Positions 1 to 64,000 of a DNA stretch of 64,000 bases are shown here, piece by piece; the stretch's first letter is position 1, and the number at the start of each line of letters is the position of its first letter. A program made the translations under genes and the position numbers. Origin of the DNA: Candidatus Thioglobus sp. GTDB lineage: Bacteria; Pseudomonadota; Gammaproteobacteria; PS1; Pseudothioglobaceae. The stretch is taken from positions 62,001 to 126,000 of the forward strand of contig JAOMCO010000002.1 in assembly GCA_028345055.1 (NCBI GenBank), written 5' to 3'. The notes beneath the pieces are model-generated. The model was given only the letters and a program-made list of their open reading frames with translations. It searched no databases and was not told the origin of the DNA.

Positions 1-237
1 AGTAGCTAAGTCAACAGCAGTAGTTGCAAGTGAATCTCCTTCCATGTCATAACTAGCAGTTAAAGTCGATGAACCTGCAGTACCGACAATAGTTAAGTCT
101 GCATCATACGAAGTTGTTGCAGCACTTGAGCCATTATCATCATATGATACTGAAGCTGATCCACTTAGTGCAACACCTGCAATTGCTCCTGTAGAAGCGA
201 CTGTTGATGCAGCAAATAGTGCGATTAATTTTTTCAT
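1..237 (-). CDS. Porin-like outer-membrane protein, N-terminal part
   Basis: This is the first 79 codons of a gene that continues beyond the left edge. It starts at an ATG (235-237) preceded by a GGAG ribosome site. The first ~20 residues (MKKLIALFAASTVASTGAIA) form a classic Sec signal peptide. The mature part is rich in Ser, Thr, Ala and Gly with alternating polar and hydrophobic residues (SGSASVSYDD, ADLTIVGTAG), as in amphipathic beta strands of a general porin. Porin identity is inferred from composition and from the strong promoter and long leader upstream. Another secreted beta-rich protein is possible. Confidence 0.6.
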   Translation of the reverse strand, partial: MKKLIALFAASTVASTGAIAGVALSGSASVSYDDNGSSAATTSYDADLTIVGTAGSSTLTASYDMEGDSLATTAVDLAT

Positions 238-263
238 TTTATTCTCCATTTAGAATATTTAAT

Positions 264-279
264 TGTTGGTAAACCAACA
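264..279 (-). promoter_or_regulatory. Hairpin in the porin 5' leader
   Basis: The sequence TGTTGGTAAACCAACA is a perfect inverted repeat (6-bp stem, 4-base loop). It lies between the predicted transcription start near 307 and the start codon at 237. A leader hairpin fits a stabilised, highly expressed porin mRNA. The role is inference. Confidence 0.4.
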
Positions 280-313
280 CCCTTTTGCTATTTTTACAAA
301 TAACAATAACTAC

Positions 314-342
314 ATAATAATGCCCTGAAGCTATATTGTCAA
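314..342 (-). promoter_or_regulatory. Sigma-70 promoter of the porin-like gene
   Basis: On the minus strand a perfect -35 box TTGACA (337-342) is followed by a 17-bp spacer and a -10 box TATTAT (314-319). The start would be near 307, giving a leader of about 70 nt. This is one of the closest matches to consensus in the window. Confidence 0.8.
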
Positions 343-542
343 CAATTATTTGAAAAAATAACACAAAAAGTTGTTTTTTTTCAACAATGCAGTTAATTTA
401 TAACTGTTTTAGTCTTATAAACCACTAAATTAAAGGGATTGTAATAATTCAACAAAAACCAATATGGAAATAATTTTTAAAAAATATATCAGTATTTAAC
501 TTCATAAACTAATCAAATTGTTGCAATTATGCAAAAGTATAA
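343..542. other. AT-rich gap upstream of the porin promoter
   Basis: This is the rest of the 351-bp gene-free stretch 238-588. It is very AT-rich, with A and T runs that could act as an UP element for the porin promoter. I see no coding frame, RNA gene or repeat in it. Confidence 0.5.
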
Positions 543-567
543 AAAAACCGGGTATGACCCGGTTTTT
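543..567. terminator. Rho-independent terminator, usable in both directions
   Basis: An 11-bp stem, AAAAACCGGGT / ACCCGGTTTTT, encloses an ATG loop and has A/T tracts on both sides. It lies directly downstream of the minus-strand gene ending at 589. On that strand the stem is followed by a T run, as expected for an intrinsic terminator. Confidence 0.9.
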
Positions 568-588
568 CATTATATTTATAATTCTAAT

Positions 589-1188
589 TTAAAACAGATA
601 GCCACCATGCCCTGCACCAATCATGCATAGAAGCATTGGAACAGAAAGAACAACATTAGTTCTTGATGCCATTGCAGCTGTAAATTTAGCTTTTGCTATT
701 TCTTCAGCAGAAGCCTCTACGATTCCAAGAACTTTTTTCTGATTTGGCCATATAAGAACCCAAACATTGAATAACATAATTGTACCCATCCAAGCTCCCA
801 AACTCATCATGGCTCCAGCTGGCGCTTGAAAAATAAACGTATTAACAAAACCATACTGTGGTGATATAGATAAAGCCCATGCACCTGTTAGCCACGTTGC
901 TGCAGCAGCCATTCGAAACCAAAGAAGAGCTCTTGGTGCTACATATTTTCCAATTGCAGCTGGCCCAGGACCCCCTTCATCAGCTAATGCATCTGCTAAT
1001 GCAGGGACTTGTACAAAATTAAAGTAATAAAGAAGTCCTATCCAAGTTACACCAAACAGAACATGAAGCCAGATACTTAGATTTCTTGTTAGTAAAGAAG
1101 AGTTTTCAGGTGAAAGAAAGATGGCTAAAAGTATAGCAAGAACAAAACCACTGATTATTGTGCCTCTTACTGAAGTTAATGGATTCAT
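589..1188 (-). CDS. Urate-oxidase-N-terminal-like membrane protein
   Basis: This 199-residue integral membrane protein has four or five hydrophobic helices. It carries the WLHVLFGVTWIGLLYYFNF segment near residues 40-58, typical of the membrane domain of PuuD-type urate hydroxylases (Urate_ox_N family). Family PuuD proteins also carry a C-terminal cytochrome c domain. Here there is none and no CxxCH motif, so urate oxidation cannot be assumed. His41 and other conserved histidines could bind haem. The gene stands alone, ends at a strong terminator and is transcribed away from its right neighbour. Family call fairly sure, function open. Confidence 0.6.
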   Translation of the reverse strand: MNPLTSVRGTIISGFVLAILLAIFLSPENSSLLTRNLSIWLHVLFGVTWIGLLYYFNFVQVPALADALADEGGPGPAAIGKYVAPRALLWFRMAAAATWLTGAWALSISPQYGFVNTFIFQAPAGAMMSLGAWMGTIMLFNVWVLIWPNQKKVLGIVEASAEEIAKAKFTAAMASRTNVVLSVPMLLCMIGAGHGGYLF

Positions 1189-1304
1189 AATAATAAGAAT
1201 TTAGTTTAAAGTTATATTATAAATTGTTCATAATCAATTAATTGTATTTTTATTTTTATTTACACTTATAATTAATTCTTCAATTAACTAAAAGCTGAAA
1301 TACT

Positions 1305-1868
1305 ATGTTACTTAATTTAAAAAAATTGATAATCTTCTCTATCTTATCCCTAGGAATATTTTCAATTTCATCAATAAATGCTGTCGAAGTACCTAATACT
1401 ATTGACTATGAAGATAGCAAATTGATACTTAATGGCAAAGGTACTCGAATTATTTTTTTCATGAAAGTCTATGATGGAAGTCTATATCTTCAAACTCAAA
1501 GCAGTGATGCTAAAAAAATAATTAATGATAATGCACCAATGGCTATTCGTATTGATGTCTCATCAACAATGGTCACTGCTGATGCAATGACAAAAGCTTT
1601 GAATGAAGGGCTTGAAAAATCAACAGGCAACAATACTGGCCCAATTAGTAAAGAAATTACTCAATTATCCTCATCTTTTGATAGTGGTGTTAGTTCTGGA
1701 GATTATTATGAATTTGTCTATTTGCCTGAAAAAGGTACGCACGTGCTTAAAAATAACAAACTTGTAGAATTAATAAAAGGGATAGAATTTAAAAAGGCTT
1801 TTTTTGGAATATTTCTATCAGACAATCCGATACAAAAAAACTTAAAGAAAGCAATGCTCGGAGGTTAA
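1305..1868 (+). CDS. Chalcone isomerase-like periplasmic protein
   Basis: This 187-residue protein has an N-terminal signal peptide ending near residue 26 (SSINA). The body matches the bacterial chalcone-isomerase-like family: LNGKGTR.IFFMKVYDGSLYL near residues 42-63, and a C-terminal FKKAFFGIFLSDNPIQKNLK that corresponds to the family's ending. Bacterial members are mostly uncharacterised and are not assumed to act on flavonoids; the fold is also found in fatty-acid-binding proteins. The next gene, an acyl-adenylating enzyme, begins 6 bp downstream, so a shared role with fatty acyl groups is plausible but inferred. Confidence 0.75.
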   Translation: MLLNLKKLIIFSILSLGIFSISSINAVEVPNTIDYEDSKLILNGKGTRIIFFMKVYDGSLYLQTQSSDAKKIINDNAPMAIRIDVSSTMVTADAMTKALNEGLEKSTGNNTGPISKEITQLSSSFDSGVSSGDYYEFVYLPEKGTHVLKNNKLVELIKGIEFKKAFFGIFLSDNPIQKNLKKAMLGG

Positions 1869-1874
1869 GTAAAT

Positions 1875-3515
1875 ATGTCAAATCACCCATCTTCATTTGC
1901 TGACTGGCAAAACTATCCTTCAACTCTAGATCCAATTCATGTCTCATGGCTAAAAAATGCCAAAAGATCAAAAACTGCTTTTGCTGTAGCAGATATTGAG
2001 GGAGTTGAGATATCTCACAAAAGGTTTTTGACTGGTGTTCTCTTATTTTCAAAAAAAATTGCAGCATATAGTCCTGAGCAAAATGTTGGACTTCTTTTAC
2101 CAAGTAGTGGTGGAGGCGCTATTGCCTCAATTGCTATTCTGGCTCTTGGTAAGACTATTGTAAATTTAAATTTTACTGCTGGAAAGAAGGCACTTGCATC
2201 TGCAGCAAAGCAAGCTGAATTGAAAAATATATATACCTCTCGTAAATTTTTAGACAAGATGCTAGAGAGAGGTATAGATTTAGAATCATTTTTCCCGAAT
2301 TGTAAACTTCTTATGCTAGAAGATATTCGTGAAGAAATCTCATCCTTAGCAAGAATTGGCACTCTACTAAAAGCTATTTTATTTCCTGCAAGTGTTATTA
2401 GAAAGAGTTATTTCAAAGAGGTTTCAATGAGTGACACAGCTGCCATTTTATTTTCAAGTGGAAGTGAAGGCTCTCCAAAAGGAGTTGAGCTATCGCATAG
2501 TAATATTGCTGCCAATGCTAAACAGGCAGCAATTGAATTGAGTGCTGTTGATAGCGATGTTATTATGTCAACGCTCCCAACTTTCCATGCGTTTGGATTT
2601 GCTATTACAACTTTAATGCCTCTTTCACAAGGCATACCCATTGTTTGTCATGCAGATCCAAAGGATGTGGTGACTATTGCATCTGGAATCCAGAAATATT
2701 CAGGAACGATACTTGTTGGAACTCCAACTTTTCTTAGAATGTACACTATAAATAAGAAAGTAAGCGTTGAATCAATGCAGTCTCTAAGGCTTGTTGTTGC
2801 AGGTGCTGAAAAATTAAGGTCAGAAGTCAGAGAGGGGTTTGAAAATAAATTCAATATGCCCGTATATGAAGGTTATGGTACAACAGAAACTTCACCTGGT
2901 GCATCTGTAAATTTACCTGATCTTGACTCTCCATATAAACTTAGAAATAGACCAGGCACAGTTGGTAAGTCATTTAGTGGTACAGAATTTAGGATAGTTG
3001 ATCCTGACTCTTTGGAGCCTATCCCTTCTGGTGAAGATGGATTAATTTTAATTGGTGGTCCGCAAATAATGAAAGGTTACCTTAAAATGCCAGAAAAAAC
3101 TGCTAAGGTAATTGAGCTAATCGATGGTTATAGATGGTACCGAACTGGAGACAAAGGCCATTTAGATGAGGATGGCTTCTTAACAATTGTTGATCGTTAC
3201 TCTAGATTTGCAAAGATTGGAGGAGAGATGATCAGCTTATCAACCGTTGAGGAGGAAATATTAGATGCTTGCAATGAAAAAGACTTAGAGATTGCAGCTA
3301 CTTGTCTGCCAGACCAGCGCAAAGGTGAAAAAATTGTTCTTCTATCAACTAATAATCTTGAGAAAAGTGAACTTACTAAAATTCTTTCAGATGCAAAAGT
3401 AAATCCTTTGTATCACCCCTCCTCTGTTCTTGTCGTTGATGAAATACCTAAACTTGGAAGTGGTAAAACAGACTTTGGTGCTACTAAAAAAATTGCATTA
3501 GTCAATGACCAATAA
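1875..3515 (+). CDS. AMP-binding acyl-CoA/acyl-ACP synthetase
   Basis: This 546-residue protein belongs to the ANL adenylate-forming superfamily. The ATP P-loop FSSGSEGSPKG is near residues 193-203, the YEGYGTTE motif at 331-338, YRTGDKG near 422-428, and the C-terminal catalytic Lys in GSGK near 531. The layout resembles the acyl-ACP synthetase half of Aas, the lysophospholipid acylation enzyme, more than a classical FadD. It would activate a fatty acid with ATP and pass it to CoA or ACP. The Aas acyltransferase half is absent. It is co-directional with the chalcone-isomerase-like gene (6-bp gap) and mutM (8-bp gap). Substrate unknown. Confidence 0.8.
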   Translation: MSNHPSSFADWQNYPSTLDPIHVSWLKNAKRSKTAFAVADIEGVEISHKRFLTGVLLFSKKIAAYSPEQNVGLLLPSSGGGAIASIAILALGKTIVNLNFTAGKKALASAAKQAELKNIYTSRKFLDKMLERGIDLESFFPNCKLLMLEDIREEISSLARIGTLLKAILFPASVIRKSYFKEVSMSDTAAILFSSGSEGSPKGVELSHSNIAANAKQAAIELSAVDSDVIMSTLPTFHAFGFAITTLMPLSQGIPIVCHADPKDVVTIASGIQKYSGTILVGTPTFLRMYTINKKVSVESMQSLRLVVAGAEKLRSEVREGFENKFNMPVYEGYGTTETSPGASVNLPDLDSPYKLRNRPGTVGKSFSGTEFRIVDPDSLEPIPSGEDGLILIGGPQIMKGYLKMPEKTAKVIELIDGYRWYRTGDKGHLDEDGFLTIVDRYSRFAKIGGEMISLSTVEEEILDACNEKDLEIAATCLPDQRKGEKIVLLSTNNLEKSELTKILSDAKVNPLYHPSSVLVVDEIPKLGSGKTDFGATKKIALVNDQ

Positions 3516-3523
3516 TTAGATGA

Positions 3524-4336
3524 ATGCCAGAGTTACCTGAAGTTGAAACCACACGAAAGGGTTTAGAGCCACTAATCACTGGTAGAAAAATATTATCTGT
3601 TCAAATATATAAAAAAAAACTTCGATGGGAGATACCATCTCACCTGAAAAAAACACTCAAGAATCAGACCATAAAAAAAATCACAAGGCGAGCAAAGTAT
3701 TTACTACTTCATTTTGATTTTGGAGAGCTAGTAATGCATCTTGGCATGTCAGGATCTATTAGTGTAGTAAACTCTTTTGAGCCATTAAAAAAGCATGAAC
3801 ATTTTGAACTTGAATTAGATAATAGTTCAAGCTTAAGATTTAATGATCCTCGAAGGTTTGGATCAGTTCTATGGCAAAAGTCTAATGAGACACTCACTCT
3901 TTTAAATAATTTGGGGCCAGAGCCCCTAAGTTATGAGTTTGACAATGATTCACTATTTGAAGCATCAAATGGAAAATCAAGGAATATCAAATCCTTCATT
4001 ATGGATAGCAATGTGGTTGTAGGGGTTGGCAATATATATGCCTCAGAAAGTCTTTTTCTAGCTGGAATATCTCCTATGAGAGTGGCTGGTAAAACTTCAA
4101 AGAGTCGCTTCATGGTTTTGACACAATGTATAAAAGATGTTTTGACTGATGCGATTAATAATGGTGGCACAACCCTTAATGACTTTTCAAATGTTGACGG
4201 CAACCCTGGATATTTTTCACAAATACTAAATGTATACGACAGGGATAACATGCCATGTGTCAGGTGCAGTGGTAAAATTAAGAGAATCATTCAAAATCAA
4301 CGATCAACATACTACTGCCCTAAATGTCAACACTAG
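3524..4336 (+). CDS. mutM: Formamidopyrimidine-DNA glycosylase
   Basis: This 270-residue Fpg/MutM removes oxidised purines such as 8-oxoguanine from DNA and nicks the abasic site. After Met removal the N-terminus is PELPEVET, giving the catalytic N-terminal proline and glutamate. The lysine of RRAKYLLLHF and the N-DPRRFG segment are in place. A C-terminal zinc finger is visible as CVRC...CPKC (last ~25 residues). Length matches the family. The end overlaps the next gene by 13 bp. Confidence 0.97.
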   Translation: MPELPEVETTRKGLEPLITGRKILSVQIYKKKLRWEIPSHLKKTLKNQTIKKITRRAKYLLLHFDFGELVMHLGMSGSISVVNSFEPLKKHEHFELELDNSSSLRFNDPRRFGSVLWQKSNETLTLLNNLGPEPLSYEFDNDSLFEASNGKSRNIKSFIMDSNVVVGVGNIYASESLFLAGISPMRVAGKTSKSRFMVLTQCIKDVLTDAINNGGTTLNDFSNVDGNPGYFSQILNVYDRDNMPCVRCSGKIKRIIQNQRSTYYCPKCQH

Positions 4337-4749
4337 ACAATCCAAAAAATCTATTTAAGAGCAACTGCTCCACAAACTCTGAACCATATGCTCTTCAGAA
4401 TCTTGGTGATATGATGGAACCAGAATTTAGTGAAAATTGTATTATCATCATTGACCCATCAATGCCCATTCATCATAAAGCTTATGTAATCATTGACTTC
4501 AATGATGAACTTTATTTTCGACAATACTTTGAAGAGAATGGACGGAAATTATTAAGATGTCTAAATTCTTCATATGCTGAAATTGAACTTTCTAAGGATT
4601 TTGAGGTTCGCGGATGCATTATTCAGCAAAAACAAAGAAAACTAAAGTCACTTCATTATTACTTACCAAATGAATTTACTGGAGAAATTGAATTTAGCAC
4701 GACCGGCAAAGAGAAAAAAAATAAATCTAGCACTATGTCATCCATATAA
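4324..4749 (+). CDS. Stand-alone LexA/S24-fold protein lacking the catalytic dyad
   Basis: This 141-residue protein resembles the C-terminal half of LexA and phage repressors (peptidase S24): a GD-x-MEP motif, then a beta-rich core with PSMPIHHKAYVIIDF. The nucleophile position in GDSMEP is Met30 (GDMMEP) and the general-base Lys position appears to be Arg66 (LYFRQY). Self-cleavage should therefore be impossible. There is no helix-turn-helix. It starts inside the end of mutM (13-bp overlap), suggesting co-translation with a DNA-repair gene, and overlaps the convergent pgeF gene by 17 bp. Fold call moderately sure; function unknown. Confidence 0.65.
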   Translation: MSTLDNPKNLFKSNCSTNSEPYALQNLGDMMEPEFSENCIIIIDPSMPIHHKAYVIIDFNDELYFRQYFEENGRKLLRCLNSSYAEIELSKDFEVRGCIIQQKQRKLKSLHYYLPNEFTGEIEFSTTGKEKKNKSSTMSSI

Positions 4750-5449
4750 GATGTGCCATTCTGCCTGAGTTAATTCCATCCCTTCGATACGAAAAAAAAT
4801 TATTTGACTCTTGAAAAGTGCATCTATCTCCACCAGAAATTGAATTTATTTGATAACCCTCAAGAATGACTCTAGCTGCATCATACAAATCAAGATAATT
4901 TTTATTACTTTTTATTGTAAAAGAACGTTCAAAGTTAATATTTTTCGATAAATAAAGACTCTTGACCTCATCACCAACCTCAAAGCATTTTTTTGAGATT
5001 GCAGGCCCAAGATGAACTACCAAATTATCTCCATTCGAGTTGAATGCTTTGATTAAATTTTCGATAATCCCAGAAGCTAGTCCTCTCCAACCTGCGTGAG
5101 CAATACCCACCATTGTGCCATCTTTATTGCTTACAAAAATAGGTAAGCAGTCAGCTGTCATAATTCCGCAGACAATTCCCAATTTAGACGAATAACTCGC
5201 ATCAGCCTGTACGATTTTTTTTATTGATGCTGCATCAATACAAGTTGATGAATGAGTTTGACTTATCCATACTGGATCTGTTGGTAAATCAAATTGAACT
5301 TTGAGAATTTTTCGATTTTCTAATACATTAGCTCGACTGTCATTTACATGAAGAGCTAAATTAAAATTATCGAAGTTTCCAGAGCTTTTTCCTCCATCAA
5401 TATATCTTTGGGTTGAAAGAAGTTTTACATTACCAGGAAAATGATTCAT
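4733..5449 (-). CDS. pgeF: PgeF/YfiH-type laccase-domain protein (peptidoglycan editing/purine nucleosidase family)
   Basis: This 238-residue protein has the family hallmarks ADCLPIF and HAGWRGLASGI in the centre and a cysteine/histidine metal-site pattern, with a C-terminal FFSYRRDG motif. Members act as purine nucleoside phosphorylases/adenosine deaminases, and in E. coli YfiH/PgeF prevents misincorporation of L-Ser in peptidoglycan. The start overlaps the stop of rluD by 1 bp, the conserved rluD-pgeF arrangement of gammaproteobacteria. Confidence 0.93.
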   Translation of the reverse strand: MNHFPGNVKLLSTQRYIDGGKSSGNFDNFNLALHVNDSRANVLENRKILKVQFDLPTDPVWISQTHSSTCIDAASIKKIVQADASYSSKLGIVCGIMTADCLPIFVSNKDGTMVGIAHAGWRGLASGIIENLIKAFNSNGDNLVVHLGPAISKKCFEVGDEVKSLYLSKNINFERSFTIKSNKNYLDLYDAARVILEGYQINSISGGDRCTFQESNNFFSYRRDGINSGRMAHLIWMT

Positions 5450-6393
5450 TAATCAAAATTATTTAGAACATCTAATAGTCTAGCCATATCATCGGGAAGT
5501 TCTATTTTCCATGACATTTCACTGCCTGATGTGGGATGTATTAGAGTTAATTTTTTTGAATGGAGTGCTTGCCTTTGAAAGGCTTTTAGCGCTTCTTTTA
5601 TTTCTTCACTAGCTTTCTTAGGAAATCTCAACCTACCTCCATATAATGGATCCCCAACCAATGGGTGACCAATGGAAGAAAGATGAACACGAATTTGATG
5701 GGTTCGACCAGTTTCTAAAGTAGCCTTTATATGGGTATGATTTGCATATCGATCTATGACCCTGTAATGAGTTACTGCATTTTTTCCATTAACTCTGACC
5801 GCCTGTTTAATTCTATCTTTAGAATCTCTTCCTATTGGATCATCAACAGTTCCACCTGAAATCATATTTCCATAAACAATGGCTGAATATTCCCTTTCAA
5901 CAGAATGCGTTTGGAACTGCTCAACAAGATATTTTTGTGTCTTTGGATTTTTAGCCACGACCATTAGGCCTGAAGTATTTTTATCCAATCTATGGACAAT
6001 ACCTGCTCTGTCCAATTTAGATAAATCAGCATTGTAATGGAGAAGAGCATTAGCAAGCGTCCCTTCCCGATTCCCAGCACCGGGGTGAGTAACAAGTCCA
6101 AAAGGTTTATTAATTATTAATATATCTTCATCTTCATAAACAATATCTAGTGGAATATTCTCTGCAGCCCATAGATTATTTTGCTTTTGTTTTATATTAA
6201 AATAAATAACCTCTTCGCCACTAACTTTATCTTTTGGTTTGAATGTATAGCCATTTAATAAGGCATCCCCAGCTTTAATTGTCGAAGTGATTTTTGAACG
6301 AGAGATGTTTGGCATCATTTCTGCCAACGCAGAATCAATTCTTTTGCCGCCAAATCTCTCTGGAAGAATGACTTTAATAAATTCCTCACTCAT
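5449..6393 (-). CDS. rluD: 23S rRNA pseudouridine synthase RluD
   Basis: This 314-residue protein has an N-terminal S4 RNA-binding domain (residues ~15-75) followed by the RluA-type catalytic domain. The active-site motif GIVHRLDKNTSGLMVVAK contains the catalytic Asp, and the GRTHQIRVHL motif follows. It converts uridines of helix 69 (1911, 1915, 1917 in E. coli) to pseudouridine. It is first in a two-gene unit with pgeF. Confidence 0.95.
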   Translation of the reverse strand: MSEEFIKVILPERFGGKRIDSALAEMMPNISRSKITSTIKAGDALLNGYTFKPKDKVSGEEVIYFNIKQKQNNLWAAENIPLDIVYEDEDILIINKPFGLVTHPGAGNREGTLANALLHYNADLSKLDRAGIVHRLDKNTSGLMVVAKNPKTQKYLVEQFQTHSVEREYSAIVYGNMISGGTVDDPIGRDSKDRIKQAVRVNGKNAVTHYRVIDRYANHTHIKATLETGRTHQIRVHLSSIGHPLVGDPLYGGRLRFPKKASEEIKEALKAFQRQALHSKKLTLIHPTSGSEMSWKIELPDDMARLLDVLNNFD

Positions 6394-6450
6394 GAGCTAT
6401 AGATTTGTAATAATTAAAAATTAATAAATTTAAACCAATAAAATCTAATT

Positions 6451-7323
6451 TCAGTCAATCAGATTTTGCAAGTATTGGCCATATTGATTGCTCCTCATTT
6501 CATTAGCAATTGACTTCAACTGTTTTTTATTAATATATCCTTTATCAAATGCAATCTCTTCGATACACGCAACCTTAAGACCCTGTCTTTTTTCAATAGT
6601 TTCAATAAACGTTGATGCTCCAAGCAATTCATCATGCTCTCCGGTGTCAAGCCAAGCATAACCCCTTCCCAAAACTTGAACTTTCAATCGACTCTCGTTT
6701 AAATAAATTTTATTTACGTCAGTTATTTCAAGCTCACCTCTATCTGAAGGTTTCAAATTTAGTGCATGATTTATTACATCGTTAGGATAAAAATAAAGTC
6801 CAGTTACTGCATAACTACTTTTTGGAATCGTAGGTTTTTCTTCGAGACTTAAAACTTTGCCAACATGGTCAAACTCTACAACACCATACCTTTTAGCTTT
6901 ATTCACATGATAACCAAAAATAGTTGCTGAGTTATGATTTGTAATATTCGACAGTGCCTCTTCAAGATAATCTGTAATGCCTTGCCCATAAAATATATTG
7001 TCACCTAAAATTAACGCCACTGGGTCAGAACCAATAAACTCCTTTCCTAAGATAAAAGATTGAGCGATTCCATCCGGAGATGGTTGGACCATGTATTCAA
7101 TCCTAATTCCAATTGAGGAGCCGTCTCCAAGAAGATTTTCAAATCGAGGAACGTCATCCATCGTGGAAATTATTAAAATTTCTGTTATTCCAGCCAACAT
7201 TAAAACTGAGAGTGGATAGTAAATCATTGGCTTATCATAGATAGGCAGGAGTTGTTTTGACACACCTTTTGTTATTGGATAGAGTCTTGTACCAGAGCCA
7301 CCAGCCAAAATTATACCTTTCAT
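6451..7323 (-). CDS. rfbA: Glucose-1-phosphate thymidylyltransferase
   Basis: This 290-residue nucleotidyltransferase makes dTDP-glucose from glucose-1-phosphate and dTTP. The N-terminal [30 protein letters not shown] signature is intact, as are LGDNIFYG and the EEKP segment. Length matches RmlA. The start overlaps the upstream rfbB stop by 4 bp (ATGA), so the two are translationally coupled. It feeds the dTDP-sugar branch with rfbB and the DegT aminotransferase. Confidence 0.96.
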
Positions 7324-8399
7324 TTTTTATTCACTCCTATGCGCTTAAGCTTATAGTTTCCATTTTGAATTCTATCAGACCAAGACAAATTTTCTAGATA
7401 CCATTGGACTGTTTTAAGGATACCAGACTCAAAGTTTTCTTTTGGAATCCAGCCTAAATTAGATTTGATTTTATTTGAATCTATTGCATATCTTACATCA
7501 TGCCCAGGCCTATCTTCAACATAAGCAATCAATTCACTGTATGAACTGATTCCATTTAAATTTTCTGGCATTAGATTATCTAGAATTGCACAAATTTTTT
7601 TCGCAACTTCAATATTTTGAATTTCATTGTTTCCACCAATATTATAAGTTTCACCTATTACACCTTTAAATACAACATCCATCAAGGCATGAATATGATC
7701 TTCAACGAATAGCCAGTCTCTAATTTGGGTTCCATCACCATAGATTGGTATTTTCTTGCCATTAATCGCACTCAGAATAACATGTGGTATAAGCTTCTCA
7801 GGGAATTGATATGGGCCATAATTATTTGAGCAGTTTGTAATTAAAACTGGCAATCCATATGAACGATGCCACGCCCTAACTAAATGATCGGAGCTTGCTT
7901 TTGAAGCAGAATAAGGAGAACTTGGATCATAGCGTGTTTCCTCTAAGAAAAAATCAGAATTACTCTTTAAATCTCCATAAACTTCATCAGTTGAAACATG
8001 CAGAAACCGAAAATTATCCTTTTTTGGTCCTTGAAGTGTTTTGAAATAAATTCTTGAACTTTCTAAAAGGAAATAGGTGCCTAAAACATTGGTTTGAATA
8101 AATTCTAATGGCCCATCTATGGATCTGTCAACATGAGATTCTGCTGCCAGATGAATTACAATATCAGGCTTGTTCTCCTCAAATACCCTTGTTAATTTTT
8201 TAGAATTACAAATATCAACTTGCTCAAAAATGTAATTCTTATCTTCTGTAATAGATTCTAAAGACTCCAAATTTCCTGAATAAGTTAACTTATCAATATT
8301 AACTACTTTGTGATCTGTATTGGAGATAATATGTCTTACTAACGCAGAACCAATGAATCCTGCACCGCCAGTTACTAAGATAGTATATTTTTTATTCAT
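7320..8399 (-). CDS. rfbB: dTDP-glucose 4,6-dehydratase
   Basis: This 359-residue extended short-chain dehydrogenase has the NAD-binding TGGAGFIGS near residues 10-18 and the catalytic STDEVYG and [10 protein letters not shown] (YxxxK) motifs. It converts dTDP-glucose to dTDP-4-keto-6-deoxyglucose. It is coupled to rfbA by a 4-bp overlap. No rmlC or rmlD lies nearby, so the keto-sugar probably goes to the adjacent aminotransferase rather than to L-rhamnose. Confidence 0.96.
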
Positions 8400-8438
8400 T
8401 CTTTATAATTATCTTATTTACTTCATCTTAAAATATTA

Positions 8439-9590
8439 TCACCAGCCAGATTTTATAACTTTGCAGACTCTTCTAACGTCGTCTTCATTCATCATTGTAT
8501 GGAGAGGAAGAACTAAATATTTGTCCTCAATTTTGTCCATATTTGGAAATGCTTTTCCACTAGTAAAATCATTAAAAATTGAATATCTGTCATTACGAAA
8601 ATGCACTTGATTACTTTCAATTTTATTTTCTCTTAATTTTTCTTGCAGCCTGAATCTATCATCAACAATAATTGTAAAGAGCCAAGCAGCATGCTCTCGA
8701 TCTTCAAAATCATTTCCAACTATTTTTACCCTGTCATATCCAGTTAATTCATCACTATAGACCTTAAAAAGTTTTTTTCTTAATCTAGAAACTTCGTCAA
8801 ACTCTTTAATTGAAGCAATACCCATTGCAGCTGCAATATCTGTCATTTGGTATTTGTAACCAATTTCAGTGATATCATTTTCCCAAATGCCTGCTTGCTT
8901 AGCTTTTCTATCAATACCAAACCAACGAATTCGCTCTGCCTTGTCAATTAAATCTTTATTTTTTACAACCAGCATTCCACCATCACCAGTGGTTATATGT
9001 TTTATAGCTTGAAATGAAAACATTGTAAAATCAGAAATACTTCCAACTGATAAGCCTTTATATTTCGCTCCAACAGCATGAGCAGCATCTTCAATTATTG
9101 GAATACCCCACTCATCAGCAATGCTTTGCAATTCATCCATTTCACATGGTAAGCCCCCATAGTGCACACAAATTATTGCTTTAACATTCTTGTTCATCAA
9201 TTGATTAACGTGTTTAACATCTATATTCATAGTATTTGAATCAATGTCAGCAAATAGAATTTTAATGCCCATATACAAAAAGGGGATGTTTGTTGCTGTG
9301 CAAGTAAATACCGGTGCTATAACTTCATCGCCAGGCTTTAAACCAGCCAGGATATATGATAGATGCAATGCATCAGTTCCTGAGCCCACAGCAATTGAAG
9401 GAAGATTTGATGCAAATTTTTTACTAAAACTGTTTTCAAATAACTTAACCTTTGGGCCTTGACCAATCCAACGAGTATCAAGAACTTCCATTACAGAAGT
9501 TTTGGCTAACTTTGAGACATGAGGGTAAAACATAACAATATTGTCAGAGTCATCCTGCATCAATGACATATCTTTGACTGGTTTTTTCAT
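8439..9590 (-). CDS. DegT/DnrJ/EryC1/StrS-family sugar aminotransferase
   Basis: This 383-residue PLP enzyme aminates a keto-sugar nucleotide using glutamate. The GSGTDALHLSY phosphate-binding segment (69-79), the EDAAHAVGA motif and the PLP lysine Lys197 in SFQAIKHITTGDGG are visible. It sits 39 bp upstream of rfbB on the same strand, so its likely substrate is dTDP-4-keto-6-deoxyglucose, giving a 4- or 3-amino-dideoxy sugar for surface glycans. The precise product (VioA-, WecE- or FdtB-like) cannot be read from the sequence. Confidence 0.88.
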   Translation of the reverse strand: MKKPVKDMSLMQDDSDNIVMFYPHVSKLAKTSVMEVLDTRWIGQGPKVKLFENSFSKKFASNLPSIAVGSGTDALHLSYILAGLKPGDEVIAPVFTCTATNIPFLYMGIKILFADIDSNTMNIDVKHVNQLMNKNVKAIICVHYGGLPCEMDELQSIADEWGIPIIEDAAHAVGAKYKGLSVGSISDFTMFSFQAIKHITTGDGGMLVVKNKDLIDKAERIRWFGIDRKAKQAGIWENDITEIGYKYQMTDIAAAMGIASIKEFDEVSRLRKKLFKVYSDELTGYDRVKIVGNDFEDREHAAWLFTIIVDDRFRLQEKLRENKIESNQVHFRNDRYSIFNDFTSGKAFPNMDKIEDKYLVLPLHTMMNEDDVRRVCKVIKSGW

Positions 9591-9634
9591 TTTCTACATT
9601 CCTTATTGATTCTTAATTTTTAGCATTGTTCAAT

Positions 9635-12424
9635 TTAATCTTCTATGTATATATGATCAGGATCTAAACCCTGATGATATCTCTCAAACATAGTTTTATA
9701 TGCTGACTCAATATTTTTTGCAAATAAGGGCGTGTTATATAGAGGTGCATTAGGTAAATTATCAACTAATTTATCCTTGACGACTTTAAATTTCTTTGGA
9801 TTAGTTGCCAACTCTACAGCAAGGGACTCATACTCATTTTGACTTTCTACAATCATCTCAGGCATATTTACAGCACTTACAATATTTGAGGCCTCCCTAC
9901 TATTGAATGAATTTCCATTCAGTGTCAAGATTGGTAAACCCATTTTGAGTGCATCACTAGCGGTTGTTCCAGCGTTATAAGGAAATGTATCAAGAAATAG
10001 ATCGGCTAGTCGATATCTATCTAGATATTTATCCCTATGAAGTTTTTCTCCAAAGTAGAGCCTATCAGGGTTAACACCTCTGCTGCTAATTTCTTTTATT
10101 AGATTGTTTTGTGCTAATTTATTGGTCACATATATCATCATGACACTTTTTTCAACTCTCTTGAGAATTCTAGCCCAACTATCAAATACTATCGGTGTAA
10201 TTTTATAGGTATTGTTAAAACAACAAAAAACAAAGCTATCTTTTGGCAAACCCAAGTCTTTTTTGGACAATGATGGCTCTGGCAATGATTCTTTTGAATC
10301 ATTAACTTGGTAACTTGGCAAATAGACAATTTTTTCAGAAAAATACTTTTGATTATTCTTTGGAATCATTCCCTCAGCAGCTATCAAATAATCATAATAG
10401 TCAGCACCCATTGTTCCAAGCCATCCAATATAGCTCGTTTGAATTGGAGCAGATAACATAGCAAATACTTCAGTCTTAGAGTTCTGGGTTGTTCCACTTA
10501 AATCAACCGCAATATCTATTTCTAGTGTCCTTGAAAGGGCAGCAATTTCCTTATGAGACATCGAACGAACATCATGAAAGTGATCTACACCTACTTTGAT
10601 TCGCAGATACATCTCATCTTGAGTGTCTGGCCCATATGAGAAAGCGTGAACTTCAAATTGGCTTCTATCATGAATTTCATATAGCTCGGCTGTTAAAAAA
10701 GCCACAGGGTGTTCTCTAAAATCGGCAGAAAAATAACCTATTCGAATTTTTTTATGCTTAGGATAATGATCCATTTTGGGCAATAAAGTATTTTTTGGAT
10801 ATTTATCTTGAGCATAGATTATGCTTGCTTTACCCTGGAGCTCGGGATCATCAATCAACGCCATTAATTGAAAAGGACTAATCACTTTTTTTCCTTCGTT
10901 TACTTTATTTTGTAGATCATTAATTTGATGAGAGTATTTGTTCCAAATGCAAAGATGCATTTTTGTGTGCAAGATATTTCCTAGCATATAATCTGCATTT
11001 GGATTAATTTCATAAGCGCGCTCATAAGTTTTTAATGCTTCATCTAATTTATCAAAATCTGTTAATAAATTTGCATAGTTTGCAAATGCATCAAAATAAT
11101 TAGGATTGATTGATATTGCCTCTTCAAAACATTTTTTGGATCCCTCTAAATTGGCAAGATTGCTGTATGCAAGCCCTAAATTATTGTGGGCATATTCGCT
11201 TTTTGGATTAATTTGAATCGATTTTTGAAAGCATTCAACGGCTTCATTTAATTGTCCTAAGCGCATTAACAAACTCCCAAGATTATTATGCGCCTCTGCA
11301 TGGCTTGGATTAATTGATAGTGCTTTATGGAAATTTTCAGACGCTGAATCAAATTGATGTAATTCCATAAAAGCGCTTCCAAGGTTATTGTATGCCTCTA
11401 TGAAATTATTATCTACAGCTAAAGCTTTCTTAAACTTTTCAATAGCTTGCTCTAATTCTTTATTTTCTAACAGAATTATGCCAAGATTATTATGGGCCTC
11501 TGCATAGTTTGGAATTAATTTAAGTGCTATTTCATGACTCTTAACAGCAGCATCTAATTTTCCCAGCTCTCTAAATACTATTCCAATGTTATTATGAGCT
11601 TCAGCATAATCAGGTTTTATTTTTATTGCCATTTGATAAGATTTGATTGCTAAATCAAACTCTTTTAAATCTTTATATGCAACGCCAAGATTGTTATGAG
11701 CTTCAGGATAGTCCAATTTAATTTTAATTGCTTGTTTATAGAAATCTACCGCATTATCCAGTTGATTTAACTTCTGAAAAACTGCGCCCAAATTAAAATA
11801 AACTTCAACAAAATTAGAGTCAAATGAAATCGCCTTTTTATAAGATAGGATTGCTTCATCATATCTGTCAAGATCCCTTAAGATATTTCCAAGGTTATTA
11901 TGTATTCCTGTTAAGTTTGGTCTAATCTTTAAGGCTTGTTCAAAACACTCGACTGTTTCTTCTAACTGTCCTAGCTCTTGAAATGAAACTCCAAGACTAT
12001 AGTATGCCTCAACATACTCTGGATTAATCTTAATTGCTCTTTTATAGGATTCAACGGCCTCATCTAATTGACTTGACTCTCTAAAAACGTTACCAAGATT
12101 ATTATAGGCCTCTGCATAATCTGGCTCAATTAGTAATGCATTTTTATAAGACTGAATAGAAGCATCAAACTCTTCAAGCTCATGGAAGATTCCAGCAAGA
12201 TTATAGTGAGCTTTTGAATAATCTGGATTAAGCGCTATAGCTTTTTCATAATTTTCTTGAGCTAGATTTAATTGATTTAATCCAGCATAGCAAGCTCCTT
12301 GAATATTAAACAGAAGAGAATCATATGGTTCATCAATGATTTGCTCTTCAAGGGCATCAAGCGCTTCTTTAAAGTGTTCTTTAGAAAAAAGTGCTAGTAT
12401 TGACTCAATTTCTTTTTTGGGCAT
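9635..12424 (-). CDS. TPR-repeat O-GlcNAc-transferase-like (SPINDLY-type) glycosyltransferase
   Basis: This 929-residue protein carries thirteen consecutive 34-residue TPR units (residues ~35-477; repeated PDYAEAHNNLG-type starts). After a linker comes an OGT-type GT41 catalytic domain (~555-915). Key residues visible are His572 in GYFSADFREHP (human OGT His498 position) and Lys741 in FNNTYKITP (human Lys842 position), plus the sugar-nucleotide PYNAGTTASDAL motif. It probably O-glycosylates Ser/Thr of proteins in the cytoplasm; the donor sugar is unknown. It is last upstream on the strand of the dTDP-sugar genes (44-bp gap), so a dTDP- or UDP-amino-sugar donor is possible. Confidence 0.88.
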   Translation of the reverse strand: MPKKEIESILALFSKEHFKEALDALEEQIIDEPYDSLLFNIQGACYAGLNQLNLAQENYEKAIALNPDYSKAHYNLAGIFHELEEFDASIQSYKNALLIEPDYAEAYNNLGNVFRESSQLDEAVESYKRAIKINPEYVEAYYSLGVSFQELGQLEETVECFEQALKIRPNLTGIHNNLGNILRDLDRYDEAILSYKKAISFDSNFVEVYFNLGAVFQKLNQLDNAVDFYKQAIKIKLDYPEAHNNLGVAYKDLKEFDLAIKSYQMAIKIKPDYAEAHNNIGIVFRELGKLDAAVKSHEIALKLIPNYAEAHNNLGIILLENKELEQAIEKFKKALAVDNNFIEAYNNLGSAFMELHQFDSASENFHKALSINPSHAEAHNNLGSLLMRLGQLNEAVECFQKSIQINPKSEYAHNNLGLAYSNLANLEGSKKCFEEAISINPNYFDAFANYANLLTDFDKLDEALKTYERAYEINPNADYMLGNILHTKMHLCIWNKYSHQINDLQNKVNEGKKVISPFQLMALIDDPELQGKASIIYAQDKYPKNTLLPKMDHYPKHKKIRIGYFSADFREHPVAFLTAELYEIHDRSQFEVHAFSYGPDTQDEMYLRIKVGVDHFHDVRSMSHKEIAALSRTLEIDIAVDLSGTTQNSKTEVFAMLSAPIQTSYIGWLGTMGADYYDYLIAAEGMIPKNNQKYFSEKIVYLPSYQVNDSKESLPEPSLSKKDLGLPKDSFVFCCFNNTYKITPIVFDSWARILKRVEKSVMMIYVTNKLAQNNLIKEISSRGVNPDRLYFGEKLHRDKYLDRYRLADLFLDTFPYNAGTTASDALKMGLPILTLNGNSFNSREASNIVSAVNMPEMIVESQNEYESLAVELATNPKKFKVVKDKLVDNLPNAPLYNTPLFAKNIESAYKTMFERYHQGLDPDHIYIED

Positions 12425-12525
12425 TTTTTTTATTTAATTATTCAGCTATATTTTACTAATAATAAAATATTAATTAATTTTACTTTTGATTTATACTAAC
12501 AAATTTAAATCAACCTAAAAATATT

Positions 12526-13686
12526 GTGAGATTTGATTTCGTTCCTTTTTTCAATCCTGGTGAGAATATACCTTGGAATCGTGTAGTAAAAATGATGAGA
12601 GAACAGACTAATCTTGCTGAACAGGCTGACTTTACCACTGTATGGCTTACAGAACATCACTTTGCTCACAATGGATACCTAAATGCACCACCAAATCCAA
12701 TCATGATGTCCCTTGATTTAGCGTCACATTCTAAAAAAATTCGTGTTGGTCAGGCTCCTATTGTTCTGCCAGATTGGCACCCTTTAAGAGTTGCCGAGGA
12801 TATTGCGCTTCTAGATAATATGACTGAAGGCAGAGTTGATTTTGGAGTGGCAAAGGGCATTAATGAAAGAGTGACACTTCAATTTAATAAAGAGGCAGAT
12901 CGAAGAGATAATGAAAAAAGTTATAGACTTTTTATGGAGTCTCTTGAGGTTATTTTAGAGGCATGGACTGAGGATCCTTTTACCCACAAGGGTGAATTTT
13001 ATGAGTTCCCAGTTCCAGGGTGGAAAGAAACAAATCGGTATTTAATGCCTCTAGAAAAAGAGTACCACTCCGAGGATGGAGAGTATACCGGCATGTATAT
13101 TCATCCCAGGCCTTATCAAAATCCTCATCCTCCTGTATGGCTGATGTCAAACTCACCACATACCTATAAATTAGCAGCAGAAAGAGGTTTTAAAGTGATT
13201 GGTATGTCAAGCCCTCCAGGCAAACTTGTAAGCTGCTGGGATGCTTATGCAAATGCAGAATCACATGATGGGACTATTCATCAAAGTGGGGATGGAGTTG
13301 GTGTTTGTGCGGTTATTTATGTAGCTGAAACTATGGAACAGGCAGATAAAGATGTTAGATCTGCAATTAATGGATACTATGAATATCTAAGTGGCTCTAG
13401 ACCAGAAGGGAGTTGGACACGCAAAGCCTACCTCGATGATGACGCAAACCCAACCGATGAGGATCTTAATGGAGAGTGGTTTGATTTTCTCATGAAATAT
13501 GAACTCATATGGGTTGGTGATGCTGACTATGTTGCAGAAAAGATTCAAAAATATAACGAGTCAATTGGTCTTAAGCATATCATGCTGCTTCAACAATTCC
13601 CTGGATTTGACTATCAAAATATTCTCAAAAGCATGACTTTATTTTCTGAGCGGGTTATGCCTAGATTTGACCCTGATGGTGTATAA
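12526..13686 (+). CDS. LLM-class (luciferase-like) flavin-dependent oxidoreductase
   Basis: This 386-residue TIM-barrel enzyme starts at GTG (12526). The signatures VWLTEHHFAHNGY near residues 39-51 and GRVDFGVAKG near 103-112 are typical of flavin-dependent monooxygenases of the bacterial luciferase family, which use FMNH2 and O2. It opens a co-directional run with a GST (18-bp gap), a SnoaL-like protein and a formamidase-like hydrolase. This suggests an oxidative step in breaking down a small organic compound. Substrate unknown. Confidence 0.85.
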   Translation: MRFDFVPFFNPGENIPWNRVVKMMREQTNLAEQADFTTVWLTEHHFAHNGYLNAPPNPIMMSLDLASHSKKIRVGQAPIVLPDWHPLRVAEDIALLDNMTEGRVDFGVAKGINERVTLQFNKEADRRDNEKSYRLFMESLEVILEAWTEDPFTHKGEFYEFPVPGWKETNRYLMPLEKEYHSEDGEYTGMYIHPRPYQNPHPPVWLMSNSPHTYKLAAERGFKVIGMSSPPGKLVSCWDAYANAESHDGTIHQSGDGVGVCAVIYVAETMEQADKDVRSAINGYYEYLSGSRPEGSWTRKAYLDDDANPTDEDLNGEWFDFLMKYELIWVGDADYVAEKIQKYNESIGLKHIMLLQQFPGFDYQNILKSMTLFSERVMPRFDPDGV

Positions 13687-13704
13687 AAATTAGGAGAGTA
13701 ATTA

Positions 13705-14376
13705 ATGTTAGAAGTTTGGGGAAGAAAAAATGCTAACCAAGTCATTCAAGTTCTTTGGACTCTCTCAGAACTAGGAGTTGAATACAAAAGACACTCAATT
13801 GGGACTCAATCTGGCGATCTTGAAACAGAAGAATATAAGTCTCTCAACCCGAACTCAAAAATACCAACCATTAGGGATAACGGCTTTGTCATGTGGGAGT
13901 CTCATGCTGTGATTCGCTATCTAGCCAAGCAGTATGGACTTGGCAGTCTGTATCCTAAAGACTCTCAAAAAGCTGCCATTTCCGATCAGTGGATGACATG
14001 GTCAACAGATAGCTTTATGGGCACATTTTTTCCAGTCTTCTGGCAGCTTGTTCGAACGGAAGAGAAAGATAGAGATTATTCAAAGATAACTAAAATGGCA
14101 AAACAGAGCTCTGATATTCTCAAGGTCCTTGATGAGCACTTAATTAACAATCACTATGTTGCTGGAGATACCTTTACTTTTGGAGATATTCCGCTCGGCG
14201 TGTTGATTCATAAATACTTTGTTCTCGACATTGAAAGGCCTTCCTTACCTGGAATTGAGGCATGGTATCAAAGACTAACCAATCGCCCCCCTTTTCAAGA
14301 GCATGCGATGCAGCCTTTCGGCAACTCTCCTTCAGAATTCTTTGCACTTCAAACAAAAGGCGAAGAGAATGAATAA
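13705..14376 (+). CDS. Glutathione S-transferase family protein
   Basis: This 223-residue protein has an N-terminal thioredoxin-fold domain (1-80) with [30 protein letters not shown], the glutathione-binding signature, followed by an all-helical C-terminal domain with the TFGDIPLG motif. It resembles bacterial GSTs of the GstA/DcmA-like groups. Preceded by AGGAGAG, it is the second gene of the luciferase-like operon, implying glutathione-dependent handling of an electrophilic intermediate. Confidence 0.9.
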   Translation: [223 protein letters not shown]

Positions 14377-14388
14377 TAGGCTCTAGAT

Positions 14389-14796
14389 ATGTCAATATTT
14401 AACTCAAAAAATTCAACTCAAGACGCACGAATAACTCCTGCCCTATTGGATAAGATTACAGATGCGTATAATCGAAATGATATAGATGCAGTCATGTCTT
14501 TCTTTGCAGAGGATGCTGTCTTTGACCATGCTGCAGGGCCAGATGTTAATGGCACTCGTTTTACTGGTCTCGATACAATAAGAGGTATTTTTCAGGGTCT
14601 TTTTGATAACGTTGAAAGTGTCAACTGGACGCCAATTGATACTAGAGTTTCTGGTGACAAGGCCTACTGCGAGTTTCATCGTGTTGCTAAACTAAAATCA
14701 GGTGAGGTCCAAGACTTTTTAAGTATTGATATTCTGACTTTTAGAGAGGGTTTAATTATCCACAAAGATACCTATTATAAGAATCGAAAAATCTAA
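14389..14796 (+). CDS. SnoaL/NTF2-like protein
   Basis: This 135-residue protein has the cone-shaped NTF2-like fold pattern: an N-terminal helix (DKITDAYNRNDIDAVMSFFAEDAVFDH), a central FTGLDTIRGIFQGLF helix and C-terminal strands ending IIHKDTYYKNRKI. This is the SnoaL/ketosteroid-isomerase-like superfamily, whose members isomerise, cyclise or bind small hydrophobic molecules. It lies between the GST and hydrolase genes in a tight run. Exact reaction unknown. Confidence 0.8.
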   Translation: MSIFNSKNSTQDARITPALLDKITDAYNRNDIDAVMSFFAEDAVFDHAAGPDVNGTRFTGLDTIRGIFQGLFDNVESVNWTPIDTRVSGDKAYCEFHRVAKLKSGEVQDFLSIDILTFREGLIIHKDTYYKNRKI

Positions 14797-14812
14797 ATGA
14801 GAAGGAAATAAG

Positions 14813-15667
14813 ATGGAAAGAGAAATACCAATTGATCCAATTCTTGAAAAAGGCTATAACGTTAGACTTCTAGAAGATGACTTTGAAGGACTCATTGAAA
14901 AATGGTCTAGCTGGAGTAAAGATTTTAGAGCTAATGCGGACTCTTCCCTTAACTGTCAATATAGCGATGGTGAGAAAGATAAACTTGATATCTTTAGGTG
15001 TGGTAAGCCCAATGCACCATTATTTATCTTTGTTCATGGAGGTTATTGGCAAAGAGGTGATAAATCAGTCTATAGTTTTGTAGCAGAGTCTTTTGTTAAT
15101 TCAGGCATCGATGTTGCCATTATTGGATATCAGCTATGCCCTGATGCGAGTATGACAAATATTGTTGAAAAGATTCGAGAGGCAATCGTATGGATCTGGA
15201 ATAATGCAGATGATTACTCAATATCTAAACATCGAATTAATGTCTCTGGACATTCAGCAGGTGGTCACATAACAGGAATGGTTCTGGCAACAGACTGGAG
15301 TAAAATTTACACTGGCCTTCCAGAAGATATAGTTAAAACAGGGATTCCAATAAGTGGTCTTTATCAGCTTGAACCCATTAGAGAGACAACAATTGCTGAT
15401 GCTCTAGGACTCGATGATAAAGAGAGTCAAGCCTTAAGTCCACATTTTTTTGAACCTCAAACTGAAGCGCCAATTCTAGTAACCTTGGGTGGAGGAGAAA
15501 CACCTGAGTTTCATTGGCAAACAGACAATTTTGTCAATAAATGGAAAGGATTTAAAGCCCCTCTTGATTATTTTGCTGAGCCAGATGTGAATCACTTTGG
15601 AGTTGTGGAAAAATTAGCAAATACTGAATCAGCTATTTTTAATAAAGTTAAGAACTGGATACTCTAG
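14813..15667 (+). CDS. Alpha/beta hydrolase of the kynurenine-formamidase type
   Basis: This 284-residue esterase/lipase-fold enzyme has the oxyanion-hole HGGYW at residues 75-79, the nucleophile elbow GHSAGG with Ser148, and a C-terminal DVNHFG with the likely catalytic His261. The pattern is that of arylformamidase (KynB-like) and carbamoyl/ester hydrolases. It is the last of the four catabolic genes and is preceded by AAGGAAATAAG. An amide- or formamide-cleaving role is inferred and would match the amidase island just downstream; ester hydrolysis is equally possible. Confidence 0.78.
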   Translation: MEREIPIDPILEKGYNVRLLEDDFEGLIEKWSSWSKDFRANADSSLNCQYSDGEKDKLDIFRCGKPNAPLFIFVHGGYWQRGDKSVYSFVAESFVNSGIDVAIIGYQLCPDASMTNIVEKIREAIVWIWNNADDYSISKHRINVSGHSAGGHITGMVLATDWSKIYTGLPEDIVKTGIPISGLYQLEPIRETTIADALGLDDKESQALSPHFFEPQTEAPILVTLGGGETPEFHWQTDNFVNKWKGFKAPLDYFAEPDVNHFGVVEKLANTESAIFNKVKNWIL

Positions 15668-15694
15668 AATACTTAACTTTAAGACATCTATCAT

Positions 15695-17443
15695 ATGTCA
15701 GAGCAAAACTTAACTAAATTAAATAAAGAAGATCTTGATAGAGTTATCGGTTTTCTAAATGATGGCGATTCTAAAAAAGCAATAAAGTCTGTAAATGCTC
15801 TGATTAATAGATTCCCTAAAAATGCGTTACTTTATAACTTTCAAGGTGTTTGTTATGAAGCTGAAGGCAATTTGGATTTTTCAATTGCTTGTTTCAAGAG
15901 AGCAGTCTTATTAAACCCAAAGTACGCAGAAGCTTTTTATAATTTAGGAGTTATTCAAAATAAACTCGGTGAAAAAAATAATTCTGTTCAAAGTTATAAA
16001 GAAGCAATATCAATTAAACCTAAATATCCAGATGCTCAAAACAATTTAGGACATACCTTAAGTCAGATTGGGAAACCTGATGAAGCACTTATTCATTTGA
16101 ATCTGGCCGTAAATCTCAACCCAAACTTTGCAGAAGCTTACAATAACATTGGTCTAACTTACATCGAGCTTAATGAAACTAACAATGCAATAAAAAGCTT
16201 CAAAAAAGCAATATCGCTTAATCCTCATTTCTCTAGAGTGCTAATAAATTTAGGGCATTTATATCAAGAGATAGGTCAATTTAATTTAGCATTGAAATCT
16301 TATAAAAAGTTATTTGATATAAACCCTCAGTCTGGAGAAGCCCTATTATATATAGGTATTCTCTATAAACATATTGGAAATCGTGAAAAGGCAGTTACGA
16401 ACTTCGAAAAAGCGCTTAGCTTAAATCCAAAACTTGTAAATGCATATTATGAATTATCGAATGATAATCAATATGAGCTTAGTTCAAAACAATTATCATC
16501 TTTAGAAAGTCTTCGAAATAGTAAGAACTTAAGTCAAAGTGATGAAATTAATTTGAACTTTACATTAGCAAAAGTATTCGAAAGTAATGATGATAATAAA
16601 TTTTTTGAATTTTTGTTTAAAGCCAATAGATTAAGAAAAAGACAAATCAATTATTCTATTGATGATGATACTAAAAGATTTGATATATTTAAAAAAAAAT
16701 TTAATTCATCTAGCCTTGAATTTTCAAAGCAAATTAATAAACTATCCATTAAACAAAAACCAATTTTTATCGTTGGAATGCCGCGATCAGGCTCAACGCT
16801 CGTAGAGCAAATACTATCTAGCCATAATAGAGTTTATGGCGCTGGAGAATTACAAATATTTAGAAAGAATCTAAAAGATATACTAGAAAATTTTGATACT
16901 CAAAGTATTAAAAAAATACGAAAAAAATATCTTGATTCTATAGGTCAAATTAATTTTTCTGAAGACACTTTCACTGATAAATCACTTTTAAACTTTCAAT
17001 TTATTGGTTTAATTATTAAAGTATTTCCTGAGGCAAAAATTATTCATGTAAAGAGAGATTCTAAAGCCATTTGCTGGTCAAGCTTTAAAACAAACTTCTC
17101 TCAAAATGGCCTAGGATTCAGCAATGACCTAGATGATTTAGTAAAATATTACAAACTTTATGAAAATCAAATGATTTTTTGGCAGCAAGAATTTCCAAAT
17201 AAAATTTATGATCTGAAGTATGAAACTCTTACCTCTAATCAAGCAATAGAAACTAAAAAGTTATTAGAGTACTGTAATTTGGAGTGGGATGAGAATTGCT
17301 TGCATTTTTACAAAAATAAACGCTCAGTTAAGACAGCGAGTACACATCAAGTAAGACAAAAAATGTACTCAGATAGCTCAGAGGCTTGGAAAAAATACGA
17401 AAAGTATATAAAGACACTTATTGAAGGATTAAATGAAAAATAA
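15695..17443 (+). CDS. TPR-repeat sulfotransferase
   Basis: This 582-residue protein has an N-terminal TPR array of about six or seven units (residues ~40-255), then a sulfotransferase domain from ~355. The 5'-phosphosulfate loop GMPRSGSTL is at 361-369, and IHVKRDSKAICWSS is the 3'-phosphate-binding segment. It transfers sulfate from PAPS to an unknown acceptor, perhaps a TPR-bound protein or a glycan. Its N-terminal TPR region resembles that of the OGT-like protein encoded at 9635-12424. It starts 27 bp after the hydrolase gene. Confidence 0.87.
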   Translation: MSEQNLTKLNKEDLDRVIGFLNDGDSKKAIKSVNALINRFPKNALLYNFQGVCYEAEGNLDFSIACFKRAVLLNPKYAEAFYNLGVIQNKLGEKNNSVQSYKEAISIKPKYPDAQNNLGHTLSQIGKPDEALIHLNLAVNLNPNFAEAYNNIGLTYIELNETNNAIKSFKKAISLNPHFSRVLINLGHLYQEIGQFNLALKSYKKLFDINPQSGEALLYIGILYKHIGNREKAVTNFEKALSLNPKLVNAYYELSNDNQYELSSKQLSSLESLRNSKNLSQSDEINLNFTLAKVFESNDDNKFFEFLFKANRLRKRQINYSIDDDTKRFDIFKKKFNSSSLEFSKQINKLSIKQKPIFIVGMPRSGSTLVEQILSSHNRVYGAGELQIFRKNLKDILENFDTQSIKKIRKKYLDSIGQINFSEDTFTDKSLLNFQFIGLIIKVFPEAKIIHVKRDSKAICWSSFKTNFSQNGLGFSNDLDDLVKYYKLYENQMIFWQQEFPNKIYDLKYETLTSNQAIETKKLLEYCNLEWDENCLHFYKNKRSVKTASTHQVRQKMYSDSSEAWKKYEKYIKTLIEGLNEK

Positions 17444-17536
17444 TAATTTGTTTAATTAATCAATGTCTAGAATAGCAGGTAGGTTAAATATCAAAGTTGA
17501 TTTATGTCAAATCTATTTAAATAAAATAATTTATTG

Positions 17537-17648
17537 TTGGCACTTACAATCATAATAATAATTTAAGCTGGAGAAAGAGCAGCCATTATTAGGGTTACTA
17601 ATGTAATTGAAATGGCCTATCACTAATAAGTTGACTGTAAGTTGCCAA
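17537..17648. repeat. Long imperfect inverted repeat between convergent genes
   Basis: The arm TTGGCACTTACAATCA (17537-17552) and the arm TGACTGTAAGTTGCCAA (17632-17648) are complementary except for one mismatch and one extra base. Between them a second pairing, AATAAT..GCTG with CAGC.ATTATT, can form. The whole could fold into a branched hairpin in either direction, serving as a shared transcript end of the convergent genes, or be a small RNA or the remnant of a miniature element. No ORF is present. Confidence 0.4.
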
Positions 17649-17653
17649 AAAAA

Positions 17654-18061
17654 TTAACCATAATGAGTCATTAAATCTGCAATTCTTTTCAAAAAAATTG
17701 CATGCTCACATGCCTCTTCGGATGAATAAATTTCATCAAGCATTTCTACTGGCTTGCCTCTAATTCCAGAAGCAATACCAATTTTGTACTGCTCAAACAT
17801 TCTAATACATATAGTGACATATTTCCCGGCCATTGGTGCTCTTCGCATCTTATCGAGAATTGTCCTAAGATCATGGCTATGTTCTATCGCAGCCCTGCCA
17901 TTTGCAGGAGCTGTTCCTACAGGGCTATTTCTATGCTCTGAGATCAATCTTCTTCGTGATTCATCATCAAATAAAAGTGGCATTACATAGGTCCTAGTAA
18001 TATAGTCATCTGTCTCAGTATGAGACTCATTTGCTATTACACCTTTTTCTTTATCTAGCAT
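17654..18061 (-). CDS. Dimethylformamidase small-subunit-like protein, copy 2
   Basis: This 135-residue soluble protein has a C-terminal half (residues ~75-128; APMAGKYVTIC, RGKPVEMLDEIYSSEEACEHA) that aligns with the upstream neighbour at 18092-18460 (GPIAGAYVAVC, RAKPLILFEDKVFDSPEEAQTEA). The two are paralogues. Known dimethylformamidase has a ~132-residue small subunit beside a ~760-residue large subunit, matching this size and position after the large-subunit gene. I infer a small or regulatory subunit. The N-terminal half has no counterpart in the other copy. It is last in the minus-strand run (30-bp gap). Confidence 0.6.
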   Translation of the reverse strand: MLDKEKGVIANESHTETDDYITRTYVMPLLFDDESRRRLISEHRNSPVGTAPANGRAAIEHSHDLRTILDKMRRAPMAGKYVTICIRMFEQYKIGIASGIRGKPVEMLDEIYSSEEACEHAIFLKRIADLMTHYG

Positions 18062-18091
18062 TATTCAATCCTCATTAATTAATCAATATTC

Positions 18092-18460
18092 TTAATGGTT
18101 ACGACATGGAACTGTCTCACCTCGTTCTTCCTTTAGTCGAACTGCTTCAGTTTGAGCTTCTTCAGGTGAATCAAAAACTTTATCTTCAAAAAGTATCAGT
18201 GGCTTTGCTCTATCAGCATTTAACTGGCCAACACACCATTCTTTTCCCTCAATTGTACAAACAGCTACATATGCACCTGCAATTGGACCATAGTGTCTAT
18301 TATTAAGAGTAAATAAACATTCAGCCAAATCACTCACCTTATCCTCATCTAATTCACTAATTACATTTTTTTCTAATTTATTGAGAGGTTTATTGCTAGT
18401 ACCCACTACTGATTTACCTACTGGTGGATCCATCATATCGGGGTGTTTATTAATAGTCAT
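18092..18460 (-). CDS. Dimethylformamidase small-subunit-like protein, copy 1
   Basis: This 122-residue soluble protein is encoded 23 bp after the large-subunit gene and is preceded by AAGGAG. Its core (residues ~60-112: GPIAGAYVAVCTIEGKEWCVGQL, AKPLILFEDKVFDSPEEA) is shared with the 135-residue product downstream. Length and position match the small subunit of the (alpha-beta) dimethylformamidase complex. The subunit call is inferred from context and size. No catalytic motif is expected, because the iron site is in the large subunit. Confidence 0.6.
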   Translation of the reverse strand: MTINKHPDMMDPPVGKSVVGTSNKPLNKLEKNVISELDEDKVSDLAECLFTLNNRHYGPIAGAYVAVCTIEGKEWCVGQLNADRAKPLILFEDKVFDSPEEAQTEAVRLKEERGETVPCRNH

Positions 18461-18483
18461 GTTGAATTATCTCCTTTAAAAAA

Positions 18484-20862
18484 TTATGGCAAAGGGCCAT
18501 CTTTCAAAAATCCTCTAATTGCATTTTCAGTAATCCGAGAAACATTATTATTGTAGTTATTATGAGAGAGACTTCCACACCAAGACAATGATCCAGGTGC
18601 AAAAACTCCTCCATCATTTGGAGTTTTATAAAAAATCATATCTGCCCTTACCATAGGATTTTCAGTGCCTCCGCCATGATAACCTCGAACAGAAAAGTGG
18701 ATTTCTTCATTAACTTGAAGCATTAAATTAGTATGTCCAACAGAATGTGCGAGTAAATAAGAATCATGTGGAGTTCCAAATTCAACATCATATCGATCCA
18801 GCTCTAAACCTGCCGCTCCTCCACCAACAAGTCCAAAATCACCAATCTTTTCACCATTTCCAACTCCTTCCATTAGCCAAGCTGTTTCAGGCCTCTCACT
18901 ATCTTTATCTCTAACGTAATATGATGAAACATCAAAACCATACGCTGTAAAGGTCAGCCCACATAACTTACTTGGAATTCGCCCGCGAGCACGCCACATA
19001 CCGCCATATTTGCCATCAAAAGCATTATTGTATTCTCCTGGGTTTGCTGTCCATGCTCTCGTTCCAGCCTCACCTTTTCGTACCTCAATAATATTTGAAT
19101 TATCTGGATGATATTCACTAATCCAATAAAAACCATTTGCTCCTAAATAAATCCATCGACCGCCATCCTGTTGATATTTTTCATAAGCAGAAAACATCTT
19201 CTCTGAAGTATATTCAGGATGACTTCCAGTGAGAACAGTTTGGTATTTATTTAATAGCCCAACTCCTTCACGATTCAAATCCTCATCAGTATGGATGTCA
19301 AAATCAAAGTTTTTTTCTTCTAACCAATCAACAAGATGAAGATCTCCATTAAGTTGCCATAGTGATGGAGACAACCAATGACGATACTTAGGGCGCATAT
19401 TTAAAATAGGCCTCAGTCTTGATGAATAGCAGACACCACTTCCATCTGAATGCAATGAATAAGTTGAAAGTCCATATTCTCTATGCTCATTTAAATACAA
19501 ATCTGCTGCAGTCATAACAGGAACCTTTCCAGCAAGTAACTCTGCTACAACACAATTTGTACAAAGATTATCATTTGAATAAGCTAAGTAAGAATTTGTA
19601 GGCAAAATAAAAGCTAATTTAGAAGTTGCCTTCCCTCTTGGAGGTCTTATAACAAAGGGAATATAATCCTCCGTTTCTGGAGAATCCTCTCCTCCAATTC
19701 TTAATCGAGCAGCATAAACTCCACTCTTTAAACCATCTGGAATTTTTAACTCAAAATCAACATCCCAACGTGCATCGTCTATATCATCGTCATGAAAATG
19801 AATCGCGCCATATTCTTCAGGTTTATGATGATAGATAATCTCGTCACCAGTCCAGTTAAAACCTGTCATTGCTCTGACAGGCATATTTATAATGAAACCA
19901 TTTAGTCTAGACGGTGATGTATCAATAATGCAAGTTGAGGCAATATTTGTTGTTATATTTGCATGAAAGTCCCAAGCTCCTACTACATCATTTCGAAGTT
20001 CAGCTTTACAGCCCTTGTAACCACGAGCTAAAGATTCAATTTCAGACCTCGACAAAGCCCTTCTAGAAAGCCTTGGACGATCTATCTTGCCATTATAGGT
20101 ATTAATCTGTTCTGGTAATTCAATTGGCTCAAGAACCTCTTTAAAATGACCCCCACAAATATGCCTTCCTGATCTTTCAATTTTTGTACTTGCTGCAATT
20201 AAGAATGGAGCATCATTTATTCCCGGCTTGATACTATTAATAGATTCAATAACTGCAGTAGTCTCTTCAGCTGGATTCAGTAAACCTTGGCCTAGACCAC
20301 CATTTGTTGAGGTAACAACAGGCTCTTGATAAAGAGTTACTTTACCTGTCCTTGAATCATAACTGACAGCTACTAGATACCATACCTTACGTAAAAGCTT
20401 TTTATCAGTTGAAAGCCTCATAACCTGTCCACTGCCATCTCCAATCTCTACTGAAAGACAATTATTCTCATCAATAAACAATCCATAGCCACTCTTTGTT
20501 TCCTCAACCCATTTAGTCAGAATTCCTTGTCTTTGTTTTTGAGGTGTTCCAAGTCCTTCAATTGGCGTAGTTGGGAAGATATAACATTGCAAAGTAAAGC
20601 TTTCAACATTAAGCCTCTCATCTTGAGGAACAATGACATAAGAACCCCCATGTATCCTCTGGTTTCTTCCAGGATAATTTTTATTGCATTCTGCATTAAT
20701 TTCTTCCTCTTTATAACCTGGGCCCTCAGGATTAGTATCTCCATGAATTAATCGAACAATTTGAGTTTCATAAACTTCGTTTTCTTCTGAGTTAATATAG
20801 AACTTTAAATTGTCCCCAGGACAAACAGAGTATTTGTCGCTATAACCAGTAATTCTTAACAT
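18484..20862 (-). CDS. dmfA2: N,N-dimethylformamidase-like large subunit
   Basis: This 792-residue protein has an N-terminal beta-rich region, a LamG/concanavalin-like domain (~85-290) and a C-terminal amidohydrolase domain (~410-790). The Paracoccus enzyme binds iron through Tyr399, Tyr440 and Glu521, with His519 and Glu657 nearby (from memory). Here Tyr428 (SYLAYSND), Tyr468 (STYSLHSDG), Glu550 and His548 (GSHPEY), and Glu687 (AAGLELDR) fall at almost identical spacing. The family hydrolyses N,N-dimethylformamide to formate and dimethylamine; the natural substrate here may be another N-substituted amide. No signal peptide, so cytoplasmic. It lies 39 bp after the flotillin gene. Confidence 0.82.
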   Translation of the reverse strand: MLRITGYSDKYSVCPGDNLKFYINSEENEVYETQIVRLIHGDTNPEGPGYKEEEINAECNKNYPGRNQRIHGGSYVIVPQDERLNVESFTLQCYIFPTTPIEGLGTPQKQRQGILTKWVEETKSGYGLFIDENNCLSVEIGDGSGQVMRLSTDKKLLRKVWYLVAVSYDSRTGKVTLYQEPVVTSTNGGLGQGLLNPAEETTAVIESINSIKPGINDAPFLIAASTKIERSGRHICGGHFKEVLEPIELPEQINTYNGKIDRPRLSRRALSRSEIESLARGYKGCKAELRNDVVGAWDFHANITTNIASTCIIDTSPSRLNGFIINMPVRAMTGFNWTGDEIIYHHKPEEYGAIHFHDDDIDDARWDVDFELKIPDGLKSGVYAARLRIGGEDSPETEDYIPFVIRPPRGKATSKLAFILPTNSYLAYSNDNLCTNCVVAELLAGKVPVMTAADLYLNEHREYGLSTYSLHSDGSGVCYSSRLRPILNMRPKYRHWLSPSLWQLNGDLHLVDWLEEKNFDFDIHTDEDLNREGVGLLNKYQTVLTGSHPEYTSEKMFSAYEKYQQDGGRWIYLGANGFYWISEYHPDNSNIIEVRKGEAGTRAWTANPGEYNNAFDGKYGGMWRARGRIPSKLCGLTFTAYGFDVSSYYVRDKDSERPETAWLMEGVGNGEKIGDFGLVGGGAAGLELDRYDVEFGTPHDSYLLAHSVGHTNLMLQVNEEIHFSVRGYHGGGTENPMVRADMIFYKTPNDGGVFAPGSLSWCGSLSHNNYNNNVSRITENAIRGFLKDGPLP

Positions 20863-20901
20863 AATATTTCCTTAAATTTCATTAATTAAAAGTTAAATTG
20901 A

Positions 20902-22896
20902 TTAGGACTCATCGCCCTCTACGTCATCCTTTTTTTCATTATTTTTATAATCACCAAGCAGATTCTTGATATTGCTAATCTCTTTTGGAGACATACCAAT
21001 TTCATCAAGCAGATTATCAATAAATGGAACCTGGGCTCTATATCGCATAGCTGCATTAACTATATTTTCAGGTAAGCCTCCCCCTTCATTGGTAGAAGGT
21101 CCCACAAAATCAGAGTTACCACTATTTGATTTAAATCCTGGCATTCCATTCAATTCATATATTTTGATATCATCAATGTTTTCCATTGGCTTAACAGCCT
21201 CCCTAATGATTGAATCAAGATTTCTAGCCAATTCCATTCTTAGATCGCTTTGTCTACTTTCATCACTTCGAACATTTTCAGCTTCATTCAACATTAACTT
21301 GCCAGCAGCATCAATCTCATAACGAAGCTTGCTTGCTAATGAAGCATGTCTTTCTGCTTGTTCATGCTGCTCAGCAGCCTCTTTTTCAGCTCTGGCTTTT
21401 GTAGTAATTTGAATTGCTTCACTTTCCCCTTCTTTTTCTGCATTTATTAATTGCAATTTTTTATCTCTTTCTGCAACTTCAACTTCTTGAGCAGAAAGCA
21501 CCTGCTCTTCAGCTACCACTACTTGAGCTCTAGCATGCTCTTTGCCCTCAACAGCAGTTAACACTTCGACCGTTTTAGCAATAACTTCAAGTTCACGTTC
21601 TTTCTCCTCTATTTCAAGATTTTTTCGTTTTTGAATTTCTGAAGCTTGTGCTTTTTCATCATTTTCTATCCTTGATATTTCAATGATTCGCTGTTGCTGT
21701 ATTTGAAGTTTTTTAACTTCTTCTTGTGCTTTAATTTGGGCCTGCTCAGCCTCAATATATCTCTCTGATTCAACTTTAAGAACCTCAGCCTTCTGGATAG
21801 CTCTTTGAGCTGAAACTTCTTCTTCCTGCTTCAGTCTTGCAAATTCATTTTCTTTTTTAATCTCTAGTGATCTAATTTCAGCTTCAAGATTTTTTTCTTT
21901 AATATCAATCTCTGTTTGCCTTTCAATCTCATTGCGAAGTTTTTTACGTTCTTCAATCTGTAAAGTTAGCTCATGTTCTCTTAAAGAACGTTCTACCTCA
22001 ATAGTATCTTGTTGCTGAATGCGAGTTTTCTCAATATCCTCTTCTGCTTTGATTCTAGCTTCTTCTGCTAAGCGCTCTTGCCTGGCAGTCTCAATAGCTA
22101 TTTCAGTTCGCTCTTTATCTCTTTGTTTTGCAATTTCTCGCTCTTGTAGTAATCTAGAGAATTCTCTATCTTGATCTATTTCAAGTGACTTTTGCTCTGC
22201 CTCCAAATTCTTACTTCTAATTCTTATAGCTGTATCTTGTTCAATATCATTACGCTTCTTCTTTCCAGCTTCAATCTGTTCAGTTAATTGAGTCAGACCT
22301 TGAGCATCAAAAGCATTGGATGGATCAAATACCTCTAGGCCAGCCTGATCTACGCTCGTTAATGAGACAGCCTCTAGCTCTAGACCTGTTGAACCTAAGG
22401 ATTCTGCAACAATTTCTTTAACTGCTTTAATATATGCACCACGCTGCTCTTGAATCTCTTCCATAGACATCTGTGCTGCAACAATACCTAATGCATCGAC
22501 AAAACGTCCTTGTACTAAATCCCTTAGACTTTCAGGCTCCATAGTTCTTTTACCAAGAGTTCCTGCCGCAATCGATACTGCCTCCTTGCTTGGAGTTACA
22601 CGAACATAAAATTCAGCAACTATCTCAACACGCATTCTATTTTTTGTTATGAAAGATTTATCGCCACCACGTTTAACCTCGATACGCAATGTTCTCATTC
22701 CAACAGTCGTTATGTTGTGAATAATTGGCAATACAAAGGCACCACCACTTATGACAACTTTTTCACCTCGAAGTCCCGTTCTTACAAAAGAAACCTCTTT
22801 AGATGATCTTCGATACAACCAATGCAGCAAATAGACAAAAATTGCTATTGCCAATGCTGTCAAAATAATAGTTGCAATAATGTCTGCACCAGTCAT
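20902..22896 (-). CDS. Flotillin-like SPFH membrane-scaffold protein
   Basis: This 664-residue protein has an N-terminal membrane anchor (residues ~5-28), an SPFH/band-7 domain (~33-200), a long charged coiled coil (~205-560) and a C-terminal flotillin region. Flotillins oligomerise and organise membrane microdomains. The coiled coil contains a gap-free 106-residue tandem duplication: residues 213-~315 repeat as 319-~420 (KNLEAE at 229 and 335, EFSRL/EFARL at 245 and 351, RIQQQ/QIQQQ at 292 and 398). It lies 21 bp after the rhodopsin gene, the flotillin-rhodopsin pair reported for marine streamlined bacteria. Confidence 0.9.
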   Translation of the reverse strand: MTGADIIATIILTALAIAIFVYLLHWLYRRSSKEVSFVRTGLRGEKVVISGGAFVLPIIHNITTVGMRTLRIEVKRGGDKSFITKNRMRVEIVAEFYVRVTPSKEAVSIAAGTLGKRTMEPESLRDLVQGRFVDALGIVAAQMSMEEIQEQRGAYIKAVKEIVAESLGSTGLELEAVSLTSVDQAGLEVFDPSNAFDAQGLTQLTEQIEAGKKKRNDIEQDTAIRIRSKNLEAEQKSLEIDQDREFSRLLQEREIAKQRDKERTEIAIETARQERLAEEARIKAEEDIEKTRIQQQDTIEVERSLREHELTLQIEERKKLRNEIERQTEIDIKEKNLEAEIRSLEIKKENEFARLKQEEEVSAQRAIQKAEVLKVESERYIEAEQAQIKAQEEVKKLQIQQQRIIEISRIENDEKAQASEIQKRKNLEIEEKERELEVIAKTVEVLTAVEGKEHARAQVVVAEEQVLSAQEVEVAERDKKLQLINAEKEGESEAIQITTKARAEKEAAEQHEQAERHASLASKLRYEIDAAGKLMLNEAENVRSDESRQSDLRMELARNLDSIIREAVKPMENIDDIKIYELNGMPGFKSNSGNSDFVGPSTNEGGGLPENIVNAAMRYRAQVPFIDNLLDEIGMSPKEISNIKNLLGDYKNNEKKDDVEGDES

Positions 22897-22917
22897 GATT
22901 ATTTCTCCTTTAATATA

Positions 22918-23637
22918 TTAGATCTTTTTATTAATTCCATCTTTTCTAGCTTGGGTGTCATTCATAGCAGCTCTATATACAACAAACCCAAAAATAATTT
23001 TGTTCAAAAAGTCAGCCAAGTTATAAATAATATTAAGACTATTAACATCTACTCCACCACCAAGATTGTTGATGAAATAGCCAAGTGGATAAATTGCCCA
23101 GCCAATAGTTAATATTAGCCTTAAGCCATTAAATGCTAGATGTGTTGCCTCATTACCACTTTCTATATTGCAGCGACTTGCTTCTCCCATATAAAGCTCA
23201 CCAAGAATATAGAGCCAGCCCACCACTCCAATAATGAAACCTAGTGTTGCGCTCATATAGCCTGCCGCGCCTAAAAACTCACCTATCACCATAACTAGGG
23301 TTCCAATCAGTAGCCTCCAAAATAGGGCAGATGAAACTTTAGTTACTGCAGTTAGAATGACATAAAACAGAACGACCTGCATAGAATGTGTAAGTATCCA
23401 ATCTAAATACCTAAGAACAATAGGTGCTTTACCTGTATCAACCCACATCCCTTGAACATAGTAATAGAATATTGCTGAAATCAACATTGTGACCCCTAAA
23501 AGGGTCATAGTTGTATGCCATCTTTCATCAACCCTATTTCTTTCTAGTAGAAAGAAGATTGATGCACCAATCATTGCCATAGAAAGTAGCCAAAAAGTGC
23601 CGCCTACAATGTCAGTTGGTAATAATGTAGTGTTCAT
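22918..23637 (-). CDS. Divergent proteorhodopsin, flotillin-associated type (motif D-T-L)
   Basis: This 239-residue seven-helix rhodopsin keeps the retinal Schiff-base lysine Lys213 (ADFLNKIIFG), Asp209, Arg76 and the acceptor Asp79 with Thr83 (RYLDWILTHS). The proteorhodopsin donor Glu108 position is Leu90, the spectral-tuning position 105 is Gln87 (blue type) and the His75 position is Phe. The D-T-L motif and the adjacent flotillin match the flotillin-associated rhodopsins described from Pseudothioglobus and SAR11 single-cell genomes. Efficient proton pumping is doubtful; a sensory or structural role is possible. It is transcribed with the flotillin and amidase genes. Confidence 0.93.
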   Translation of the reverse strand: MNTTLLPTDIVGGTFWLLSMAMIGASIFFLLERNRVDERWHTTMTLLGVTMLISAIFYYYVQGMWVDTGKAPIVLRYLDWILTHSMQVVLFYVILTAVTKVSSALFWRLLIGTLVMVIGEFLGAAGYMSATLGFIIGVVGWLYILGELYMGEASRCNIESGNEATHLAFNGLRLILTIGWAIYPLGYFINNLGGGVDVNSLNIIYNLADFLNKIIFGFVVYRAAMNDTQARKDGINKKI

Positions 23638-23802
23638 AAAAAATCCTTGGTTCTAAATTCTGTATTAATTAGTAAATGTTTGCCGCCAATAATTAGTTTC
23701 ATAAAAAATCACTATTAAAGGCTTTTTAAAGTCTGGACAACTGAAAGAAAGTATTTAATAACCTTTAATTCAGTTATCCAAACTGGATATAACTACTCTT
23801 TA

Positions 23803-24975
23803 TTAAGCGTCAGGATCATATTCCTCTGGATTAGCAGGTCTTAAGAAGAAATTATCAAGATAATCACTTCCACCCCAAATATCAATTCCAGGGTTATACC
23901 AATCAGTTGAATTACGATCACAATCTGCTCCCATCATTTGTTCGACATCAGCATAAGTGATTTTCTGAGGTGGAACAAGAATAGACTGAATCTTAGGACC
24001 TTGTCCTTGCATAGTTCTCATCATGATATTCCAGCCAAGCTCAATATCATCTCCTGGAGGCCATGTTTGAATTGCAGCACTAATATATTCTGGATTATTA
24101 CGCCAGTAACATAATGCTCCTAGTTCACCACCTATTGATAGAGGAACCATTTCACGTCCAGATTGCTGAAGTGCAGCTAAAACCCCTGTCTCACCAGATG
24201 ACTGAACTGCCATTCCATCAAGTTGCCCTGGGTGAGTTGCAAGCCATTTTTGAGTTTCAGCTTGTCCAACTTGGGATGTCCACATGTGTGCTATTTGTCC
24301 AGTGACTTTAATACCTGGATATCTAGACAAACCATCAAGTACACCGGCATTTTGTGAATCTGAAGCTGAATAGCCAGGTATACCTTCTACGACTAGAATG
24401 TTACCTTCACCACCTACCTCTTCAGCCATCCATGTACCTACGTCAAACCCTGCTTGATGATAGTTAACTGATGAGTTAACTGAAAGTGGCGAAGTGGTAT
24501 ATCCAGTAAAAGAAAATACTGGAACACCTCTGTCAAATGCATACTTTATAGCTTGATTCAAAGCAGTAGGATTTGAACAACAGATAATAATTGCATCTAC
24601 ACCTTGATCAACTAATTGTCTAATTTGCTGAATCTGCAAAGCATCTTTAAGATTTGACTGAGTAACAACGATGTCATTCAGTAATCCCAGTTCCTGCCAC
24701 TTAGGTTTAATTTCATTCATTAAACGATTCATAGCACCTTTACGCCATGTATTACCCGCGTAAGTACTGGCATAACCAACAGTCCATGGTGGTGAACGAT
24801 CACTCTTCCAATCTCTAAATGCACTATCATCAAGAGGTTGCATAGGATCCATCAAGTCCATGTTATAAACTGCATCAGTAATATCAGACGGTACTTCATC
24901 TAATCCTGCAAATGTCATACTAGTAAAACCTAGTGACAATAAGCAAGCCATAATCATTTTTGATAATTGTTTCAT
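23803..24975 (-). CDS. Periplasmic substrate-binding protein, ribose-type ABC family
   Basis: This 390-residue protein has a signal peptide ending at TFA (residue 23) and a two-lobed type-I periplasmic-binding fold. The segments YASTYAGNTWRKGAMNRL, QIRQLVDQGVDAIIICC and FDRGVPVFSFTG resemble Peripla_BP_4 sugar-binding proteins. It is first in the minus-strand run, with a strong ribosome site (AGGAGAG) and its own promoter at 25102-25129. A 165-bp gap separates it from the rhodopsin gene, which would allow higher expression of the binding protein. It presumably serves the ABC ATPases and permeases nearby; the ligand may be an amide rather than a sugar. Confidence 0.87.
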   Translation of the reverse strand: MKQLSKMIMACLLSLGFTSMTFAGLDEVPSDITDAVYNMDLMDPMQPLDDSAFRDWKSDRSPPWTVGYASTYAGNTWRKGAMNRLMNEIKPKWQELGLLNDIVVTQSNLKDALQIQQIRQLVDQGVDAIIICCSNPTALNQAIKYAFDRGVPVFSFTGYTTSPLSVNSSVNYHQAGFDVGTWMAEEVGGEGNILVVEGIPGYSASDSQNAGVLDGLSRYPGIKVTGQIAHMWTSQVGQAETQKWLATHPGQLDGMAVQSSGETGVLAALQQSGREMVPLSIGGELGALCYWRNNPEYISAAIQTWPPGDDIELGWNIMMRTMQGQGPKIQSILVPPQKITYADVEQMMGADCDRNSTDWYNPGIDIWGGSDYLDNFFLRPANPEEYDPDA

Positions 24976-25090
24976 AATAATTACTCTCCTTTTTTGATTT
25001 ATAGATAAGCTTAATTGCCAAATCTACTAACCTTAGAAATGTCCTATTTAATTGGCGTTTAAGCAAATTTAAACATAATTACATAGTCTA

Positions 25091-25190
25091 AAGTATGCAC
25101 TAGTATATCATAACACATACAATAGTCAACTTAAGTATGTATTATTTAATCATATACCTATAAAGTATGTATTTATCCATAAAGTATGCA
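25091..25190. promoter_or_regulatory. Cluster of GTATG/CATAC operator repeats in the divergent promoter region
   Basis: Within the 301-bp gap 24976-25276, AAGTATG[T/C] occurs at 25091, 25133, 25163 and 25182, with an inverted CATAC at 25116-25120. Spacings are 42, 30 and 19 bp, roughly whole helical turns. The repeats flank and overlap the promoter of the minus-strand operon and lie upstream of the response-regulator gene. They look like binding sites of that LuxR-type regulator (inference). The rest of the gap holds only AT-rich DNA. Confidence 0.65.
25102..25129 (-). promoter_or_regulatory. Sigma-70 promoter of the binding-protein/rhodopsin/amidase run
   Basis: On the minus strand the -35 TTGACT (25124-25129) and -10 TATACT (25102-25107) are separated by 16 bp, with a predicted start near 25095. 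GTATGT begins 3 nt downstream of the -35 box and ACATAC ends 5 nt upstream of it, so a regulator bound there would contact the polymerase site. The core TTGACTATTGTATGT recurs as TTGACTATAGTATGT at 32040. Confidence 0.7.
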
Positions 25191-25276
25191 GTCCTATTAA
25201 TATTTTTGATTAATAAATACTGTACAATCAAGGAGTAAATTTAATAAAAATAATCTTCTGGGAGACTGAAATTACC

Positions 25277-25960
25277 ATGGAAAACAAAAAGGATATTAGG
25301 CCTACTAAATATAAAATTGTTATTGCTGATGATCACGCCCTAGTTAGAGGTGGCCTAGAATTAGTTGTTAAAATGGCTGTTCCTAATGCTGAAATATTTC
25401 AAGCAAATAATTTTGATGAAACAATTAATGTTCTTCAATCCAACTTCTCAATTGATCTTGTTTTGCTTGATTTAATGATGCCAGGGATGTGGAGTGATAG
25501 TATTCAAAGTATTACTCAAAAATTCCCTGATGTTCCTATTGTTATTGTCTCTGTTAAAGAAGACTTTGATTCTATTCATAATTCTATCTCATTAGGTGCT
25601 TCTGGATTTATACCCAAAACTTCTGCGCCAGAAGTAACAATAAGTGCTATTCAACTTGTTCTCTCAGGAGGAGTATACATACCACCTCATGTTCTTAAGC
25701 CACAGAATAAAACTGTGCTTCGCAACCATGAATCAAACGATTTTGATGGCTTCAATAGCCTATCAAAAAGACAAAAACAAGTCCTGGACTTAATTAGTTT
25801 AGGAAAATCTAATCAAGCTATTGCTGATGAATTAGGCTTAACCATTCCAACAATTAAAATGCATGTTTCAGCAATTCTCAAAAAATTGAAGGTCAAAAAT
25901 AGAACTGAAGCTGTTTCTATTTATACGAATTTAGAAAAATCATCAGGGGTGTTATCTTAA
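25277..25960 (+). CDS. NarL/FixJ-family response regulator
   Basis: This 227-residue protein has a receiver domain (residues ~12-130) with the acidic pair Asp18-Asp19 (IADDHALVRGG), phospho-acceptor Asp65 (LVLLDLMMPG) and Lys114. A LuxR-type helix-turn-helix follows at ~158-222 (SKRQKQVLDLISLGKSNQAI). It is preceded by GGGAGA. It is divergent from the binding-protein operon across a region full of GTATG repeats, which it probably binds. The partner is most likely the hybrid kinase at 28734-30803, with the TorT-like gene 26 bp downstream. Confidence 0.93.
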   Translation: MENKKDIRPTKYKIVIADDHALVRGGLELVVKMAVPNAEIFQANNFDETINVLQSNFSIDLVLLDLMMPGMWSDSIQSITQKFPDVPIVIVSVKEDFDSIHNSISLGASGFIPKTSAPEVTISAIQLVLSGGVYIPPHVLKPQNKTVLRNHESNDFDGFNSLSKRQKQVLDLISLGKSNQAIADELGLTIPTIKMHVSAILKKLKVKNRTEAVSIYTNLEKSSGVLS

Positions 25961-25986
25961 ATCATCGAAATTAAATAAATTTGATT

Positions 25987-27177
25987 ATGATTATTAAACC
26001 AATAAAATTTCAGTTAAGATTAATATTATTAGGTTTATTCTTTATTCTCAATGCACCTAATTTTGTATATGCCTATGATGGAAGTTATTGGTCCCAAAAC
26101 GTTAATGTATTTAATTTTTCTTGTACAGATGGTGATGTAGATTGCTGGATTGATGAAAGAAATGCATTAGATACATTACCATTAGTAATGTATGAACCTC
26201 TCAAAGCATCTAAAGTTAAGAAAAAGCATCATATATGCGTTTCTTTTCCCCATCTTAAGGATTCTTATTGGGTCGGCGTTGCCTATGGAATTATTTCTGA
26301 GGGAAAACGTCTTAATCAAAAAATTACTTTGTTTGAAGCAGGAGGCTATACAAATTTAGCCACTCAGTTAAACCAAGTTGATGACTGTCTTAATAATAAG
26401 GGTGACGCTTTAATTATTGGCCCTATCTCAAGCAATGGAAACGCCAAACAAATTGACATCATTAGAGAAAAAGGTATCCCAGTTGTTATTATTATTACAG
26501 GTATCAATACTGCAGTTGATGCAAACTCTCTTCAAAGCTTTGTCAATATGGGCTATACATCTTGTAAATGGGTCGCCGATCAGGAGAAAGATAATAAAGA
26601 AAAAACAAATATCGTATGGTTTCCAGGACCTCCTGGGGCTGGCTGGTCTATCGCTTCTCATGAAGGGTGCCTGAGTGCATTAGAGGGTACAAATATTAGA
26701 ATATTAGAAACTAATTGGGGTGATACTGGAAAAGCCATTCAATTAAAATTGGTTGAAGAAATTCTTCTAAACCATGCTTCAGGACCTGAACCAGATTTTA
26801 AATATATTGTAGGTACTGGGACCACTATCGAAGCTGCTGTTGGAGCACTTAGAGCGAGAAAGCTTGGTAAAAAAATTAAACTAGTATCAACATATTACAC
26901 TCCTGGTATTGATATGTTTATTAAACGTGGTCTAATTTCAATGGCGCCCTCTGACCAAATGATTTCTCAAGCGATTATTGCTGTTGATCAAGCTGTGAGG
27001 CTTTTAGAAGATCAAAAAATGGCAACATTAGGTAGGCCAGAATATAATAAAACAGGTCGAATTACAGAACATGTTCAACAGCCAATACTAATTGTAACTC
27101 CAAAAACTCATGAACAATTTGACTCATCAACAACACTAGCCCCAAAAGGCTGGACTCCAATATTTTCAGTGGACTAA
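25987..27177 (+). CDS. TorT-like periplasmic sensor protein
   Basis: This 396-residue protein has a signal peptide ending near VYA. The body carries the TorT pattern CVSFPHLKDSYWVGVAYGI followed by LFEAGGYTNLATQ and DALIIGPIS. In E. coli TorT binds TMAO and signals through the kinase TorS to TorR. I chose the ATG at 25987; a TTG two codons upstream is also in frame, and neither has a clear Shine-Dalgarno site. It lies between the response-regulator gene and an ABC ATPase gene, so it may pass ligand information to the hybrid kinase, serve the transporter, or both. The ligand is unknown. Confidence 0.85.
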   Translation: MIIKPIKFQLRLILLGLFFILNAPNFVYAYDGSYWSQNVNVFNFSCTDGDVDCWIDERNALDTLPLVMYEPLKASKVKKKHHICVSFPHLKDSYWVGVAYGIISEGKRLNQKITLFEAGGYTNLATQLNQVDDCLNNKGDALIIGPISSNGNAKQIDIIREKGIPVVIIITGINTAVDANSLQSFVNMGYTSCKWVADQEKDNKEKTNIVWFPGPPGAGWSIASHEGCLSALEGTNIRILETNWGDTGKAIQLKLVEEILLNHASGPEPDFKYIVGTGTTIEAAVGALRARKLGKKIKLVSTYYTPGIDMFIKRGLISMAPSDQMISQAIIAVDQAVRLLEDQKMATLGRPEYNKTGRITEHVQQPILIVTPKTHEQFDSSTTLAPKGWTPIFSVD

Positions 27178-27198
27178 AAATTAATTCAAGTTAATAAT

Positions 27199-28746
27199 AT
27201 GTCAAATACCAATATTCCACTATTAAAGCTTAAGAGTATTTCTAAGCAGTTTTTTGGATCTTCAGTGCTTAATAATATTGACTTTGATCTTTATCCAGGA
27301 GAAGTTCATGCAATCTTTGGACAAAATGGTGCAGGTAAGTCAACTTTAATTAAAGTTGTAACTGGTGACATTCAACCATCAAGTGGTAGCATAATCATTA
27401 ACAATGAACAATTAAAGATACACTCTGTTCACAAAGCCAAAGAACTAGGGATTAGTGCAGTATTTCAAGAGTTCTCTTTAGTACCTCAACTCACTGTTGA
27501 AGAAAATTTATTCCTAGGATCAAATACTTCTAAAGGTTTTTTCCTTAATAAGAAAAAATTACACCAAGTAGCCTGTGAGACTCTAGATCAGCTTGAATTC
27601 TCTATCAAAGCTGATGAAAAAGTGATAAATCTTTCGCATGCAGAAAAAAGAATGGTTGAGATTGCAAAAGCTTTTCATACAAAACCTTCAATCATGGTTC
27701 TTGATGAACCAACTGCCTCATTAGCAGAAAATGAAACAAATCAGCTTTTTTCAATGATTGAAATACTAAAAAAAGAGGGTATTGGGATTATTTATATTAC
27801 TCATCGCATGAATGAGATATACAAAATTGCTAATCGCATTACAATTCTTCAAGATGGTAACGTTATTGATACAAGTTCAATTAAAAATATTAATGAACAG
27901 AAATTAGTAGAATTAGCTACTGGGCGAAATATTACTACTTTTTTCCCAGAAATAAAAAAACAGCCTGGGATAAAAATTCTAGACATAAAAAACTTATTTT
28001 TAAGTAATACTTTTGTGAGTGATGTGTCAATTAATGTTAGTGCTGGAGAGGTTGTGGGTATTGCAGGACTTGCTGGCTCAGGTAAATCTACAATTGGACG
28101 AGCGTGCTTTGGTATTAGTAAAATTTCTTCAGGAAAAATTAGATATTTAGATGATTTGATTTATGACAGTTCAAAACAAATAAATGATCTCAGTCCGAGA
28201 TCAATGCTTGATCGAGGAATGCTTTATTTACCCTCAGATAGAAGAGCAGAAGGACTAGTTATGGAGCAAAACATCAGAGAAAACATTTCACTTCCATCGC
28301 TGGGTCTCCCAAAATTTTCCAGTGGCTTTATTGTCAACAGAAAAAAAGAAAAAGACGTTGTCGAAAAAATTGGGGAACGCCTCAATTTTAATTCACAGGG
28401 TATTGAAAATAAAATTGAACAGCTCTCTGGTGGAACTCAACAAAAAGTTATGCTTGCAAAAAGTTTTGCTCGTGATGTTCAACTATTTATTCTGGATGAA
28501 CCAACTGTAGGTGTTGATATTGGAACTCGAGTCGCAATTTACGAGATCATAAAGGAATTTTGTGAATCAGGAGGAGCAGTTATCTTAATCTCCTCAGATC
28601 TATCAGAAATAGTAAATTTATCACATAGAATTTATATTGTAAGTGAGAAGAATAAATGCATTGAATTTGACTCTGAAGATTGCAATGAGCATCTTATACA
28701 AAATTATTTTCTTAACTCAATGGTTGAAGAAAATTATGCATCTTGA
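27199..28746 (+). CDS. Ribose-type ABC transporter ATPase (two NBDs)
   Basis: This 515-residue protein has two fused nucleotide-binding domains, as in RbsA/MglA. First half: Walker A GQNGAGKST (~38-46), signature NLSHAEKR, Walker B VLDEPTASL. Second half: an intact Walker A GLAGSGKST (~292-300), signature LSGGTQQK and Walker B ILDEPTVG. It powers uptake with a ribose-type permease, probably that at 30900-31913. It follows the TorT-like gene by 21 bp, and its end overlaps the convergent kinase gene by 13 bp. Confidence 0.93.
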   Translation: MSNTNIPLLKLKSISKQFFGSSVLNNIDFDLYPGEVHAIFGQNGAGKSTLIKVVTGDIQPSSGSIIINNEQLKIHSVHKAKELGISAVFQEFSLVPQLTVEENLFLGSNTSKGFFLNKKKLHQVACETLDQLEFSIKADEKVINLSHAEKRMVEIAKAFHTKPSIMVLDEPTASLAENETNQLFSMIEILKKEGIGIIYITHRMNEIYKIANRITILQDGNVIDTSSIKNINEQKLVELATGRNITTFFPEIKKQPGIKILDIKNLFLSNTFVSDVSINVSAGEVVGIAGLAGSGKSTIGRACFGISKISSGKIRYLDDLIYDSSKQINDLSPRSMLDRGMLYLPSDRRAEGLVMEQNIRENISLPSLGLPKFSSGFIVNRKKEKDVVEKIGERLNFNSQGIENKIEQLSGGTQQKVMLAKSFARDVQLFILDEPTVGVDIGTRVAIYEIIKEFCESGGAVILISSDLSEIVNLSHRIYIVSEKNKCIEFDSEDCNEHLIQNYFLNSMVEENYAS

Positions 28747-30803
28747 AAATGGATTAAGTGTGACAGCATTGCTCTAAACTTTGCAGGCTGAATTGGCTTT
28801 AATAAAACTGGAAAACCCTGATCAATAATACTTTGCACATGGTCCCGATCAACATCTCCAGTCATAATGACGCAAGGAATGGAAGCCTGCAATTTTTCTT
28901 GAATTAAATAAGTAAGATCAATACCAGACGCGTCCCCAGGCAAACGATTGTCTGCTAGGATAAGGTCTGGATTCTTATATGGATTTTCTTCAATTAAATT
29001 TATAACTTCATCTTTATTTCTTGCAGTATCAACTTTACATCCCCATGATTCTAGTAGCTGCTTAGTTGCCTTTAAAACATCCATATCATCTTCAATTAAA
29101 AGAATATTTGCTCCTGATAAGTTCATAATATTCATAAAAGCTTCATTTTGTTCTAAATCTTTATTTTTCTCTGCTAACTCAACTGCGACAGAGAAACAAG
29201 AACCATTACCAAGTCTTGAAGAGCTCTTGATAGAATGCCCTAGACTATCAGCCAAACGTTTTGCAAGCGCGAGTCCTAAACCTAGACCTTTCCCCCTATC
29301 ACGCTCCTTATTTTCAACTTGATAAAAATCTTCATAAATTAATGGCATCTGATCATCTGATATTCCACAACCTGTGTCCCAAACTTCAATTACTACTTTA
29401 CCATTCCTCTTTCTACATCCTATCAGAACTGATCCTTCCTTGGTATAGCGAATAGCATTAGACATAAAATTTCCCAATATTCGCTCTAACAATGCTGGAT
29501 CACTCTTTACATAATAGCCAGATGGAACAACTCTAAATTCTAACTCCTTGTCTTTTGCAAGTGGAAGGAATGATTGAAAGATACTAATCAAAATATTATT
29601 TACTGAAAAAATTTCATGTCTTGGCTTAATTGCGCCTACTTCCAATTCAGACACGTCTAGAAGTGCATTCAGTAACCTTGCTGTTGAAATTGAGACAGAG
29701 TTTATATCTTCAATAATTCTGAGTATTTCCTTATCTTTAACTTTTGATTGTAAAGCTGCAATATACATTTGCATTGCATTTAAAGGTTGTCGCAAGTCAT
29801 GACTTGCTGAAGCCAGGAAAACTGACTTAGCTTTATTTGCTCTTTCAGCATCTAATTTAGCATTCTGAAGCCCTTCACTCTGCTCCCATAAATCATTCTT
29901 AAGTCTATTGAAACTTCGACCCATTCTTCCAAGTTCGTCCTGTCTAGATAAGATATTTTGCTCATCTTCTATTTTCTCTACTTTATGCAATGGAGTATAT
30001 CTATTAATAGAGTCTGTTAGCAATTGCAAAGGTTTTGAAATATTCATTCTGACAATGACTAAAACCATTGAAATTACAAATAAAAGAGCTATAAGACAAG
30101 TAATAACAATATAGCTAATTGCAATTCGCTCCACATAAACTATTTGAGCTTTAGAGGCATTAATTATTTCCTCTAATTCATTGTTTACTTTTTTGGCTTG
30201 AAGCAATAGAAGATTTTCTGAAGTAGCTATTTTATCTAGATCACTCATATCAATTGTGAGTATTCCAAGATTTGTTTCAGCAAATAAATTATTAACCACT
30301 AACTGATAATACATCTGATTGACTTTTCTTAACTCATAGAGCTCAGAAAGCAGCTTTTCTTGATGAAATAAAATTATATCTTTGTCACCTAGACCCTCAT
30401 TGTTTACTCTTTTTACAAAAGACTCAGTATCCGCTATAGATTTCTTCAGATTTTGGTTAGATAAAATAAATTCAGTTTGAATTTCTTCGTTTTCTAATAA
30501 TTGATTAAACTTTTCATAAAAGCTTGCTTCATCTGAGTCTTGGTTAACTATTTGGCTAACTGTAATAAATAACTCCTTTACACTTATACTTTGCTTATAA
30601 ACATTCTCATCAATGGTATTGACTGATTCAATTAATGGAATAGTAATAGACGACATTTGCTTAGTCTCATTCCCCACAGTATAAACTTGAGAAAAAGCAA
30701 CAAACATAACTGCCATAAAACCCAGAATCTCTATAACTAAAAGGGATAATATTTTTTGATTAAGAGATAATCTATTGAATAATTTTTGCTTGATTATTTC
30801 CAT
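28734..30803 (-). CDS. Hybrid sensor histidine kinase
   Basis: This 689-residue protein has a membrane helix (~20-42), a helical periplasmic sensor (~45-225), a second helix (~226-250), a HAMP linker (~250-305), HisKA with phospho-His335 in SASHDLRQPLNAM, an HATPase domain (G boxes WDTGCGIS, GKGLGLGLAL) and a C-terminal receiver with Asp618 (LILADNRLPG). The helical sensor between two membrane helices resembles TorS, which listens to TorT. No Hpt domain is present. It is transcribed after the permease at 30900 (96-bp gap). It probably works with the regulator at 25277. Confidence 0.92.
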   Translation of the reverse strand: MEIIKQKLFNRLSLNQKILSLLVIEILGFMAVMFVAFSQVYTVGNETKQMSSITIPLIESVNTIDENVYKQSISVKELFITVSQIVNQDSDEASFYEKFNQLLENEEIQTEFILSNQNLKKSIADTESFVKRVNNEGLGDKDIILFHQEKLLSELYELRKVNQMYYQLVVNNLFAETNLGILTIDMSDLDKIATSENLLLLQAKKVNNELEEIINASKAQIVYVERIAISYIVITCLIALLFVISMVLVIVRMNISKPLQLLTDSINRYTPLHKVEKIEDEQNILSRQDELGRMGRSFNRLKNDLWEQSEGLQNAKLDAERANKAKSVFLASASHDLRQPLNAMQMYIAALQSKVKDKEILRIIEDINSVSISTARLLNALLDVSELEVGAIKPRHEIFSVNNILISIFQSFLPLAKDKELEFRVVPSGYYVKSDPALLERILGNFMSNAIRYTKEGSVLIGCRKRNGKVVIEVWDTGCGISDDQMPLIYEDFYQVENKERDRGKGLGLGLALAKRLADSLGHSIKSSSRLGNGSCFSVAVELAEKNKDLEQNEAFMNIMNLSGANILLIEDDMDVLKATKQLLESWGCKVDTARNKDEVINLIEENPYKNPDLILADNRLPGDASGIDLTYLIQEKLQASIPCVIMTGDVDRDHVQSIIDQGFPVLLKPIQPAKFRAMLSHLIHFQDA

Positions 30804-30899
30804 CTACTGATAGTTGATCCTATTATATAAATCGCTCTGAATTGTTTTATCAAATAGCTAGTCCAATAGATTCAACAGATTATTTGAAAAAGATAACAA

Positions 30900-31913
30900 T
30901 TATTTTTTTGCTCTTGAAAGCATTTGCTGTCGAAAATATTCTGCACTGATAGCTACAATTAATAGCACTCCGATTACCACCATTTGAAGATAAGAGCCCA
31001 CTCTCATCAGATTCATTCCATTTTGTATTAAGACAATGAAAAATGCACCTAACACTACATTCTGAACACGCCCAACACCTCCTAATAAACTCACTCCACC
31101 AATTGCACAAGCTGCAATAGATAGCAAAGGGTAATTAGCACCAATATTTGGCTCTCCAGTTTCAAGTCTAGCAGTAATAAGAAGGGCTGCAATACCTGTA
31201 ACTAGGGCTGACAAAACGTATGCACCCACAATGTAGATTCTCGTATTAATCCCTGAAAGTTCAGCCGCTCTTAAATTTCCACCTATCGCATAAAAATATC
31301 TACCCATCTTAGTTAGATTAATAAATATAAAAATTAAGGCAATGCACAAAAGAGTAATCCAAATAGTTATTGAAACTCCTAAAAAAGTTCCATAACCAAA
31401 AATATTAGTGAAAGACTCTGGTGCTCCATAAACTGGAATTCCTCCGGTAATTGTCAGAGCCATGCCAAAAATAATAGATGACATGCCTAGCGTCATAATA
31501 AAGGGTGGTACTCGAAAAAAAGCGACACCAATACCATTAACAAAACCAATACATGCAGCAACAAAAAGACCAGACAAACATCCTATAGCAATAGCTTCCC
31601 AACCAGAACCATAGCCAGACCATAGTGCAACCATAGTCATAGAGGCAACAACTGATGTCATAGCCAACACAACACCTACTGAAAAATCTAAACCAGCTGT
31701 TAACATAACTATCATTTGTGCCATTGCGACTAAAATCAAATCAGTAGAATGTCTAGCAACCGCTACTAGATTAGTCGGAGTTAAAAAGTTACTACTTGCA
31801 AATGAAAAGACAATTAAAGCTATTCCTAAAAACCAGGGTAAAACACCAGCTTTTATAAATATAGAGGATAGATATTGCTTAATATCTTCACTTTGATTGA
31901 ACAAATTATTCAT
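30900..31913 (-). CDS. Ribose-type ABC transporter permease
   Basis: This 337-residue protein of the BPD_transp_2 family has ~8-10 hydrophobic helices and the family segments LTAGLDFSVGVVLAMTS, IMTLGMSSIIFGMAL and GVSLLGGVGRV. Size is normal for RbsC. It is divergent from the ATPase gene at 32096 across a shared regulatory region and upstream of the kinase gene on the same strand. It probably pairs with the 515-residue ATPase and the 390-residue binding protein. Confidence 0.92.
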   Translation of the reverse strand: MNNLFNQSEDIKQYLSSIFIKAGVLPWFLGIALIVFSFASSNFLTPTNLVAVARHSTDLILVAMAQMIVMLTAGLDFSVGVVLAMTSVVASMTMVALWSGYGSGWEAIAIGCLSGLFVAACIGFVNGIGVAFFRVPPFIMTLGMSSIIFGMALTITGGIPVYGAPESFTNIFGYGTFLGVSITIWITLLCIALIFIFINLTKMGRYFYAIGGNLRAAELSGINTRIYIVGAYVLSALVTGIAALLITARLETGEPNIGANYPLLSIAACAIGGVSLLGGVGRVQNVVLGAFFIVLIQNGMNLMRVGSYLQMVVIGVLLIVAISAEYFRQQMLSRAKK

Positions 31914-32030
31914 TGATTAATTTCTCCTAACACTATCAACTTTTAAACAAAATTTAACAATTAAATTGAGTATTTTTTAAAATCTATTGTACATCAAGGA
32001 AGCTCAATTTATACCCAATATAGATAATAA

Positions 32031-32068
32031 TACATACTATTGACTATAGTATGTAATAGTAGTAAACT
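32031..32068 (+). promoter_or_regulatory. Promoter with palindromic operator, shared with 25102-25129
   Basis: A perfect 9-bp inverted repeat TACATACTA (32031-32039) / TAGTATGTA (32047-32055) brackets the -35 box TTGACT (32040-32045). A 17-bp spacer leads to a -10 box TAAACT (32063-32068). The core TTGACTATAGTATGT differs at one base from the core at the other promoter of the island. The symmetrical site could also control the divergent permease-kinase genes. Confidence 0.72.
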
Positions 32069-32095
32069 ATACCTATACTTTTGGATGTTTTTTGT

Positions 32096-34291
32096 ATGGA
32101 AATTGGAGAAGAAAAACTATTAAATGAGGACGCTTCTAAAGATTCAGGAATATTAAAGGCTTTTCCTGGAGAGCTTTATGTGAAGAATGTTCACAAATCC
32201 TTTGGAGTAACCAAAGCTCTAGCTGATGTTAGTTTTACTGGTTATTTTGGTGAAATTCATGCAATTATTGGTGGAAATGGCTGTGGAAAGAGCACTCTTG
32301 CAAAGGTTTTAGCAGGGGTATTGCCAATCGATTCTGGAAAAGTTTCAATTAAGGGGGCACACCCTTCAACTCCAAAAGAATCTCGTAACCTTGGCGTAGC
32401 TATGGTTTTTCAAGAAGTACTTGTTGCTGATGAAGCCTCAGTAGTTGATAACTTATTTATTGGAGTAGATGGCTTTATCACTAAAAACTTATCTGACAAA
32501 GAAAAGCAAGATAAAGCTAGAGAATTACTTAGTGAACTTGCTGATGAAGAAATTGATCCATTAATGCCTGCTGGAAACCTACCTCTTAGTATCAAAGCAT
32601 GGATTACTATTGCCAGGGGCTTGCTAAGAGAGCCTGACGTATTAATTCTTGATGAGTCTACTGCCGCTCTGGATTTTGATTCTACGGAAAGACTCTTTGA
32701 AAAAATGCGTGAATTACGCGATAAAGGTTCAGCAGTTATTATTGTCTCTCACCGCATAGCAGAACTAGTCAGAATTAGTGATCGCTGCACAGTCATGCGA
32801 GATGGTATTGATGTTGGAGTATTAGAAAAAGATGAAGTCACAGAAAAAAACCTTTTGCGTTTAATGACTGGAAAAGATCAAAAAACAGAAAAAACCAAAG
32901 ATGAAGCACATCAAACAAAATATTCTCAAGTCTCTCTCAAAACAAAAAATATGCAAGTTTGGCCTGATAGTGAAAAGTCTGACTTTGAATTACTCAAAGG
33001 TGAAATTGTAGGAGTGACTGGACTAGATGGTCATGGGCAGGATGATTTTATACGTATTCTTGCTGGTGTTGCTAATGCATATGAAGGTTTCACAGAAGTA
33101 GGCATTAATCATGGTCATAAGTACTTCTCAATTAAAAGCCTTGAAGACGCAATCAAACATGATATTGAGTTTGTTTCAGGTGATCGAAAGCGAGAAGGAA
33201 TCCTTCCAAATCTTAGTATTATTGAAAATTTAGGTATTTCGATGTATCACAAATTTAGCAAAATTCCTGGTGTACGATTTATAGACTGGTCAGCTATAAA
33301 TGATGTTGTTGATTGGGAAGTTGAACGACTTGCAATCAAAACTGGTCCTAGAGAAAACCTAATAACATCCTTAAGTGGTGGTAACCAACAAAAAGTTATG
33401 TTGGGAAGAGCATTTGCAACTCAACCTAAGATATTAATCTTACTTGACCCTGCTAGAGGAATTGACTTAAACACTAAGTTGGACCTTTATAAGCAATTAA
33501 GAGAGTTTGCAGATGATGGAAATTCAGTGGTCTACATGTCAAGTGAGCTTGAAGAGTTTATTGGTTTCTGTTCTCGCGTAGTTGTTTTTCGTGAAGGAAG
33601 TATTTTCGAAACATTTACTGATGAACAAATTAACGCTGATGGAATCCTAGAGTCTATGTTTGGACATCGACAAAAATCTGAACCAGAGAAAGTAACAAAT
33701 AATCAACATGCCAATAAAAATGATGTATCTACACTAAACAATCAAACTAAAAAAACCCAGCCTGACAATAAATTGGAGACTGAAGTGAAAAAAAATACTA
33801 TAAGTAAATACTTTAACAATCAGACCGAAAATATAAATCCTATAAAAGTTTCAAAGAAAGATTTCTCCTCTCAAGACGAAGATCAATTTAATAAAATATT
33901 GAGCTCAACAGAGAAAAATAGTAACAGAAAAAAATATGAAACAAAACAGAAAAATAATCCAAATCCCAAAATATATGAATATTCAGAAAATGATTCGAAA
34001 AATTTTGAAGACCTCATTACTTCAGGCGAAAAGGTAGTTAAAAGCAAAGGCAAAAGTAGCTTTCGAAAGAATAAAAATAATGAAGCTTATTCAAGCTCTG
34101 ATGAAGAACTATTTAATAAATATCTATCTTCAACTGAAGATAAAGCAGATGATCAAATTCTTGATGGTCTAGAAACCAAGAGAAAAGAAGAGCATTTAAT
34201 AGATCAAAAACCAAATACATCTGAATCTAAAACATTTGAATATAACGAGAAAGATGTCGCGCAATTTGAAAAGCTCATGTCAAAAAAATGA
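32096..34291 (+). CDS. Ribose-type ABC ATPase with long repeat-bearing C-terminal tail
   Basis: This 731-residue protein has two fused NBDs (~20-515). NBD1 has an intact Walker A (GGNGCGKST) and LILDEST. NBD2 has GLDGHGQDD for Walker A and LILLDPARG where LILDEPTRG is usual, so hydrolysis there is doubtful. After ~520 comes a charged, low-complexity tail of ~200 residues with four related short motifs: DFSSQDEDQFNKILSSTE, YEYSENDSKNFEDLI, AYSSSDEELFNKYLSSTE, FEYNEKDVAQFEKLM. Such tails are not part of normal RbsA proteins. I take the ATG at 32096; a TTG at 32081 sits too close to the predicted transcript start. Confidence 0.88.
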   Translation: MEIGEEKLLNEDASKDSGILKAFPGELYVKNVHKSFGVTKALADVSFTGYFGEIHAIIGGNGCGKSTLAKVLAGVLPIDSGKVSIKGAHPSTPKESRNLGVAMVFQEVLVADEASVVDNLFIGVDGFITKNLSDKEKQDKARELLSELADEEIDPLMPAGNLPLSIKAWITIARGLLREPDVLILDESTAALDFDSTERLFEKMRELRDKGSAVIIVSHRIAELVRISDRCTVMRDGIDVGVLEKDEVTEKNLLRLMTGKDQKTEKTKDEAHQTKYSQVSLKTKNMQVWPDSEKSDFELLKGEIVGVTGLDGHGQDDFIRILAGVANAYEGFTEVGINHGHKYFSIKSLEDAIKHDIEFVSGDRKREGILPNLSIIENLGISMYHKFSKIPGVRFIDWSAINDVVDWEVERLAIKTGPRENLITSLSGGNQQKVMLGRAFATQPKILILLDPARGIDLNTKLDLYKQLREFADDGNSVVYMSSELEEFIGFCSRVVVFREGSIFETFTDEQINADGILESMFGHRQKSEPEKVTNNQHANKNDVSTLNNQTKKTQPDNKLETEVKKNTISKYFNNQTENINPIKVSKKDFSSQDEDQFNKILSSTEKNSNRKKYETKQKNNPNPKIYEYSENDSKNFEDLITSGEKVVKSKGKSSFRKNKNNEAYSSSDEELFNKYLSSTEDKADDQILDGLETKRKEEHLIDQKPNTSESKTFEYNEKDVAQFEKLMSKK

Positions 34292-34337
34292 ATATAAAAA
34301 TATAAGGAAAAATTAGTAATAAATCCTAATCAAAACT

Positions 34338-36527
34338 ATGGAATTAATTGAAAAACAACAATCAAAATCAAGTCCAAGTACCTATCTCATAGTTCCGATA
34401 GTTATTTTCTTTTTACTCTTGATATTTGCTACCCTCAGAGGACCATACTTGGTTTCAAGTACTGGTTTTGGTGGACTTATTATCGTAGTAACTCCGCTAA
34501 TTTTAGCTACTTACGCATTGACTATCATTGTAATGGCTGGGCGTGCTAGTGTCGATTTATCAATTGGCCCCCTGCTTAGTTTCATTAATGTAGGAATGAT
34601 TCAGCTAATTGGGGTAGGTTTTATGGATTCACCAATTGCTCTTTTCTTATATGCAATTGGTGTTGGTGTTGCATACCAAGTCCTAATGGCCCTCATTATT
34701 GTTTTTGTCAGAGTTCAACCCATCATTGTTGCATTGAGTGGATACCTTTCATTGGTTGGCTTGAATCTTATCATAATGCCTCGTCCAACTGGTCTAGCAC
34801 CAGACTGGATGTATGATTGGGGTGCAGGAATTAATATTATTTCACCCGTTTTAATTATATTGATAATAGCCACAGCAGCATGGTATCTGCTTGCACAAAC
34901 GGCTTTTTGGGGTAATCTAAAAATGATGGGGTCAGATGAGCGAGCTGCCTATACTAGTGGAGTTAATGTTAATCTGGTTCGAATTGTTGCTCATGCAATT
35001 GGTGGCGTTTATGCTGGACTTGCAGCTATAACTTTCACTTCATTAATTAGTTCTGGCGACCCCTCTCAAGGGACAACCTACACGCTAATGGCCGTTACAG
35101 CACTTGTGCTCGGCGGTGCAAATTTAGCTGGTGGTCGAGGAAGTGCCTTTGGAGCATTACTTGGCTCGCTTAATATTTTTTTAATTACCTATGCACTTTC
35201 AACGTTTAACTTTGGCAAGATGCAAGCCTTTGTGACTGATATGTCTTATGGTCTTATGCTGGTTGTTTCATTATTGATAAGTCTTGCAATACCTTTGCTC
35301 CAAAAACGCGCTCGAGGACTATCCCCAGGATTGGTATTTTTAGTTCTTGGAATAATTACAGCAGGCGTTATGGTCCATGCTTCAATGGATCAGTCAATGG
35401 GAATTAAAAGATTTGCAGCTGCTAAAGCTTCAACTGGAACTGAAGACGGACTATCAGCAGGCACAATTATTTTGTTTTTAGTAGTTGGAATAGCAGTTGT
35501 CTCTTATATTGTAAGAACACTATTTAAATATATTAGCGCACCGATGGTTGGATTTATTATTGTATTAATCGTAACTGCTCTAGGTTTAATTTTTAATCCA
35601 GAAGCTCCAAGTGATTCAGCTTTAATTTCTTCAAGCCTAAAAACTATTGGTGCTGATTATTACTCTATGAGTATTTTTGGATTGGAATCAATTTCTCAAT
35701 CACAATACTTTTCTTTTAATACACTGACAAACTCTACCTACACATTAATTGGAATAGTTGGAGTAATTTTATTAACATCATTAATTATCCTGATTATGCT
35801 TCCTGATACGAATGCTAAGACTAAAAAAACCTCAACAATTTTATTTATTTGCACAATACCTATTATTGCAATAGGTGCACTGTTCTTTGAAAACGCAGAT
35901 CAAGGCTATTTAGCTAGCAATTTTTCTGGTGAAACTTACGCTATTCTTTTGGTTGCTGCACTTCTATTTATTATTACTATTCCGATGGTAAAAAACAAAT
36001 TCAACAACATTAACAATTTGTTTATAGGAGCTATATCTATATTAGCTTTAATTGTTATATATTTCTTTGCAACTGATAGCACTCCTATGCATGAGGTTGC
36101 AAAAGGTAGCATTGTAGTAGCAGGCAAGGTGCTAAATGCTCAGCATCCTATTATCCCAATAGGAATAGAGCCTATAGCAGCCAAGATTATCGAATACAGT
36201 GGTCCAATGCGAGTCATGAATGAATCTAAAGGACTAAATATTGTTTCGGAGATTGCTTATTGCGCTTTTATGGTTGTTTTACTTCATATATTTTTACGTC
36301 TAGCTATGGGAGAAACTAGCTTTAAAAGTTTTTGGAAATACTGGTATATACCAACCTTTGCTGTAATTGTTTGGAGTGCTCTGTTTTATGCAATTGGTGT
36401 GCCTTTATGGCAAATAATTGTTGTTATTGCTATTGCAATAATTTCAGCACCAAACGTGATGCACATAATTAGCACCTACATAATAGGTGAGCAAAAAGAT
36501 GATGATATAAAAAAATGGGAAGGATAA
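34338..36527 (+). CDS. Oversized ribose-type ABC permease
   Basis: This 729-residue integral membrane protein is more than twice the usual permease length. Residues ~1-325 are a BPD_transp_2 permease (IIVMAGRASVDLSIGPLLSF, VRVQPIIVALSGYLSLVG, LVLGGANLAGGRGSAFGALL). Residues ~330-729 add roughly ten further hydrophobic segments with no motif I recognise. It lies 46 bp after the tailed ATPase gene and 34 bp before a second permease, so the two may form a heterodimeric channel. The extension may bring extra subunits or place the complex in a membrane domain (inference). Confidence 0.85.
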   Translation: MELIEKQQSKSSPSTYLIVPIVIFFLLLIFATLRGPYLVSSTGFGGLIIVVTPLILATYALTIIVMAGRASVDLSIGPLLSFINVGMIQLIGVGFMDSPIALFLYAIGVGVAYQVLMALIIVFVRVQPIIVALSGYLSLVGLNLIIMPRPTGLAPDWMYDWGAGINIISPVLIILIIATAAWYLLAQTAFWGNLKMMGSDERAAYTSGVNVNLVRIVAHAIGGVYAGLAAITFTSLISSGDPSQGTTYTLMAVTALVLGGANLAGGRGSAFGALLGSLNIFLITYALSTFNFGKMQAFVTDMSYGLMLVVSLLISLAIPLLQKRARGLSPGLVFLVLGIITAGVMVHASMDQSMGIKRFAAAKASTGTEDGLSAGTIILFLVVGIAVVSYIVRTLFKYISAPMVGFIIVLIVTALGLIFNPEAPSDSALISSSLKTIGADYYSMSIFGLESISQSQYFSFNTLTNSTYTLIGIVGVILLTSLIILIMLPDTNAKTKKTSTILFICTIPIIAIGALFFENADQGYLASNFSGETYAILLVAALLFIITIPMVKNKFNNINNLFIGAISILALIVIYFFATDSTPMHEVAKGSIVVAGKVLNAQHPIIPIGIEPIAAKIIEYSGPMRVMNESKGLNIVSEIAYCAFMVVLLHIFLRLAMGETSFKSFWKYWYIPTFAVIVWSALFYAIGVPLWQIIVVIAIAIISAPNVMHIISTYIIGEQKDDDIKKWEG

Positions 36528-36530
36528 ACG

Positions 36531-36572
36531 ATGGGTATGACAAGTATTAAGAGGAATAAAAGTGGAAACTAG
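36531..36572 (+). CDS. Possible 13-residue leader ORF overlapping the next permease start
   Basis: ATG at 36531 follows GGAAGG and reads MGMTSIKRNKSGN before a TAG at 36570-36572. It overlaps the GTG start at 36562 in another frame. The arrangement suggests translational coupling rather than a functional peptide, and expression is unproven. Confidence 0.3.
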   Translation: MGMTSIKRNKSGN

Positions 36573-37986
36573 AAGAATGGGAAAAGCTGCTTTCTCTTTT
36601 TATAAGTGGCTTGGATTTATTATTGCCGTAATCATTTCAGGTATTAGTGCTGTACTTGGGTACATTGATAATACCCCCTCTCAGCTAATAATCCTTTATA
36701 CAGTTGCAATTTTTGGCTCTATTCTTTGGGGCTGGTACCACCTTTCAGTGCGATGGCAATTCAAAGAAGACAAGGATGAAAAAAATACCCAATCATCTAA
36801 AGAGTTAAGTGAAGCAATAATAGATGATAGTGAACACCATGAAAGTTATATTAGTTATCTTATTAAAAGTAACAAGTTCGCGATTATAGGAATTATAGCA
36901 ATGATTATTGCTTTTGTTGCCCTGGCATTTGCAATGGACAATTTTTTTGAGTGGAAAAATGTTCTTACTCTTGTAGTATTTTTCTTAACACTACTAGTCC
37001 TTATTATCACAAACTCTGTTGCCAAAAATAATAAGAGTGCCATGATGGGCTTAGCGGTTCTGATTGGACTTTTTATTATGGGCTCATTGATTGTTGATGG
37101 ATTTATCTCAACTTTAAATCTTAAATCAATGCTACTTTTTGCATCATTTCTTGGACTTGCATGCATTGGACAAACTCTAGTAGTTCTTCTTGGAGGTTTA
37201 GATTTATCTGTCAGCTTTGTAATAGGTGCTGCAAATATTGGCCTGATGTACTTAATCAATCTTGGCCTACCGCCATGGATTTGTATTATCGCAGTCTTAA
37301 TGGTTGGTATTGGTGTAGGACTTGTTAATGGCTTGTTAAGTTTTCGACTTCAAGGACAAGCCTTGATTCTAACTCTAGGTGTTGGTTTCGTTATTACTGG
37401 TCTAGTGCAGGCTTTAACAACTATTGGCTCTGACTTTGGTGGAAGTGTTTTTGGAGTTGTACCTAAATGGCTATCTAATATCGCAGCTGCAAATGGCACT
37501 GTTTTTGGTATTAGTATTCCTCCAGTTGTTGTTATTTGGGTCGTTCTTTCAATATTATTAATAGTTGCACTAAAAAATACAACTTGGGGGCGAAATTTGT
37601 ATGCTGTTGGAGGGAATCGAACTTCAGCAGCACGTTTATCAATCTCTGAACGAACATACTGGGTAGGTGTTTTTACTATTGGTGGCTTTATTTCGGCACT
37701 AACAGGAATTCTACTTCTTGGTTGGAGTGGTGGTGGCTTTGTTGGCGTAGGAGGTCCCTATCTATTTCAAACAATAGCAGCAGTAGTAGTTGGAGGAACT
37801 TCATTGCTTGGAGGTAAAGGAGGATATGGATTTACAGTTATAGGTGTTCTAGTTCTTCAAGTACTATCTTCTTTCCTTGTTGGTATTGGATTAAGTTATG
37901 AAGGGCAACAATTTGTATTTGGACTACTGATTCTACCAATGGTTGCTTTATATGCAAGATCACCTCATATAAGAACGCAAATTTAA
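36562..37986 (+). CDS. Ribose-type ABC permease with N-terminal membrane extension
   Basis: This 474-residue membrane protein starts at GTG (36562) after AGAGG. The first ~185 residues hold about five extra hydrophobic segments and a charged loop (~75-100). The BPD_transp_2 permease follows (LLGGLDLSVSFVIGAANIG, LILTLGVGFVITG, VVGGTSLLGGKGG). Normal RbsC-type permeases are ~330 residues. It lies 34 bp after the 729-residue permease and is the likely second half of the same transporter. Confidence 0.88.
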   Translation: METRRMGKAAFSFYKWLGFIIAVIISGISAVLGYIDNTPSQLIILYTVAIFGSILWGWYHLSVRWQFKEDKDEKNTQSSKELSEAIIDDSEHHESYISYLIKSNKFAIIGIIAMIIAFVALAFAMDNFFEWKNVLTLVVFFLTLLVLIITNSVAKNNKSAMMGLAVLIGLFIMGSLIVDGFISTLNLKSMLLFASFLGLACIGQTLVVLLGGLDLSVSFVIGAANIGLMYLINLGLPPWICIIAVLMVGIGVGLVNGLLSFRLQGQALILTLGVGFVITGLVQALTTIGSDFGGSVFGVVPKWLSNIAAANGTVFGISIPPVVVIWVVLSILLIVALKNTTWGRNLYAVGGNRTSAARLSISERTYWVGVFTIGGFISALTGILLLGWSGGGFVGVGGPYLFQTIAAVVVGGTSLLGGKGGYGFTVIGVLVLQVLSSFLVGIGLSYEGQQFVFGLLILPMVALYARSPHIRTQI

Positions 37987-38018
37987 AAAAAATTAGTATC
38001 TTAAGGAGAAAACTATTG

Positions 38019-38057
38019 ATGCCAAAAAACTATATAAGAATAAAGAAAAATGACTGA
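38019..38057 (+). CDS. Possible 12-residue leader ORF overlapping the symporter start
   Basis: A strong AAGGAG (38003-38008) precedes ATG 38019, which reads MPKNYIRIKKND and stops at 38055-38057, overlapping the symporter start at 38050 by 8 nt. The symporter ATG itself has no good ribosome site, so it is probably reached by re-initiation. Peptide function is not implied. Confidence 0.35.
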   Translation: MPKNYIRIKKND

Positions 38058-39981
38058 AGTTATCAATTGGATATTTATTTTCCTTGGACTATATTGGGCT
38101 TTTTGCTTGTTTTGGGGTGTCCGTGCTGGAAAACAAATAGGAACAACTGACGATTTTTTTCTATCTAATAGAAATATATCTCCCTGGGTTTTTGCGCTTG
38201 CTGCAACAGCAATTTCTTTTGCTGGCTGGATATTTATTGCCCACCCAGGACTAGTATTTAGAGATGGTTTTCAATTTGCAAATACTTCATTCATTGCAAT
38301 AATAGTAGCAATTTCTGGAGTTGTTTTACTTAAAAGACAATGGATGTTAGGAAAACGTTTCGGATATTCCACTTCAGGAGAAATGTTGTCCGCCTACTAC
38401 AAGGGTGATGGCTTACGAATTATTTCAGTTGGAATTGCTCTTCTATTCGGGATACCTTTTGTAGCAATGTTATTTGGAGCTTCAGGTTTTCTAATAAGTG
38501 AATTAACAAACGGAATGCTTTCAAGAAATTTTGCAATGTGGGTCCTATCCGGCTTTGTACTTTTATATTCAATTATGGGTGGAATGCAAGCAATATTAAA
38601 AATTGCAGCAGTGCAGTTTGTTTTATTTATTCTAGGAATGATTCTTTTAGGTTTATTTGCTTTAGAGCTAGTTGGTAATTTTGATACACTTAATCAAGGG
38701 CTTGCAAATATTTCAAAAGATGTACCAAGCCACCTAGGAGAAACAAAAGGAATGGGAGGGGGTAATTTCCCAGGATATTTTGCAATACCTGGAGTGATTC
38801 AGTTTACTGATGGCATAGGAATCGAATTACCAAAAGGTGGCCCATGGACATCAATAATGATATTAACTTTTGTACTTTCTGTTATGGGTATACAGTCTTC
38901 ACCATCATTTACAATGCTTGGATTTACAAGTCGATCACCAAAAGGTTTTGCAATTCATCAGATTTGGGGAGCTGCAGCAGTAGTAGGAATTATTTTGTTT
39001 GTATTCTCAATTCTAATAGGTGTAAGTGCAAATCTTTTAGGTGCAAATGCTGATGTTAATGAAGCTGGTCTTGCGATTGGGAATTATCTGCCTGAAATTT
39101 CAAAAGGGCAACATACTGAATTAGTTATTCAATTTATAAAACTTTTAGGAAATAGTTCACCATGGTTAGGTGGTTTTCTTGCTGTTTGTGCTATTGCTTC
39201 TCTTCAGGCAACAGCTACTTCATTTATGTCAACTACGGGTAATATTTTATCGCGTGATATATATTTTCACTACTTTAATAAAGATTCTGATGATAAACAA
39301 CAATTAGGTGTAGCTAGATTGTTTACTGGATTAGTTTTCTTATCTGGAATGTTATTAGCTTCATATTCTATGGAAGCGACGATTCTTCTTGGTAATTTAG
39401 CTATAGCATGTTCTTTTCAATTATGGCCATCATTGCTAGGTGCAACATGGTTACCATGGATTAATCGAAGTGGAGCAATAGCAGGTTTGAGTATCGGTCT
39501 TATAGCGGTTATTTTGACTGAGCCAATTGGTCAAAAACTTACAGGAGGTGCATTGCCTTGGGGAGTTTGGCCTTGGAATGTTCACTCAGCAGTATGGGGA
39601 ATGTTTTTTAATATTATAATTTGTATGGTAGTTTCACTGATGGCTGAAAATGATTCTGAAAAAGATCATAGACAAACTTTCCATAATTTTTTTAAAAAAC
39701 ATAGCGAAATTAAATCAAGTGATCGTTGGTCAAAACCTATTGGCGCTTTAATACTTATGATTTGGATGTTTTTTGCTATTGGACCAGGATCTATATTTGG
39801 AAATATGGCATTCGGTGAACCCAATATTGGCTTTGATGAATGGATGTTAGGAATGCCATCTATTTGGGCATGGCAAATAATTTGGTGGGCATTAGGAGTT
39901 GGTGCAGTTTGGTTTCTAGCAAATAAATTAAGAATGTCTGTCGAGCCAGAAAGTGAAATAAAAGCCATTTCTTCAGATTAA
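38050..39981 (+). CDS. Sodium:solute symporter family protein
   Basis: This 643-residue membrane protein with about 13 or more hydrophobic helices belongs to the SSS family (Na+/solute symporters such as PutP and PanF). Visible signatures are GKQIGTTDDFFLSNRNISPW near the N-terminus, the unwound first helix ALAATAISFAGWIFIA, and a QATATSFMSTTGNILSRDI segment in the Na+-site region. It is last of the plus-strand transport run, 63 bp after the permease and overlapped by a mini-ORF. It may import the same or a related small solute with sodium as driving force. Confidence 0.88.
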   Translation: MTEVINWIFIFLGLYWAFCLFWGVRAGKQIGTTDDFFLSNRNISPWVFALAATAISFAGWIFIAHPGLVFRDGFQFANTSFIAIIVAISGVVLLKRQWMLGKRFGYSTSGEMLSAYYKGDGLRIISVGIALLFGIPFVAMLFGASGFLISELTNGMLSRNFAMWVLSGFVLLYSIMGGMQAILKIAAVQFVLFILGMILLGLFALELVGNFDTLNQGLANISKDVPSHLGETKGMGGGNFPGYFAIPGVIQFTDGIGIELPKGGPWTSIMILTFVLSVMGIQSSPSFTMLGFTSRSPKGFAIHQIWGAAAVVGIILFVFSILIGVSANLLGANADVNEAGLAIGNYLPEISKGQHTELVIQFIKLLGNSSPWLGGFLAVCAIASLQATATSFMSTTGNILSRDIYFHYFNKDSDDKQQLGVARLFTGLVFLSGMLLASYSMEATILLGNLAIACSFQLWPSLLGATWLPWINRSGAIAGLSIGLIAVILTEPIGQKLTGGALPWGVWPWNVHSAVWGMFFNIIICMVVSLMAENDSEKDHRQTFHNFFKKHSEIKSSDRWSKPIGALILMIWMFFAIGPGSIFGNMAFGEPNIGFDEWMLGMPSIWAWQIIWWALGVGAVWFLANKLRMSVEPESEIKAISSD

Positions 39982-40084
39982 ACAAAAAACCTTAAAAAGT
40001 ATTAATTAAATTTTCTGAGTAGTATGATTGTATTTTTAAATTAATGTCAATGCAATTTTGAATAAAAGTTTAAATATTAAATCA

Positions 40085-40888
40085 ATGAATCTCTACAACA
40101 ATGTAGAAAGAATATTTAACGAACTTAAAGAAATAGGAAAATCAACTTCAGACTCACTTCAGGTTAAAGATTTAACTCAATTTGACCAGTTCCATTACCA
40201 TGGAACTGATGCAATTGATATTTCAATCAAAAAATTAGGAATAAATAGCAAAACTAGAATACTTGACGTAGGATCAGGTATTGGAGGTCCAGCAAGATAT
40301 ATAGCTGATAAAACTGGGGCTAAAATTACTGCAATTGAACTTCAAGCAGATCAAAATGATTTAGCTAGTAACCTAACAAAAAAATGCGGACTTTCAAACC
40401 AAGTCAGTCATATTTGTGGAGATATTCTTAATTATAATTTCCAAAATCAAAGATTTGATATAGTTGTTAGTTGGCTAACTTTATATCACATATCTGATCA
40501 TCAGGCACTCTTGAAAAAATTATATAATCTACTTAACCCAAATGGCTTATTTTTTACTGAAGATATAACCAGTAGAATTATTTTAAATAAGCATGATCTT
40601 GGAGAAATTGAAAAAGAAATTTTTGGTATGCATCTTCCGCTATATGATCAATATATTTCAAACATAGAAAAATTTGGATTTAAAGTAATTTTTGCCGAGG
40701 ATATGTCAGAATCTTGGTCAGCCTTTACAAAACAAAGAATAGCTCAATATAATACTGACAAAGATAGAAATATTAGGGTCCACAACAAAGAAATTGTTGA
40801 AAGCTTAAGCTCCTTTTATAATTTTGTTGGTAAATATTTTTCTAATGGAAAGCTTGGTGGAATTAGAATTATGGCAAAAAAAATCTGA
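40085..40888 (+). CDS. Class I SAM-dependent methyltransferase
   Basis: This 267-residue enzyme has the SAM-binding motif ILDVGSGIGGPARY near residues 58-71, followed by ITAIELQ and the post-motif VVSWLTLYHI. The N-terminal LTQFDQFHYHGTDAID resembles small-molecule N-methyltransferases of the sarcosine/dimethylglycine or phosphoethanolamine type. I prefer ATG 40085 because homologues typically begin close to LYNNVERIF; an in-frame TTG at 40058 is the alternative, and neither has a clear ribosome site. It stands between the symporter and the convergent mtkB gene, and could act on methylated amines (inference). Confidence 0.75.
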   Translation: MNLYNNVERIFNELKEIGKSTSDSLQVKDLTQFDQFHYHGTDAIDISIKKLGINSKTRILDVGSGIGGPARYIADKTGAKITAIELQADQNDLASNLTKKCGLSNQVSHICGDILNYNFQNQRFDIVVSWLTLYHISDHQALLKKLYNLLNPNGLFFTEDITSRIILNKHDLGEIEKEIFGMHLPLYDQYISNIEKFGFKVIFAEDMSESWSAFTKQRIAQYNTDKDRNIRVHNKEIVESLSSFYNFVGKYFSNGKLGGIRIMAKKI

Positions 40889-40907
40889 CTAAAGGAAATG
40901 AGTTCAT

Positions 40908-41795
40908 TTAAACTTTTAGAAGCTTAGCCATTGTTATTCCCATATCTGAAGGGGTTGGAGAAACTATTACGCCTGCATCTTGAAGAATTTCAACCTTTTC
41001 AGAAGCACTCTCACCACTTGAGCTAACAATAGCGCCAGCATGGCCCATAAGTCTTCCTGGAGGAGCAGTCAAGCCGGCAATATAAGCAGCCATTGGTTTA
41101 CTCATATGTTTTTGATAATACTCAGCCGCCTCAGCCTCTTGTGGGCCTCCAATTTCACCAATAATCAATACTGCCTCAGTTTCATCATCTTGCTCAAAAT
41201 GTTTTAAGATTTCAACAAAAGAACTGCCATTTATTGGGTCACCTCCAATACCAACACTGGTACTAATTCCAATACCTAATTCTTTCATTTGGGAAGCAGC
41301 TTCATAACCTAAAGTACCTGAGCGTCCAATCAATCCGACGTTACCTTTTTTGTATATATGACCAGGCATAATGCCTAACATTGATTTACCCGGACTAATA
41401 GTTCCTGCACAATTAGGGCCTGTTAAAATCATGCGATTCTCAGGTTTAGCATGTTGAAAAAGGTAGCGCTTGACTCGAATCATGTCATGCGTTGGTATTC
41501 CGTCAGTAATGCTAACGCAATATTTAATACCCCCTTCAATGGCTTCCATAATTCCATCTGCCGCATAGGCAGGAGGAACAAATATAATACAAGCTTCAGC
41601 ACCTGTTGATGCAACAGCATCTTTAACTGTGTTGAATACAGGCCTTCCTAGATGTGTTGCACCTCCCTTGCCTGGAGTAACTCCAGCAACAACATTAGTT
41701 CCATAATCTATCATCTCCTGAGCATGAAAAGAACCCATACGACCAGTTATGCCTTGAATTAAAACTGGAGTTTTTTCATCAATAAATATACTCAT
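40908..41795 (-). CDS. mtkB: Malate-CoA ligase, alpha subunit
   Basis: This 295-residue protein resembles succinyl-CoA synthetase alpha: an N-terminal CoA-binding Rossmann domain ([17 protein letters not shown]) and a C-terminal ligase domain with [10 protein letters not shown] containing the phospho-histidine. The neighbours mtkA (3-bp gap) and malyl-CoA lyase identify it as malate-CoA ligase (malate thiokinase) rather than SucD. With ATP and CoA it makes malyl-CoA for the serine cycle. Confidence 0.88.
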
Positions 41796-41798
41796 AAT

Positions 41799-42980
41799 TT
41801 ACCCTGATTTTCCCTTTGACTTTTTCCATTCAACAACAACTTTTTGTGCTGCATCTGACAAAGTCTCAGCTGTAATAATTTTTTTGCCACTATCCTTTAA
41901 TATTTTTTGGCCTTTTTCAACATTGGTACCTGATAAACGAACTACTAAAGGAACATCAACATCACGTTTGTTTAATAGATCTACGATGCCCTGGGCAACC
42001 CAATCACAGCGGTTAATGCCAGCAAAGATATTAACCAAAATAGCCTCAACATTATCATCTGATAAGACCAACTCTATTGATGTTGCAACCCTCTGAGCAG
42101 AAGCACCACCACCAATATCGAGGAAGTTTGCTGGTTTTCCCCCAGCATGCTGAATCATGTCCATAGTTGCCATAGCAAGACCTGCACCATTAATGAGACA
42201 GCCAATATTGCCATCCAGACCAACATAGTTCAAATCATGCTCTGCAGCATGAATTTCTCGAGTATCTTGTTGTGTTTTATCATTTAACTCAAAGATTTCT
42301 GGGCGGCGATAGAGTGCATTTGCGTCAAATGACATTTTCGCATCAAGAGCTAGTACTTTATTTCCAGAGACTAAAGCCAGAGGATTAATTTCCAATAAAT
42401 TAGCGTCAGTATCACGGAATGCTCGATAACATTTCATAACTGCTCGACTGGCAGAGTCAACAGCCTCATTAGGTAAACCCAAGTTAAACACCAGTTGACG
42501 GACTTGGAATGGCTGCATACCAACTGAAGGGTCAATCCTAATTTTGGCAATTTTTTCTGGCATCTCCTCTGCAACTTGCTCAATATCCATTCCACCTTCT
42601 GTCGAAACAACTAAGGTAACTTTTTGGGATGTTCTATCTAAAAGAATACTGAAGTATAGCTCCTTTAAAATGACACTAGCCTCTTCAACATAAATACTTG
42701 AAACCATTTTGCCTTCAGGCCCAGTCTGATTAGTGACTAGGTTATTTCCAAGAAACTTATCACAAAATTGTGAAATTTCTTTGCTAGACTTACATAACTT
42801 GACACCGCCGGCTTTTCCACGTGCTCCAGAATGAATCTGAGTCTTTAAAATCCATTTATCACCGCCTAATTCGTTAGCTTGATAAATTGCTCCAGTTGCA
42901 GAATGCGCTATCCCACCCCTAGGAACTGGGACTCCATATTGGGCTAATAGTTTCTTGGCTTGATATTCATGAATATTCAT
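41799..42980 (-). CDS. mtkA: Malate-CoA ligase, beta subunit
   Basis: This 393-residue ATP-grasp protein resembles SucC: N-terminal MNIHEYQAKKLLAQYGVPVP, nucleotide-binding KTQIHSGARGKAGGVKL, and C-terminal NIFAGINRCDWVAQGI. Placement 2 bp after malyl-CoA lyase and 3 bp before mtkB on the same strand supports MtkA. It joins malate and CoA with ATP. SucC function cannot be excluded from sequence alone, but operon context makes it unlikely. Confidence 0.88.
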   Translation of the reverse strand: MNIHEYQAKKLLAQYGVPVPRGGIAHSATGAIYQANELGGDKWILKTQIHSGARGKAGGVKLCKSSKEISQFCDKFLGNNLVTNQTGPEGKMVSSIYVEEASVILKELYFSILLDRTSQKVTLVVSTEGGMDIEQVAEEMPEKIAKIRIDPSVGMQPFQVRQLVFNLGLPNEAVDSASRAVMKCYRAFRDTDANLLEINPLALVSGNKVLALDAKMSFDANALYRRPEIFELNDKTQQDTREIHAAEHDLNYVGLDGNIGCLINGAGLAMATMDMIQHAGGKPANFLDIGGGASAQRVATSIELVLSDDNVEAILVNIFAGINRCDWVAQGIVDLLNKRDVDVPLVVRLSGTNVEKGQKILKDSGKKIITAETLSDAAQKVVVEWKKSKGKSG

Positions 42981-42982
42981 AA

Positions 42983-43936
42983 CTAAACCTTACTCTTTTC
43001 TTTTATTGCTATATCAGTGTTTACAATGTTTTCTGCCATTTTTGCTGACGCTGCATCAATCATTCTTCCGTTAAGTTGTGCCGCTCCCCTGCCCTCTTTA
43101 GCAGCATCATCTAATGCAATAAGTATTTGGTTGGCATGAGTAACTTCTGATTCTGGTGGAGTGTAAACTTCATTTGCAAGTTCAATTTGTGAGGGATGTA
43201 TTGCCCACTTTCCTTCAAAACCAAGAGCTGCACCTCTTTTTGCTGCTTCAATATAGGATTCAGGGTCATTAAAGTCTCCAAATGGACCATCGATCGCGCG
43301 CAATCCATAGGCTCGACAAGCAACTAACATTTGTGATAACCCAGCATGCCACTGATCTCCTGGATAGTCTGGATTTAAACCTCCAATAACTGTTGTTCTA
43401 GCTCTGCAACTTGCCGCATAATCAGCCACACCAAAGTGCATCGCCTCTAGCCTCTCATCTCGACCATTTTTAGCAATATCCAAAACATTTGCCATCCCGA
43501 GGGTAGTTTCAATTAATACTTCAATGCCGATTCTATTTTTAAAGCCCTTAGAGGTTTCTATTTGATTCAACATTGCAGAGAGCATATAAATATCTGAAGA
43601 AGTTCCTGCTTTTGGAAGCAGGATAGTATCTAATCTCTCTCCTGCTTGCTCAACAACCTCAACAACATCCCGATACATGTAATGCGTATCGATGCTATTA
43701 ATACGCACTGAAATCGTTTTAGCATTACCATTCCAATCTAAATCATTAATCGCTTCAATCACATTTTTACGCGCTGGCACTTTATCATCTGGAGCAACGG
43801 CATCTTCCAAATCTAAAAAAACGAAGTCTGCAGAACTTTTTAAAGCTTTTTCAAACATTTTAGGATTTGAACCTGGAACCGCTAACTCGCTTCGCTGAAG
43901 CCTCTGTTTAACTGGTTCATGGATAATATGACTCAT
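42983..43936 (-). CDS. mcl: Malyl-CoA lyase (HpcH/HpaI family)
   Basis: This 317-residue TIM-barrel lyase splits malyl-CoA into glyoxylate and acetyl-CoA. The CitE/Mcl motifs LAVPGSNPKMFEKA, FVFLDLEDAVAPDDK, the catalytic-site IEVLIETTLGMAN, and GKWAIHPSQIE near the C-terminus are present. It is first of the mcl-mtkA-mtkB unit, the acetyl-CoA-forming arm of the serine cycle. The related beta-methylmalyl-CoA activity is possible. Confidence 0.9.
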   Translation of the reverse strand: MSHIIHEPVKQRLQRSELAVPGSNPKMFEKALKSSADFVFLDLEDAVAPDDKVPARKNVIEAINDLDWNGNAKTISVRINSIDTHYMYRDVVEVVEQAGERLDTILLPKAGTSSDIYMLSAMLNQIETSKGFKNRIGIEVLIETTLGMANVLDIAKNGRDERLEAMHFGVADYAASCRARTTVIGGLNPDYPGDQWHAGLSQMLVACRAYGLRAIDGPFGDFNDPESYIEAAKRGAALGFEGKWAIHPSQIELANEVYTPPESEVTHANQILIALDDAAKEGRGAAQLNGRMIDAASAKMAENIVNTDIAIKEKSKV

Positions 43937-44078
43937 AAAAACCCCTTTTAATTAATCACTTACGAGTAAATATAACAACATTAACGAAGAGTGAATTGAG
44001 TAATTATCAAAGGCGATTTAGGTCAAATCAACTTTAGAAATATATTTGATTTGAAATCATAATGAAGATGCAATGGAG

Positions 44079-44155
44079 TGGCGTCCCGTAGGAGATTTGA
44101 ACTACCTGTTTCCAGAATGAAATCCTGGCGTCCTAGGCCACTAGACGAACGGGAC
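44079..44155 (-). tRNA. tRNA-Glu (UUC), divergent copy
   Basis: The minus strand folds as a cloverleaf: acceptor GTCCCGT/ACGGGAC, anticodon arm CCAGG-ATTTCAT-TCTGG with anticodon TTC, discriminator G and encoded CCA. The T arm (GGTAG-TTCAAAT-CTCCT) has a T/C mismatch and a G-T pair, and the variable loop is 5 nt. It may still function, or may be a specialised or decaying copy. Confidence 0.85.
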
Positions 44156-44218
44156 AAAAGAAATTTAGAGGTCTTAACTCTAAAAGTAAGTTAGAGTGAT
44201 CTAACTTAATCAAAAAAA

Positions 44219-44293
44219 TGGCATCCGGTAGGGGAATCGAACCCCTCTTGCCAGGATGAAAACCTGGAGTCCTAACCGATAGACGAACCGGAC
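44219..44293 (-). tRNA. tRNA-Glu (UUC)
   Basis: Cloverleaf on the minus strand: acceptor GTCCGGT/ACCGGAT, anticodon arm CCAGG-TTTTCAT-CCTGG (anticodon TTC), a perfect T arm AGGGG-TTCGATT-CCCCT, and encoded GCCA. The first acceptor pair is G-T instead of the usual G-C. It lies 16 bp after tRNA-Ala and 63 bp before the other tRNA-Glu, so the three are probably co-transcribed. Confidence 0.93.
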
Positions 44294-44309
44294 AAAATCT
44301 GTTTTGCTA

Positions 44310-44385
44310 TGGTGGAGCTAGGCGGGATCGAACCGCCGACCTCAACACTGCCAGTGTTGCGCTCTCCCAGCTGAGCTATAGCCCC
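44310..44385 (-). tRNA. tRNA-Ala (GGC)
   Basis: Minus-strand cloverleaf of 76 nt: acceptor GGGGCTA/TAGCTCC, D arm GCTCAGCTGGGAGAGC, anticodon arm CAACA-CTGGCAG-TGTTG with anticodon GGC, T arm GGCGG-TTCGATC-CCGCC, A discriminator and encoded CCA. It is first in the Ala-Glu-Glu transcript. Confidence 0.95.
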
Positions 44386-44414
44386 AAAAAACTGGGTTAT
44401 TAGCAAAAACGTAA

Positions 44415-44442
44415 ATTATAATCTGTATCTTCTTTCAGTCAA
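44415..44442 (-). promoter_or_regulatory. Promoter of the tRNA-Ala-Glu-Glu unit
   Basis: On the minus strand the -35 TTGACT (44437-44442) and a perfect -10 TATAAT (44415-44420) are separated by 16 bp. The start would be near 44407, about 22 nt ahead of tRNA-Ala. A divergent promoter for the plus-strand gene at 44467 must overlap this short gap. Confidence 0.8.
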
Positions 44443-44466
44443 GTCAAAATTGGTAAAATATTAATT

Positions 44467-45189
44467 ATGGAAAAAAAATATAACAGTAAAAATTACTCTA
44501 TTGAGGTGCTTTATCATATTGGTGCCTATGAAAATTCAATTCACTTTATTTTTGATGAATCAACTAAAACTTGTGCCATAGTTGACCCTGCATGGGAGCC
44601 AGATTTATTTTTAAAAAAAATAAATGACAAGGGCTACACCCTGACAGATATTTGGATTACTCACTGGCATGGCGACCATACAAATGCAGTGGATGATATA
44701 GCTAATAAAACAGGGGCAAAAATTACTGCTGGTGTCAATGAGATTCCCTATCTTAATGTTGAAAATGAAGTTCATACGGTTAGTGATGGAGATAAAATTA
44801 AACTGGGAAATATTGAAGCCAAAATTATTGAGACTCCAGGACATACTGCTGGTGGTGTGTGTTATTTACTGGATGAACATCTAATCGCTGGTGATACTTT
44901 GTTTGTATATGGTGTGGGTATTTGCAGTCTCCAGGGTTCAAATCCTGTTACATTATTTCACTCTCTCAAAAAATTATTATCTCAAGTCGATGATGATATT
45001 ATTTTGTTATGTGGACACAACTATGGCTCAGAAATCTCAACTACAATTGCAGAGCAAAAAAGAGCAAATCCATTTTTATTAATAAAAGATGAAGATACGT
45101 TTGTGCGCTATCGTATGCATGTTCATGATTCAACAAGAAAATACCCAATGTCTCCGATGACATTAGAAGAGGTCAACGCCTTGTTATGA
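44467..45189 (+). CDS. Metallo-beta-lactamase-fold hydrolase, glyoxalase II-like
   Basis: This 240-residue MBL-fold enzyme has the binuclear metal motif THWHGDH at residues 65-71, a downstream TPGHTAGGVCYLL histidine, AGDTLF aspartate and CGHNYG histidine. This set is typical of hydroxyacylglutathione hydrolases and persulfide dioxygenase-like proteins. It would hydrolyse a thioester such as S-lactoylglutathione. The end overlaps nadD by 4 bp. Confidence 0.85.
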   Translation: MEKKYNSKNYSIEVLYHIGAYENSIHFIFDESTKTCAIVDPAWEPDLFLKKINDKGYTLTDIWITHWHGDHTNAVDDIANKTGAKITAGVNEIPYLNVENEVHTVSDGDKIKLGNIEAKIIETPGHTAGGVCYLLDEHLIAGDTLFVYGVGICSLQGSNPVTLFHSLKKLLSQVDDDIILLCGHNYGSEISTTIAEQKRANPFLLIKDEDTFVRYRMHVHDSTRKYPMSPMTLEEVNALL

Positions 45190-45782
45190 TAGGAGTTTAT
45201 GGTGGCTCCTTCGATCCCGTTCATTTTGGGCATCTTAAAACTGCAAACTCAATCAAAAATGAACTCAATTTTGAGCGGTTATTTCTTTTGCCATGTTTTG
45301 AGCCTGTCCATAAAAACTCACTTCACTATTCCTCTATAGAAAGGCTAGAGATGCTTAGTCTTGCAATTAAAGAATTTCCTTCACTTGAAATTGATACAAG
45401 AGAAATTGATCGAGGCGGGAGTTCTTTTATGATTGATACCTTAATCGAGCTATTAGAAGAATACAAAGAAAATAATATTTGCCTAATTATTGGAATGGAT
45501 AGCTTTATTAGTTTTAAAACATGGAAAAAATGGGATCAATTTGCAAGCCTAGTTCATTTAATTGTACTTCCAAGAAACTCAGGACAACCCTCTCAAAATA
45601 GTCTAGACACTTTTGAGTTAGCAATAGACAAGAATGATTTGAAAATAAAACCAAATGGGCTTTTGTACTTTTCTAATTCTGAGCTGATTGATATTTCTTC
45701 AACTGATATTAGGGATAGAATTGCTTCCAATCAAAATCTCGATGGCTTGCTGCCCTCCTCCGTTATAAACTTTCTTCAATAA
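45186..45782 (+). CDS. nadD: Nicotinate-nucleotide adenylyltransferase
   Basis: This 198-residue nucleotidyltransferase has the N-terminal GGSFDPVHFGHLKTA motif and the C-terminal SSTDIRDRI motif. It makes deamido-NAD from nicotinate mononucleotide and ATP. It is translationally coupled to the upstream metallo-hydrolase (ATGA overlap) and followed by rsfS 2 bp later, the conserved nadD-rsfS-rlmH order. Confidence 0.96.
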   Translation: MIGVYGGSFDPVHFGHLKTANSIKNELNFERLFLLPCFEPVHKNSLHYSSIERLEMLSLAIKEFPSLEIDTREIDRGGSSFMIDTLIELLEEYKENNICLIIGMDSFISFKTWKKWDQFASLVHLIVLPRNSGQPSQNSLDTFELAIDKNDLKIKPNGLLYFSNSELIDISSTDIRDRIASNQNLDGLLPSSVINFLQ

Positions 45783-45784
45783 AT

Positions 45785-46120
45785 ATGAAACTTGTAGAGC
45801 AGATCAAGGTCGTTGAAAGCGTTATTGGAGAACTAAAAGGAGAAAATATTACGACAATCAACGTAATGCAGCAGAGTGAGGATATGGAAGCCATTATTAT
45901 TACAACTGGGAGGTCTATTCAACATGTGAGAGGAATAGCCAATAATGTGAGTATTGAAGCCAAGAGACTTAATATGCCCATTCTTGGAATAGAGGGAGCT
46001 GAGTTTAGTGAGTGGGTACTTGTTGACCTTGGTGAAGTTATTGTTCATGTAATGACAGAGAAAACCCGGGATTTCTATAAATTAGAGAGGCTATGGTCTA
46101 TCGAGGAAGATGAGGATTAA
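45785..46120 (+). CDS. rsfS: Ribosomal silencing factor RsfS
   Basis: This 111-residue protein of the RsfS/Iojap family blocks subunit joining by binding uL14 of the 50S subunit in starved cells. The motifs GRSIQHVRGIANNV and WVLVDLGEVIVHVMTEKTRDFYKLERLW are diagnostic. It overlaps rlmH by 11 bp. Confidence 0.96.
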   Translation: MKLVEQIKVVESVIGELKGENITTINVMQQSEDMEAIIITTGRSIQHVRGIANNVSIEAKRLNMPILGIEGAEFSEWVLVDLGEVIVHVMTEKTRDFYKLERLWSIEEDED

Positions 46121-46577
46121 TCTTATTGCTGTTGGTAAAAAAATGCCGGACTGGATATCAGATGGCATTGAGCATTATAAAAAGCAACTCCCCAAAAACT
46201 ATAACTTTTCAATCACTGTGATAGAGTCTCAAAGCAGGAAATCAAAAAGCCCTGAACAAACAAAAAATCTTGAAGAAAGATTGATTTTAGATGCTGCATC
46301 TGACTCAAATTTACTAATAGCATTTGATGAACTAGGCAAACAGCAAACTAGTAAGGAACTATCTAAATCAATTGAAAAATGGCAACTTAATGCTGATAGT
46401 GTTGCTTTAATTATTGGAGGTGCAGATGGACTATCTCATGAATTAAAACAAAAATGTAGTTTAATTTGGGGTCTGTCAAACCTTACTTTGACTCACTCCA
46501 TGGCAAGATTGCTTGCAGTTGAGCAGATTTATCGGAGTTATAGTTTACTTAGCAATCACCCATATCATCGAAGTTAA
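46110..46577 (+). CDS. rlmH: 23S rRNA pseudouridine-1915 N3-methyltransferase
   Basis: This 155-residue SPOUT methyltransferase is exactly the usual length. The SAM-binding knot LIIGGADGLSHEL and the C-terminal LTLTHSMARLLAVEQIYRSY and NHPYHR are diagnostic. It methylates pseudouridine 1915, which RluD makes (encoded at 5449-6393). It overlaps the end of rsfS. Confidence 0.97.
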   Translation: MRINLIAVGKKMPDWISDGIEHYKKQLPKNYNFSITVIESQSRKSKSPEQTKNLEERLILDAASDSNLLIAFDELGKQQTSKELSKSIEKWQLNADSVALIIGGADGLSHELKQKCSLIWGLSNLTLTHSMARLLAVEQIYRSYSLLSNHPYHRS

Positions 46578-46585
46578 GCTATCAA

Positions 46586-46933
46586 TTAGATGATTGAATG
46601 GATGTTTTCTGGAGGTCTTCCAATAGCAACCCCCTTCTCGGTTCTAACGATAGGACGCTCAATTAAAATTGGGAACTCTAGCATAGCACTTATGAGGTGC
46701 TCTTCACTCAAGGCTTTATCAGAAAGTCCTAGCTCTTTGAATTTAGACTCTCCTTTTCTTAGTAGATCCCGAGCACCAATACCCAAGTCCTTTATAATTG
46801 ATTTGAGTTCTGATTCACTGGGAGGATTAACTAGATAATTAACAACCTCAAAGTCTACATCGTTTTGTTCTAAAATAGCAACAGTCGCTCTCGATTTAGA
46901 GCAGCGAGCGTTGTGATAAATCTTAGTACTCAT
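46586..46933 (-). CDS. ArsC-family arsenate reductase-like protein
   Basis: This 115-residue thioredoxin-fold protein has the active-site Cys in YHNARCSKSRAT, the loop LVNPPSESEL, and RPIVRTEKGVAIGRPPE with the arsenate-binding arginines. It matches glutaredoxin-dependent ArsC and its relative YfgD. No other ars gene is nearby, so arsenate reduction as its in vivo role is uncertain. Confidence 0.88.
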   Translation of the reverse strand: MSTKIYHNARCSKSRATVAILEQNDVDFEVVNYLVNPPSESELKSIIKDLGIGARDLLRKGESKFKELGLSDKALSEEHLISAMLEFPILIERPIVRTEKGVAIGRPPENIHSII

Positions 46934-46944
46934 AATAATTATTC

Positions 46945-47472
46945 ATGAAAAAATATCTCATTATACTCCTCCTTATAGCTCCTTTTCAGGCTACCCAGGC
47001 ACTGAGTTTTAGCGAAGTGATTGACTCTGTCAAGCAACTGATGCCATGGCATGAATCAATTCCAGAAGTTAAATTTGAACTGACTGATACCAACGGAAAA
47101 ATCTTCACAGAAAAAAATACGCGTGGTAAGTATTTGGTCGTAAATTTTTGGGCAACTTGGTGTACGCCTTGCCTCAAAGAGATACCAGCTTTTGTAGAAT
47201 TCTATAAAGAAAACTCAGGTCATGTAGAGATTCTAGGTTTAGACTTTGAACCAGTAAATCTTGAAGTGATTGATGAGTTTGTTGAGCGTTTTTCTATCAA
47301 CTATCCAATTATTCTTTATACCAATGTCAATGACTCTCAGTTTAACAACTTTGGAGAAATAGTTGGAATGCCAACCACACTAATTTACAGTCCTGAAGGT
47401 GAACTACTGCAAACTTTTATGGGAGAAATCACAAAAGAAGATCTAAATAAATATATCTCACCACCAACTTAG
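46945..47472 (+). CDS. TlpA/ResA-like periplasmic thiol-disulfide oxidoreductase
   Basis: This 175-residue protein has an N-terminal signal sequence (1-19) and a thioredoxin fold with the redox site WCTPC (Cys73 and Cys76), then the cis-proline region VGMPTTLIY. Proteins of this type reduce disulfides in the periplasm, for example during cytochrome c maturation. It is 11 bp upstream of uvrD. Confidence 0.88.
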   Translation: MKKYLIILLLIAPFQATQALSFSEVIDSVKQLMPWHESIPEVKFELTDTNGKIFTEKNTRGKYLVVNFWATWCTPCLKEIPAFVEFYKENSGHVEILGLDFEPVNLEVIDEFVERFSINYPIILYTNVNDSQFNNFGEIVGMPTTLIYSPEGELLQTFMGEITKEDLNKYISPPT

Positions 47473-47483
47473 ACTATTTCATT

Positions 47484-49652
47484 ATGATTTCACCACCAAT
47501 AGCAGATGGACTCAATGAAAAACAGCAGCAATCAGTCACTCTTGCAGAAGATATTAATGCTTTAATTCTTGCAGGAGCTGGAAGCGGAAAAACGCGCGTT
47601 TTAACACACCGAATTCATTATCTAATTTCTGAAAAGAATTATTATGCTGATGATATTCTCGCTGTTACCTTTACTAATAAGGCTGCAAATGAAATGAAAG
47701 AGAGATTAAGCGATCTTCTCAGACAGCCTATTGGAAGAATGTGGTTTGGAACTTTCCACTCTCTTGCACATAAACTCCTTAGGACTCATCCAGCAGAGGC
47801 AAATCTCTCCCCAACATTTCAAATTCTAGATGCCCAAGATCAGCAACGAATCGTTAAACGGTTAATGAAAGAGAATGGTATTGATGAAACAAAGTTTCCG
47901 ATAAAAAAAGTACAGTGGTTTATTAACCAACAAAAAGATGAGGGTGTATTACCTCATCAAATAGATGCTGGCTATAATTTTTTTGTAAAGCAAAGCACTA
48001 AGGTTTTTGACCTTTATGAAAAACACTGCCAAACGAATGACCTAGTTGATTTTGCAGGCCTGTTATTAAAGAGCTATGAGTTACTTAAAAACAATCTAAA
48101 CATACTCGAGCATTATCAAAAAAAGTTTAAACACATTTTAGTGGATGAGTTCCAAGACACCAACCGCATACAATATCAATTTATCAAAATACTACATAAT
48201 GAGAGCAATCATATCTTTTGTGTTGGTGATGACGACCAGTCGATTTATGGCTGGAGAGGGGCTAGAATTGAAAACATACAAAAAATAGAGAATGATTTTA
48301 GACCAATTGAAGTTATTAAACTTGAGCAAAACTATCGTTCTACAGGAAACATATTAAGCGCATCAAATGCGCTAATTGCCAATAACCAAAATAGACTTGA
48401 AAAATCACTCTGGACTGACTCTGGTGATGGAGACCTCATCAATGTATTCAATGCAAGAACTCAAACAGAGGAGGCTCAATACGTTGTTAGTGAAATACAA
48501 AGTCAATTTAACCAAGGTAGAAACCTTGATGAATGTGCTATTCTTTATCGCTCAAATGCGCAATCTTTAGAATTTGAACAAGCACTTTTAAGACAAAATC
48601 TTAACTATAGAGTATATGGAGGATTACCTTTTTTTGCTCGTGCTGAAATTAAAAATGCTATGGGTTATGTAAGACTTATTGAAAACACTTCTGACAATAT
48701 TGCTTTTGAAAGAATTGTGAACTTTCCAACACGTGGCATTGGACTTAAAACAATTGAAGAAATTAGATCTCACTCAATTGAAAACCATACAGACCTTTTC
48801 CAGTCATCCATTGCTGTAGTTGGAAATCTACCTTCAAGAGCTTCTAATGCATTGCAATCATTTATTAACTTAATTGAAGAAATTGGTGATAACACTAAAA
48901 ATCTAATACTAAGTGAAAAAGTTGACTCTATTCTAATTCAGTCTGGATTGGTTAATCATTATGCTAATGATAAGACTGACAAGGCAGGAAGTAAAAGTGA
49001 AAACCTCGATGAGCTAGTAACTAATGCGACGCAGTATGTCCATGAAGAAAATAATGAATTGAATGAGACTCAAGGCTTCATTGCCCTAGCAACACTTGAC
49101 TCTAGTGGTGAGTCTAATCAAGGCAATCTTGGCTCTGTTCAACTAATGACTGTGCATTCAGCAAAGGGATTAGAGTTTCCTATCGTATTTTTAGTAGGAC
49201 TAGAAGAGGATTTATTCCCATCTAGACAACGTGAGGGTGAGGCCTCTAATACAGATGAAGAAAGACGTCTTTGTTATGTAGGTATGACAAGAGCAATGAA
49301 GTCTTTAACCCTCTCCTATGCTAGTAGACGTTTTATAAAAGGACAAACTTTTTACTCTATGCAATCAAGGTTCCTAGATGAGATACCAAAAAGTTTTTTA
49401 ACTTATATTAAAAACCCAAATAGTGAAGGAAATTATCAAGGATATAAAAATAATCCAAATGACAAAACAAAGTTAGTAGCAACTAATGATTCAATTTATT
49501 CAATTGGTCAGGTTGTTAAGCACGCTAAATTTGGAATGGGAACCATACTTAACTATGAGGGAAGTGGTGACTCAATGCGCCTTCAAATCAAGTTCCAAAA
49601 AGTTGGCACTAAGTGGCTTATTAGCTCCTATGCCAATTTAGAAATCGTTTAG
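47484..49652 (+). CDS. uvrD: DNA helicase II (UvrD)
   Basis: This 722-residue superfamily-1 helicase unwinds DNA 3'-5' in nucleotide-excision and mismatch repair. Walker A is AGAGSGKTRVL near residue 30, motif II VDEFQDTN, motif III VGDDDQSIYGWRGA, motif VI VGMTRAMKSL. The C-terminal HAKFGMGTILNYEGSG followed by KWLISSYANLE is specific to UvrD rather than Rep. The end overlaps the convergent rhodanese gene by 4 bp. Confidence 0.96.
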   Translation: MISPPIADGLNEKQQQSVTLAEDINALILAGAGSGKTRVLTHRIHYLISEKNYYADDILAVTFTNKAANEMKERLSDLLRQPIGRMWFGTFHSLAHKLLRTHPAEANLSPTFQILDAQDQQRIVKRLMKENGIDETKFPIKKVQWFINQQKDEGVLPHQIDAGYNFFVKQSTKVFDLYEKHCQTNDLVDFAGLLLKSYELLKNNLNILEHYQKKFKHILVDEFQDTNRIQYQFIKILHNESNHIFCVGDDDQSIYGWRGARIENIQKIENDFRPIEVIKLEQNYRSTGNILSASNALIANNQNRLEKSLWTDSGDGDLINVFNARTQTEEAQYVVSEIQSQFNQGRNLDECAILYRSNAQSLEFEQALLRQNLNYRVYGGLPFFARAEIKNAMGYVRLIENTSDNIAFERIVNFPTRGIGLKTIEEIRSHSIENHTDLFQSSIAVVGNLPSRASNALQSFINLIEEIGDNTKNLILSEKVDSILIQSGLVNHYANDKTDKAGSKSENLDELVTNATQYVHEENNELNETQGFIALATLDSSGESNQGNLGSVQLMTVHSAKGLEFPIVFLVGLEEDLFPSRQREGEASNTDEERRLCYVGMTRAMKSLTLSYASRRFIKGQTFYSMQSRFLDEIPKSFLTYIKNPNSEGNYQGYKNNPNDKTKLVATNDSIYSIGQVVKHAKFGMGTILNYEGSGDSMRLQIKFQKVGTKWLISSYANLEIV

Positions 49653-50062
49653 CCTTGAGACCAAGGCATACCATCGTGTCGCCAACCATTGAGGTTACCG
49701 CGATGATCATTTTCATCTAAGTCACCCTCAAATCCACTAGCAACATGGGAAAGACAAGTAAAACCTTTACTCTGAAGGCACTTTAAAGCCTCATTTGATC
49801 TGAATCCACTTCTGCATATAAAAATCAGTTCAGTATTCAGCACTTCACCCCTATCTCCGAGTTCTTTGAGAACTGATTCATAAAAAGCATCCGGATCAGA
49901 CTCTAAATCTGGCTCATCAAACCATGGAATCAGAATAGAGTTGTCTGGATAACCCACATACTTATGCTCAGCTCTCGTTCTGACATCAATCAAAACTGCC
50001 TCAGGATTTTCATTCATTCTCTCAACGGCCATTTTTGGAAGTAGGTTTCTCTTATAGCTCAT
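49649..50062 (-). CDS. Rhodanese-like domain protein
   Basis: This 137-residue single-domain rhodanese has the active-site loop CRSGFRSNEA with the catalytic Cys, and the N-terminal LIDVRTRAEHKYVGYPDNS (CDC25-type) motif. It could move sulfane sulfur or act on thiols; partner unknown. Standing alone between uvrD and rlmD. Confidence 0.88.
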   Translation of the reverse strand: MSYKRNLLPKMAVERMNENPEAVLIDVRTRAEHKYVGYPDNSILIPWFDEPDLESDPDAFYESVLKELGDRGEVLNTELIFICRSGFRSNEALKCLQSKGFTCLSHVASGFEGDLDENDHRGNLNGWRHDGMPWSQG

Positions 50063-50104
50063 CTTATTTCCTATTAAGTTTTCTATATAAATGATACTCT
50101 ATGC

Positions 50105-51427
50105 TTATTTTTTTCGAACAAAAAGTGCGATTGACTCAACATGTGCAGTCTGAGGAAACATATCCATCACGCCAGCACTCTCTAACGAGAACCCTAAACT
50201 TATTAGCTTTGCTGTATCTCTTGCCAAGGTTGCTGGATTACATGAAACATAAACAAGACGCTCAATATTAAGCCTAGGTAAGAGCTCAACAATTTCTATT
50301 GCCCCTGTTCTTGAAGGATCAATTAAAGCTTTATTATAATTTTTCCCCCTAAACCATTCAAAACCTGACACATCTTCAAATAGGTCGGCCTTATAAAATA
50401 ATGCATTAGTAATATTATTCTGCTCTGCATTTGCTTTTGCCCTCTCTACCAAGCCTTGATCTCCTTCTATACCTACAACTTTATTAGCATATCTGGAGAT
50501 TGGAAGTGTGAAATTACCCAATCCACAGAAAAGATCAATAACATCATCATTTTCATTTAAATCGAGAAGGTCTATTGCAAGGTCAATCATTTTTTTATTA
50601 AGCTCAAAGTTAACCTGAGTAAAGTCATTAGGCAAAAATGACATTTCAATATTGTGTTTTGGAATAGAGTAAGTTAGCTGAACAGGATTTTTAAGTGGCT
50701 TAATTGTATCTAAGCCTCCACTCTGAAGGTACCATGTAATAGATAGTTTTTTTGCATAATCAATTAGAACCTTCTCATCGTTTTCATTGAGTGGCTGAAG
50801 ATGCCTTAATATTAGAATCGTATCTTTCTCAGCAATCGCTACTTCAATCTGTGGTACATGGTCTTTAATGCTTAGCGCTTCAATACACTCTGAGAGAATT
50901 TCAAGGTTATCACCCAGAGACGGATGTAAAACCTCACATCGACTCATAACTGTTACAAATGAAGATTTTCTCTCTCTAAAACCAACGAGAACCTTCTCTT
51001 TTTTAGCAACATATCGAACTCCTAAGCGAGCTTTTCTACGATATCCCCAGCTCTCGACTTGAATTGGCTCTAACCACTCTTTTGGCTGGACTTTTGACTG
51101 ACCCATAAAAGCACTTTGAAGCCAATCATGTTTTGCACTGATTTGATTTAGACTCGATAAGTGCTGAAATGAACATCCACCGCATATTCCATAAACTGAG
51201 CATTTCGCATCAATCCTATCGAGAGAAGGCTCAATAACTTCTACGACATCTGCCTCTTCATATTTTGCGCGAGAAAGGGTTCGAGATGCAATAACCTTTT
51301 CCCCTGGCAGGGCTCCTCTTGTAAAGATAACTTTATTATCAATGTGAGAGATACCCCTGCCCTCATGAGACAATGCCTCAATCTCAATTTCATAAACTTT
51401 GTTTTTTAACTTTCGTCTTCTAGACAT
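50105..51427 (-). CDS. rlmD: 23S rRNA (uracil-1939-C5)-methyltransferase
   Basis: This 440-residue protein has an N-terminal TRAM domain, a [4Fe-4S] site CSVYGICGGCSFQHL near residues 81-95, the SAM motif VIDLFCGLGNFTLP, and the catalytic-cysteine motif YVSCNPATLARD. It forms m5U1939. The start overlaps the upstream glcF gene by 8 bp. Confidence 0.95.
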   Translation of the reverse strand: MSRRRKLKNKVYEIEIEALSHEGRGISHIDNKVIFTRGALPGEKVIASRTLSRAKYEEADVVEVIEPSLDRIDAKCSVYGICGGCSFQHLSSLNQISAKHDWLQSAFMGQSKVQPKEWLEPIQVESWGYRRKARLGVRYVAKKEKVLVGFRERKSSFVTVMSRCEVLHPSLGDNLEILSECIEALSIKDHVPQIEVAIAEKDTILILRHLQPLNENDEKVLIDYAKKLSITWYLQSGGLDTIKPLKNPVQLTYSIPKHNIEMSFLPNDFTQVNFELNKKMIDLAIDLLDLNENDDVIDLFCGLGNFTLPISRYANKVVGIEGDQGLVERAKANAEQNNITNALFYKADLFEDVSGFEWFRGKNYNKALIDPSRTGAIEIVELLPRLNIERLVYVSCNPATLARDTAKLISLGFSLESAGVMDMFPQTAHVESIALFVRKK

Positions 51428-52574
51428 CTAGGAGCTCAACCCAATGCTTAACTGGGACAGAGCTTCCCTTTTGAAGATGCAATAAACAGCCTATATTACT
51501 GGTTACAATCATTTTAGGTTTTGAGGTATTTAAATTTTCTATTTTATTAGCCCTAAGTTGATTAGATATTTTAGTCTCAAAAATTGAGTAGGCTCCAGCA
51601 GATCCACAACAAATATGTGAATCTTTGATTGGTTTTTTAATGTAGCCAAATTCAGAAAGGATGGATTCAACAAGGCCGCCAAGTTTTTGACCATGCTGTA
51701 TTGTGCATGGTTCATGATAGGTCACATTTAGCTCAGATAAATTTAACATACTTAAATCTTTTTCGGCTAAAAACTCTGCAATATCTTTTGTTTTTGAAGC
51801 AACAAGTAGCGCTTTATCATAATATGGATCAGAGATTTCAAAGAGCCCAGGGTAATCCTTAATCATAACTCCACAACCACTTGCACTCGATATTAGTACT
51901 TCTACTCCTGAGCTCATCTGCTCAGTCCAAAAATCAATATTACGCTTTACTTTTTTAAGTGCGTCAGTACTCGCTGAAAGGTGATGATCGAGTGCACCAC
52001 AACAATCACCTTGAGAAGTCTCAATAACTTTGACATTGAGCTTAGATAATATATTTTTAATGCTGTGATTAATATTTGGAGCCAGTGTTGGCTGAACGCA
52101 TCCACTCATTAAAAGAACTGTAGAGTCAGTATTTTCAGATTTTGCTAATTTAGTAGTAATCTTTGAGTGGCGGAAAAAATAACCAATAGGTTTAAATATG
52201 AATGGAGTTAAAAGTATTTTTCGAATAATAAATCGGTAAATAGATTGAAATTTACCTCGCTTGGACTCCATAATGTCTCGACCTATTTCAAGAAGCTTTC
52301 CATATTCAACACCAGATGGGCAGGTTGTTTCACATGACCTGCAGGTAAGGCATCGATCCATATGGCTAAGGGATTTAAGGCTGAACTGATTTTGCTCTAG
52401 AGCAGATTTAATTAAATAAATTCTTCCACGTGGAGAGTCCAGTTCATCTCCTAATAACTGATAAGTTGGGCAAGTTGCCAGACAAAAGCCGCAATGGACG
52501 CATGATTCGATAATTTGAGTTGCCTTATCCCTGGTTGAATCTGAAGCATTAATATTTTCTATTTCAGCATGCAT
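51420..52574 (-). CDS. glcF: Glycolate oxidase iron-sulfur subunit
   Basis: This 384-residue protein has two ferredoxin-like clusters (CVHCGFCLATCP near residue 30 and CLTCRSCETTCP near residue 81) and two CCG-type cysteine motifs (GDCCGALDHHLS, HICCGSAGAYS). It carries electrons from glycolate oxidation to quinones. It is last of glcD-glcE-glcF, overlapping glcE by 1 bp. Confidence 0.94.
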   Translation of the reverse strand: MHAEIENINASDSTRDKATQIIESCVHCGFCLATCPTYQLLGDELDSPRGRIYLIKSALEQNQFSLKSLSHMDRCLTCRSCETTCPSGVEYGKLLEIGRDIMESKRGKFQSIYRFIIRKILLTPFIFKPIGYFFRHSKITTKLAKSENTDSTVLLMSGCVQPTLAPNINHSIKNILSKLNVKVIETSQGDCCGALDHHLSASTDALKKVKRNIDFWTEQMSSGVEVLISSASGCGVMIKDYPGLFEISDPYYDKALLVASKTKDIAEFLAEKDLSMLNLSELNVTYHEPCTIQHGQKLGGLVESILSEFGYIKKPIKDSHICCGSAGAYSIFETKISNQLRANKIENLNTSKPKMIVTSNIGCLLHLQKGSSVPVKHWVELLDV

Positions 52575-53137
52575 TAAACAAAAACTCCATATGGATCAAA
52601 TATGTCTTTAAGCCTTTTTTCAATTTCCTTTCTCAGCGATGAAGGGTTATTTTTTTTGTTTTTTTTATTTCTTCTTTCAAGAGCAATTTTTTCAGGAAGC
52701 ACCTTAAAACTGATCTGAGTTATGACTGCAAGTTTTCCCATGGAGCCGACCAGGAGTCTTGAGACATCATAACCAGCTACATTTTTCATCACTTGACCAC
52801 CAAAATTTAATAAATCCCCCTTGCCATTAATTATTTGAACCCCTAAAACATTATCAGACAAGTCAGAGCCTCCTGTTGAATACAAAGAGCCAATTGTTTT
52901 CTCAGAATCCTCAATGAAAAAAGGTAGTGCCTGTTTATTTTCTTCTAAAGTTTTATTAATATCTTTAATCTTTGTTCCTGATTTGACTGTGATAACTAAT
53001 TCTTCTGGAAAATATTCTACAATGCCGGAGTATGAAGTCATATTTAATAACTCTTCATCAGATTCAACTCTAGAATTAGTGATTCTGAGCTGATTCGCAC
53101 TTCTAACTTTTTTTTGAATTTCTCCAATGCTCTGCAT
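52574..53137 (-). CDS. glcE: Glycolate oxidase FAD-binding subunit, shortened
   Basis: This 187-residue protein matches the first half of GlcE: PEELVITVKSGTKIKDINK, a GSLYSTGG loop, and the characteristic GGQVMKNVAGYDVSRLLVGSMG. Then it passes through a lysine/asparagine-rich linker straight to the family's last residues (RLKDIFDPYGVF). E. coli GlcE has 350 residues, so about 160 central and C-terminal residues are missing. Both neighbours glcD and glcF are full length and closely spaced, and the frame is open, so it is probably a functional minimal form rather than a pseudogene. Confidence 0.85.
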   Translation of the reverse strand: MQSIGEIQKKVRSANQLRITNSRVESDEELLNMTSYSGIVEYFPEELVITVKSGTKIKDINKTLEENKQALPFFIEDSEKTIGSLYSTGGSDLSDNVLGVQIINGKGDLLNFGGQVMKNVAGYDVSRLLVGSMGKLAVITQISFKVLPEKIALERRNKKNKKNNPSSLRKEIEKRLKDIFDPYGVFV

Positions 53138-53139
53138 AA

Positions 53140-54570
53140 CTAGAATCGCTCTAGTTCTGGATGTGGAAGATCTCCATGATGAACGTGCATACTCCCCAAT
53201 TCAGCACATCGATTAAGTGTTGGAATAGCTTTGCCTGGATTCAGAAGCGAAAGAGGATCAAAAGCAGCTTTGATTTGATGAAATACATCGAGCTCAGCAT
53301 CATTAAACTGGTAACACATAGCATCCAATTTTTCGATGCCTACTCCATGCTCTCCAGTAATGCTTCCTCCCACTTCAATGCAAAGCTTTAAGATTTCATT
53401 TCCAAACTCTTCTGCCTTTTCCAACTCCCCTGGAATACCTGCATCATATAAGATTAAGGGATGAAGATTACCATCACCTGCATGAAAAACATTTGCAACT
53501 CTGAGGCTGAAATATTTTGAGAGATCATTAATCTTCTCGAGGACATCTGCTAGGTGTCTTTTAGGAATAGTTCCATCCATACAATAATAGTCAGGAGATA
53601 TTCTTCCTACTGCTGGAAATGCTGACTTTCTGCCCTTCCATAATAGAAGTCTCTCTTCTTCACTCTCAGAAACTCTAACTGATTGGGCCTTTGATAATAA
53701 GCTCAAAACCTTATCAATATCAATATTTACAAACTCTTCTGAACCATCTAGTTCACATAGGAGAAGGGCTTTTGATTCTAATGGATAACCTGGCCTAGCA
53801 AAATCTTCAGACGCTTTAATTGCAAACTCATCCATCATCTCAAGACCGGCAGGAATAATCCCATTCCTAATAATTTCTGCAACTGCGTTAGCGCAATCTC
53901 TTACAGTATCAAAACCAGCCATTACAAGCTTAGCTAATTGTGGCTTCTTAGTTAGCTTCACCGTTATTTCTGTAATGATGCCTAATAACCCCTCAGAACC
54001 AGTCATTAAGGCTAATAGGCCTAAACCCTCATCCTCTCTTGAAAAGACTAGCTCATGGCCATCAATCGTCATTATTTTGATGGACTCAATATTTTGCACA
54101 GTCAGTCCGTATTTAAGGCAATGAACTCCCCCAGCATTTTCTGCAACATTACCACCAATTGTGCAAGCAATTTGTGATGATGGGTCAGGGGCATAATAGA
54201 GGCCATACTCATCAGCCGCCTCACTAATTGCTAAATTTCTTACGCCTGGCTGAACAATAGCTGTCTGCTCAACTGGATTTATTGAGATGACTTCGGTTAA
54301 CTTTGAAAGCCCCAAAACAACGCTATCTTTTATAGGCATAGCGCCACCAGATAAACCTGTACCAGCACCTCTAGTTACAATAGGTGTTTTATTCTTACGA
54401 CAAATCTCTAAAACCTTTTTGACATGCTTGATTTCATTTGGAAGAACAACAGCCAATGGTTTTTGTTTATAAACACTAAGACCATCACATTCAAATGGCC
54501 GGGTATTCTCATCACCACTAATGATTATATTTTTTGGTAGTGATTTTTTTAACTGAGAAATTATTGACAC
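53140..54570 (-). CDS. glcD: Glycolate oxidase subunit GlcD
   Basis: This 476-residue FAD-linked oxidase has the PCMH FAD-binding motifs PIVTRGAGTGLSGGAMP near residues 64-80 and GGNVAENAGGVHCLKYG. The C-terminal cap contains NVFHAGDGNLHP and GSITGEHGVGIEK. It oxidises glycolate (or D-lactate) to glyoxylate. It is first of the glcDEF unit, 2 bp ahead of glcE. Glyoxylate is consumed by the aminotransferase encoded divergently at 54768. Confidence 0.95.
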   Translation of the reverse strand: MSIISQLKKSLPKNIIISGDENTRPFECDGLSVYKQKPLAVVLPNEIKHVKKVLEICRKNKTPIVTRGAGTGLSGGAMPIKDSVVLGLSKLTEVISINPVEQTAIVQPGVRNLAISEAADEYGLYYAPDPSSQIACTIGGNVAENAGGVHCLKYGLTVQNIESIKIMTIDGHELVFSREDEGLGLLALMTGSEGLLGIITEITVKLTKKPQLAKLVMAGFDTVRDCANAVAEIIRNGIIPAGLEMMDEFAIKASEDFARPGYPLESKALLLCELDGSEEFVNIDIDKVLSLLSKAQSVRVSESEEERLLLWKGRKSAFPAVGRISPDYYCMDGTIPKRHLADVLEKINDLSKYFSLRVANVFHAGDGNLHPLILYDAGIPGELEKAEEFGNEILKLCIEVGGSITGEHGVGIEKLDAMCYQFNDAELDVFHQIKAAFDPLSLLNPGKAIPTLNRCAELGSMHVHHGDLPHPELERF

Positions 54571-54767
54571 ATTGAGCCTTCATTTTTAATAAATATTCTT
54601 ACCATTAGATATGAGTTCCAATAATTTGAAATTAAATTCAAGCCCTTATGAATTTAATTATTAATAATTTTTTTACTATCTAAGATAATAGAAAAATTAT
54701 ATCTTGTTTTAATTGGCTTTGAAATAATGTGGTCAATAGCAATTTGAATTAACTAGTAACCATAAGT

Positions 54768-55883
54768 ATGAAAATGAAATCATTCACACCGCCAAAGAGA
54801 TTATTAATGGGGCCGGGTCCATCAGATGTTCATACAAGAATTTTAAATGCAATGGCTCGACAAACAATCGGGCATCTAGACCCTGCATTTATTGAAATGA
54901 TGGATGAAACGAAGCAGATGCTCAAGTACGCTTTCATTACAGAGAACGAATTAACAATGCCTATTTCAGCGCCTGGCTCTGCTGGTATGGAGGCATGCTT
55001 TGCAAATCTTGTTGAACCTGGAGATAAAGTCATTGTGTGTATTAATGGTGTTTTTGGAACTCGCATGAAGGAGAACGTCATTCGTGTTGGGGGTGTCGCT
55101 GTGATCGTTAATGATGACTGGGGGAAACCAGTTGATCCTGAAAAAGTTGAGCAGGCTCTAATAGATAATCCTGATGCTAAAATTGTTTCCTTTGTTCACG
55201 CAGAGACTTCAACGGGAGCAATTTCTGATGCAAAGCTTTTATGTGAAATAGCTAACAAACATGGATGCCTTAATATAGTTGACGCAGTCACGTCTCTTGC
55301 TGGATCAGAATTAAGAGTGGATGATTGGGGCATTGATGCAATTTATTCTGGCTCTCAAAAATGCTTATCAGCAATGCCAGGGTTATCTCCTGTTAGCTTT
55401 AGTGATAGAGCAATTCATAAATTTACTCATCGCAAGACACCTGTAACAAGTTGGTTTTTAGATCTTAACTTAGTTATGGGCTACTGGGGTAAAGGAGCAA
55501 AGCGGGCTTATCACCATACTGCTCCAGTTAATACGCTTTATGGCCTTCATGAATCTCTAGTCATGCTCACTGAAGAGGGATTAGAAAACTCATGGGCCCG
55601 TCACAAAAAAAACCATAAGCATCTAAGAGATGGCTTAAGTAAGCTCGGCATTCATTACTTGGTGGATGAATCAAGCAGACTACCTCAGCTTAATAGTGTG
55701 TTCATTCCAGAGGAAAGCGATGATGCAAAGGTACGCTCTAGCTTGATGAATGATTTTAATATAGAGATTGGATCAGGTCTTGGAGACCTCGCGGGTATTA
55801 TCTGGAGAATCGGCCTAATGGGCCACACATCGAGAAAAGAAAACGTAGAACTCTGCTTATCAGCGCTTCAAGAAGCGATTTAA
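54768..55883 (+). CDS. Serine-glyoxylate aminotransferase family protein
   Basis: This 371-residue class-V PLP aminotransferase has the N-terminal LLMGPGPSDVHTRILNAM signature, a SAPGSAGMEA cofactor loop and the PLP lysine Lys198 (SGSQKCLSAMPG). It transfers an amino group to glyoxylate from serine (SgaA) or alanine. With mtkAB and mcl in the same window, serine-glyoxylate aminotransferase of the serine cycle is the best guess. It is divergent from glcDEF across a 197-bp AT-rich gap where both promoters must lie. Confidence 0.85.
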   Translation: MKMKSFTPPKRLLMGPGPSDVHTRILNAMARQTIGHLDPAFIEMMDETKQMLKYAFITENELTMPISAPGSAGMEACFANLVEPGDKVIVCINGVFGTRMKENVIRVGGVAVIVNDDWGKPVDPEKVEQALIDNPDAKIVSFVHAETSTGAISDAKLLCEIANKHGCLNIVDAVTSLAGSELRVDDWGIDAIYSGSQKCLSAMPGLSPVSFSDRAIHKFTHRKTPVTSWFLDLNLVMGYWGKGAKRAYHHTAPVNTLYGLHESLVMLTEEGLENSWARHKKNHKHLRDGLSKLGIHYLVDESSRLPQLNSVFIPEESDDAKVRSSLMNDFNIEIGSGLGDLAGIIWRIGLMGHTSRKENVELCLSALQEAI

Positions 55884-55892
55884 AAAAGTTTA

Positions 55893-56168
<276 letters not shown>

Positions 56169-56271
56169 TTAAAGTTATGATTTGTTACTTATTACGTGTA
56201 TATTTTAACGTAACAGCGCTAAAATAATGATGATTTTGGGTATCATTAATCATTTTATTTCTAGGGTTATT

Positions 56272-57264
56272 ATGCGAAAACTTTTAGCTATCTTTTTAAT
56301 TCTACTTTCAACTCATTCTTTTGCAAATCTAGATGATGGTATTTATGCGCATCTAATGACAAATAAGGGTGAAATTATAGTGGAACTAGCCTATGACAAA
56401 ACTCCTCTTACGGTTACAAACTTTATAGCACTTGCTGAAGGAACAAAGCAAAGTAGTAAAGGGCTTGGAATACCCTATTATGATGGATTAACTTTTCATA
56501 GGGTCATCGATGAGTTTATGATTCAGGGTGGTGACCCAAATGGTGATGGTACAGGCGGACCTGGCTACATGTTTGCAGATGAGTTCACTGATTTGATTCA
56601 TGACAGGCCTGGTGTCCTTTCTATGGCAAATTCTGGTCCCAATACTAACGGATCGCAGTTTTTTATAACGCATGTTCCAACGCCATGGCTCGATGGCAAG
56701 CATAGCGTATTTGGAAGTGTTGTTGAGGGCATGGATGTTGTTAACGCAATTGCTCAGGGCGATATTTTAGAATCTGTAAAAATTGTCAGAATTGGTGGCG
56801 CTGCTAATGATTTTATTGCTAATGAAGATTCATTTAATTCTCTTATCTCAAAGGCAAATGAGGCAATCATTGCTGAGCAAAAACTTCGTCAAATAGATTT
56901 TGAGTCTTATGTCACCTCAAACTTTCCAGGAGCTATTAAGGATGACCTAGGTTACTTTACAGCGATTACTAAAGAGGGTAATGGAACTCTCGCAAATATG
57001 GGTCAAATGGTGACCGTTGATATTGCGCTTAGTGCAAACAGTGGTGAAATTATGCGCCCACCAGGAAGCCCTATTCCTTTTCCACTCGGTACTGGAGAAA
57101 TTATAAGTATCATTGAGACGAATGTTCAAAAAATGACTATTGGGGAAGAGCGAACTGCAATAGCGACCTATGAGTCAGTCTTTGGGAATGCACCGAGCGG
57201 AAACATTCCTCAAGACGCATTCTTAATTTTTGATCTTGTATTAATTTCTGCTGAGGACAACTAA
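56272..57264 (+). CDS. Periplasmic cyclophilin-FKBP fusion peptidyl-prolyl isomerase
   Basis: This 330-residue protein starts at ATG 56272 (AGGG upstream) with signal peptide [19 protein letters not shown] full cyclophilin domain follows ([47 protein letters not shown]). After a helical linker the last ~100 residues have the FKBP pattern: [69 protein letters not shown] second, FKBP-type PPIase domain fused to cyclophilin is uncommon. It probably folds envelope proteins, and is 2 bp from mraY. Confidence 0.88.
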
Positions 57265-57266
57265 AT

Positions 57267-58352
57267 ATGTTTCTAGAGCTTTTAAGCTTTCTTTCAACAC
57301 TAGATACTGGCTTCAATGTTCTTAGCTATTTAACAGTAAGGGCAGTTTTCGCAATGATGACTGCCCTTCTCATAACTTTAGTTTTAGGTAACTGGATTAT
57401 TTCAAAGCTACAAGAATATCAAATTGGGCAGGTCATTCGAGATGATGGACCTGAGACGCATTTAGAAAAGGAGGGAACGCCCACGATGGGGGGTGTACTT
57501 ATTTTCTTTGCTTTTTTTATCAGCGTTCTGATTTGGGGTGACTGGCAAAATCCATTTCTTTGGATAGTCATCGTTACCGCCCTTTTGTTTAGTACAATAG
57601 GATTCATTGATGATTACTTAAAGATCAAGAAACAAAACTCAGATGGACTTAGCAGAAAACAAAAATTATCAGCTCAGACAGTCAGCACCCTATTAATATG
57701 CTTATGGCTTCTCAGCCTCAACTCAAAGACTATTGGTGCTGAGCTCTTGATTCCCTTCTTTAAGGATCTCATCATTCCGCTTAACGCATTAGGTTTTCTA
57801 ATTATTGGCTGGTTCGCTATTGTTGGAGGATCAAACTCTGTTAACCTAACTGATGGGCTTGATGGTTTGGCTATTATGCCCGTTATTATTATTAGTGGAG
57901 CCCTTGGAGTCTTTGCATATATTGGAGGCAACTATAATTTTTCTGCCTACCTCAATATGCCTTTTATGCCAGGAACAGGAGAGGCATTTGTTTTATGTGC
58001 AGCCCTTATTGGCGCTGGTTTTGGTTTCTTGTGGTTTAATACCTATCCTGCTGAAATCTTTATGGGTGATACCGGATCTTTAGCATTAGGAGCAGTCTTG
58101 GCTGTGATTGCAATTATCGTCCATCAGGAGATACTATTAATTTTAATGGGCGGTATATTTGTAGCAGAGGCCTTATCAGTAATCATACAAATTGGATACT
58201 TCAAGAGAACGCAGAAAAGATTCTTTTTGATGGCGCCAATTCACCATCATTATGAAAAAAAAGGACTCAAAGAACCCAAAATTATTGTGCGCTTTTGGAT
58301 CGTTACCTTAATCCTTGTTTTAATTAGCTTGGCAAGCATCAAGATTAGATAA
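57267..58352 (+). CDS. mraY: Phospho-N-acetylmuramoyl-pentapeptide transferase
   Basis: This 361-residue membrane enzyme has ten hydrophobic helices. It makes lipid I from UDP-MurNAc-pentapeptide and undecaprenyl phosphate. [15 protein letters not shown] near residues 58-75, [12 protein letters not shown], and [10 protein letters not shown], along with the HHHYEKKG motif near the C-terminus, are diagnostic. It is normally part of the dcw cluster between murF and murD; here it sits between a PPIase gene and dcd. Confidence 0.97.
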
Positions 58353-58385
58353 CTAATAATCAATTGAACTGTAAAATACTCTCAC

Positions 58386-58952
58386 ATGAGCATTAAATCA
58401 GATAAATGGATCAAAAAAATGTCTCTTGAGCAGGAGATGATTAGTCCATTTGAACCAAAACAAGTCCGAAAATTAGACAGTCAAAAAATAATTTCCTATG
58501 GTACCTCAAGCTATGGATATGATGTTCGCTGCTCAACTGAATTCAAAATCTTTACAAACATTAATCACAACATTGTTGACCCAAAAAATTTCGACGAACA
58601 AAGCTTTGTAGAGGTTAATGCAAATGAGTGCATTATTCCTCCAAACTCATTTGCTTTAGCGAGCACTATAGAGTTCTTCAAGATACCACGATCAACACTT
58701 GTCATTTGTCTTGGCAAGTCAACCTATGCAAGATGTGGAATTATTGTCAACGTCACTCCACTTGAGCCTGAGTGGGAGGGACATGTAACTCTTGAATTTT
58801 CAAATACAACTCCACTTCCAGCAAAGATTTATGCTAATGAAGGTGTAGCTCAAATGCTCTTTTTTGAGTCTGATGAGATGTGTGAAACCTCCTATAAAGA
58901 TAGAAATGGTAAATACCAAGGTCAAACTGGCGTTACCCTGCCGAAGGCTTAA
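58386..58952 (+). CDS. dcd: dCTP deaminase
   Basis: This 188-residue enzyme makes dUTP from dCTP. The trimer motifs [16 protein letters not shown], the catalytic-Glu segment [24 protein letters not shown] and the C-terminal [12 protein letters not shown] are diagnostic. It is followed 5 bp later by prfC. Confidence 0.96.
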
Positions 58953-58957
58953 TCAAA

Positions 58958-60526
58958 ATGTCTGAAATTTCTAAACGTCGCACCTTTGCGATAATTTCCC
59001 ACCCTGATGCTGGAAAGACGACCGTCACAGAGAAACTCTTGCTTTATGGTGGAGCCATTAAAACCGCTGGAAGTGTCAAAGCTAGAAAAGCCAATACTCA
59101 CGCAACAAGTGACTGGATGGAAATGGAGAAAGAAAGAGGCATCTCTGTAACCTCCTCTGTAATGCAGTTTCCTTATAATAATCATATCATCAACCTTTTA
59201 GATACTCCTGGGCATGAGGACTTTTCTGAGGATACCTATAGAACCTTGACGGCAGTTGACTCTGCCTTAATGGTGATTGATGTTGCAAAAGGAGTTGAGC
59301 AAAGAACTATCAAACTTATGGAGGTTTGCAGGCTAAGAGACACACCAATACTCACCTTTATAAATAAACTCGATAGGGAGGGTAAAGAGCCAATTGAACT
59401 ACTCGATGAGGTTGAATCAGTATTAAATATTGAATGCTCTCCAATCACCTGGCCAATTGGCATGGGTAAAGGTTTTAAAGGGGTTTATCACCTCCTTGAG
59501 GACAAAGTTTATTTATTTGAAAGTGGAAAAAATACAATTATTGGTGAGAATACTATTATTGAGGGAATCAATAATAATAAGCTGGATGATATGCTCGGAA
59601 ATCAACTTGCTAACGAAGCGCGTGAGGAGATTGAGCTTATTGCTGGAACTACAAATCCTTTCAGTCTTGATGATTTTTTAGAGGGTAAACAAACGCCTGT
59701 TTTTTTTGGTTCAGCAATTAACAATTTTGGTATTGAGAACCTTCTTGATGGCTTTATAGATTATGCACCCTCACCTCAAGGTCGCGAGAGTGATTCAAGA
59801 ATTGTAATGCCAGAGGAGAATAAACTCTCAGGCTTTGTTTTCAAAATTCAAGCCAATATGGATCCAAAACACCATGATCGTTTAGCATTTATGAGAATTG
59901 TAAGCGGCAAGTATCAAAAAGGAATGAAGGTTCTCCAGGTCTCAACTGGAAAACAAATCAAGATTGCTAATGCAGTTACCTTTATGTCAAGAGAGAGAAC
60001 CACTACAGAAGTTGCTCATGCTGGAGATGTCATTGGAATTCATAATCATGGAGGTATTGGGATTGGTGATACCTTTACCCAGGGTGAAAAGATTAATTTT
60101 CAGGGTATTCCTAACTTTGCTCCTGATTTATTTAGAAGGGCACAGCTCAAAGACCCTCTCAAAGTAAAATCCCTTCAAAAAGGCTTAGATCAGCTCTCAG
60201 AAGAAGGTGCGACTCAGGTCTTTAGGCCTGTTTCGAATAACTCTCAAATTTTAGGTGCAGTTGGCATATTACAGTTTGATGTTGTTGCACACAGACTTAA
60301 ATATGAGTATGGCGTTGATTGTCAGTTTGAGACAATAAATATTGCAACAGCTAGATGGGTCAGCGGCTTAGACAAAGACATTGAACAACTTAAAATAAAA
60401 GCAGGAAACAACATTGCTATTGATAGTGCAGGCATGTTAACTTATTTAGCACCGAGCATGGTTAACCTTCAACTAACTTTAGAGCGCCATCCAGATTTAA
60501 GTTTCAGCGCAACAAGAGAGCACTAG
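58958..60526 (+). CDS. prfC: Peptide chain release factor 3
   Basis: This 522-residue translational GTPase recycles RF1/RF2 after termination. The G1 motif [15 protein letters not shown] is near residues 14-28, [14 protein letters not shown] (G3) and NKLDREG (G4) follow, and the switch segment [13 protein letters not shown] is typical of RF3. It overlaps the convergent proV by 4 bp. Confidence 0.97.
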
Positions 60527-61566
60527 TTCTCAACTACCTCAAGCGGCTGAACAACCTCAGCTATGTCCTTCTTATTTAGATAGCCAATATCTGATCCATT
60601 TGAATCTTGAACAATGCAGCAGTCAGCATTTTGCCTAAGCATCTCACATAAAACAGAATCAACTGAGTCCAGTTCATTAACTTTAATATTGGTAGATCCT
60701 TTTTCTGGCTTTTTGTCAGTCATAACTGAATTAGCATTCAAAACATGAGAACGATTCACCTTCTTAACGAAGTCTCTTACATAGTCATCAGCTGGAGACA
60801 TTAAGATCTCTTGCGACGTTCCATGCTGCACAAGCTCACCACCATTTAGGATAGCAATTCGATCACCAATTTTAAGTGCCTCATCAAGATCATGGGTAAT
60901 AAAAATAACGGTCTTGTGAAGTTCTTCTTGAAGCTCTAAAAGCAAATCTTGCATATCACTTCGAATAAGAGGGTCAAGCGCACTAAAGGCCTCATCCATC
61001 ATCAGAATCTCAGTATCACAGGTCAGCGCCCTTGCTAGTCCAACTCGCTGCTGCATACCGCCTGATAATTGAGAAGGATAGCGATCTTCATAACCAGTTA
61101 ATCCAACTCTATCAATCCACCTTTTTGCTCTATTAGTTGCCTCGTCAGCTTTAATCCCTTGAAGATGAACACCAAGACAAACATTTTCCATAATGGTTTT
61201 ATGGGGTAGAAGTGCAAAGCTTTGAAAAACCATCGCAGTTTTTTGTTGCCTGAATTGTCTTAGCTTCTCCATTGGCATTTGAATAACATCTTCACCACCT
61301 ACTATTATTGATCCTGCAGTTGGTTCAATAAGCCTATTGATGTGTCTTATCAAGGTTGATTTTCCAGATCCAGAGAGTCCCATGATAACTTCAATGTTCT
61401 TGTTTGCTAATTCAAGATTAATATTGCTCAAACCTAAAACATGCTTGTGCTTATTGAGGAGATCATCTTTGCCCATACCATTATCAACATGCTTTAGTAC
61501 AGACTCTGCTTTTGGGCCAAAAATTTTAGTCAGGTTAGAAATTTTAACTTTTATATCCTGCGTCAT
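60523..61566 (-). CDS. proV: Glycine betaine/proline ABC transporter ATPase
   Basis: This 347-residue protein has Walker [10 protein letters not shown], signature [15 protein letters not shown], Walker [17 protein letters not shown], and the N-terminal [18 protein letters not shown] preamble of ProV. The C-terminal region (~285-347) resembles a single reduced CBS unit ([17 protein letters not shown]), shorter than the usual pair. It powers uptake of glycine betaine or a related osmolyte. The start overlaps the proW-like gene by 4 bp. Confidence 0.93.
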
Positions 61567-63731
61567 AATACGTCTCCTGAACGGTGCTTCTGTATTCGGG
61601 TACCAAAGGCCTGCGACACTCTATCAAATATAACAGCGAGTGCTACAATTGCGAGGCCGTTAAGCATACCCATTGAAAGGAATTGATTTTGGACCGCTTG
61701 AAGTACTGGTAATCCAAGGCCTGCAACACCAATCATGGATGCAATTACAACCATCGCAAGTGCCATCATAATGGTCTGGTTAATTCCAGCAAAAATGTTA
61801 GGAAGTGCAAGTGGCATTTGAACCATAAATAGTCGCTGCCTATATGTTGCTCCAAATGCATCAGCGGCTTCCATTGCCTCTTTATCAACAAGTCGAATTC
61901 CTAGGTTTGTCAACCTTACAATTGGCGGCATAGCATAAATACAAACTGCAATAAGCCCTGGAACCTTTCCAATACCAAGCATCATGACTACCGGAATCAA
62001 ATATACAAAGGATGGAATGGTCTGCATGATGTCTAATACAGGGGTAATCCAGGATTGTGCTCGATCTGATCGAGACATCCAAATTCCAAGTGGTATTCCT
62101 AGGGCAAGACAGAGTAATGTTGCTGCTGAAATCATTGTAACAGTGGAGACCATTGGCTCCCACATATCCAAGAATCCAATAACAAAGAACGCAGCCATAA
62201 CTCCTATTGAAACTTTAATACTTCTCGAACCCAGCCAAGCAAGGGCTCCTGCAACAGCCAAAAAAATTGGCCAAGGAGTAGAAAGCAATAACTTTTCAAT
62301 AACAATCAAAAATGTTAATAGTGGGTCAAAGAATGACTCGATATTGTTTCCAAACTCCCTTGTGAAGTCTTTAAATGCGGCATCAACGCAGTTTCTAGAA
62401 CTCATCATCACATCCCCTGGTATGGATATGACATTATTCATAAATATACTGAAATCTGAAGTATTGACAGAGTCAATAACTTTTGAATTTAATGATGCAA
62501 AATATTCAGTTTGAGAGGCAGGATCAACAGATCTGACTGCACTCATATTACTTTCAATATTGCTTGATAAGCCTGATATATTTGCTGCTAAAGCCTCTGG
62601 ATCGGTAGACCTTATTGAGATGTATTGTCTATCAAGTCGCTCTACCGTTTTGTCAAAACTTGATACCACCCTGACCTTAATATCTCCATAATTGCCTGCA
62701 TCATATCGTCCAGCAAGTTCAATAACTTTTGCGCTCAGCTCATTGGCTTTATTTGTTAAAGGAATAAGTACGTTTTCAACAGTTGAAACATCAGTTCTTA
62801 TTGCAGCTTCCTTGACTGCTCTTACTAGAGCCTCAGGATCATTAACCAATGGCAGTAAGTCAGAGACAATCTCGTTACTATCAGCCATTTCTTGGACTCT
62901 AGCATGTGTAGAGATACTAAGTGTATCAAGGTTATAAACCATATCACGAGCACCTGGATAATTTTTAAATATTGGTGCAGATGCGTTCACCTGTTCTCTA
63001 ATCTCAGAGAGTCGCTCTAAGTGTGATTGCACAGAAGAATTTGAATTAAGATAGTCAATATTAGCTCTCAAAGAATTAATACCATCATTAAGCAGAGAAA
63101 TCTGAGCTCCCATTTCACTCATAAATGCATCACTATATTGATCTGCTTTATCAGCATAATTACTCGCTAGATTCTGAATATTTTCAGTTAAAGTTGAAGA
63201 TTCAGAGCTATTACTAATATATCGAGCATTCTCCTCAATCTCAGTAAGAAGAGACTCTATCTGAGGAAATAGATCAACTACACCATCTGGTGATGATACA
63301 GAGTTAATCTGATTATTTAATTCTGCAATGGAGCTTTCATAATTATCAAGTAATGTACTCTCATTAGAGCCATATAAACTAGAAAGCTCTTGTGTTTTTG
63401 ACTCAAGAGTTTGTGACAAGATTTGAACCTTTTCAAGGAGCTCTGCTGAGCTATTGACTTCAGTCAATGGATTTGACTCATTAGAAAGCTCTTTTAATGT
63501 TTTGGTTTTAACTTCAGCACGCTCAGCGAGCTTTGAAAAACTATCAGTGATGGTAACTAGTTGGGAGTATTCCGTTGCACTTTGAGCCTGGGCATTAAGA
63601 TCATCAGCTCTTTTAGTCATGGCCTGGATAAAGTTCAAATCTTTGTTAAGTATCCTTAAATCTGCAATCTCAGATGCTGGCGGGATACACTCAATGATAC
63701 TTTGTTGAGGTAGTGGCCTAACTGCTGCCAT
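61563..63731 (-). CDS. proW: Glycine betaine ABC permease with long N-terminal coiled-coil region
   Basis: This 722-residue protein has a ProW-type permease at about residues 470-715 (WPIFLAVAGALAWLGSR, ALGIPLGIWMSR, ITPVLDIMQTIPSFVYLIP and the EAA motif EAADAFGATYRQRLFMVQMPLA). E. coli ProW has 354 residues; here ~450 extra residues precede, rich in Ser, Asn, Glu and Leu heptads and predicted as coiled coil, with no clear signal peptide. The extension's side of the membrane is unknown. It is coupled to proV by a 4-bp overlap and follows proX. Confidence 0.9.
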   Translation of the reverse strand: MAAVRPLPQQSIIECIPPASEIADLRILNKDLNFIQAMTKRADDLNAQAQSATEYSQLVTITDSFSKLAERAEVKTKTLKELSNESNPLTEVNSSAELLEKVQILSQTLESKTQELSSLYGSNESTLLDNYESSIAELNNQINSVSSPDGVVDLFPQIESLLTEIEENARYISNSSESSTLTENIQNLASNYADKADQYSDAFMSEMGAQISLLNDGINSLRANIDYLNSNSSVQSHLERLSEIREQVNASAPIFKNYPGARDMVYNLDTLSISTHARVQEMADSNEIVSDLLPLVNDPEALVRAVKEAAIRTDVSTVENVLIPLTNKANELSAKVIELAGRYDAGNYGDIKVRVVSSFDKTVERLDRQYISIRSTDPEALAANISGLSSNIESNMSAVRSVDPASQTEYFASLNSKVIDSVNTSDFSIFMNNVISIPGDVMMSSRNCVDAAFKDFTREFGNNIESFFDPLLTFLIVIEKLLLSTPWPIFLAVAGALAWLGSRSIKVSIGVMAAFFVIGFLDMWEPMVSTVTMISAATLLCLALGIPLGIWMSRSDRAQSWITPVLDIMQTIPSFVYLIPVVMMLGIGKVPGLIAVCIYAMPPIVRLTNLGIRLVDKEAMEAADAFGATYRQRLFMVQMPLALPNIFAGINQTIMMALAMVVIASMIGVAGLGLPVLQAVQNQFLSMGMLNGLAIVALAVIFDRVSQAFGTRIQKHRSGDVL

Positions 63732-63826
63732 AATGAGCTCCTTTAATTTTTAGAATATTCTAACATTTTCAATTTAAAAATTATCAGCAATTAATCTAAT
63801 AACTTTTAAATTGATTTTAATCAAAA

Positions 63827-63865
63827 AAAAATTGCCCGCGTTTATTTAAACTACGGGCAATTTTT
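63827..63865 (-). terminator. Hairpin terminator/attenuator between proX and proW
   Basis: A 12-bp stem AAAAATTGCCCG / CGGGCAATTTTT with a 15-nt loop lies just after the proX stop on the minus strand and is followed there by a T run. It should end much of the proX transcript and leave proW-proV at a lower level. Confidence 0.85.
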
Positions 63866-63897
63866 ATATAGTAAGTATTAACTTACTGATCTTTCAT

Positions 63898-64000
63898 TTA
63901 TAGAGAAGCTTCTACTGAGGCAGCAACGTCAGCGCTTACCCAAGCTTTCCAAACATCTCCATGAGAAGACAAGAACTCTACTGAAGCATCAGCACCAGTA
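63898..64000 (-). CDS. proX: Glycine betaine-binding protein, C-terminal end
   Basis: Only the last 34 codons lie in the window, ending at TAA 63898-63900. The sequence (GADASVEFLSSHGDVWKAWV, then SADVAASVEASL) matches the end of ProX/OpuA-type binding proteins, where a helix of the form FLxxNxDVWxAWVxxDVAAxV is usual. Position upstream of proW and proV agrees. Confidence 0.82.
   Translation of the reverse strand, partial: TGADASVEFLSSHGDVWKAWVSADVAASVEASL

Follow-up and report, generated by a model that had tools for sequence, protein, structure and literature searches.

What joins a rhodopsin, a flotillin, an iron amidase and the parts of a nutrient importer in one island of a bacterial genome, and what would the assembly do there? 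The island lies in the 64-kb stretch analyzed here (the window), which falls within contig C12 of a 1.31-Mb source genome that is 74% complete. By ORF calls together with Pfam and NCBIfam matches, it comprises 15 genes, from orfA (17654) to an SSF symporter (39981), and the genes named in the original prediction agree with these calls in both position and identity. All 15, from orfA to SSF, recur in synteny in two congeners, G003 (AG-390-E17) and G009 (FRAM18_bin301, "SUP05 cluster"), with 64-97% identity between island genes, although none of the window's flanking genes was found within 20 kb of the island copies in these two genomes; such synteny in congeners with different flanks argues that the island is not a chance assembly. 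A third congener, L053 (SCGC AB-629-P17), matches the island over the extent of its available stretch. Within the genus, a FArhodopsin was detected in 2 of the 12 other genomes examined, the rest having an ordinary proteorhodopsin or no match.

The island belongs to the FAR (flotillin-associated rhodopsin) clusters, in the form known from Pseudothioglobus. FArhodopsins were named by Haro-Moreno et al. 2023 (PMC10308929), and the sections of that article on which we draw place the clusters in SAR11, where they span about 26 kb, HIMB59 and Pseudothioglobus. They list a flotillin, a sterol-carrier-like protein, an inner-membrane translocator, a sodium symporter and an N,N-dimethylformamidase (DMFase), together with PxpA, biotin-dependent carboxylases, hydrolases and an Fe-ADH, and for the Pseudothioglobus cluster a LuxR regulator and a hybrid kinase. 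The FArhodopsins themselves have DTT, DTL or DNI in place of DTE, with DTL assigned to Pseudothioglobus; this motif, together with the congener records, is the basis for the genus name used here. Because these sections of the 2023 article already describe the cluster, the unit was known, and the claim that the coupling of rhodopsin and flotillin with an amidase and sensory genes was undescribed has to be withdrawn.

Comparison of loci separates the island into a widely shared core and additions of narrower distribution. The core consists of PBP4, the substrate-binding protein of the importer (23803..24975, minus strand; Peripla_BP_4, 1e-36); ABC2, an ATPase with a long C-terminal tail (32081..34291, plus; ABC_tran); the permeases perm2 (34338..36527, plus) and perm3 (36562..37986, plus), both BPD_transp_2; the rhodopsin; and the flotillin (20902..22896, minus; Pfam Flot/Band_7). 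Perm3 has an N-terminal extension of ∼150 residues and perm2 a C-terminal one of ∼400 residues, whose predicted model (pLDDT 46) is of too low confidence to read a fold. Nearly always the core is accompanied by the SSF-family sodium symporter (38050..39981, plus; PF00474), which is conserved in most FAR loci. This set is common to SAR11, HIMB59, Pseudothioglobus, sponge-type alphaproteobacteria and cultured Rhizobiaceae, and it takes the operon order PBP4-ABC2-perm2-perm3-rhodopsin-flotillin, usually with SSF close by, in sponge-type and Kiloniellaceae alphaproteobacteria (L055-L058), G209 and Rhizobiaceae. PBP4 orthologs (45-66%) adjoin ABC2 in other loci, and orthologs of perm3 occur in 4 of 297 sampled genomes of the family of G598 (presumably SAR11) and in 40 of 52 of the family of G646 (presumably HIMB59). 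The Rhizobiaceae-type clusters are plasmid-borne, their hosts being soil, plant-associated and marine bacteria. Flotillin by itself was rejected as a marker of FAR clusters, flotillins being widespread in the phylum.

The importer is of the ribose (CUT2) type, with a binding protein, a double ATPase and BPD_transp_2 permeases, and the island as a whole has two Peripla_BP_4 proteins, two ribose-type ABC ATPases and three BPD_transp_2 permeases. No curated sugar-specific model reached its cut-off, and assignment as a vitamin B6 transporter was rejected (ABC2 residues 1-470 score 231 against a cut-off of 670). The second ATPase, ABC1 (27199..28746, plus), and perm1 (30900..31913, minus; BPD_transp_2) have so far been seen, among the loci compared, only in Pseudothioglobus, as have the TorT, kinase and response regulator genes, which on this comparison would be additions particular to the genus.

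The amidase genes follow the planktonic lineages. All 14 planktonic loci (4 Pseudothioglobus, one of them truncated, 3 SAR11 and 7 HIMB59) have DmfA2, orfA and orfB beside the importer, symporter, rhodopsin and flotillin, the full set being present in 3/3 SAR11 and 7/7 HIMB59 loci, which bears out the proposed coupling of uptake to hydrolysis. However, three larger alphaproteobacterial genomes with the importer-rhodopsin-flotillin core yielded no DmfA2 homolog, and DmfA2 is absent from G209, G577, G664, G271 and G061 and likewise from the other non-planktonic core loci compared. The predicted amidase-rhodopsin-flotillin neighborhood is thus sound for plankton, but the amidase stands outside the core. 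Judged by gene content, the island core would be a complete nutrient importer and the amidase a planktonic add-on. Other enzymes take part elsewhere: in SAR11 the clusters further encode PxpA, a biotin carboxylase-PxpB fusion, PxpC, BCCP, an AttM-type lactonase (400.9 bits against the NCBIfam cut-off of 390) and Fe-ADH, and AttM is annotated in the FAR loci of Hoeflea, Martelella and Pararhizobium. The unit can accordingly be recast, on the genes present, as what appears to be an importer associated with flotillin and rhodopsin, with hydrolases attached to it and enzyme modules that differ between lineages.

Two short motifs recur on the proteins of these loci, motif A (IKIVEFD) and motif B (YxxxDxxxFxxI/L), with MKIVEFDDKGQRV and YSSSDEELFNKYLSSTE as representative tag peptides. 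ABC2 is the only tagged protein of the window, with four copies of motif B in its tail (33863..34288, plus strand; motif search), whereas the ABC2 of alphaproteobacterial FAR loci has motif A in its tail instead, twice in SAR11, HIMB59 and sponge types, where the second copy sits at the extreme C-terminus. The AttM proteins of 15 Rhizobiaceae-type loci and of G209 carry motif A N-terminally, the HIMB59 biotin carboxylase and SAR11 PxpC carry it C-terminally, and small array proteins that follow ABC2 have it as well. In HIMB59 the N-termini of AttM-like and PxpB proteins bear motif B, which is also present in the linker of the SAR11 BC-PxpB protein and in a SAR11 array protein. A single enzyme, AttM, therefore bears A in Rhizobiaceae and G209 and B in HIMB59, and the Pxp complex carries both, on separate subunits, in SAR11 and in HIMB59. 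Tags are missing from AttM in SAR11 and from the enzymes in sponge-type loci. At three divergent loci ABC2 is fused, at the position of the tag, to a PEBP-like domain, as read from the sequence.

The motifs are concentrated in FAR proteins. With regexes some of which were drawn up once sequences had been seen, motif A gave 18 matches in FAR proteins and none in the flank and control sequence of SAR11/HIMB59 genomes (177,696 aa), and 23 matches in the 15 Rhizobiaceae-type loci, all of them in the ABC2 C-tail or the AttM N-terminus, against 0 in the flanks (23,935 aa). A weighted PSSM for motif A separated the two sets less sharply and found, at 12 bits or more, 22 matches in 68 kaa of FAR protein against 8 (chance) in 174 kaa of control, and a motif B matrix built from this window's ABC2 tail only found, at 16 bits or more, 9 windows in alphaproteobacterial FAR proteins against 1 in flanks and control. 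Given that homologous loci within a lineage are non-independent samples, we put the weight on the non-homologous carriers, about five per motif. The tags also track the rhodopsin and flotillin genes, in that the ABC2 tail tag is missing in 7/7 importer-only loci, which lack both genes and in which perm3 is short, and, within one family, AttM carries the tag in all 8 FAR genomes and in none of the 5 FAR-less ones. In Hoeflea the public annotation of AttM (256 codons) starts downstream of the tag, compared with a 311-residue ORF in L178, so that the tag may have been overlooked. A phyletic profile of SCP2-like, abhydrolase and MBL proteins as binding partners of motif A ended in their rejection, since genes for SCP2-like and abhydrolase proteins occur without the tag in G271, which has only the importer.

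The tags lie in disordered-looking, charge-rich tails and vary in repeat number, features that would also suit segments for degradation or solubility, sticky segments, or what is left of repeated disordered tails, rather than docking sites. We consider this unlikely, as one core motif is found on non-homologous proteins at opposite termini, is missing from FAR-less AttM and importer-only ATPases, and forms conserved islands within variable linkers. Docking is the role we prefer for the tags.

The rhodopsin (22918..23637, minus; Bac_rhodopsin, 1e-30) has D79-T83-L90 ("DTL") and K213, residues that mark it as non-pump-like, as in the original prediction, and it stands, with the flotillin 21 bp away on the same strand, in the arrangement that defines FAR. 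In a FastTree phylogeny of 21 proteorhodopsins and 18 FAR rhodopsins, read by branching alone and without support values, the FArhodopsins form a clade apart from the proton pumps. The retinal lysine is kept in the window and in SAR11, HIMB59 and sponge-type rhodopsins. At the 16 Rhizobiaceae-type and G209-type loci D has become G, T is S or T, E has become A or T, and Arg stands in place of the lysine (Leu in L198). Leu is also found at this position in three further, divergent loci. The lysine is thus lost in 19 of 19 such orthologs, with the operon otherwise largely intact. Retention of the operon without the retinal site supports a light-independent shared role, though light may still have effects in the plankton, and we infer that the common role of the rhodopsin is structural or sensory and not pumping.

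Two readings give light a larger part. In the published one, a FArhodopsin-flotillin microdomain aids the proton-pumping proteorhodopsin in dim light, and the genes for transport and metabolism count as mere passengers. We regard this as improbable: a DTE proteorhodopsin is indeed encoded elsewhere in the source genome (G000:C23, L010; residues D-T-E-K), a depth distribution is reported in the sections of PMC10308929 used here, and planktonic copies keep the lysine, but the Rhizobiaceae-type plasmid clusters retain the importer-rhodopsin-flotillin operon with Arg or Leu in its place, the importer genes are conserved as widely as the rhodopsin, and in the same sections the authors state that the function of FArhodopsins could not be established. 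Those authors also propose, without proof, that FArhodopsins bind no retinal. A reading of similarly low probability is that the planktonic FArhodopsin binds retinal and gates the importer or senses light on its behalf. K213, D79 and T83 of the window would allow this, as would the lysine of the SAR11, HIMB59 and sponge types, but its loss from every Rhizobiaceae-type and G209-type ortholog, the three divergent ones included, tells against it, as does the report, in the sections cited, that a DTT form expressed in E. coli did not bind retinal (PMC10308929). Light modulation, which had been suggested for the island, is accordingly doubtful as a general role. A structural or sensory rhodopsin in an importer complex remains our preferred reading.

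The amidase genes continue the strand of the rhodopsin and flotillin, and the predicted one-strand run with gaps of 21-39 bp is present (rhodopsin-flotillin 21, flotillin-DmfA2 39, DmfA2-orfB 23 and orfB-orfA 30 bp). DmfA2 (18484..20862, minus; DMFA2_C, 3e-94) aligns over its whole length with the large subunit of Paracoccus DMFase (6lvb_A, E=2e-191; alignment inspected by hand) and retains the Fe ligands Tyr-428, Tyr-468 and Glu-550 and the catalytic His-548 and Asn-576, in keeping with the two Tyr and one Glu as Fe ligands and the catalytic His and Asn assigned in the Paracoccus enzyme (PMC7686228). A DMFase-like large subunit had been proposed and is confirmed. The small subunit (DmfA1) has a homolog in orfA (17654..18061, minus), by profile comparison with 6lvb_B (E=2e-6), and orfA is conserved in SAR11 and HIMB59 clusters. 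The second small-subunit-like gene, orfB (18092..18460, minus), is the weaker case: its profile gave nothing credible in the PDB by sequence, its hhalign match is to orfA (77%, E=2e-5), and its low-confidence model (pLDDT 62) has 6lvb_B as best PDB match (Z 5.8, rmsd 3.1, 58 aligned), which together support it as a probable divergent relative of the DMFase small subunit. A further enzyme of FAR loci, an alpha/beta hydrolase, gave no PDB match at E ≤ 1e-10.

As to the substrate, the enzyme class of a DMFase stands, and DMF itself is unproven. AttM, Fe-ADH and SSADH lie in a single run in Martelella sp. AD-3, and these we take to be the three enzyme types encoded by attK, attL and attM of the gamma-butyrolactone operon. 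That operon and the order of its reactions are described for Agrobacterium blcABC (attKLM; PMC5924552). The Martelella set suggests that the solute is a small cyclic ester or amide, and a small lactone, lactam or N-substituted amide would be the substrate class across loci; none of AttM, Fe-ADH and SSADH is among the 15 genes of the window's own island. A system specific for DMF or N-alkylformamides is very improbable despite the full-length homology and complete catalytic residues, since the DMFA2 family also covers an N-acetyl-beta-phenylalanine acylase (8huy) and the importer is conserved without DmfA2, beside lactonase, alcohol dehydrogenase and SSADH genes.

In Pseudothioglobus the two operons appear to be under common control. 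The sequence WAGTATGYA has 7 sites in the window, 6 of them within two intergenic regions: four (25091..25190, plus) in the 301-bp region between PBP4 and the response regulator and two, inverted (32031..32055, no strand assigned; site search), in the 167-bp perm1/ABC2 region. Sites recur at matching places in three relatives (G003, G009 and L053), so that the operator predicted to be shared by two distant promoters is seen in both regions and is conserved; it links the two transcription units and so lends further support to a coupling of uptake and hydrolysis. It is likely the operator of the LuxR-type response regulator (25277..25960, plus; Response_reg and GerE). The regulator is followed by a TorT-like periplasmic sensor protein (25981..27177, plus; Peripla_BP_4), which exceeds the cut-off of NF008185 (288 bits against 200) but not that of TIGR02955 (216 against 310). 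In the hybrid histidine kinase (28734..30803, minus; HAMP-HisKA-HATPase-REC) the kinase half alone matches TorS models (147-212 bits against cut-offs of 982 and 676). The island thus has a sensory system of its own, as had been proposed, but among the loci compared this is a feature of Pseudothioglobus and not a general trait.

Together these data lead us to lean, on sequence comparison, towards a flotillin/rhodopsin-organized importer onto which hydrolases may dock. PBP4 would pass a small solute to the ABC importer of ABC2, perm2 and perm3, with the SSF symporter as a second uptake route, and cytosolic hydrolases would split it, here the DMFase-type iron amidase with its two small-subunit-like proteins and in relatives also the AttM lactonase, the alpha/beta hydrolase and a biotin-dependent lactamase of the PxpABC type. 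The motifs in the disordered ABC2 tail may act as docking tags, the same as those on enzyme ends and linkers in relatives, and would hold enzymes and importer together at a flotillin/rhodopsin membrane domain. In this genus the TorT-like sensor, hybrid kinase and LuxR-type regulator probably turn on both operons through WAGTATGYA. More tentatively, at a little below even chances, FAR operons may form a peptide-addressed metabolon, in which interchangeable A and B motifs dock enzymes on the ABC importer in a flotillin domain and the rhodopsin is structural or chemosensory, its chromophore site lost in many lineages. FArhodopsins of abundant ocean bacteria, so far without a function, are now placed in a conserved importer-plus-hydrolase unit. 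Their operon also occurs in culturable Rhizobiaceae (Hoeflea, Martelella and Pararhizobium gei), where the rhodopsin lacks the lysine, and this occurrence, together with the tags, makes the mechanism directly testable.

Encapsulation peptides and microcompartment targeting peptides are short peptides appended to unrelated proteins at either terminus, and the FAR tags resemble them in both respects. They differ in that the FAR tag is also on an ABC transporter ATPase and a stand-alone array protein, and no shell protein is among the window's Pfam-scanned genes. With Paracoccus DMFase (6lvb; PMC7686228) the island shares the full-length large subunit, the Fe ligands with His and Asn, and a small-subunit homolog, but it pairs the large subunit with two distinct small-subunit-like proteins, amid another gene set and in another host. 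The FAR operons of relatives are like Agrobacterium blcABC (PMC5924552) in having AttM and an iron alcohol dehydrogenase, in Martelella also SSADH, and unlike it in that these genes are joined to importer, rhodopsin and flotillin and AttM bears an N-terminal tag. Closest is the FAR cluster of PMC10308929, which in the sections used here has the same DTL rhodopsin adjoining a flotillin, DMFase, LuxR regulator, hybrid kinase and symporter, all within a discrete island of a genome that encodes a DTE proteorhodopsin at another place. The term "ABC" appears nowhere in its main text, its sections as consulted have no lactonase pathway, lysine-less Rhizobiaceae-type operons or shared tags, and we found no paper in the open-access literature that joins rhodopsin, flotillin, ABC transporter and Rhizobiaceae. 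As far as checked, then, what is new relative to that cluster is a FAR core of ABC importer and symporter with rhodopsin and flotillin, the Rhizobiaceae-type operons that combine a lysine-less rhodopsin with a gamma-butyrolactone-type pathway (AttM, Fe-ADH and SSADH), and the short motifs common to the ABC2 C-tail and unrelated enzymes of FAR loci.

The annotated start of the AttM lactonase gene on Hoeflea plasmid L203 (4488-5258) gives a protein of 256 codons, whereas the open reading frame at identical coordinates in L178, a contig of equal length, is 311 aa long and begins at its N terminus with the tag MKIVEFDDKGQRV, the short peptide motif that a number of such enzymes share with the tails of the importer ATPase ABC2. 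Hence, the annotated start in L203 probably leaves out the tag.

In the ABC2 genes of loci L189, L191, and L192, the ATPase is fused at the place of the tail tag to an extra domain that reads like a PEBP/YbhB-like protein; the rhodopsin of these loci is divergent and lacks the lysine. The linker of the extended permease perm2 (6076-8478) in the alphaproteobacterial locus L055 repeats GLTVLGAEPD, possibly a third repeated motif, seen in this one locus.

Elsewhere in the genome of the congener AG-390-E17, an additional DMFA2-family protein (L155, G003:C10:10801-13065) shares 40% identity with the window's DmfA2. Immediately left of the island (window 12526-17443), a luciferase-like monooxygenase, a GST, a SnoaL-like protein, an alpha/beta hydrolase, and a TPR-sulfotransferase are encoded on a single strand. 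Immediately to its right (window 40908-43936), an HpcH/HpaI aldolase adjoins two succinyl-CoA-ligase-like subunits, and these genes look like malate thiokinase and malyl-CoA lyase of the serine-cycle type.

Follow-up and report, generated by a model that had tools for sequence, protein, structure and literature searches.

A flotillin-associated rhodopsin of Candidatus Thioglobus with a probably obstructed retinal pocket and an importer gene neighbourhood

The gene at 22918..23637 (minus strand) of the window, the whole 64,000-nucleotide stretch of Candidatus Thioglobus sp. DNA analysed here, encodes an opsin of 239 amino acids with the motif D79-T83-L90 and the lysine K213, as assigned from the reading frame, Pfam and alignment. 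Its sequence identifies it as the DTL-type flotillin-associated rhodopsin (FArhodopsin, FAR) already described from Pseudothioglobus (PMC10308929). With evenly balanced confidence, we propose that this opsin is likely retinal-free, or nearly so, and would be the integral membrane partner of a flotillin scaffold organising an importer patch for a formamide- or amide-type substrate. FArhodopsins are common among the abundant bacteria of the ocean, yet no function has been established for them. The present comparison offers three handles on it, namely two pocket positions that split blocked from possibly open versions, the occurrence in larger-genome hosts, and importer genes that recur nearby and point toward transport and not light energy. 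The seemingly more open pocket in the versions of larger bacteria makes the evolutionary order testable.

The opsin gene and its retinal pocket

The sole Pfam match of the open frame is Bac_rhodopsin (107 bits, cut-off 24.6). Alignment to GPR and BR places R76, D79, T83, D209 and the retinal Schiff-base lysine K213 (codon AAA, 22999..23001, minus strand; GPR K231) among the retained residues, together with W80, Y183 and W180. The proton donor is lost, L90 (codon at 23368..23370, minus strand) standing at the position of GPR E108, F57 at that of H75 and Q87 at that of L105. Further differences are H84 (codon CAT, 23386..23388, minus strand; GPR V102), E120 (codon GAG, 23278..23280, minus strand; GPR G138), S54 (A72), S85 (P103) and A124 (E142). 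An earlier note, made from the letters alone, had every one of its residues and their numbering right, as well as the clean frame; these further differences and the neighbouring flotillin gene are additions to it. F57 is not a family trait, since His occupies this position in the SAR11 and HIMB59-type FArhodopsins as well as in two of the seven gammaproteobacterial ones.

Relatives with 92-96% identity occur in the single-cell genomes AG-390-E17 and SCGC AB-629-P17, and a further relative, 87% identical, carries the label SUP05 cluster. By these relatives and the gene cluster, the window is assigned to Pseudothioglobus. Substitution rates (dN 0.024 and dS 0.77 against the nearest relative, dN 0.044 and dS 1.08 against the next) indicate strongly purifying selection and therefore a maintained gene; the flotillin and the proteorhodopsin of the genome show a similar pattern. 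The motif DTL belongs to the set DTT/DTL/DNI that replaces DTE in FArhodopsins. The opsin also lies in a clade of its own inside the proteorhodopsin family (support 100/99 against 17 proteorhodopsins), in same-strand tandem with a flotillin (Flot and Band_7 domains), in a genome with a bona fide proteorhodopsin elsewhere, and in a conserved FAR cluster with formamidase, symporter and importer genes as in SAR11 and HIMB59-type loci. The placement given in the earlier note, among flotillin-associated rhodopsins of DTL type from marine single-cell genomes, agrees with PMC10308929 and with the adjacent flotillin.

The retinal lysine and the Asp counter-ions of proton-pumping proteorhodopsins (K213, D79, D209) are present, but their carboxylic donor at position 108 is not. 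With L90 in its place, the argument of the earlier note that fast pumping is improbable holds. A normal light-driven pump for protons whose motif is merely unusual, compatible with the retained counter-ion and lysine, is highly improbable in view of the lost donor, the pocket substitutions, the distinct clade and a tested DTT relative devoid of pumping (PMC10308929).

The closest structural reference is PsFAR (PDB 9R21, cryo-EM, five chains), with 225 of 237 residues matching (95% identity). Entries 9R21-9R23 enter this analysis through their PDB sequences and titles; by both, 9R23 differs from PsFAR in just the two substitutions H84V and E120G, and we infer that its makers aimed at reopening the pocket. 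Retinal binding by the window opsin is doubtful because its H84 and E120 are the very positions changed in 9R23. H84/E120 is found in 7/7 gammaproteobacterial FARs and F84/Q120 in 6/6 SAR11 FARs, against V/G in 17/17 proteorhodopsins. The 13 FArhodopsins compared first and the 17 proteorhodopsins have no residue in common at position 84 (H/F versus V) or 120 (E/Q versus G). HIMB59-type FArhodopsins have F84, yet G120. As published, a DTT-type FArhodopsin expressed in E. coli neither bound retinal nor gave a pH change attributable to pumping, and a modelled FArhodopsin pocket clashes with retinal (PMC10308929). An AlphaFold2 model computed here from a 9-sequence alignment was poor (mean pLDDT 46), and a Foldseek run on it served just for the PDB titles of entries already matched by sequence.

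From these substitutions, H84 and E120 probably obstruct the pocket of the window opsin despite the kept K213, and its binding of retinal is probably poor or absent. The spectral type is therefore moot; the label 'blue type', which the earlier note derived from Gln at position 105, presupposes bound retinal, and this is what H84/E120 make doubtful.

A pocket closed to retinal might hold another ligand, such as a lipid, a fatty acid or a carotenoid derivative, which would make the opsin a chemosensor or a lipid-responsive flotillin partner. A retinal-free proteoopsin has been solved with decanoate bound (PDB 8CNK, by its title), the pocket residues vary between FAR lineages but for the most part agree inside a lineage, as would suit adaptation to a ligand, and non-light stimuli and carotenoid derivatives were raised by the 2023 authors (PMC10308929). 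This reading is rather unlikely, as the opsin has neither a transducer domain nor a fused effector and no ligand is known.

A second rhodopsin and the supply of retinal

A whole-genome search of the assembly that contains the window (1.31 Mb, 74% complete) located the second, canonical rhodopsin that the earlier note had advised looking for. It lies on another contig (G000:C23:102638-103297), has the motif DTE with Leu105 and His75, and is nearly identical to PDB 9R22, titled 'light-driven proton pump PsPR'. In another FArhodopsin-bearing genome (G019; L018 and L019), the canonical proteorhodopsin is split over two overlapping frames, by a frameshift or an assembly error. Scans of IMG/VR returned no FArhodopsin and only one viral proteorhodopsin. 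A 35-kb contig that IMG/VR lists as viral carries a DTE-motif proteorhodopsin gene (L099:2001-2672).

In the explanation favoured by the 2023 authors (PMC10308929), the FArhodopsin assists the canonical proteorhodopsin by forming mixed oligomers with it in a flotillin raft, aiding pumping in dim light. Both rhodopsins are encoded in the genome of the window and in every SAG host of that study (PMC10308929). Against this, FAR genes are linked to importer genes and not to proteorhodopsin, and a second rhodopsin was not found in two gammaproteobacterial hosts of 4.1 Mb (G033) and 5.4 Mb (G034), a weak argument as these genomes are of unstated completeness. An accessory role is thus very unlikely.

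Retinal supply was approached through its synthesis genes. Blh (PF15461) was found in none of the 29 genomes of the genus, with a search that matched six of the searched SAR11 genomes, and phytoene synthase in none of the tested genus members or the two large gammaproteobacterial hosts, with a search that matched SAR11. Both rhodopsins of the window's genome would need retinal from outside or from another synthesis route.

These results bear on the idea that retinal is bound only in the native flotillin microdomain, making the opsin a slow photosensor or a weak pump. The residues K213, D79, T83, D209, R76 and W180 are kept, the failure in E. coli could stem from the missing flotillin, as the 2023 authors noted (PMC10308929), and the proteorhodopsin of the same genome points to retinal being available in the cell. 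However, H84 and E120 occupy the 9R23 positions, the donor is lost, no retinal was bound by the DTT-type relative expressed in E. coli (PMC10308929), and retinal synthesis genes (Blh and phytoene synthase searches) were not found in the genus. Retinal binding restricted to the microdomain is accordingly judged unlikely. The proposed retinal-free role, for its part, has to accommodate the fact that strong purifying selection has kept K213, D79, D209, W80, Y183 and W180, a surprising set to retain without retinal.

Flotillin pairing and the importer cluster

The flotillin gene (20902..22896, minus strand; 664 aa with SPFH and Flot domains by domain matches) follows the opsin gene after a spacer of 21 nt. 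Co-transcription of FArhodopsin and flotillin has been reported in SAR11 (PMC10308929) and is probable for the pair in this organism. Of the 29 genomes of the genus, five have both FAR and its flotillin and the rest have neither (Fisher p=8e-6, ignoring relatedness). The two genes are adjacent in every FAR locus examined, whether gammaproteobacterial, SAR11, HIMB59-type or high-GC alphaproteobacterial, and they remain paired even in clusters whose importer permease genes sit apart from them, the window included, a point against the proposed importer-patch role. A possible substitution of the opsin for a YqiJ/NfeD-like flotillin partner was rejected: YqiJ-like genes, named by reading, precede some related flotillins, but most of the closest lack them.

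The Pseudothioglobus FAR has been described as a DTL type in flotillin tandem, with LuxR and hybrid kinase genes and a dimethylformamidase in the cluster and a second proteorhodopsin (PMC10308929). Five transport components recur across FAR clusters: a binding protein, an ATPase, two permeases and a sodium symporter. In the window, they correspond to a periplasmic binding protein (23803..24975, minus strand; Peripla_BP_4, 127 bits), a fused ABC importer ATPase with a long C-terminal tail (32081..34291, plus strand), two BPD_transp_2 permeases (34338..36527 and 36562..37986, both plus strand) and a sodium:solute symporter of the SSF family (38050..39981, plus strand); the binding protein, ATPase and symporter are conserved in FAR clusters. 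In other lineages, permease 2 is directly upstream of the opsin. This arrangement is found in two other gammaproteobacteria, one SAR11, two HIMB59-type and three high-GC alphaproteobacterial loci (L024, L025, L026, L119-L123), 'HIMB59-type' being assigned from the DNI motif, reported for HIMB59 (PMC10308929), and low G+C.

On the other side of the flotillin, the gene at 18484..20862 (minus strand) encodes an enzyme resembling the large subunit of N,N-dimethylformamidase (Pfam DMFA2_C, 317 bits; PDB 6LVB, E=2e-191). The Paracoccus enzyme has the Fe ligands Y399/Y440/E521 and the catalytic residues N547/E657 (PMC7686228); mapped from these, the window protein retains Fe ligands Y428, Y468 and E550 together with catalytic N576 and E687. 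A 135-aa homologue of the small subunit is encoded at 17654..18061 (minus strand; 6LVB_B, E=1.7e-5 as a single sequence and 6.9e-7 as a profile). Between them lies a conserved 122-aa protein (18092..18460, minus strand) with no Pfam or PDB match; comparing its profile with that of the 135-aa family (probability 72%, E=3e-5) makes it probably a diverged small-subunit paralogue. The large subunit and the two small proteins are present in every long-enough FAR locus except those of the high-GC branch. The enzyme link is not universal, because in this branch the 20 kb covered did not include a formamidase gene.

Three genes were seen solely in the Pseudothioglobus form of the cluster and encode a LuxR-type response regulator (25277..25960, plus strand; also in PMC10308929), a TorT-like periplasmic binding protein (25981..27177, plus strand) and a hybrid histidine kinase (28734..30803, minus strand). 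The TorT-like protein scores 288 bits against NF008185 (cut-off 200) and 216 bits against TIGR02955, below the cut-off of 310. Together (25277-30803), these proteins resemble a ligand-sensing system, in this cluster version only. No cognate transducer adjoins the opsin, whose flanking genes encode the flotillin and the periplasmic binding protein; the hybrid kinase gene is 5 kb away and missing from other FAR lineages. Of the sensory or structural role foreseen in the earlier note, the structural half, with flotillin, fits the neighbourhood better, and the sensory half is not supported, with no transducer adjoining.

Elsewhere in the window, genes read from their translations as malate thiokinase subunits, a malyl-CoA lyase-type enzyme and a serine-glyoxylate aminotransferase-like enzyme (40908-43936 and 54768-55883) suggest that serine-cycle C1 metabolism is encoded in the same stretch. 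Two long tetratricopeptide-repeat proteins, also read from translations, are encoded at 9635-12424 and 15695-17443; by reading, the C-terminal part of one is O-GlcNAc-transferase-like and that of the other sulfotransferase-like.

The importer and formamidase genes recur, and by this neighbourhood the opsin-flotillin pair is placed with import and amide hydrolysis. It is tempting to propose that a seven-helix protein derived from proteorhodopsin, in a gammaproteobacterial host of the Pseudothioglobus/SUP05 type, would have lost its cytoplasmic proton donor (E108 to L90) and, through H84 and E120, most of its access to retinal, with likely little or none bound, K213 notwithstanding. Probably pentameric, presumably also in the cell, it would be made together with the adjoining flotillin and act as the integral membrane partner of the flotillin scaffold. 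The resulting patch would hold the importer, that is the ABC permeases and the sodium symporter, and the imported substrate, of formamide or amide type, would be hydrolysed by the neighbouring iron amidohydrolase. We know of no physical contact between flotillin and opsin or between opsin and importer.

Larger-genome hosts and comparison with known systems

The 2023 survey found marine FArhodopsins in three streamlined taxa only (PMC10308929). FArhodopsin clusters in larger genomes (4.0-5.4 Mb) are beyond the range of that paper. Two hosts are gammaproteobacterial MAGs, of 4.1 Mb (46.6% G+C contig) and 5.4 Mb (61.5% G+C contig). Contamination as the source of these contigs was judged unlikely, their G+C being near that of sampled host contigs (46.6% versus 43-48% and 61.5% versus 63-66%). 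Hydantoinase A/B genes are found inside the FArhodopsin cluster of both MAGs (L024 and L025). Three alphaproteobacterial genomes of 4.0-4.5 Mb carry FAR regions of 63-66% G+C, with FArhodopsin-flotillin-importer clusters (L119:9579-10304, L120:11842-12567, L121:10907-11632) that are basal in the tree. Their opsins have V84, A120, a donor position occupied by V, T or I, and G141 versus W; the retinal lysine is kept.

In a maximum-likelihood tree with the 17 proteorhodopsins as outgroup, the FAR clade is recovered (100/99) and all FArhodopsins except L119-L121 group together (100/98). Since L119-L121 branch earliest and have V84/A120, donor loss and flotillin pairing would be older than closure at positions 84 and 120; pocket closure thus probably came after both. 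The earlier note had put donor loss first. The loss itself is borne out by L90, but putting it first is incomplete because an equally donor-less branch keeps the proteorhodopsin-like V84 and a small residue at 120. Somewhat short of even confidence, it is suggested that the family did not begin retinal-less: its earliest branch, already paired with flotillin and importer, donor lost, with V84, a small residue 120 and the lysine, may bind retinal, and closure (H/F84, E/Q120) would have come later, toward the gammaproteobacterial, SAR11 and HIMB59-type members, in a graded series whose early flotillin partners were possibly light-responsive and whose later ones are retinal-blocked.

Among known systems, PsFAR (9R21) is nearest: D79, T83, K213, H84 and E120 are common to both proteins, and 12 substitutions set them apart, including M90 in PsFAR versus L90 in the window. 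The FArhodopsins of Pseudothioglobus, SAR11 and HIMB59 (Haro-Moreno et al. 2023, PMC10308929) are otherwise of the same kind, with a spacer to the flotillin of 16 nt in the published SAR11 members versus 21 nt here. PsPR (9R22) and the green and blue proteorhodopsins (GPR, 4JQ6) resemble the window opsin in fold, retinal lysine and counter-ions at ~40-50% identity; unlike it, these proton pumps retain E108, V102 and G138. Finally, both subunits of the Paracoccus N,N-dimethylformamidase (6LVB) have homologues in the window, with the catalytic equivalents kept, but the window cluster differs in encoding an extra 122-aa small-subunit-like protein beside a single large subunit.
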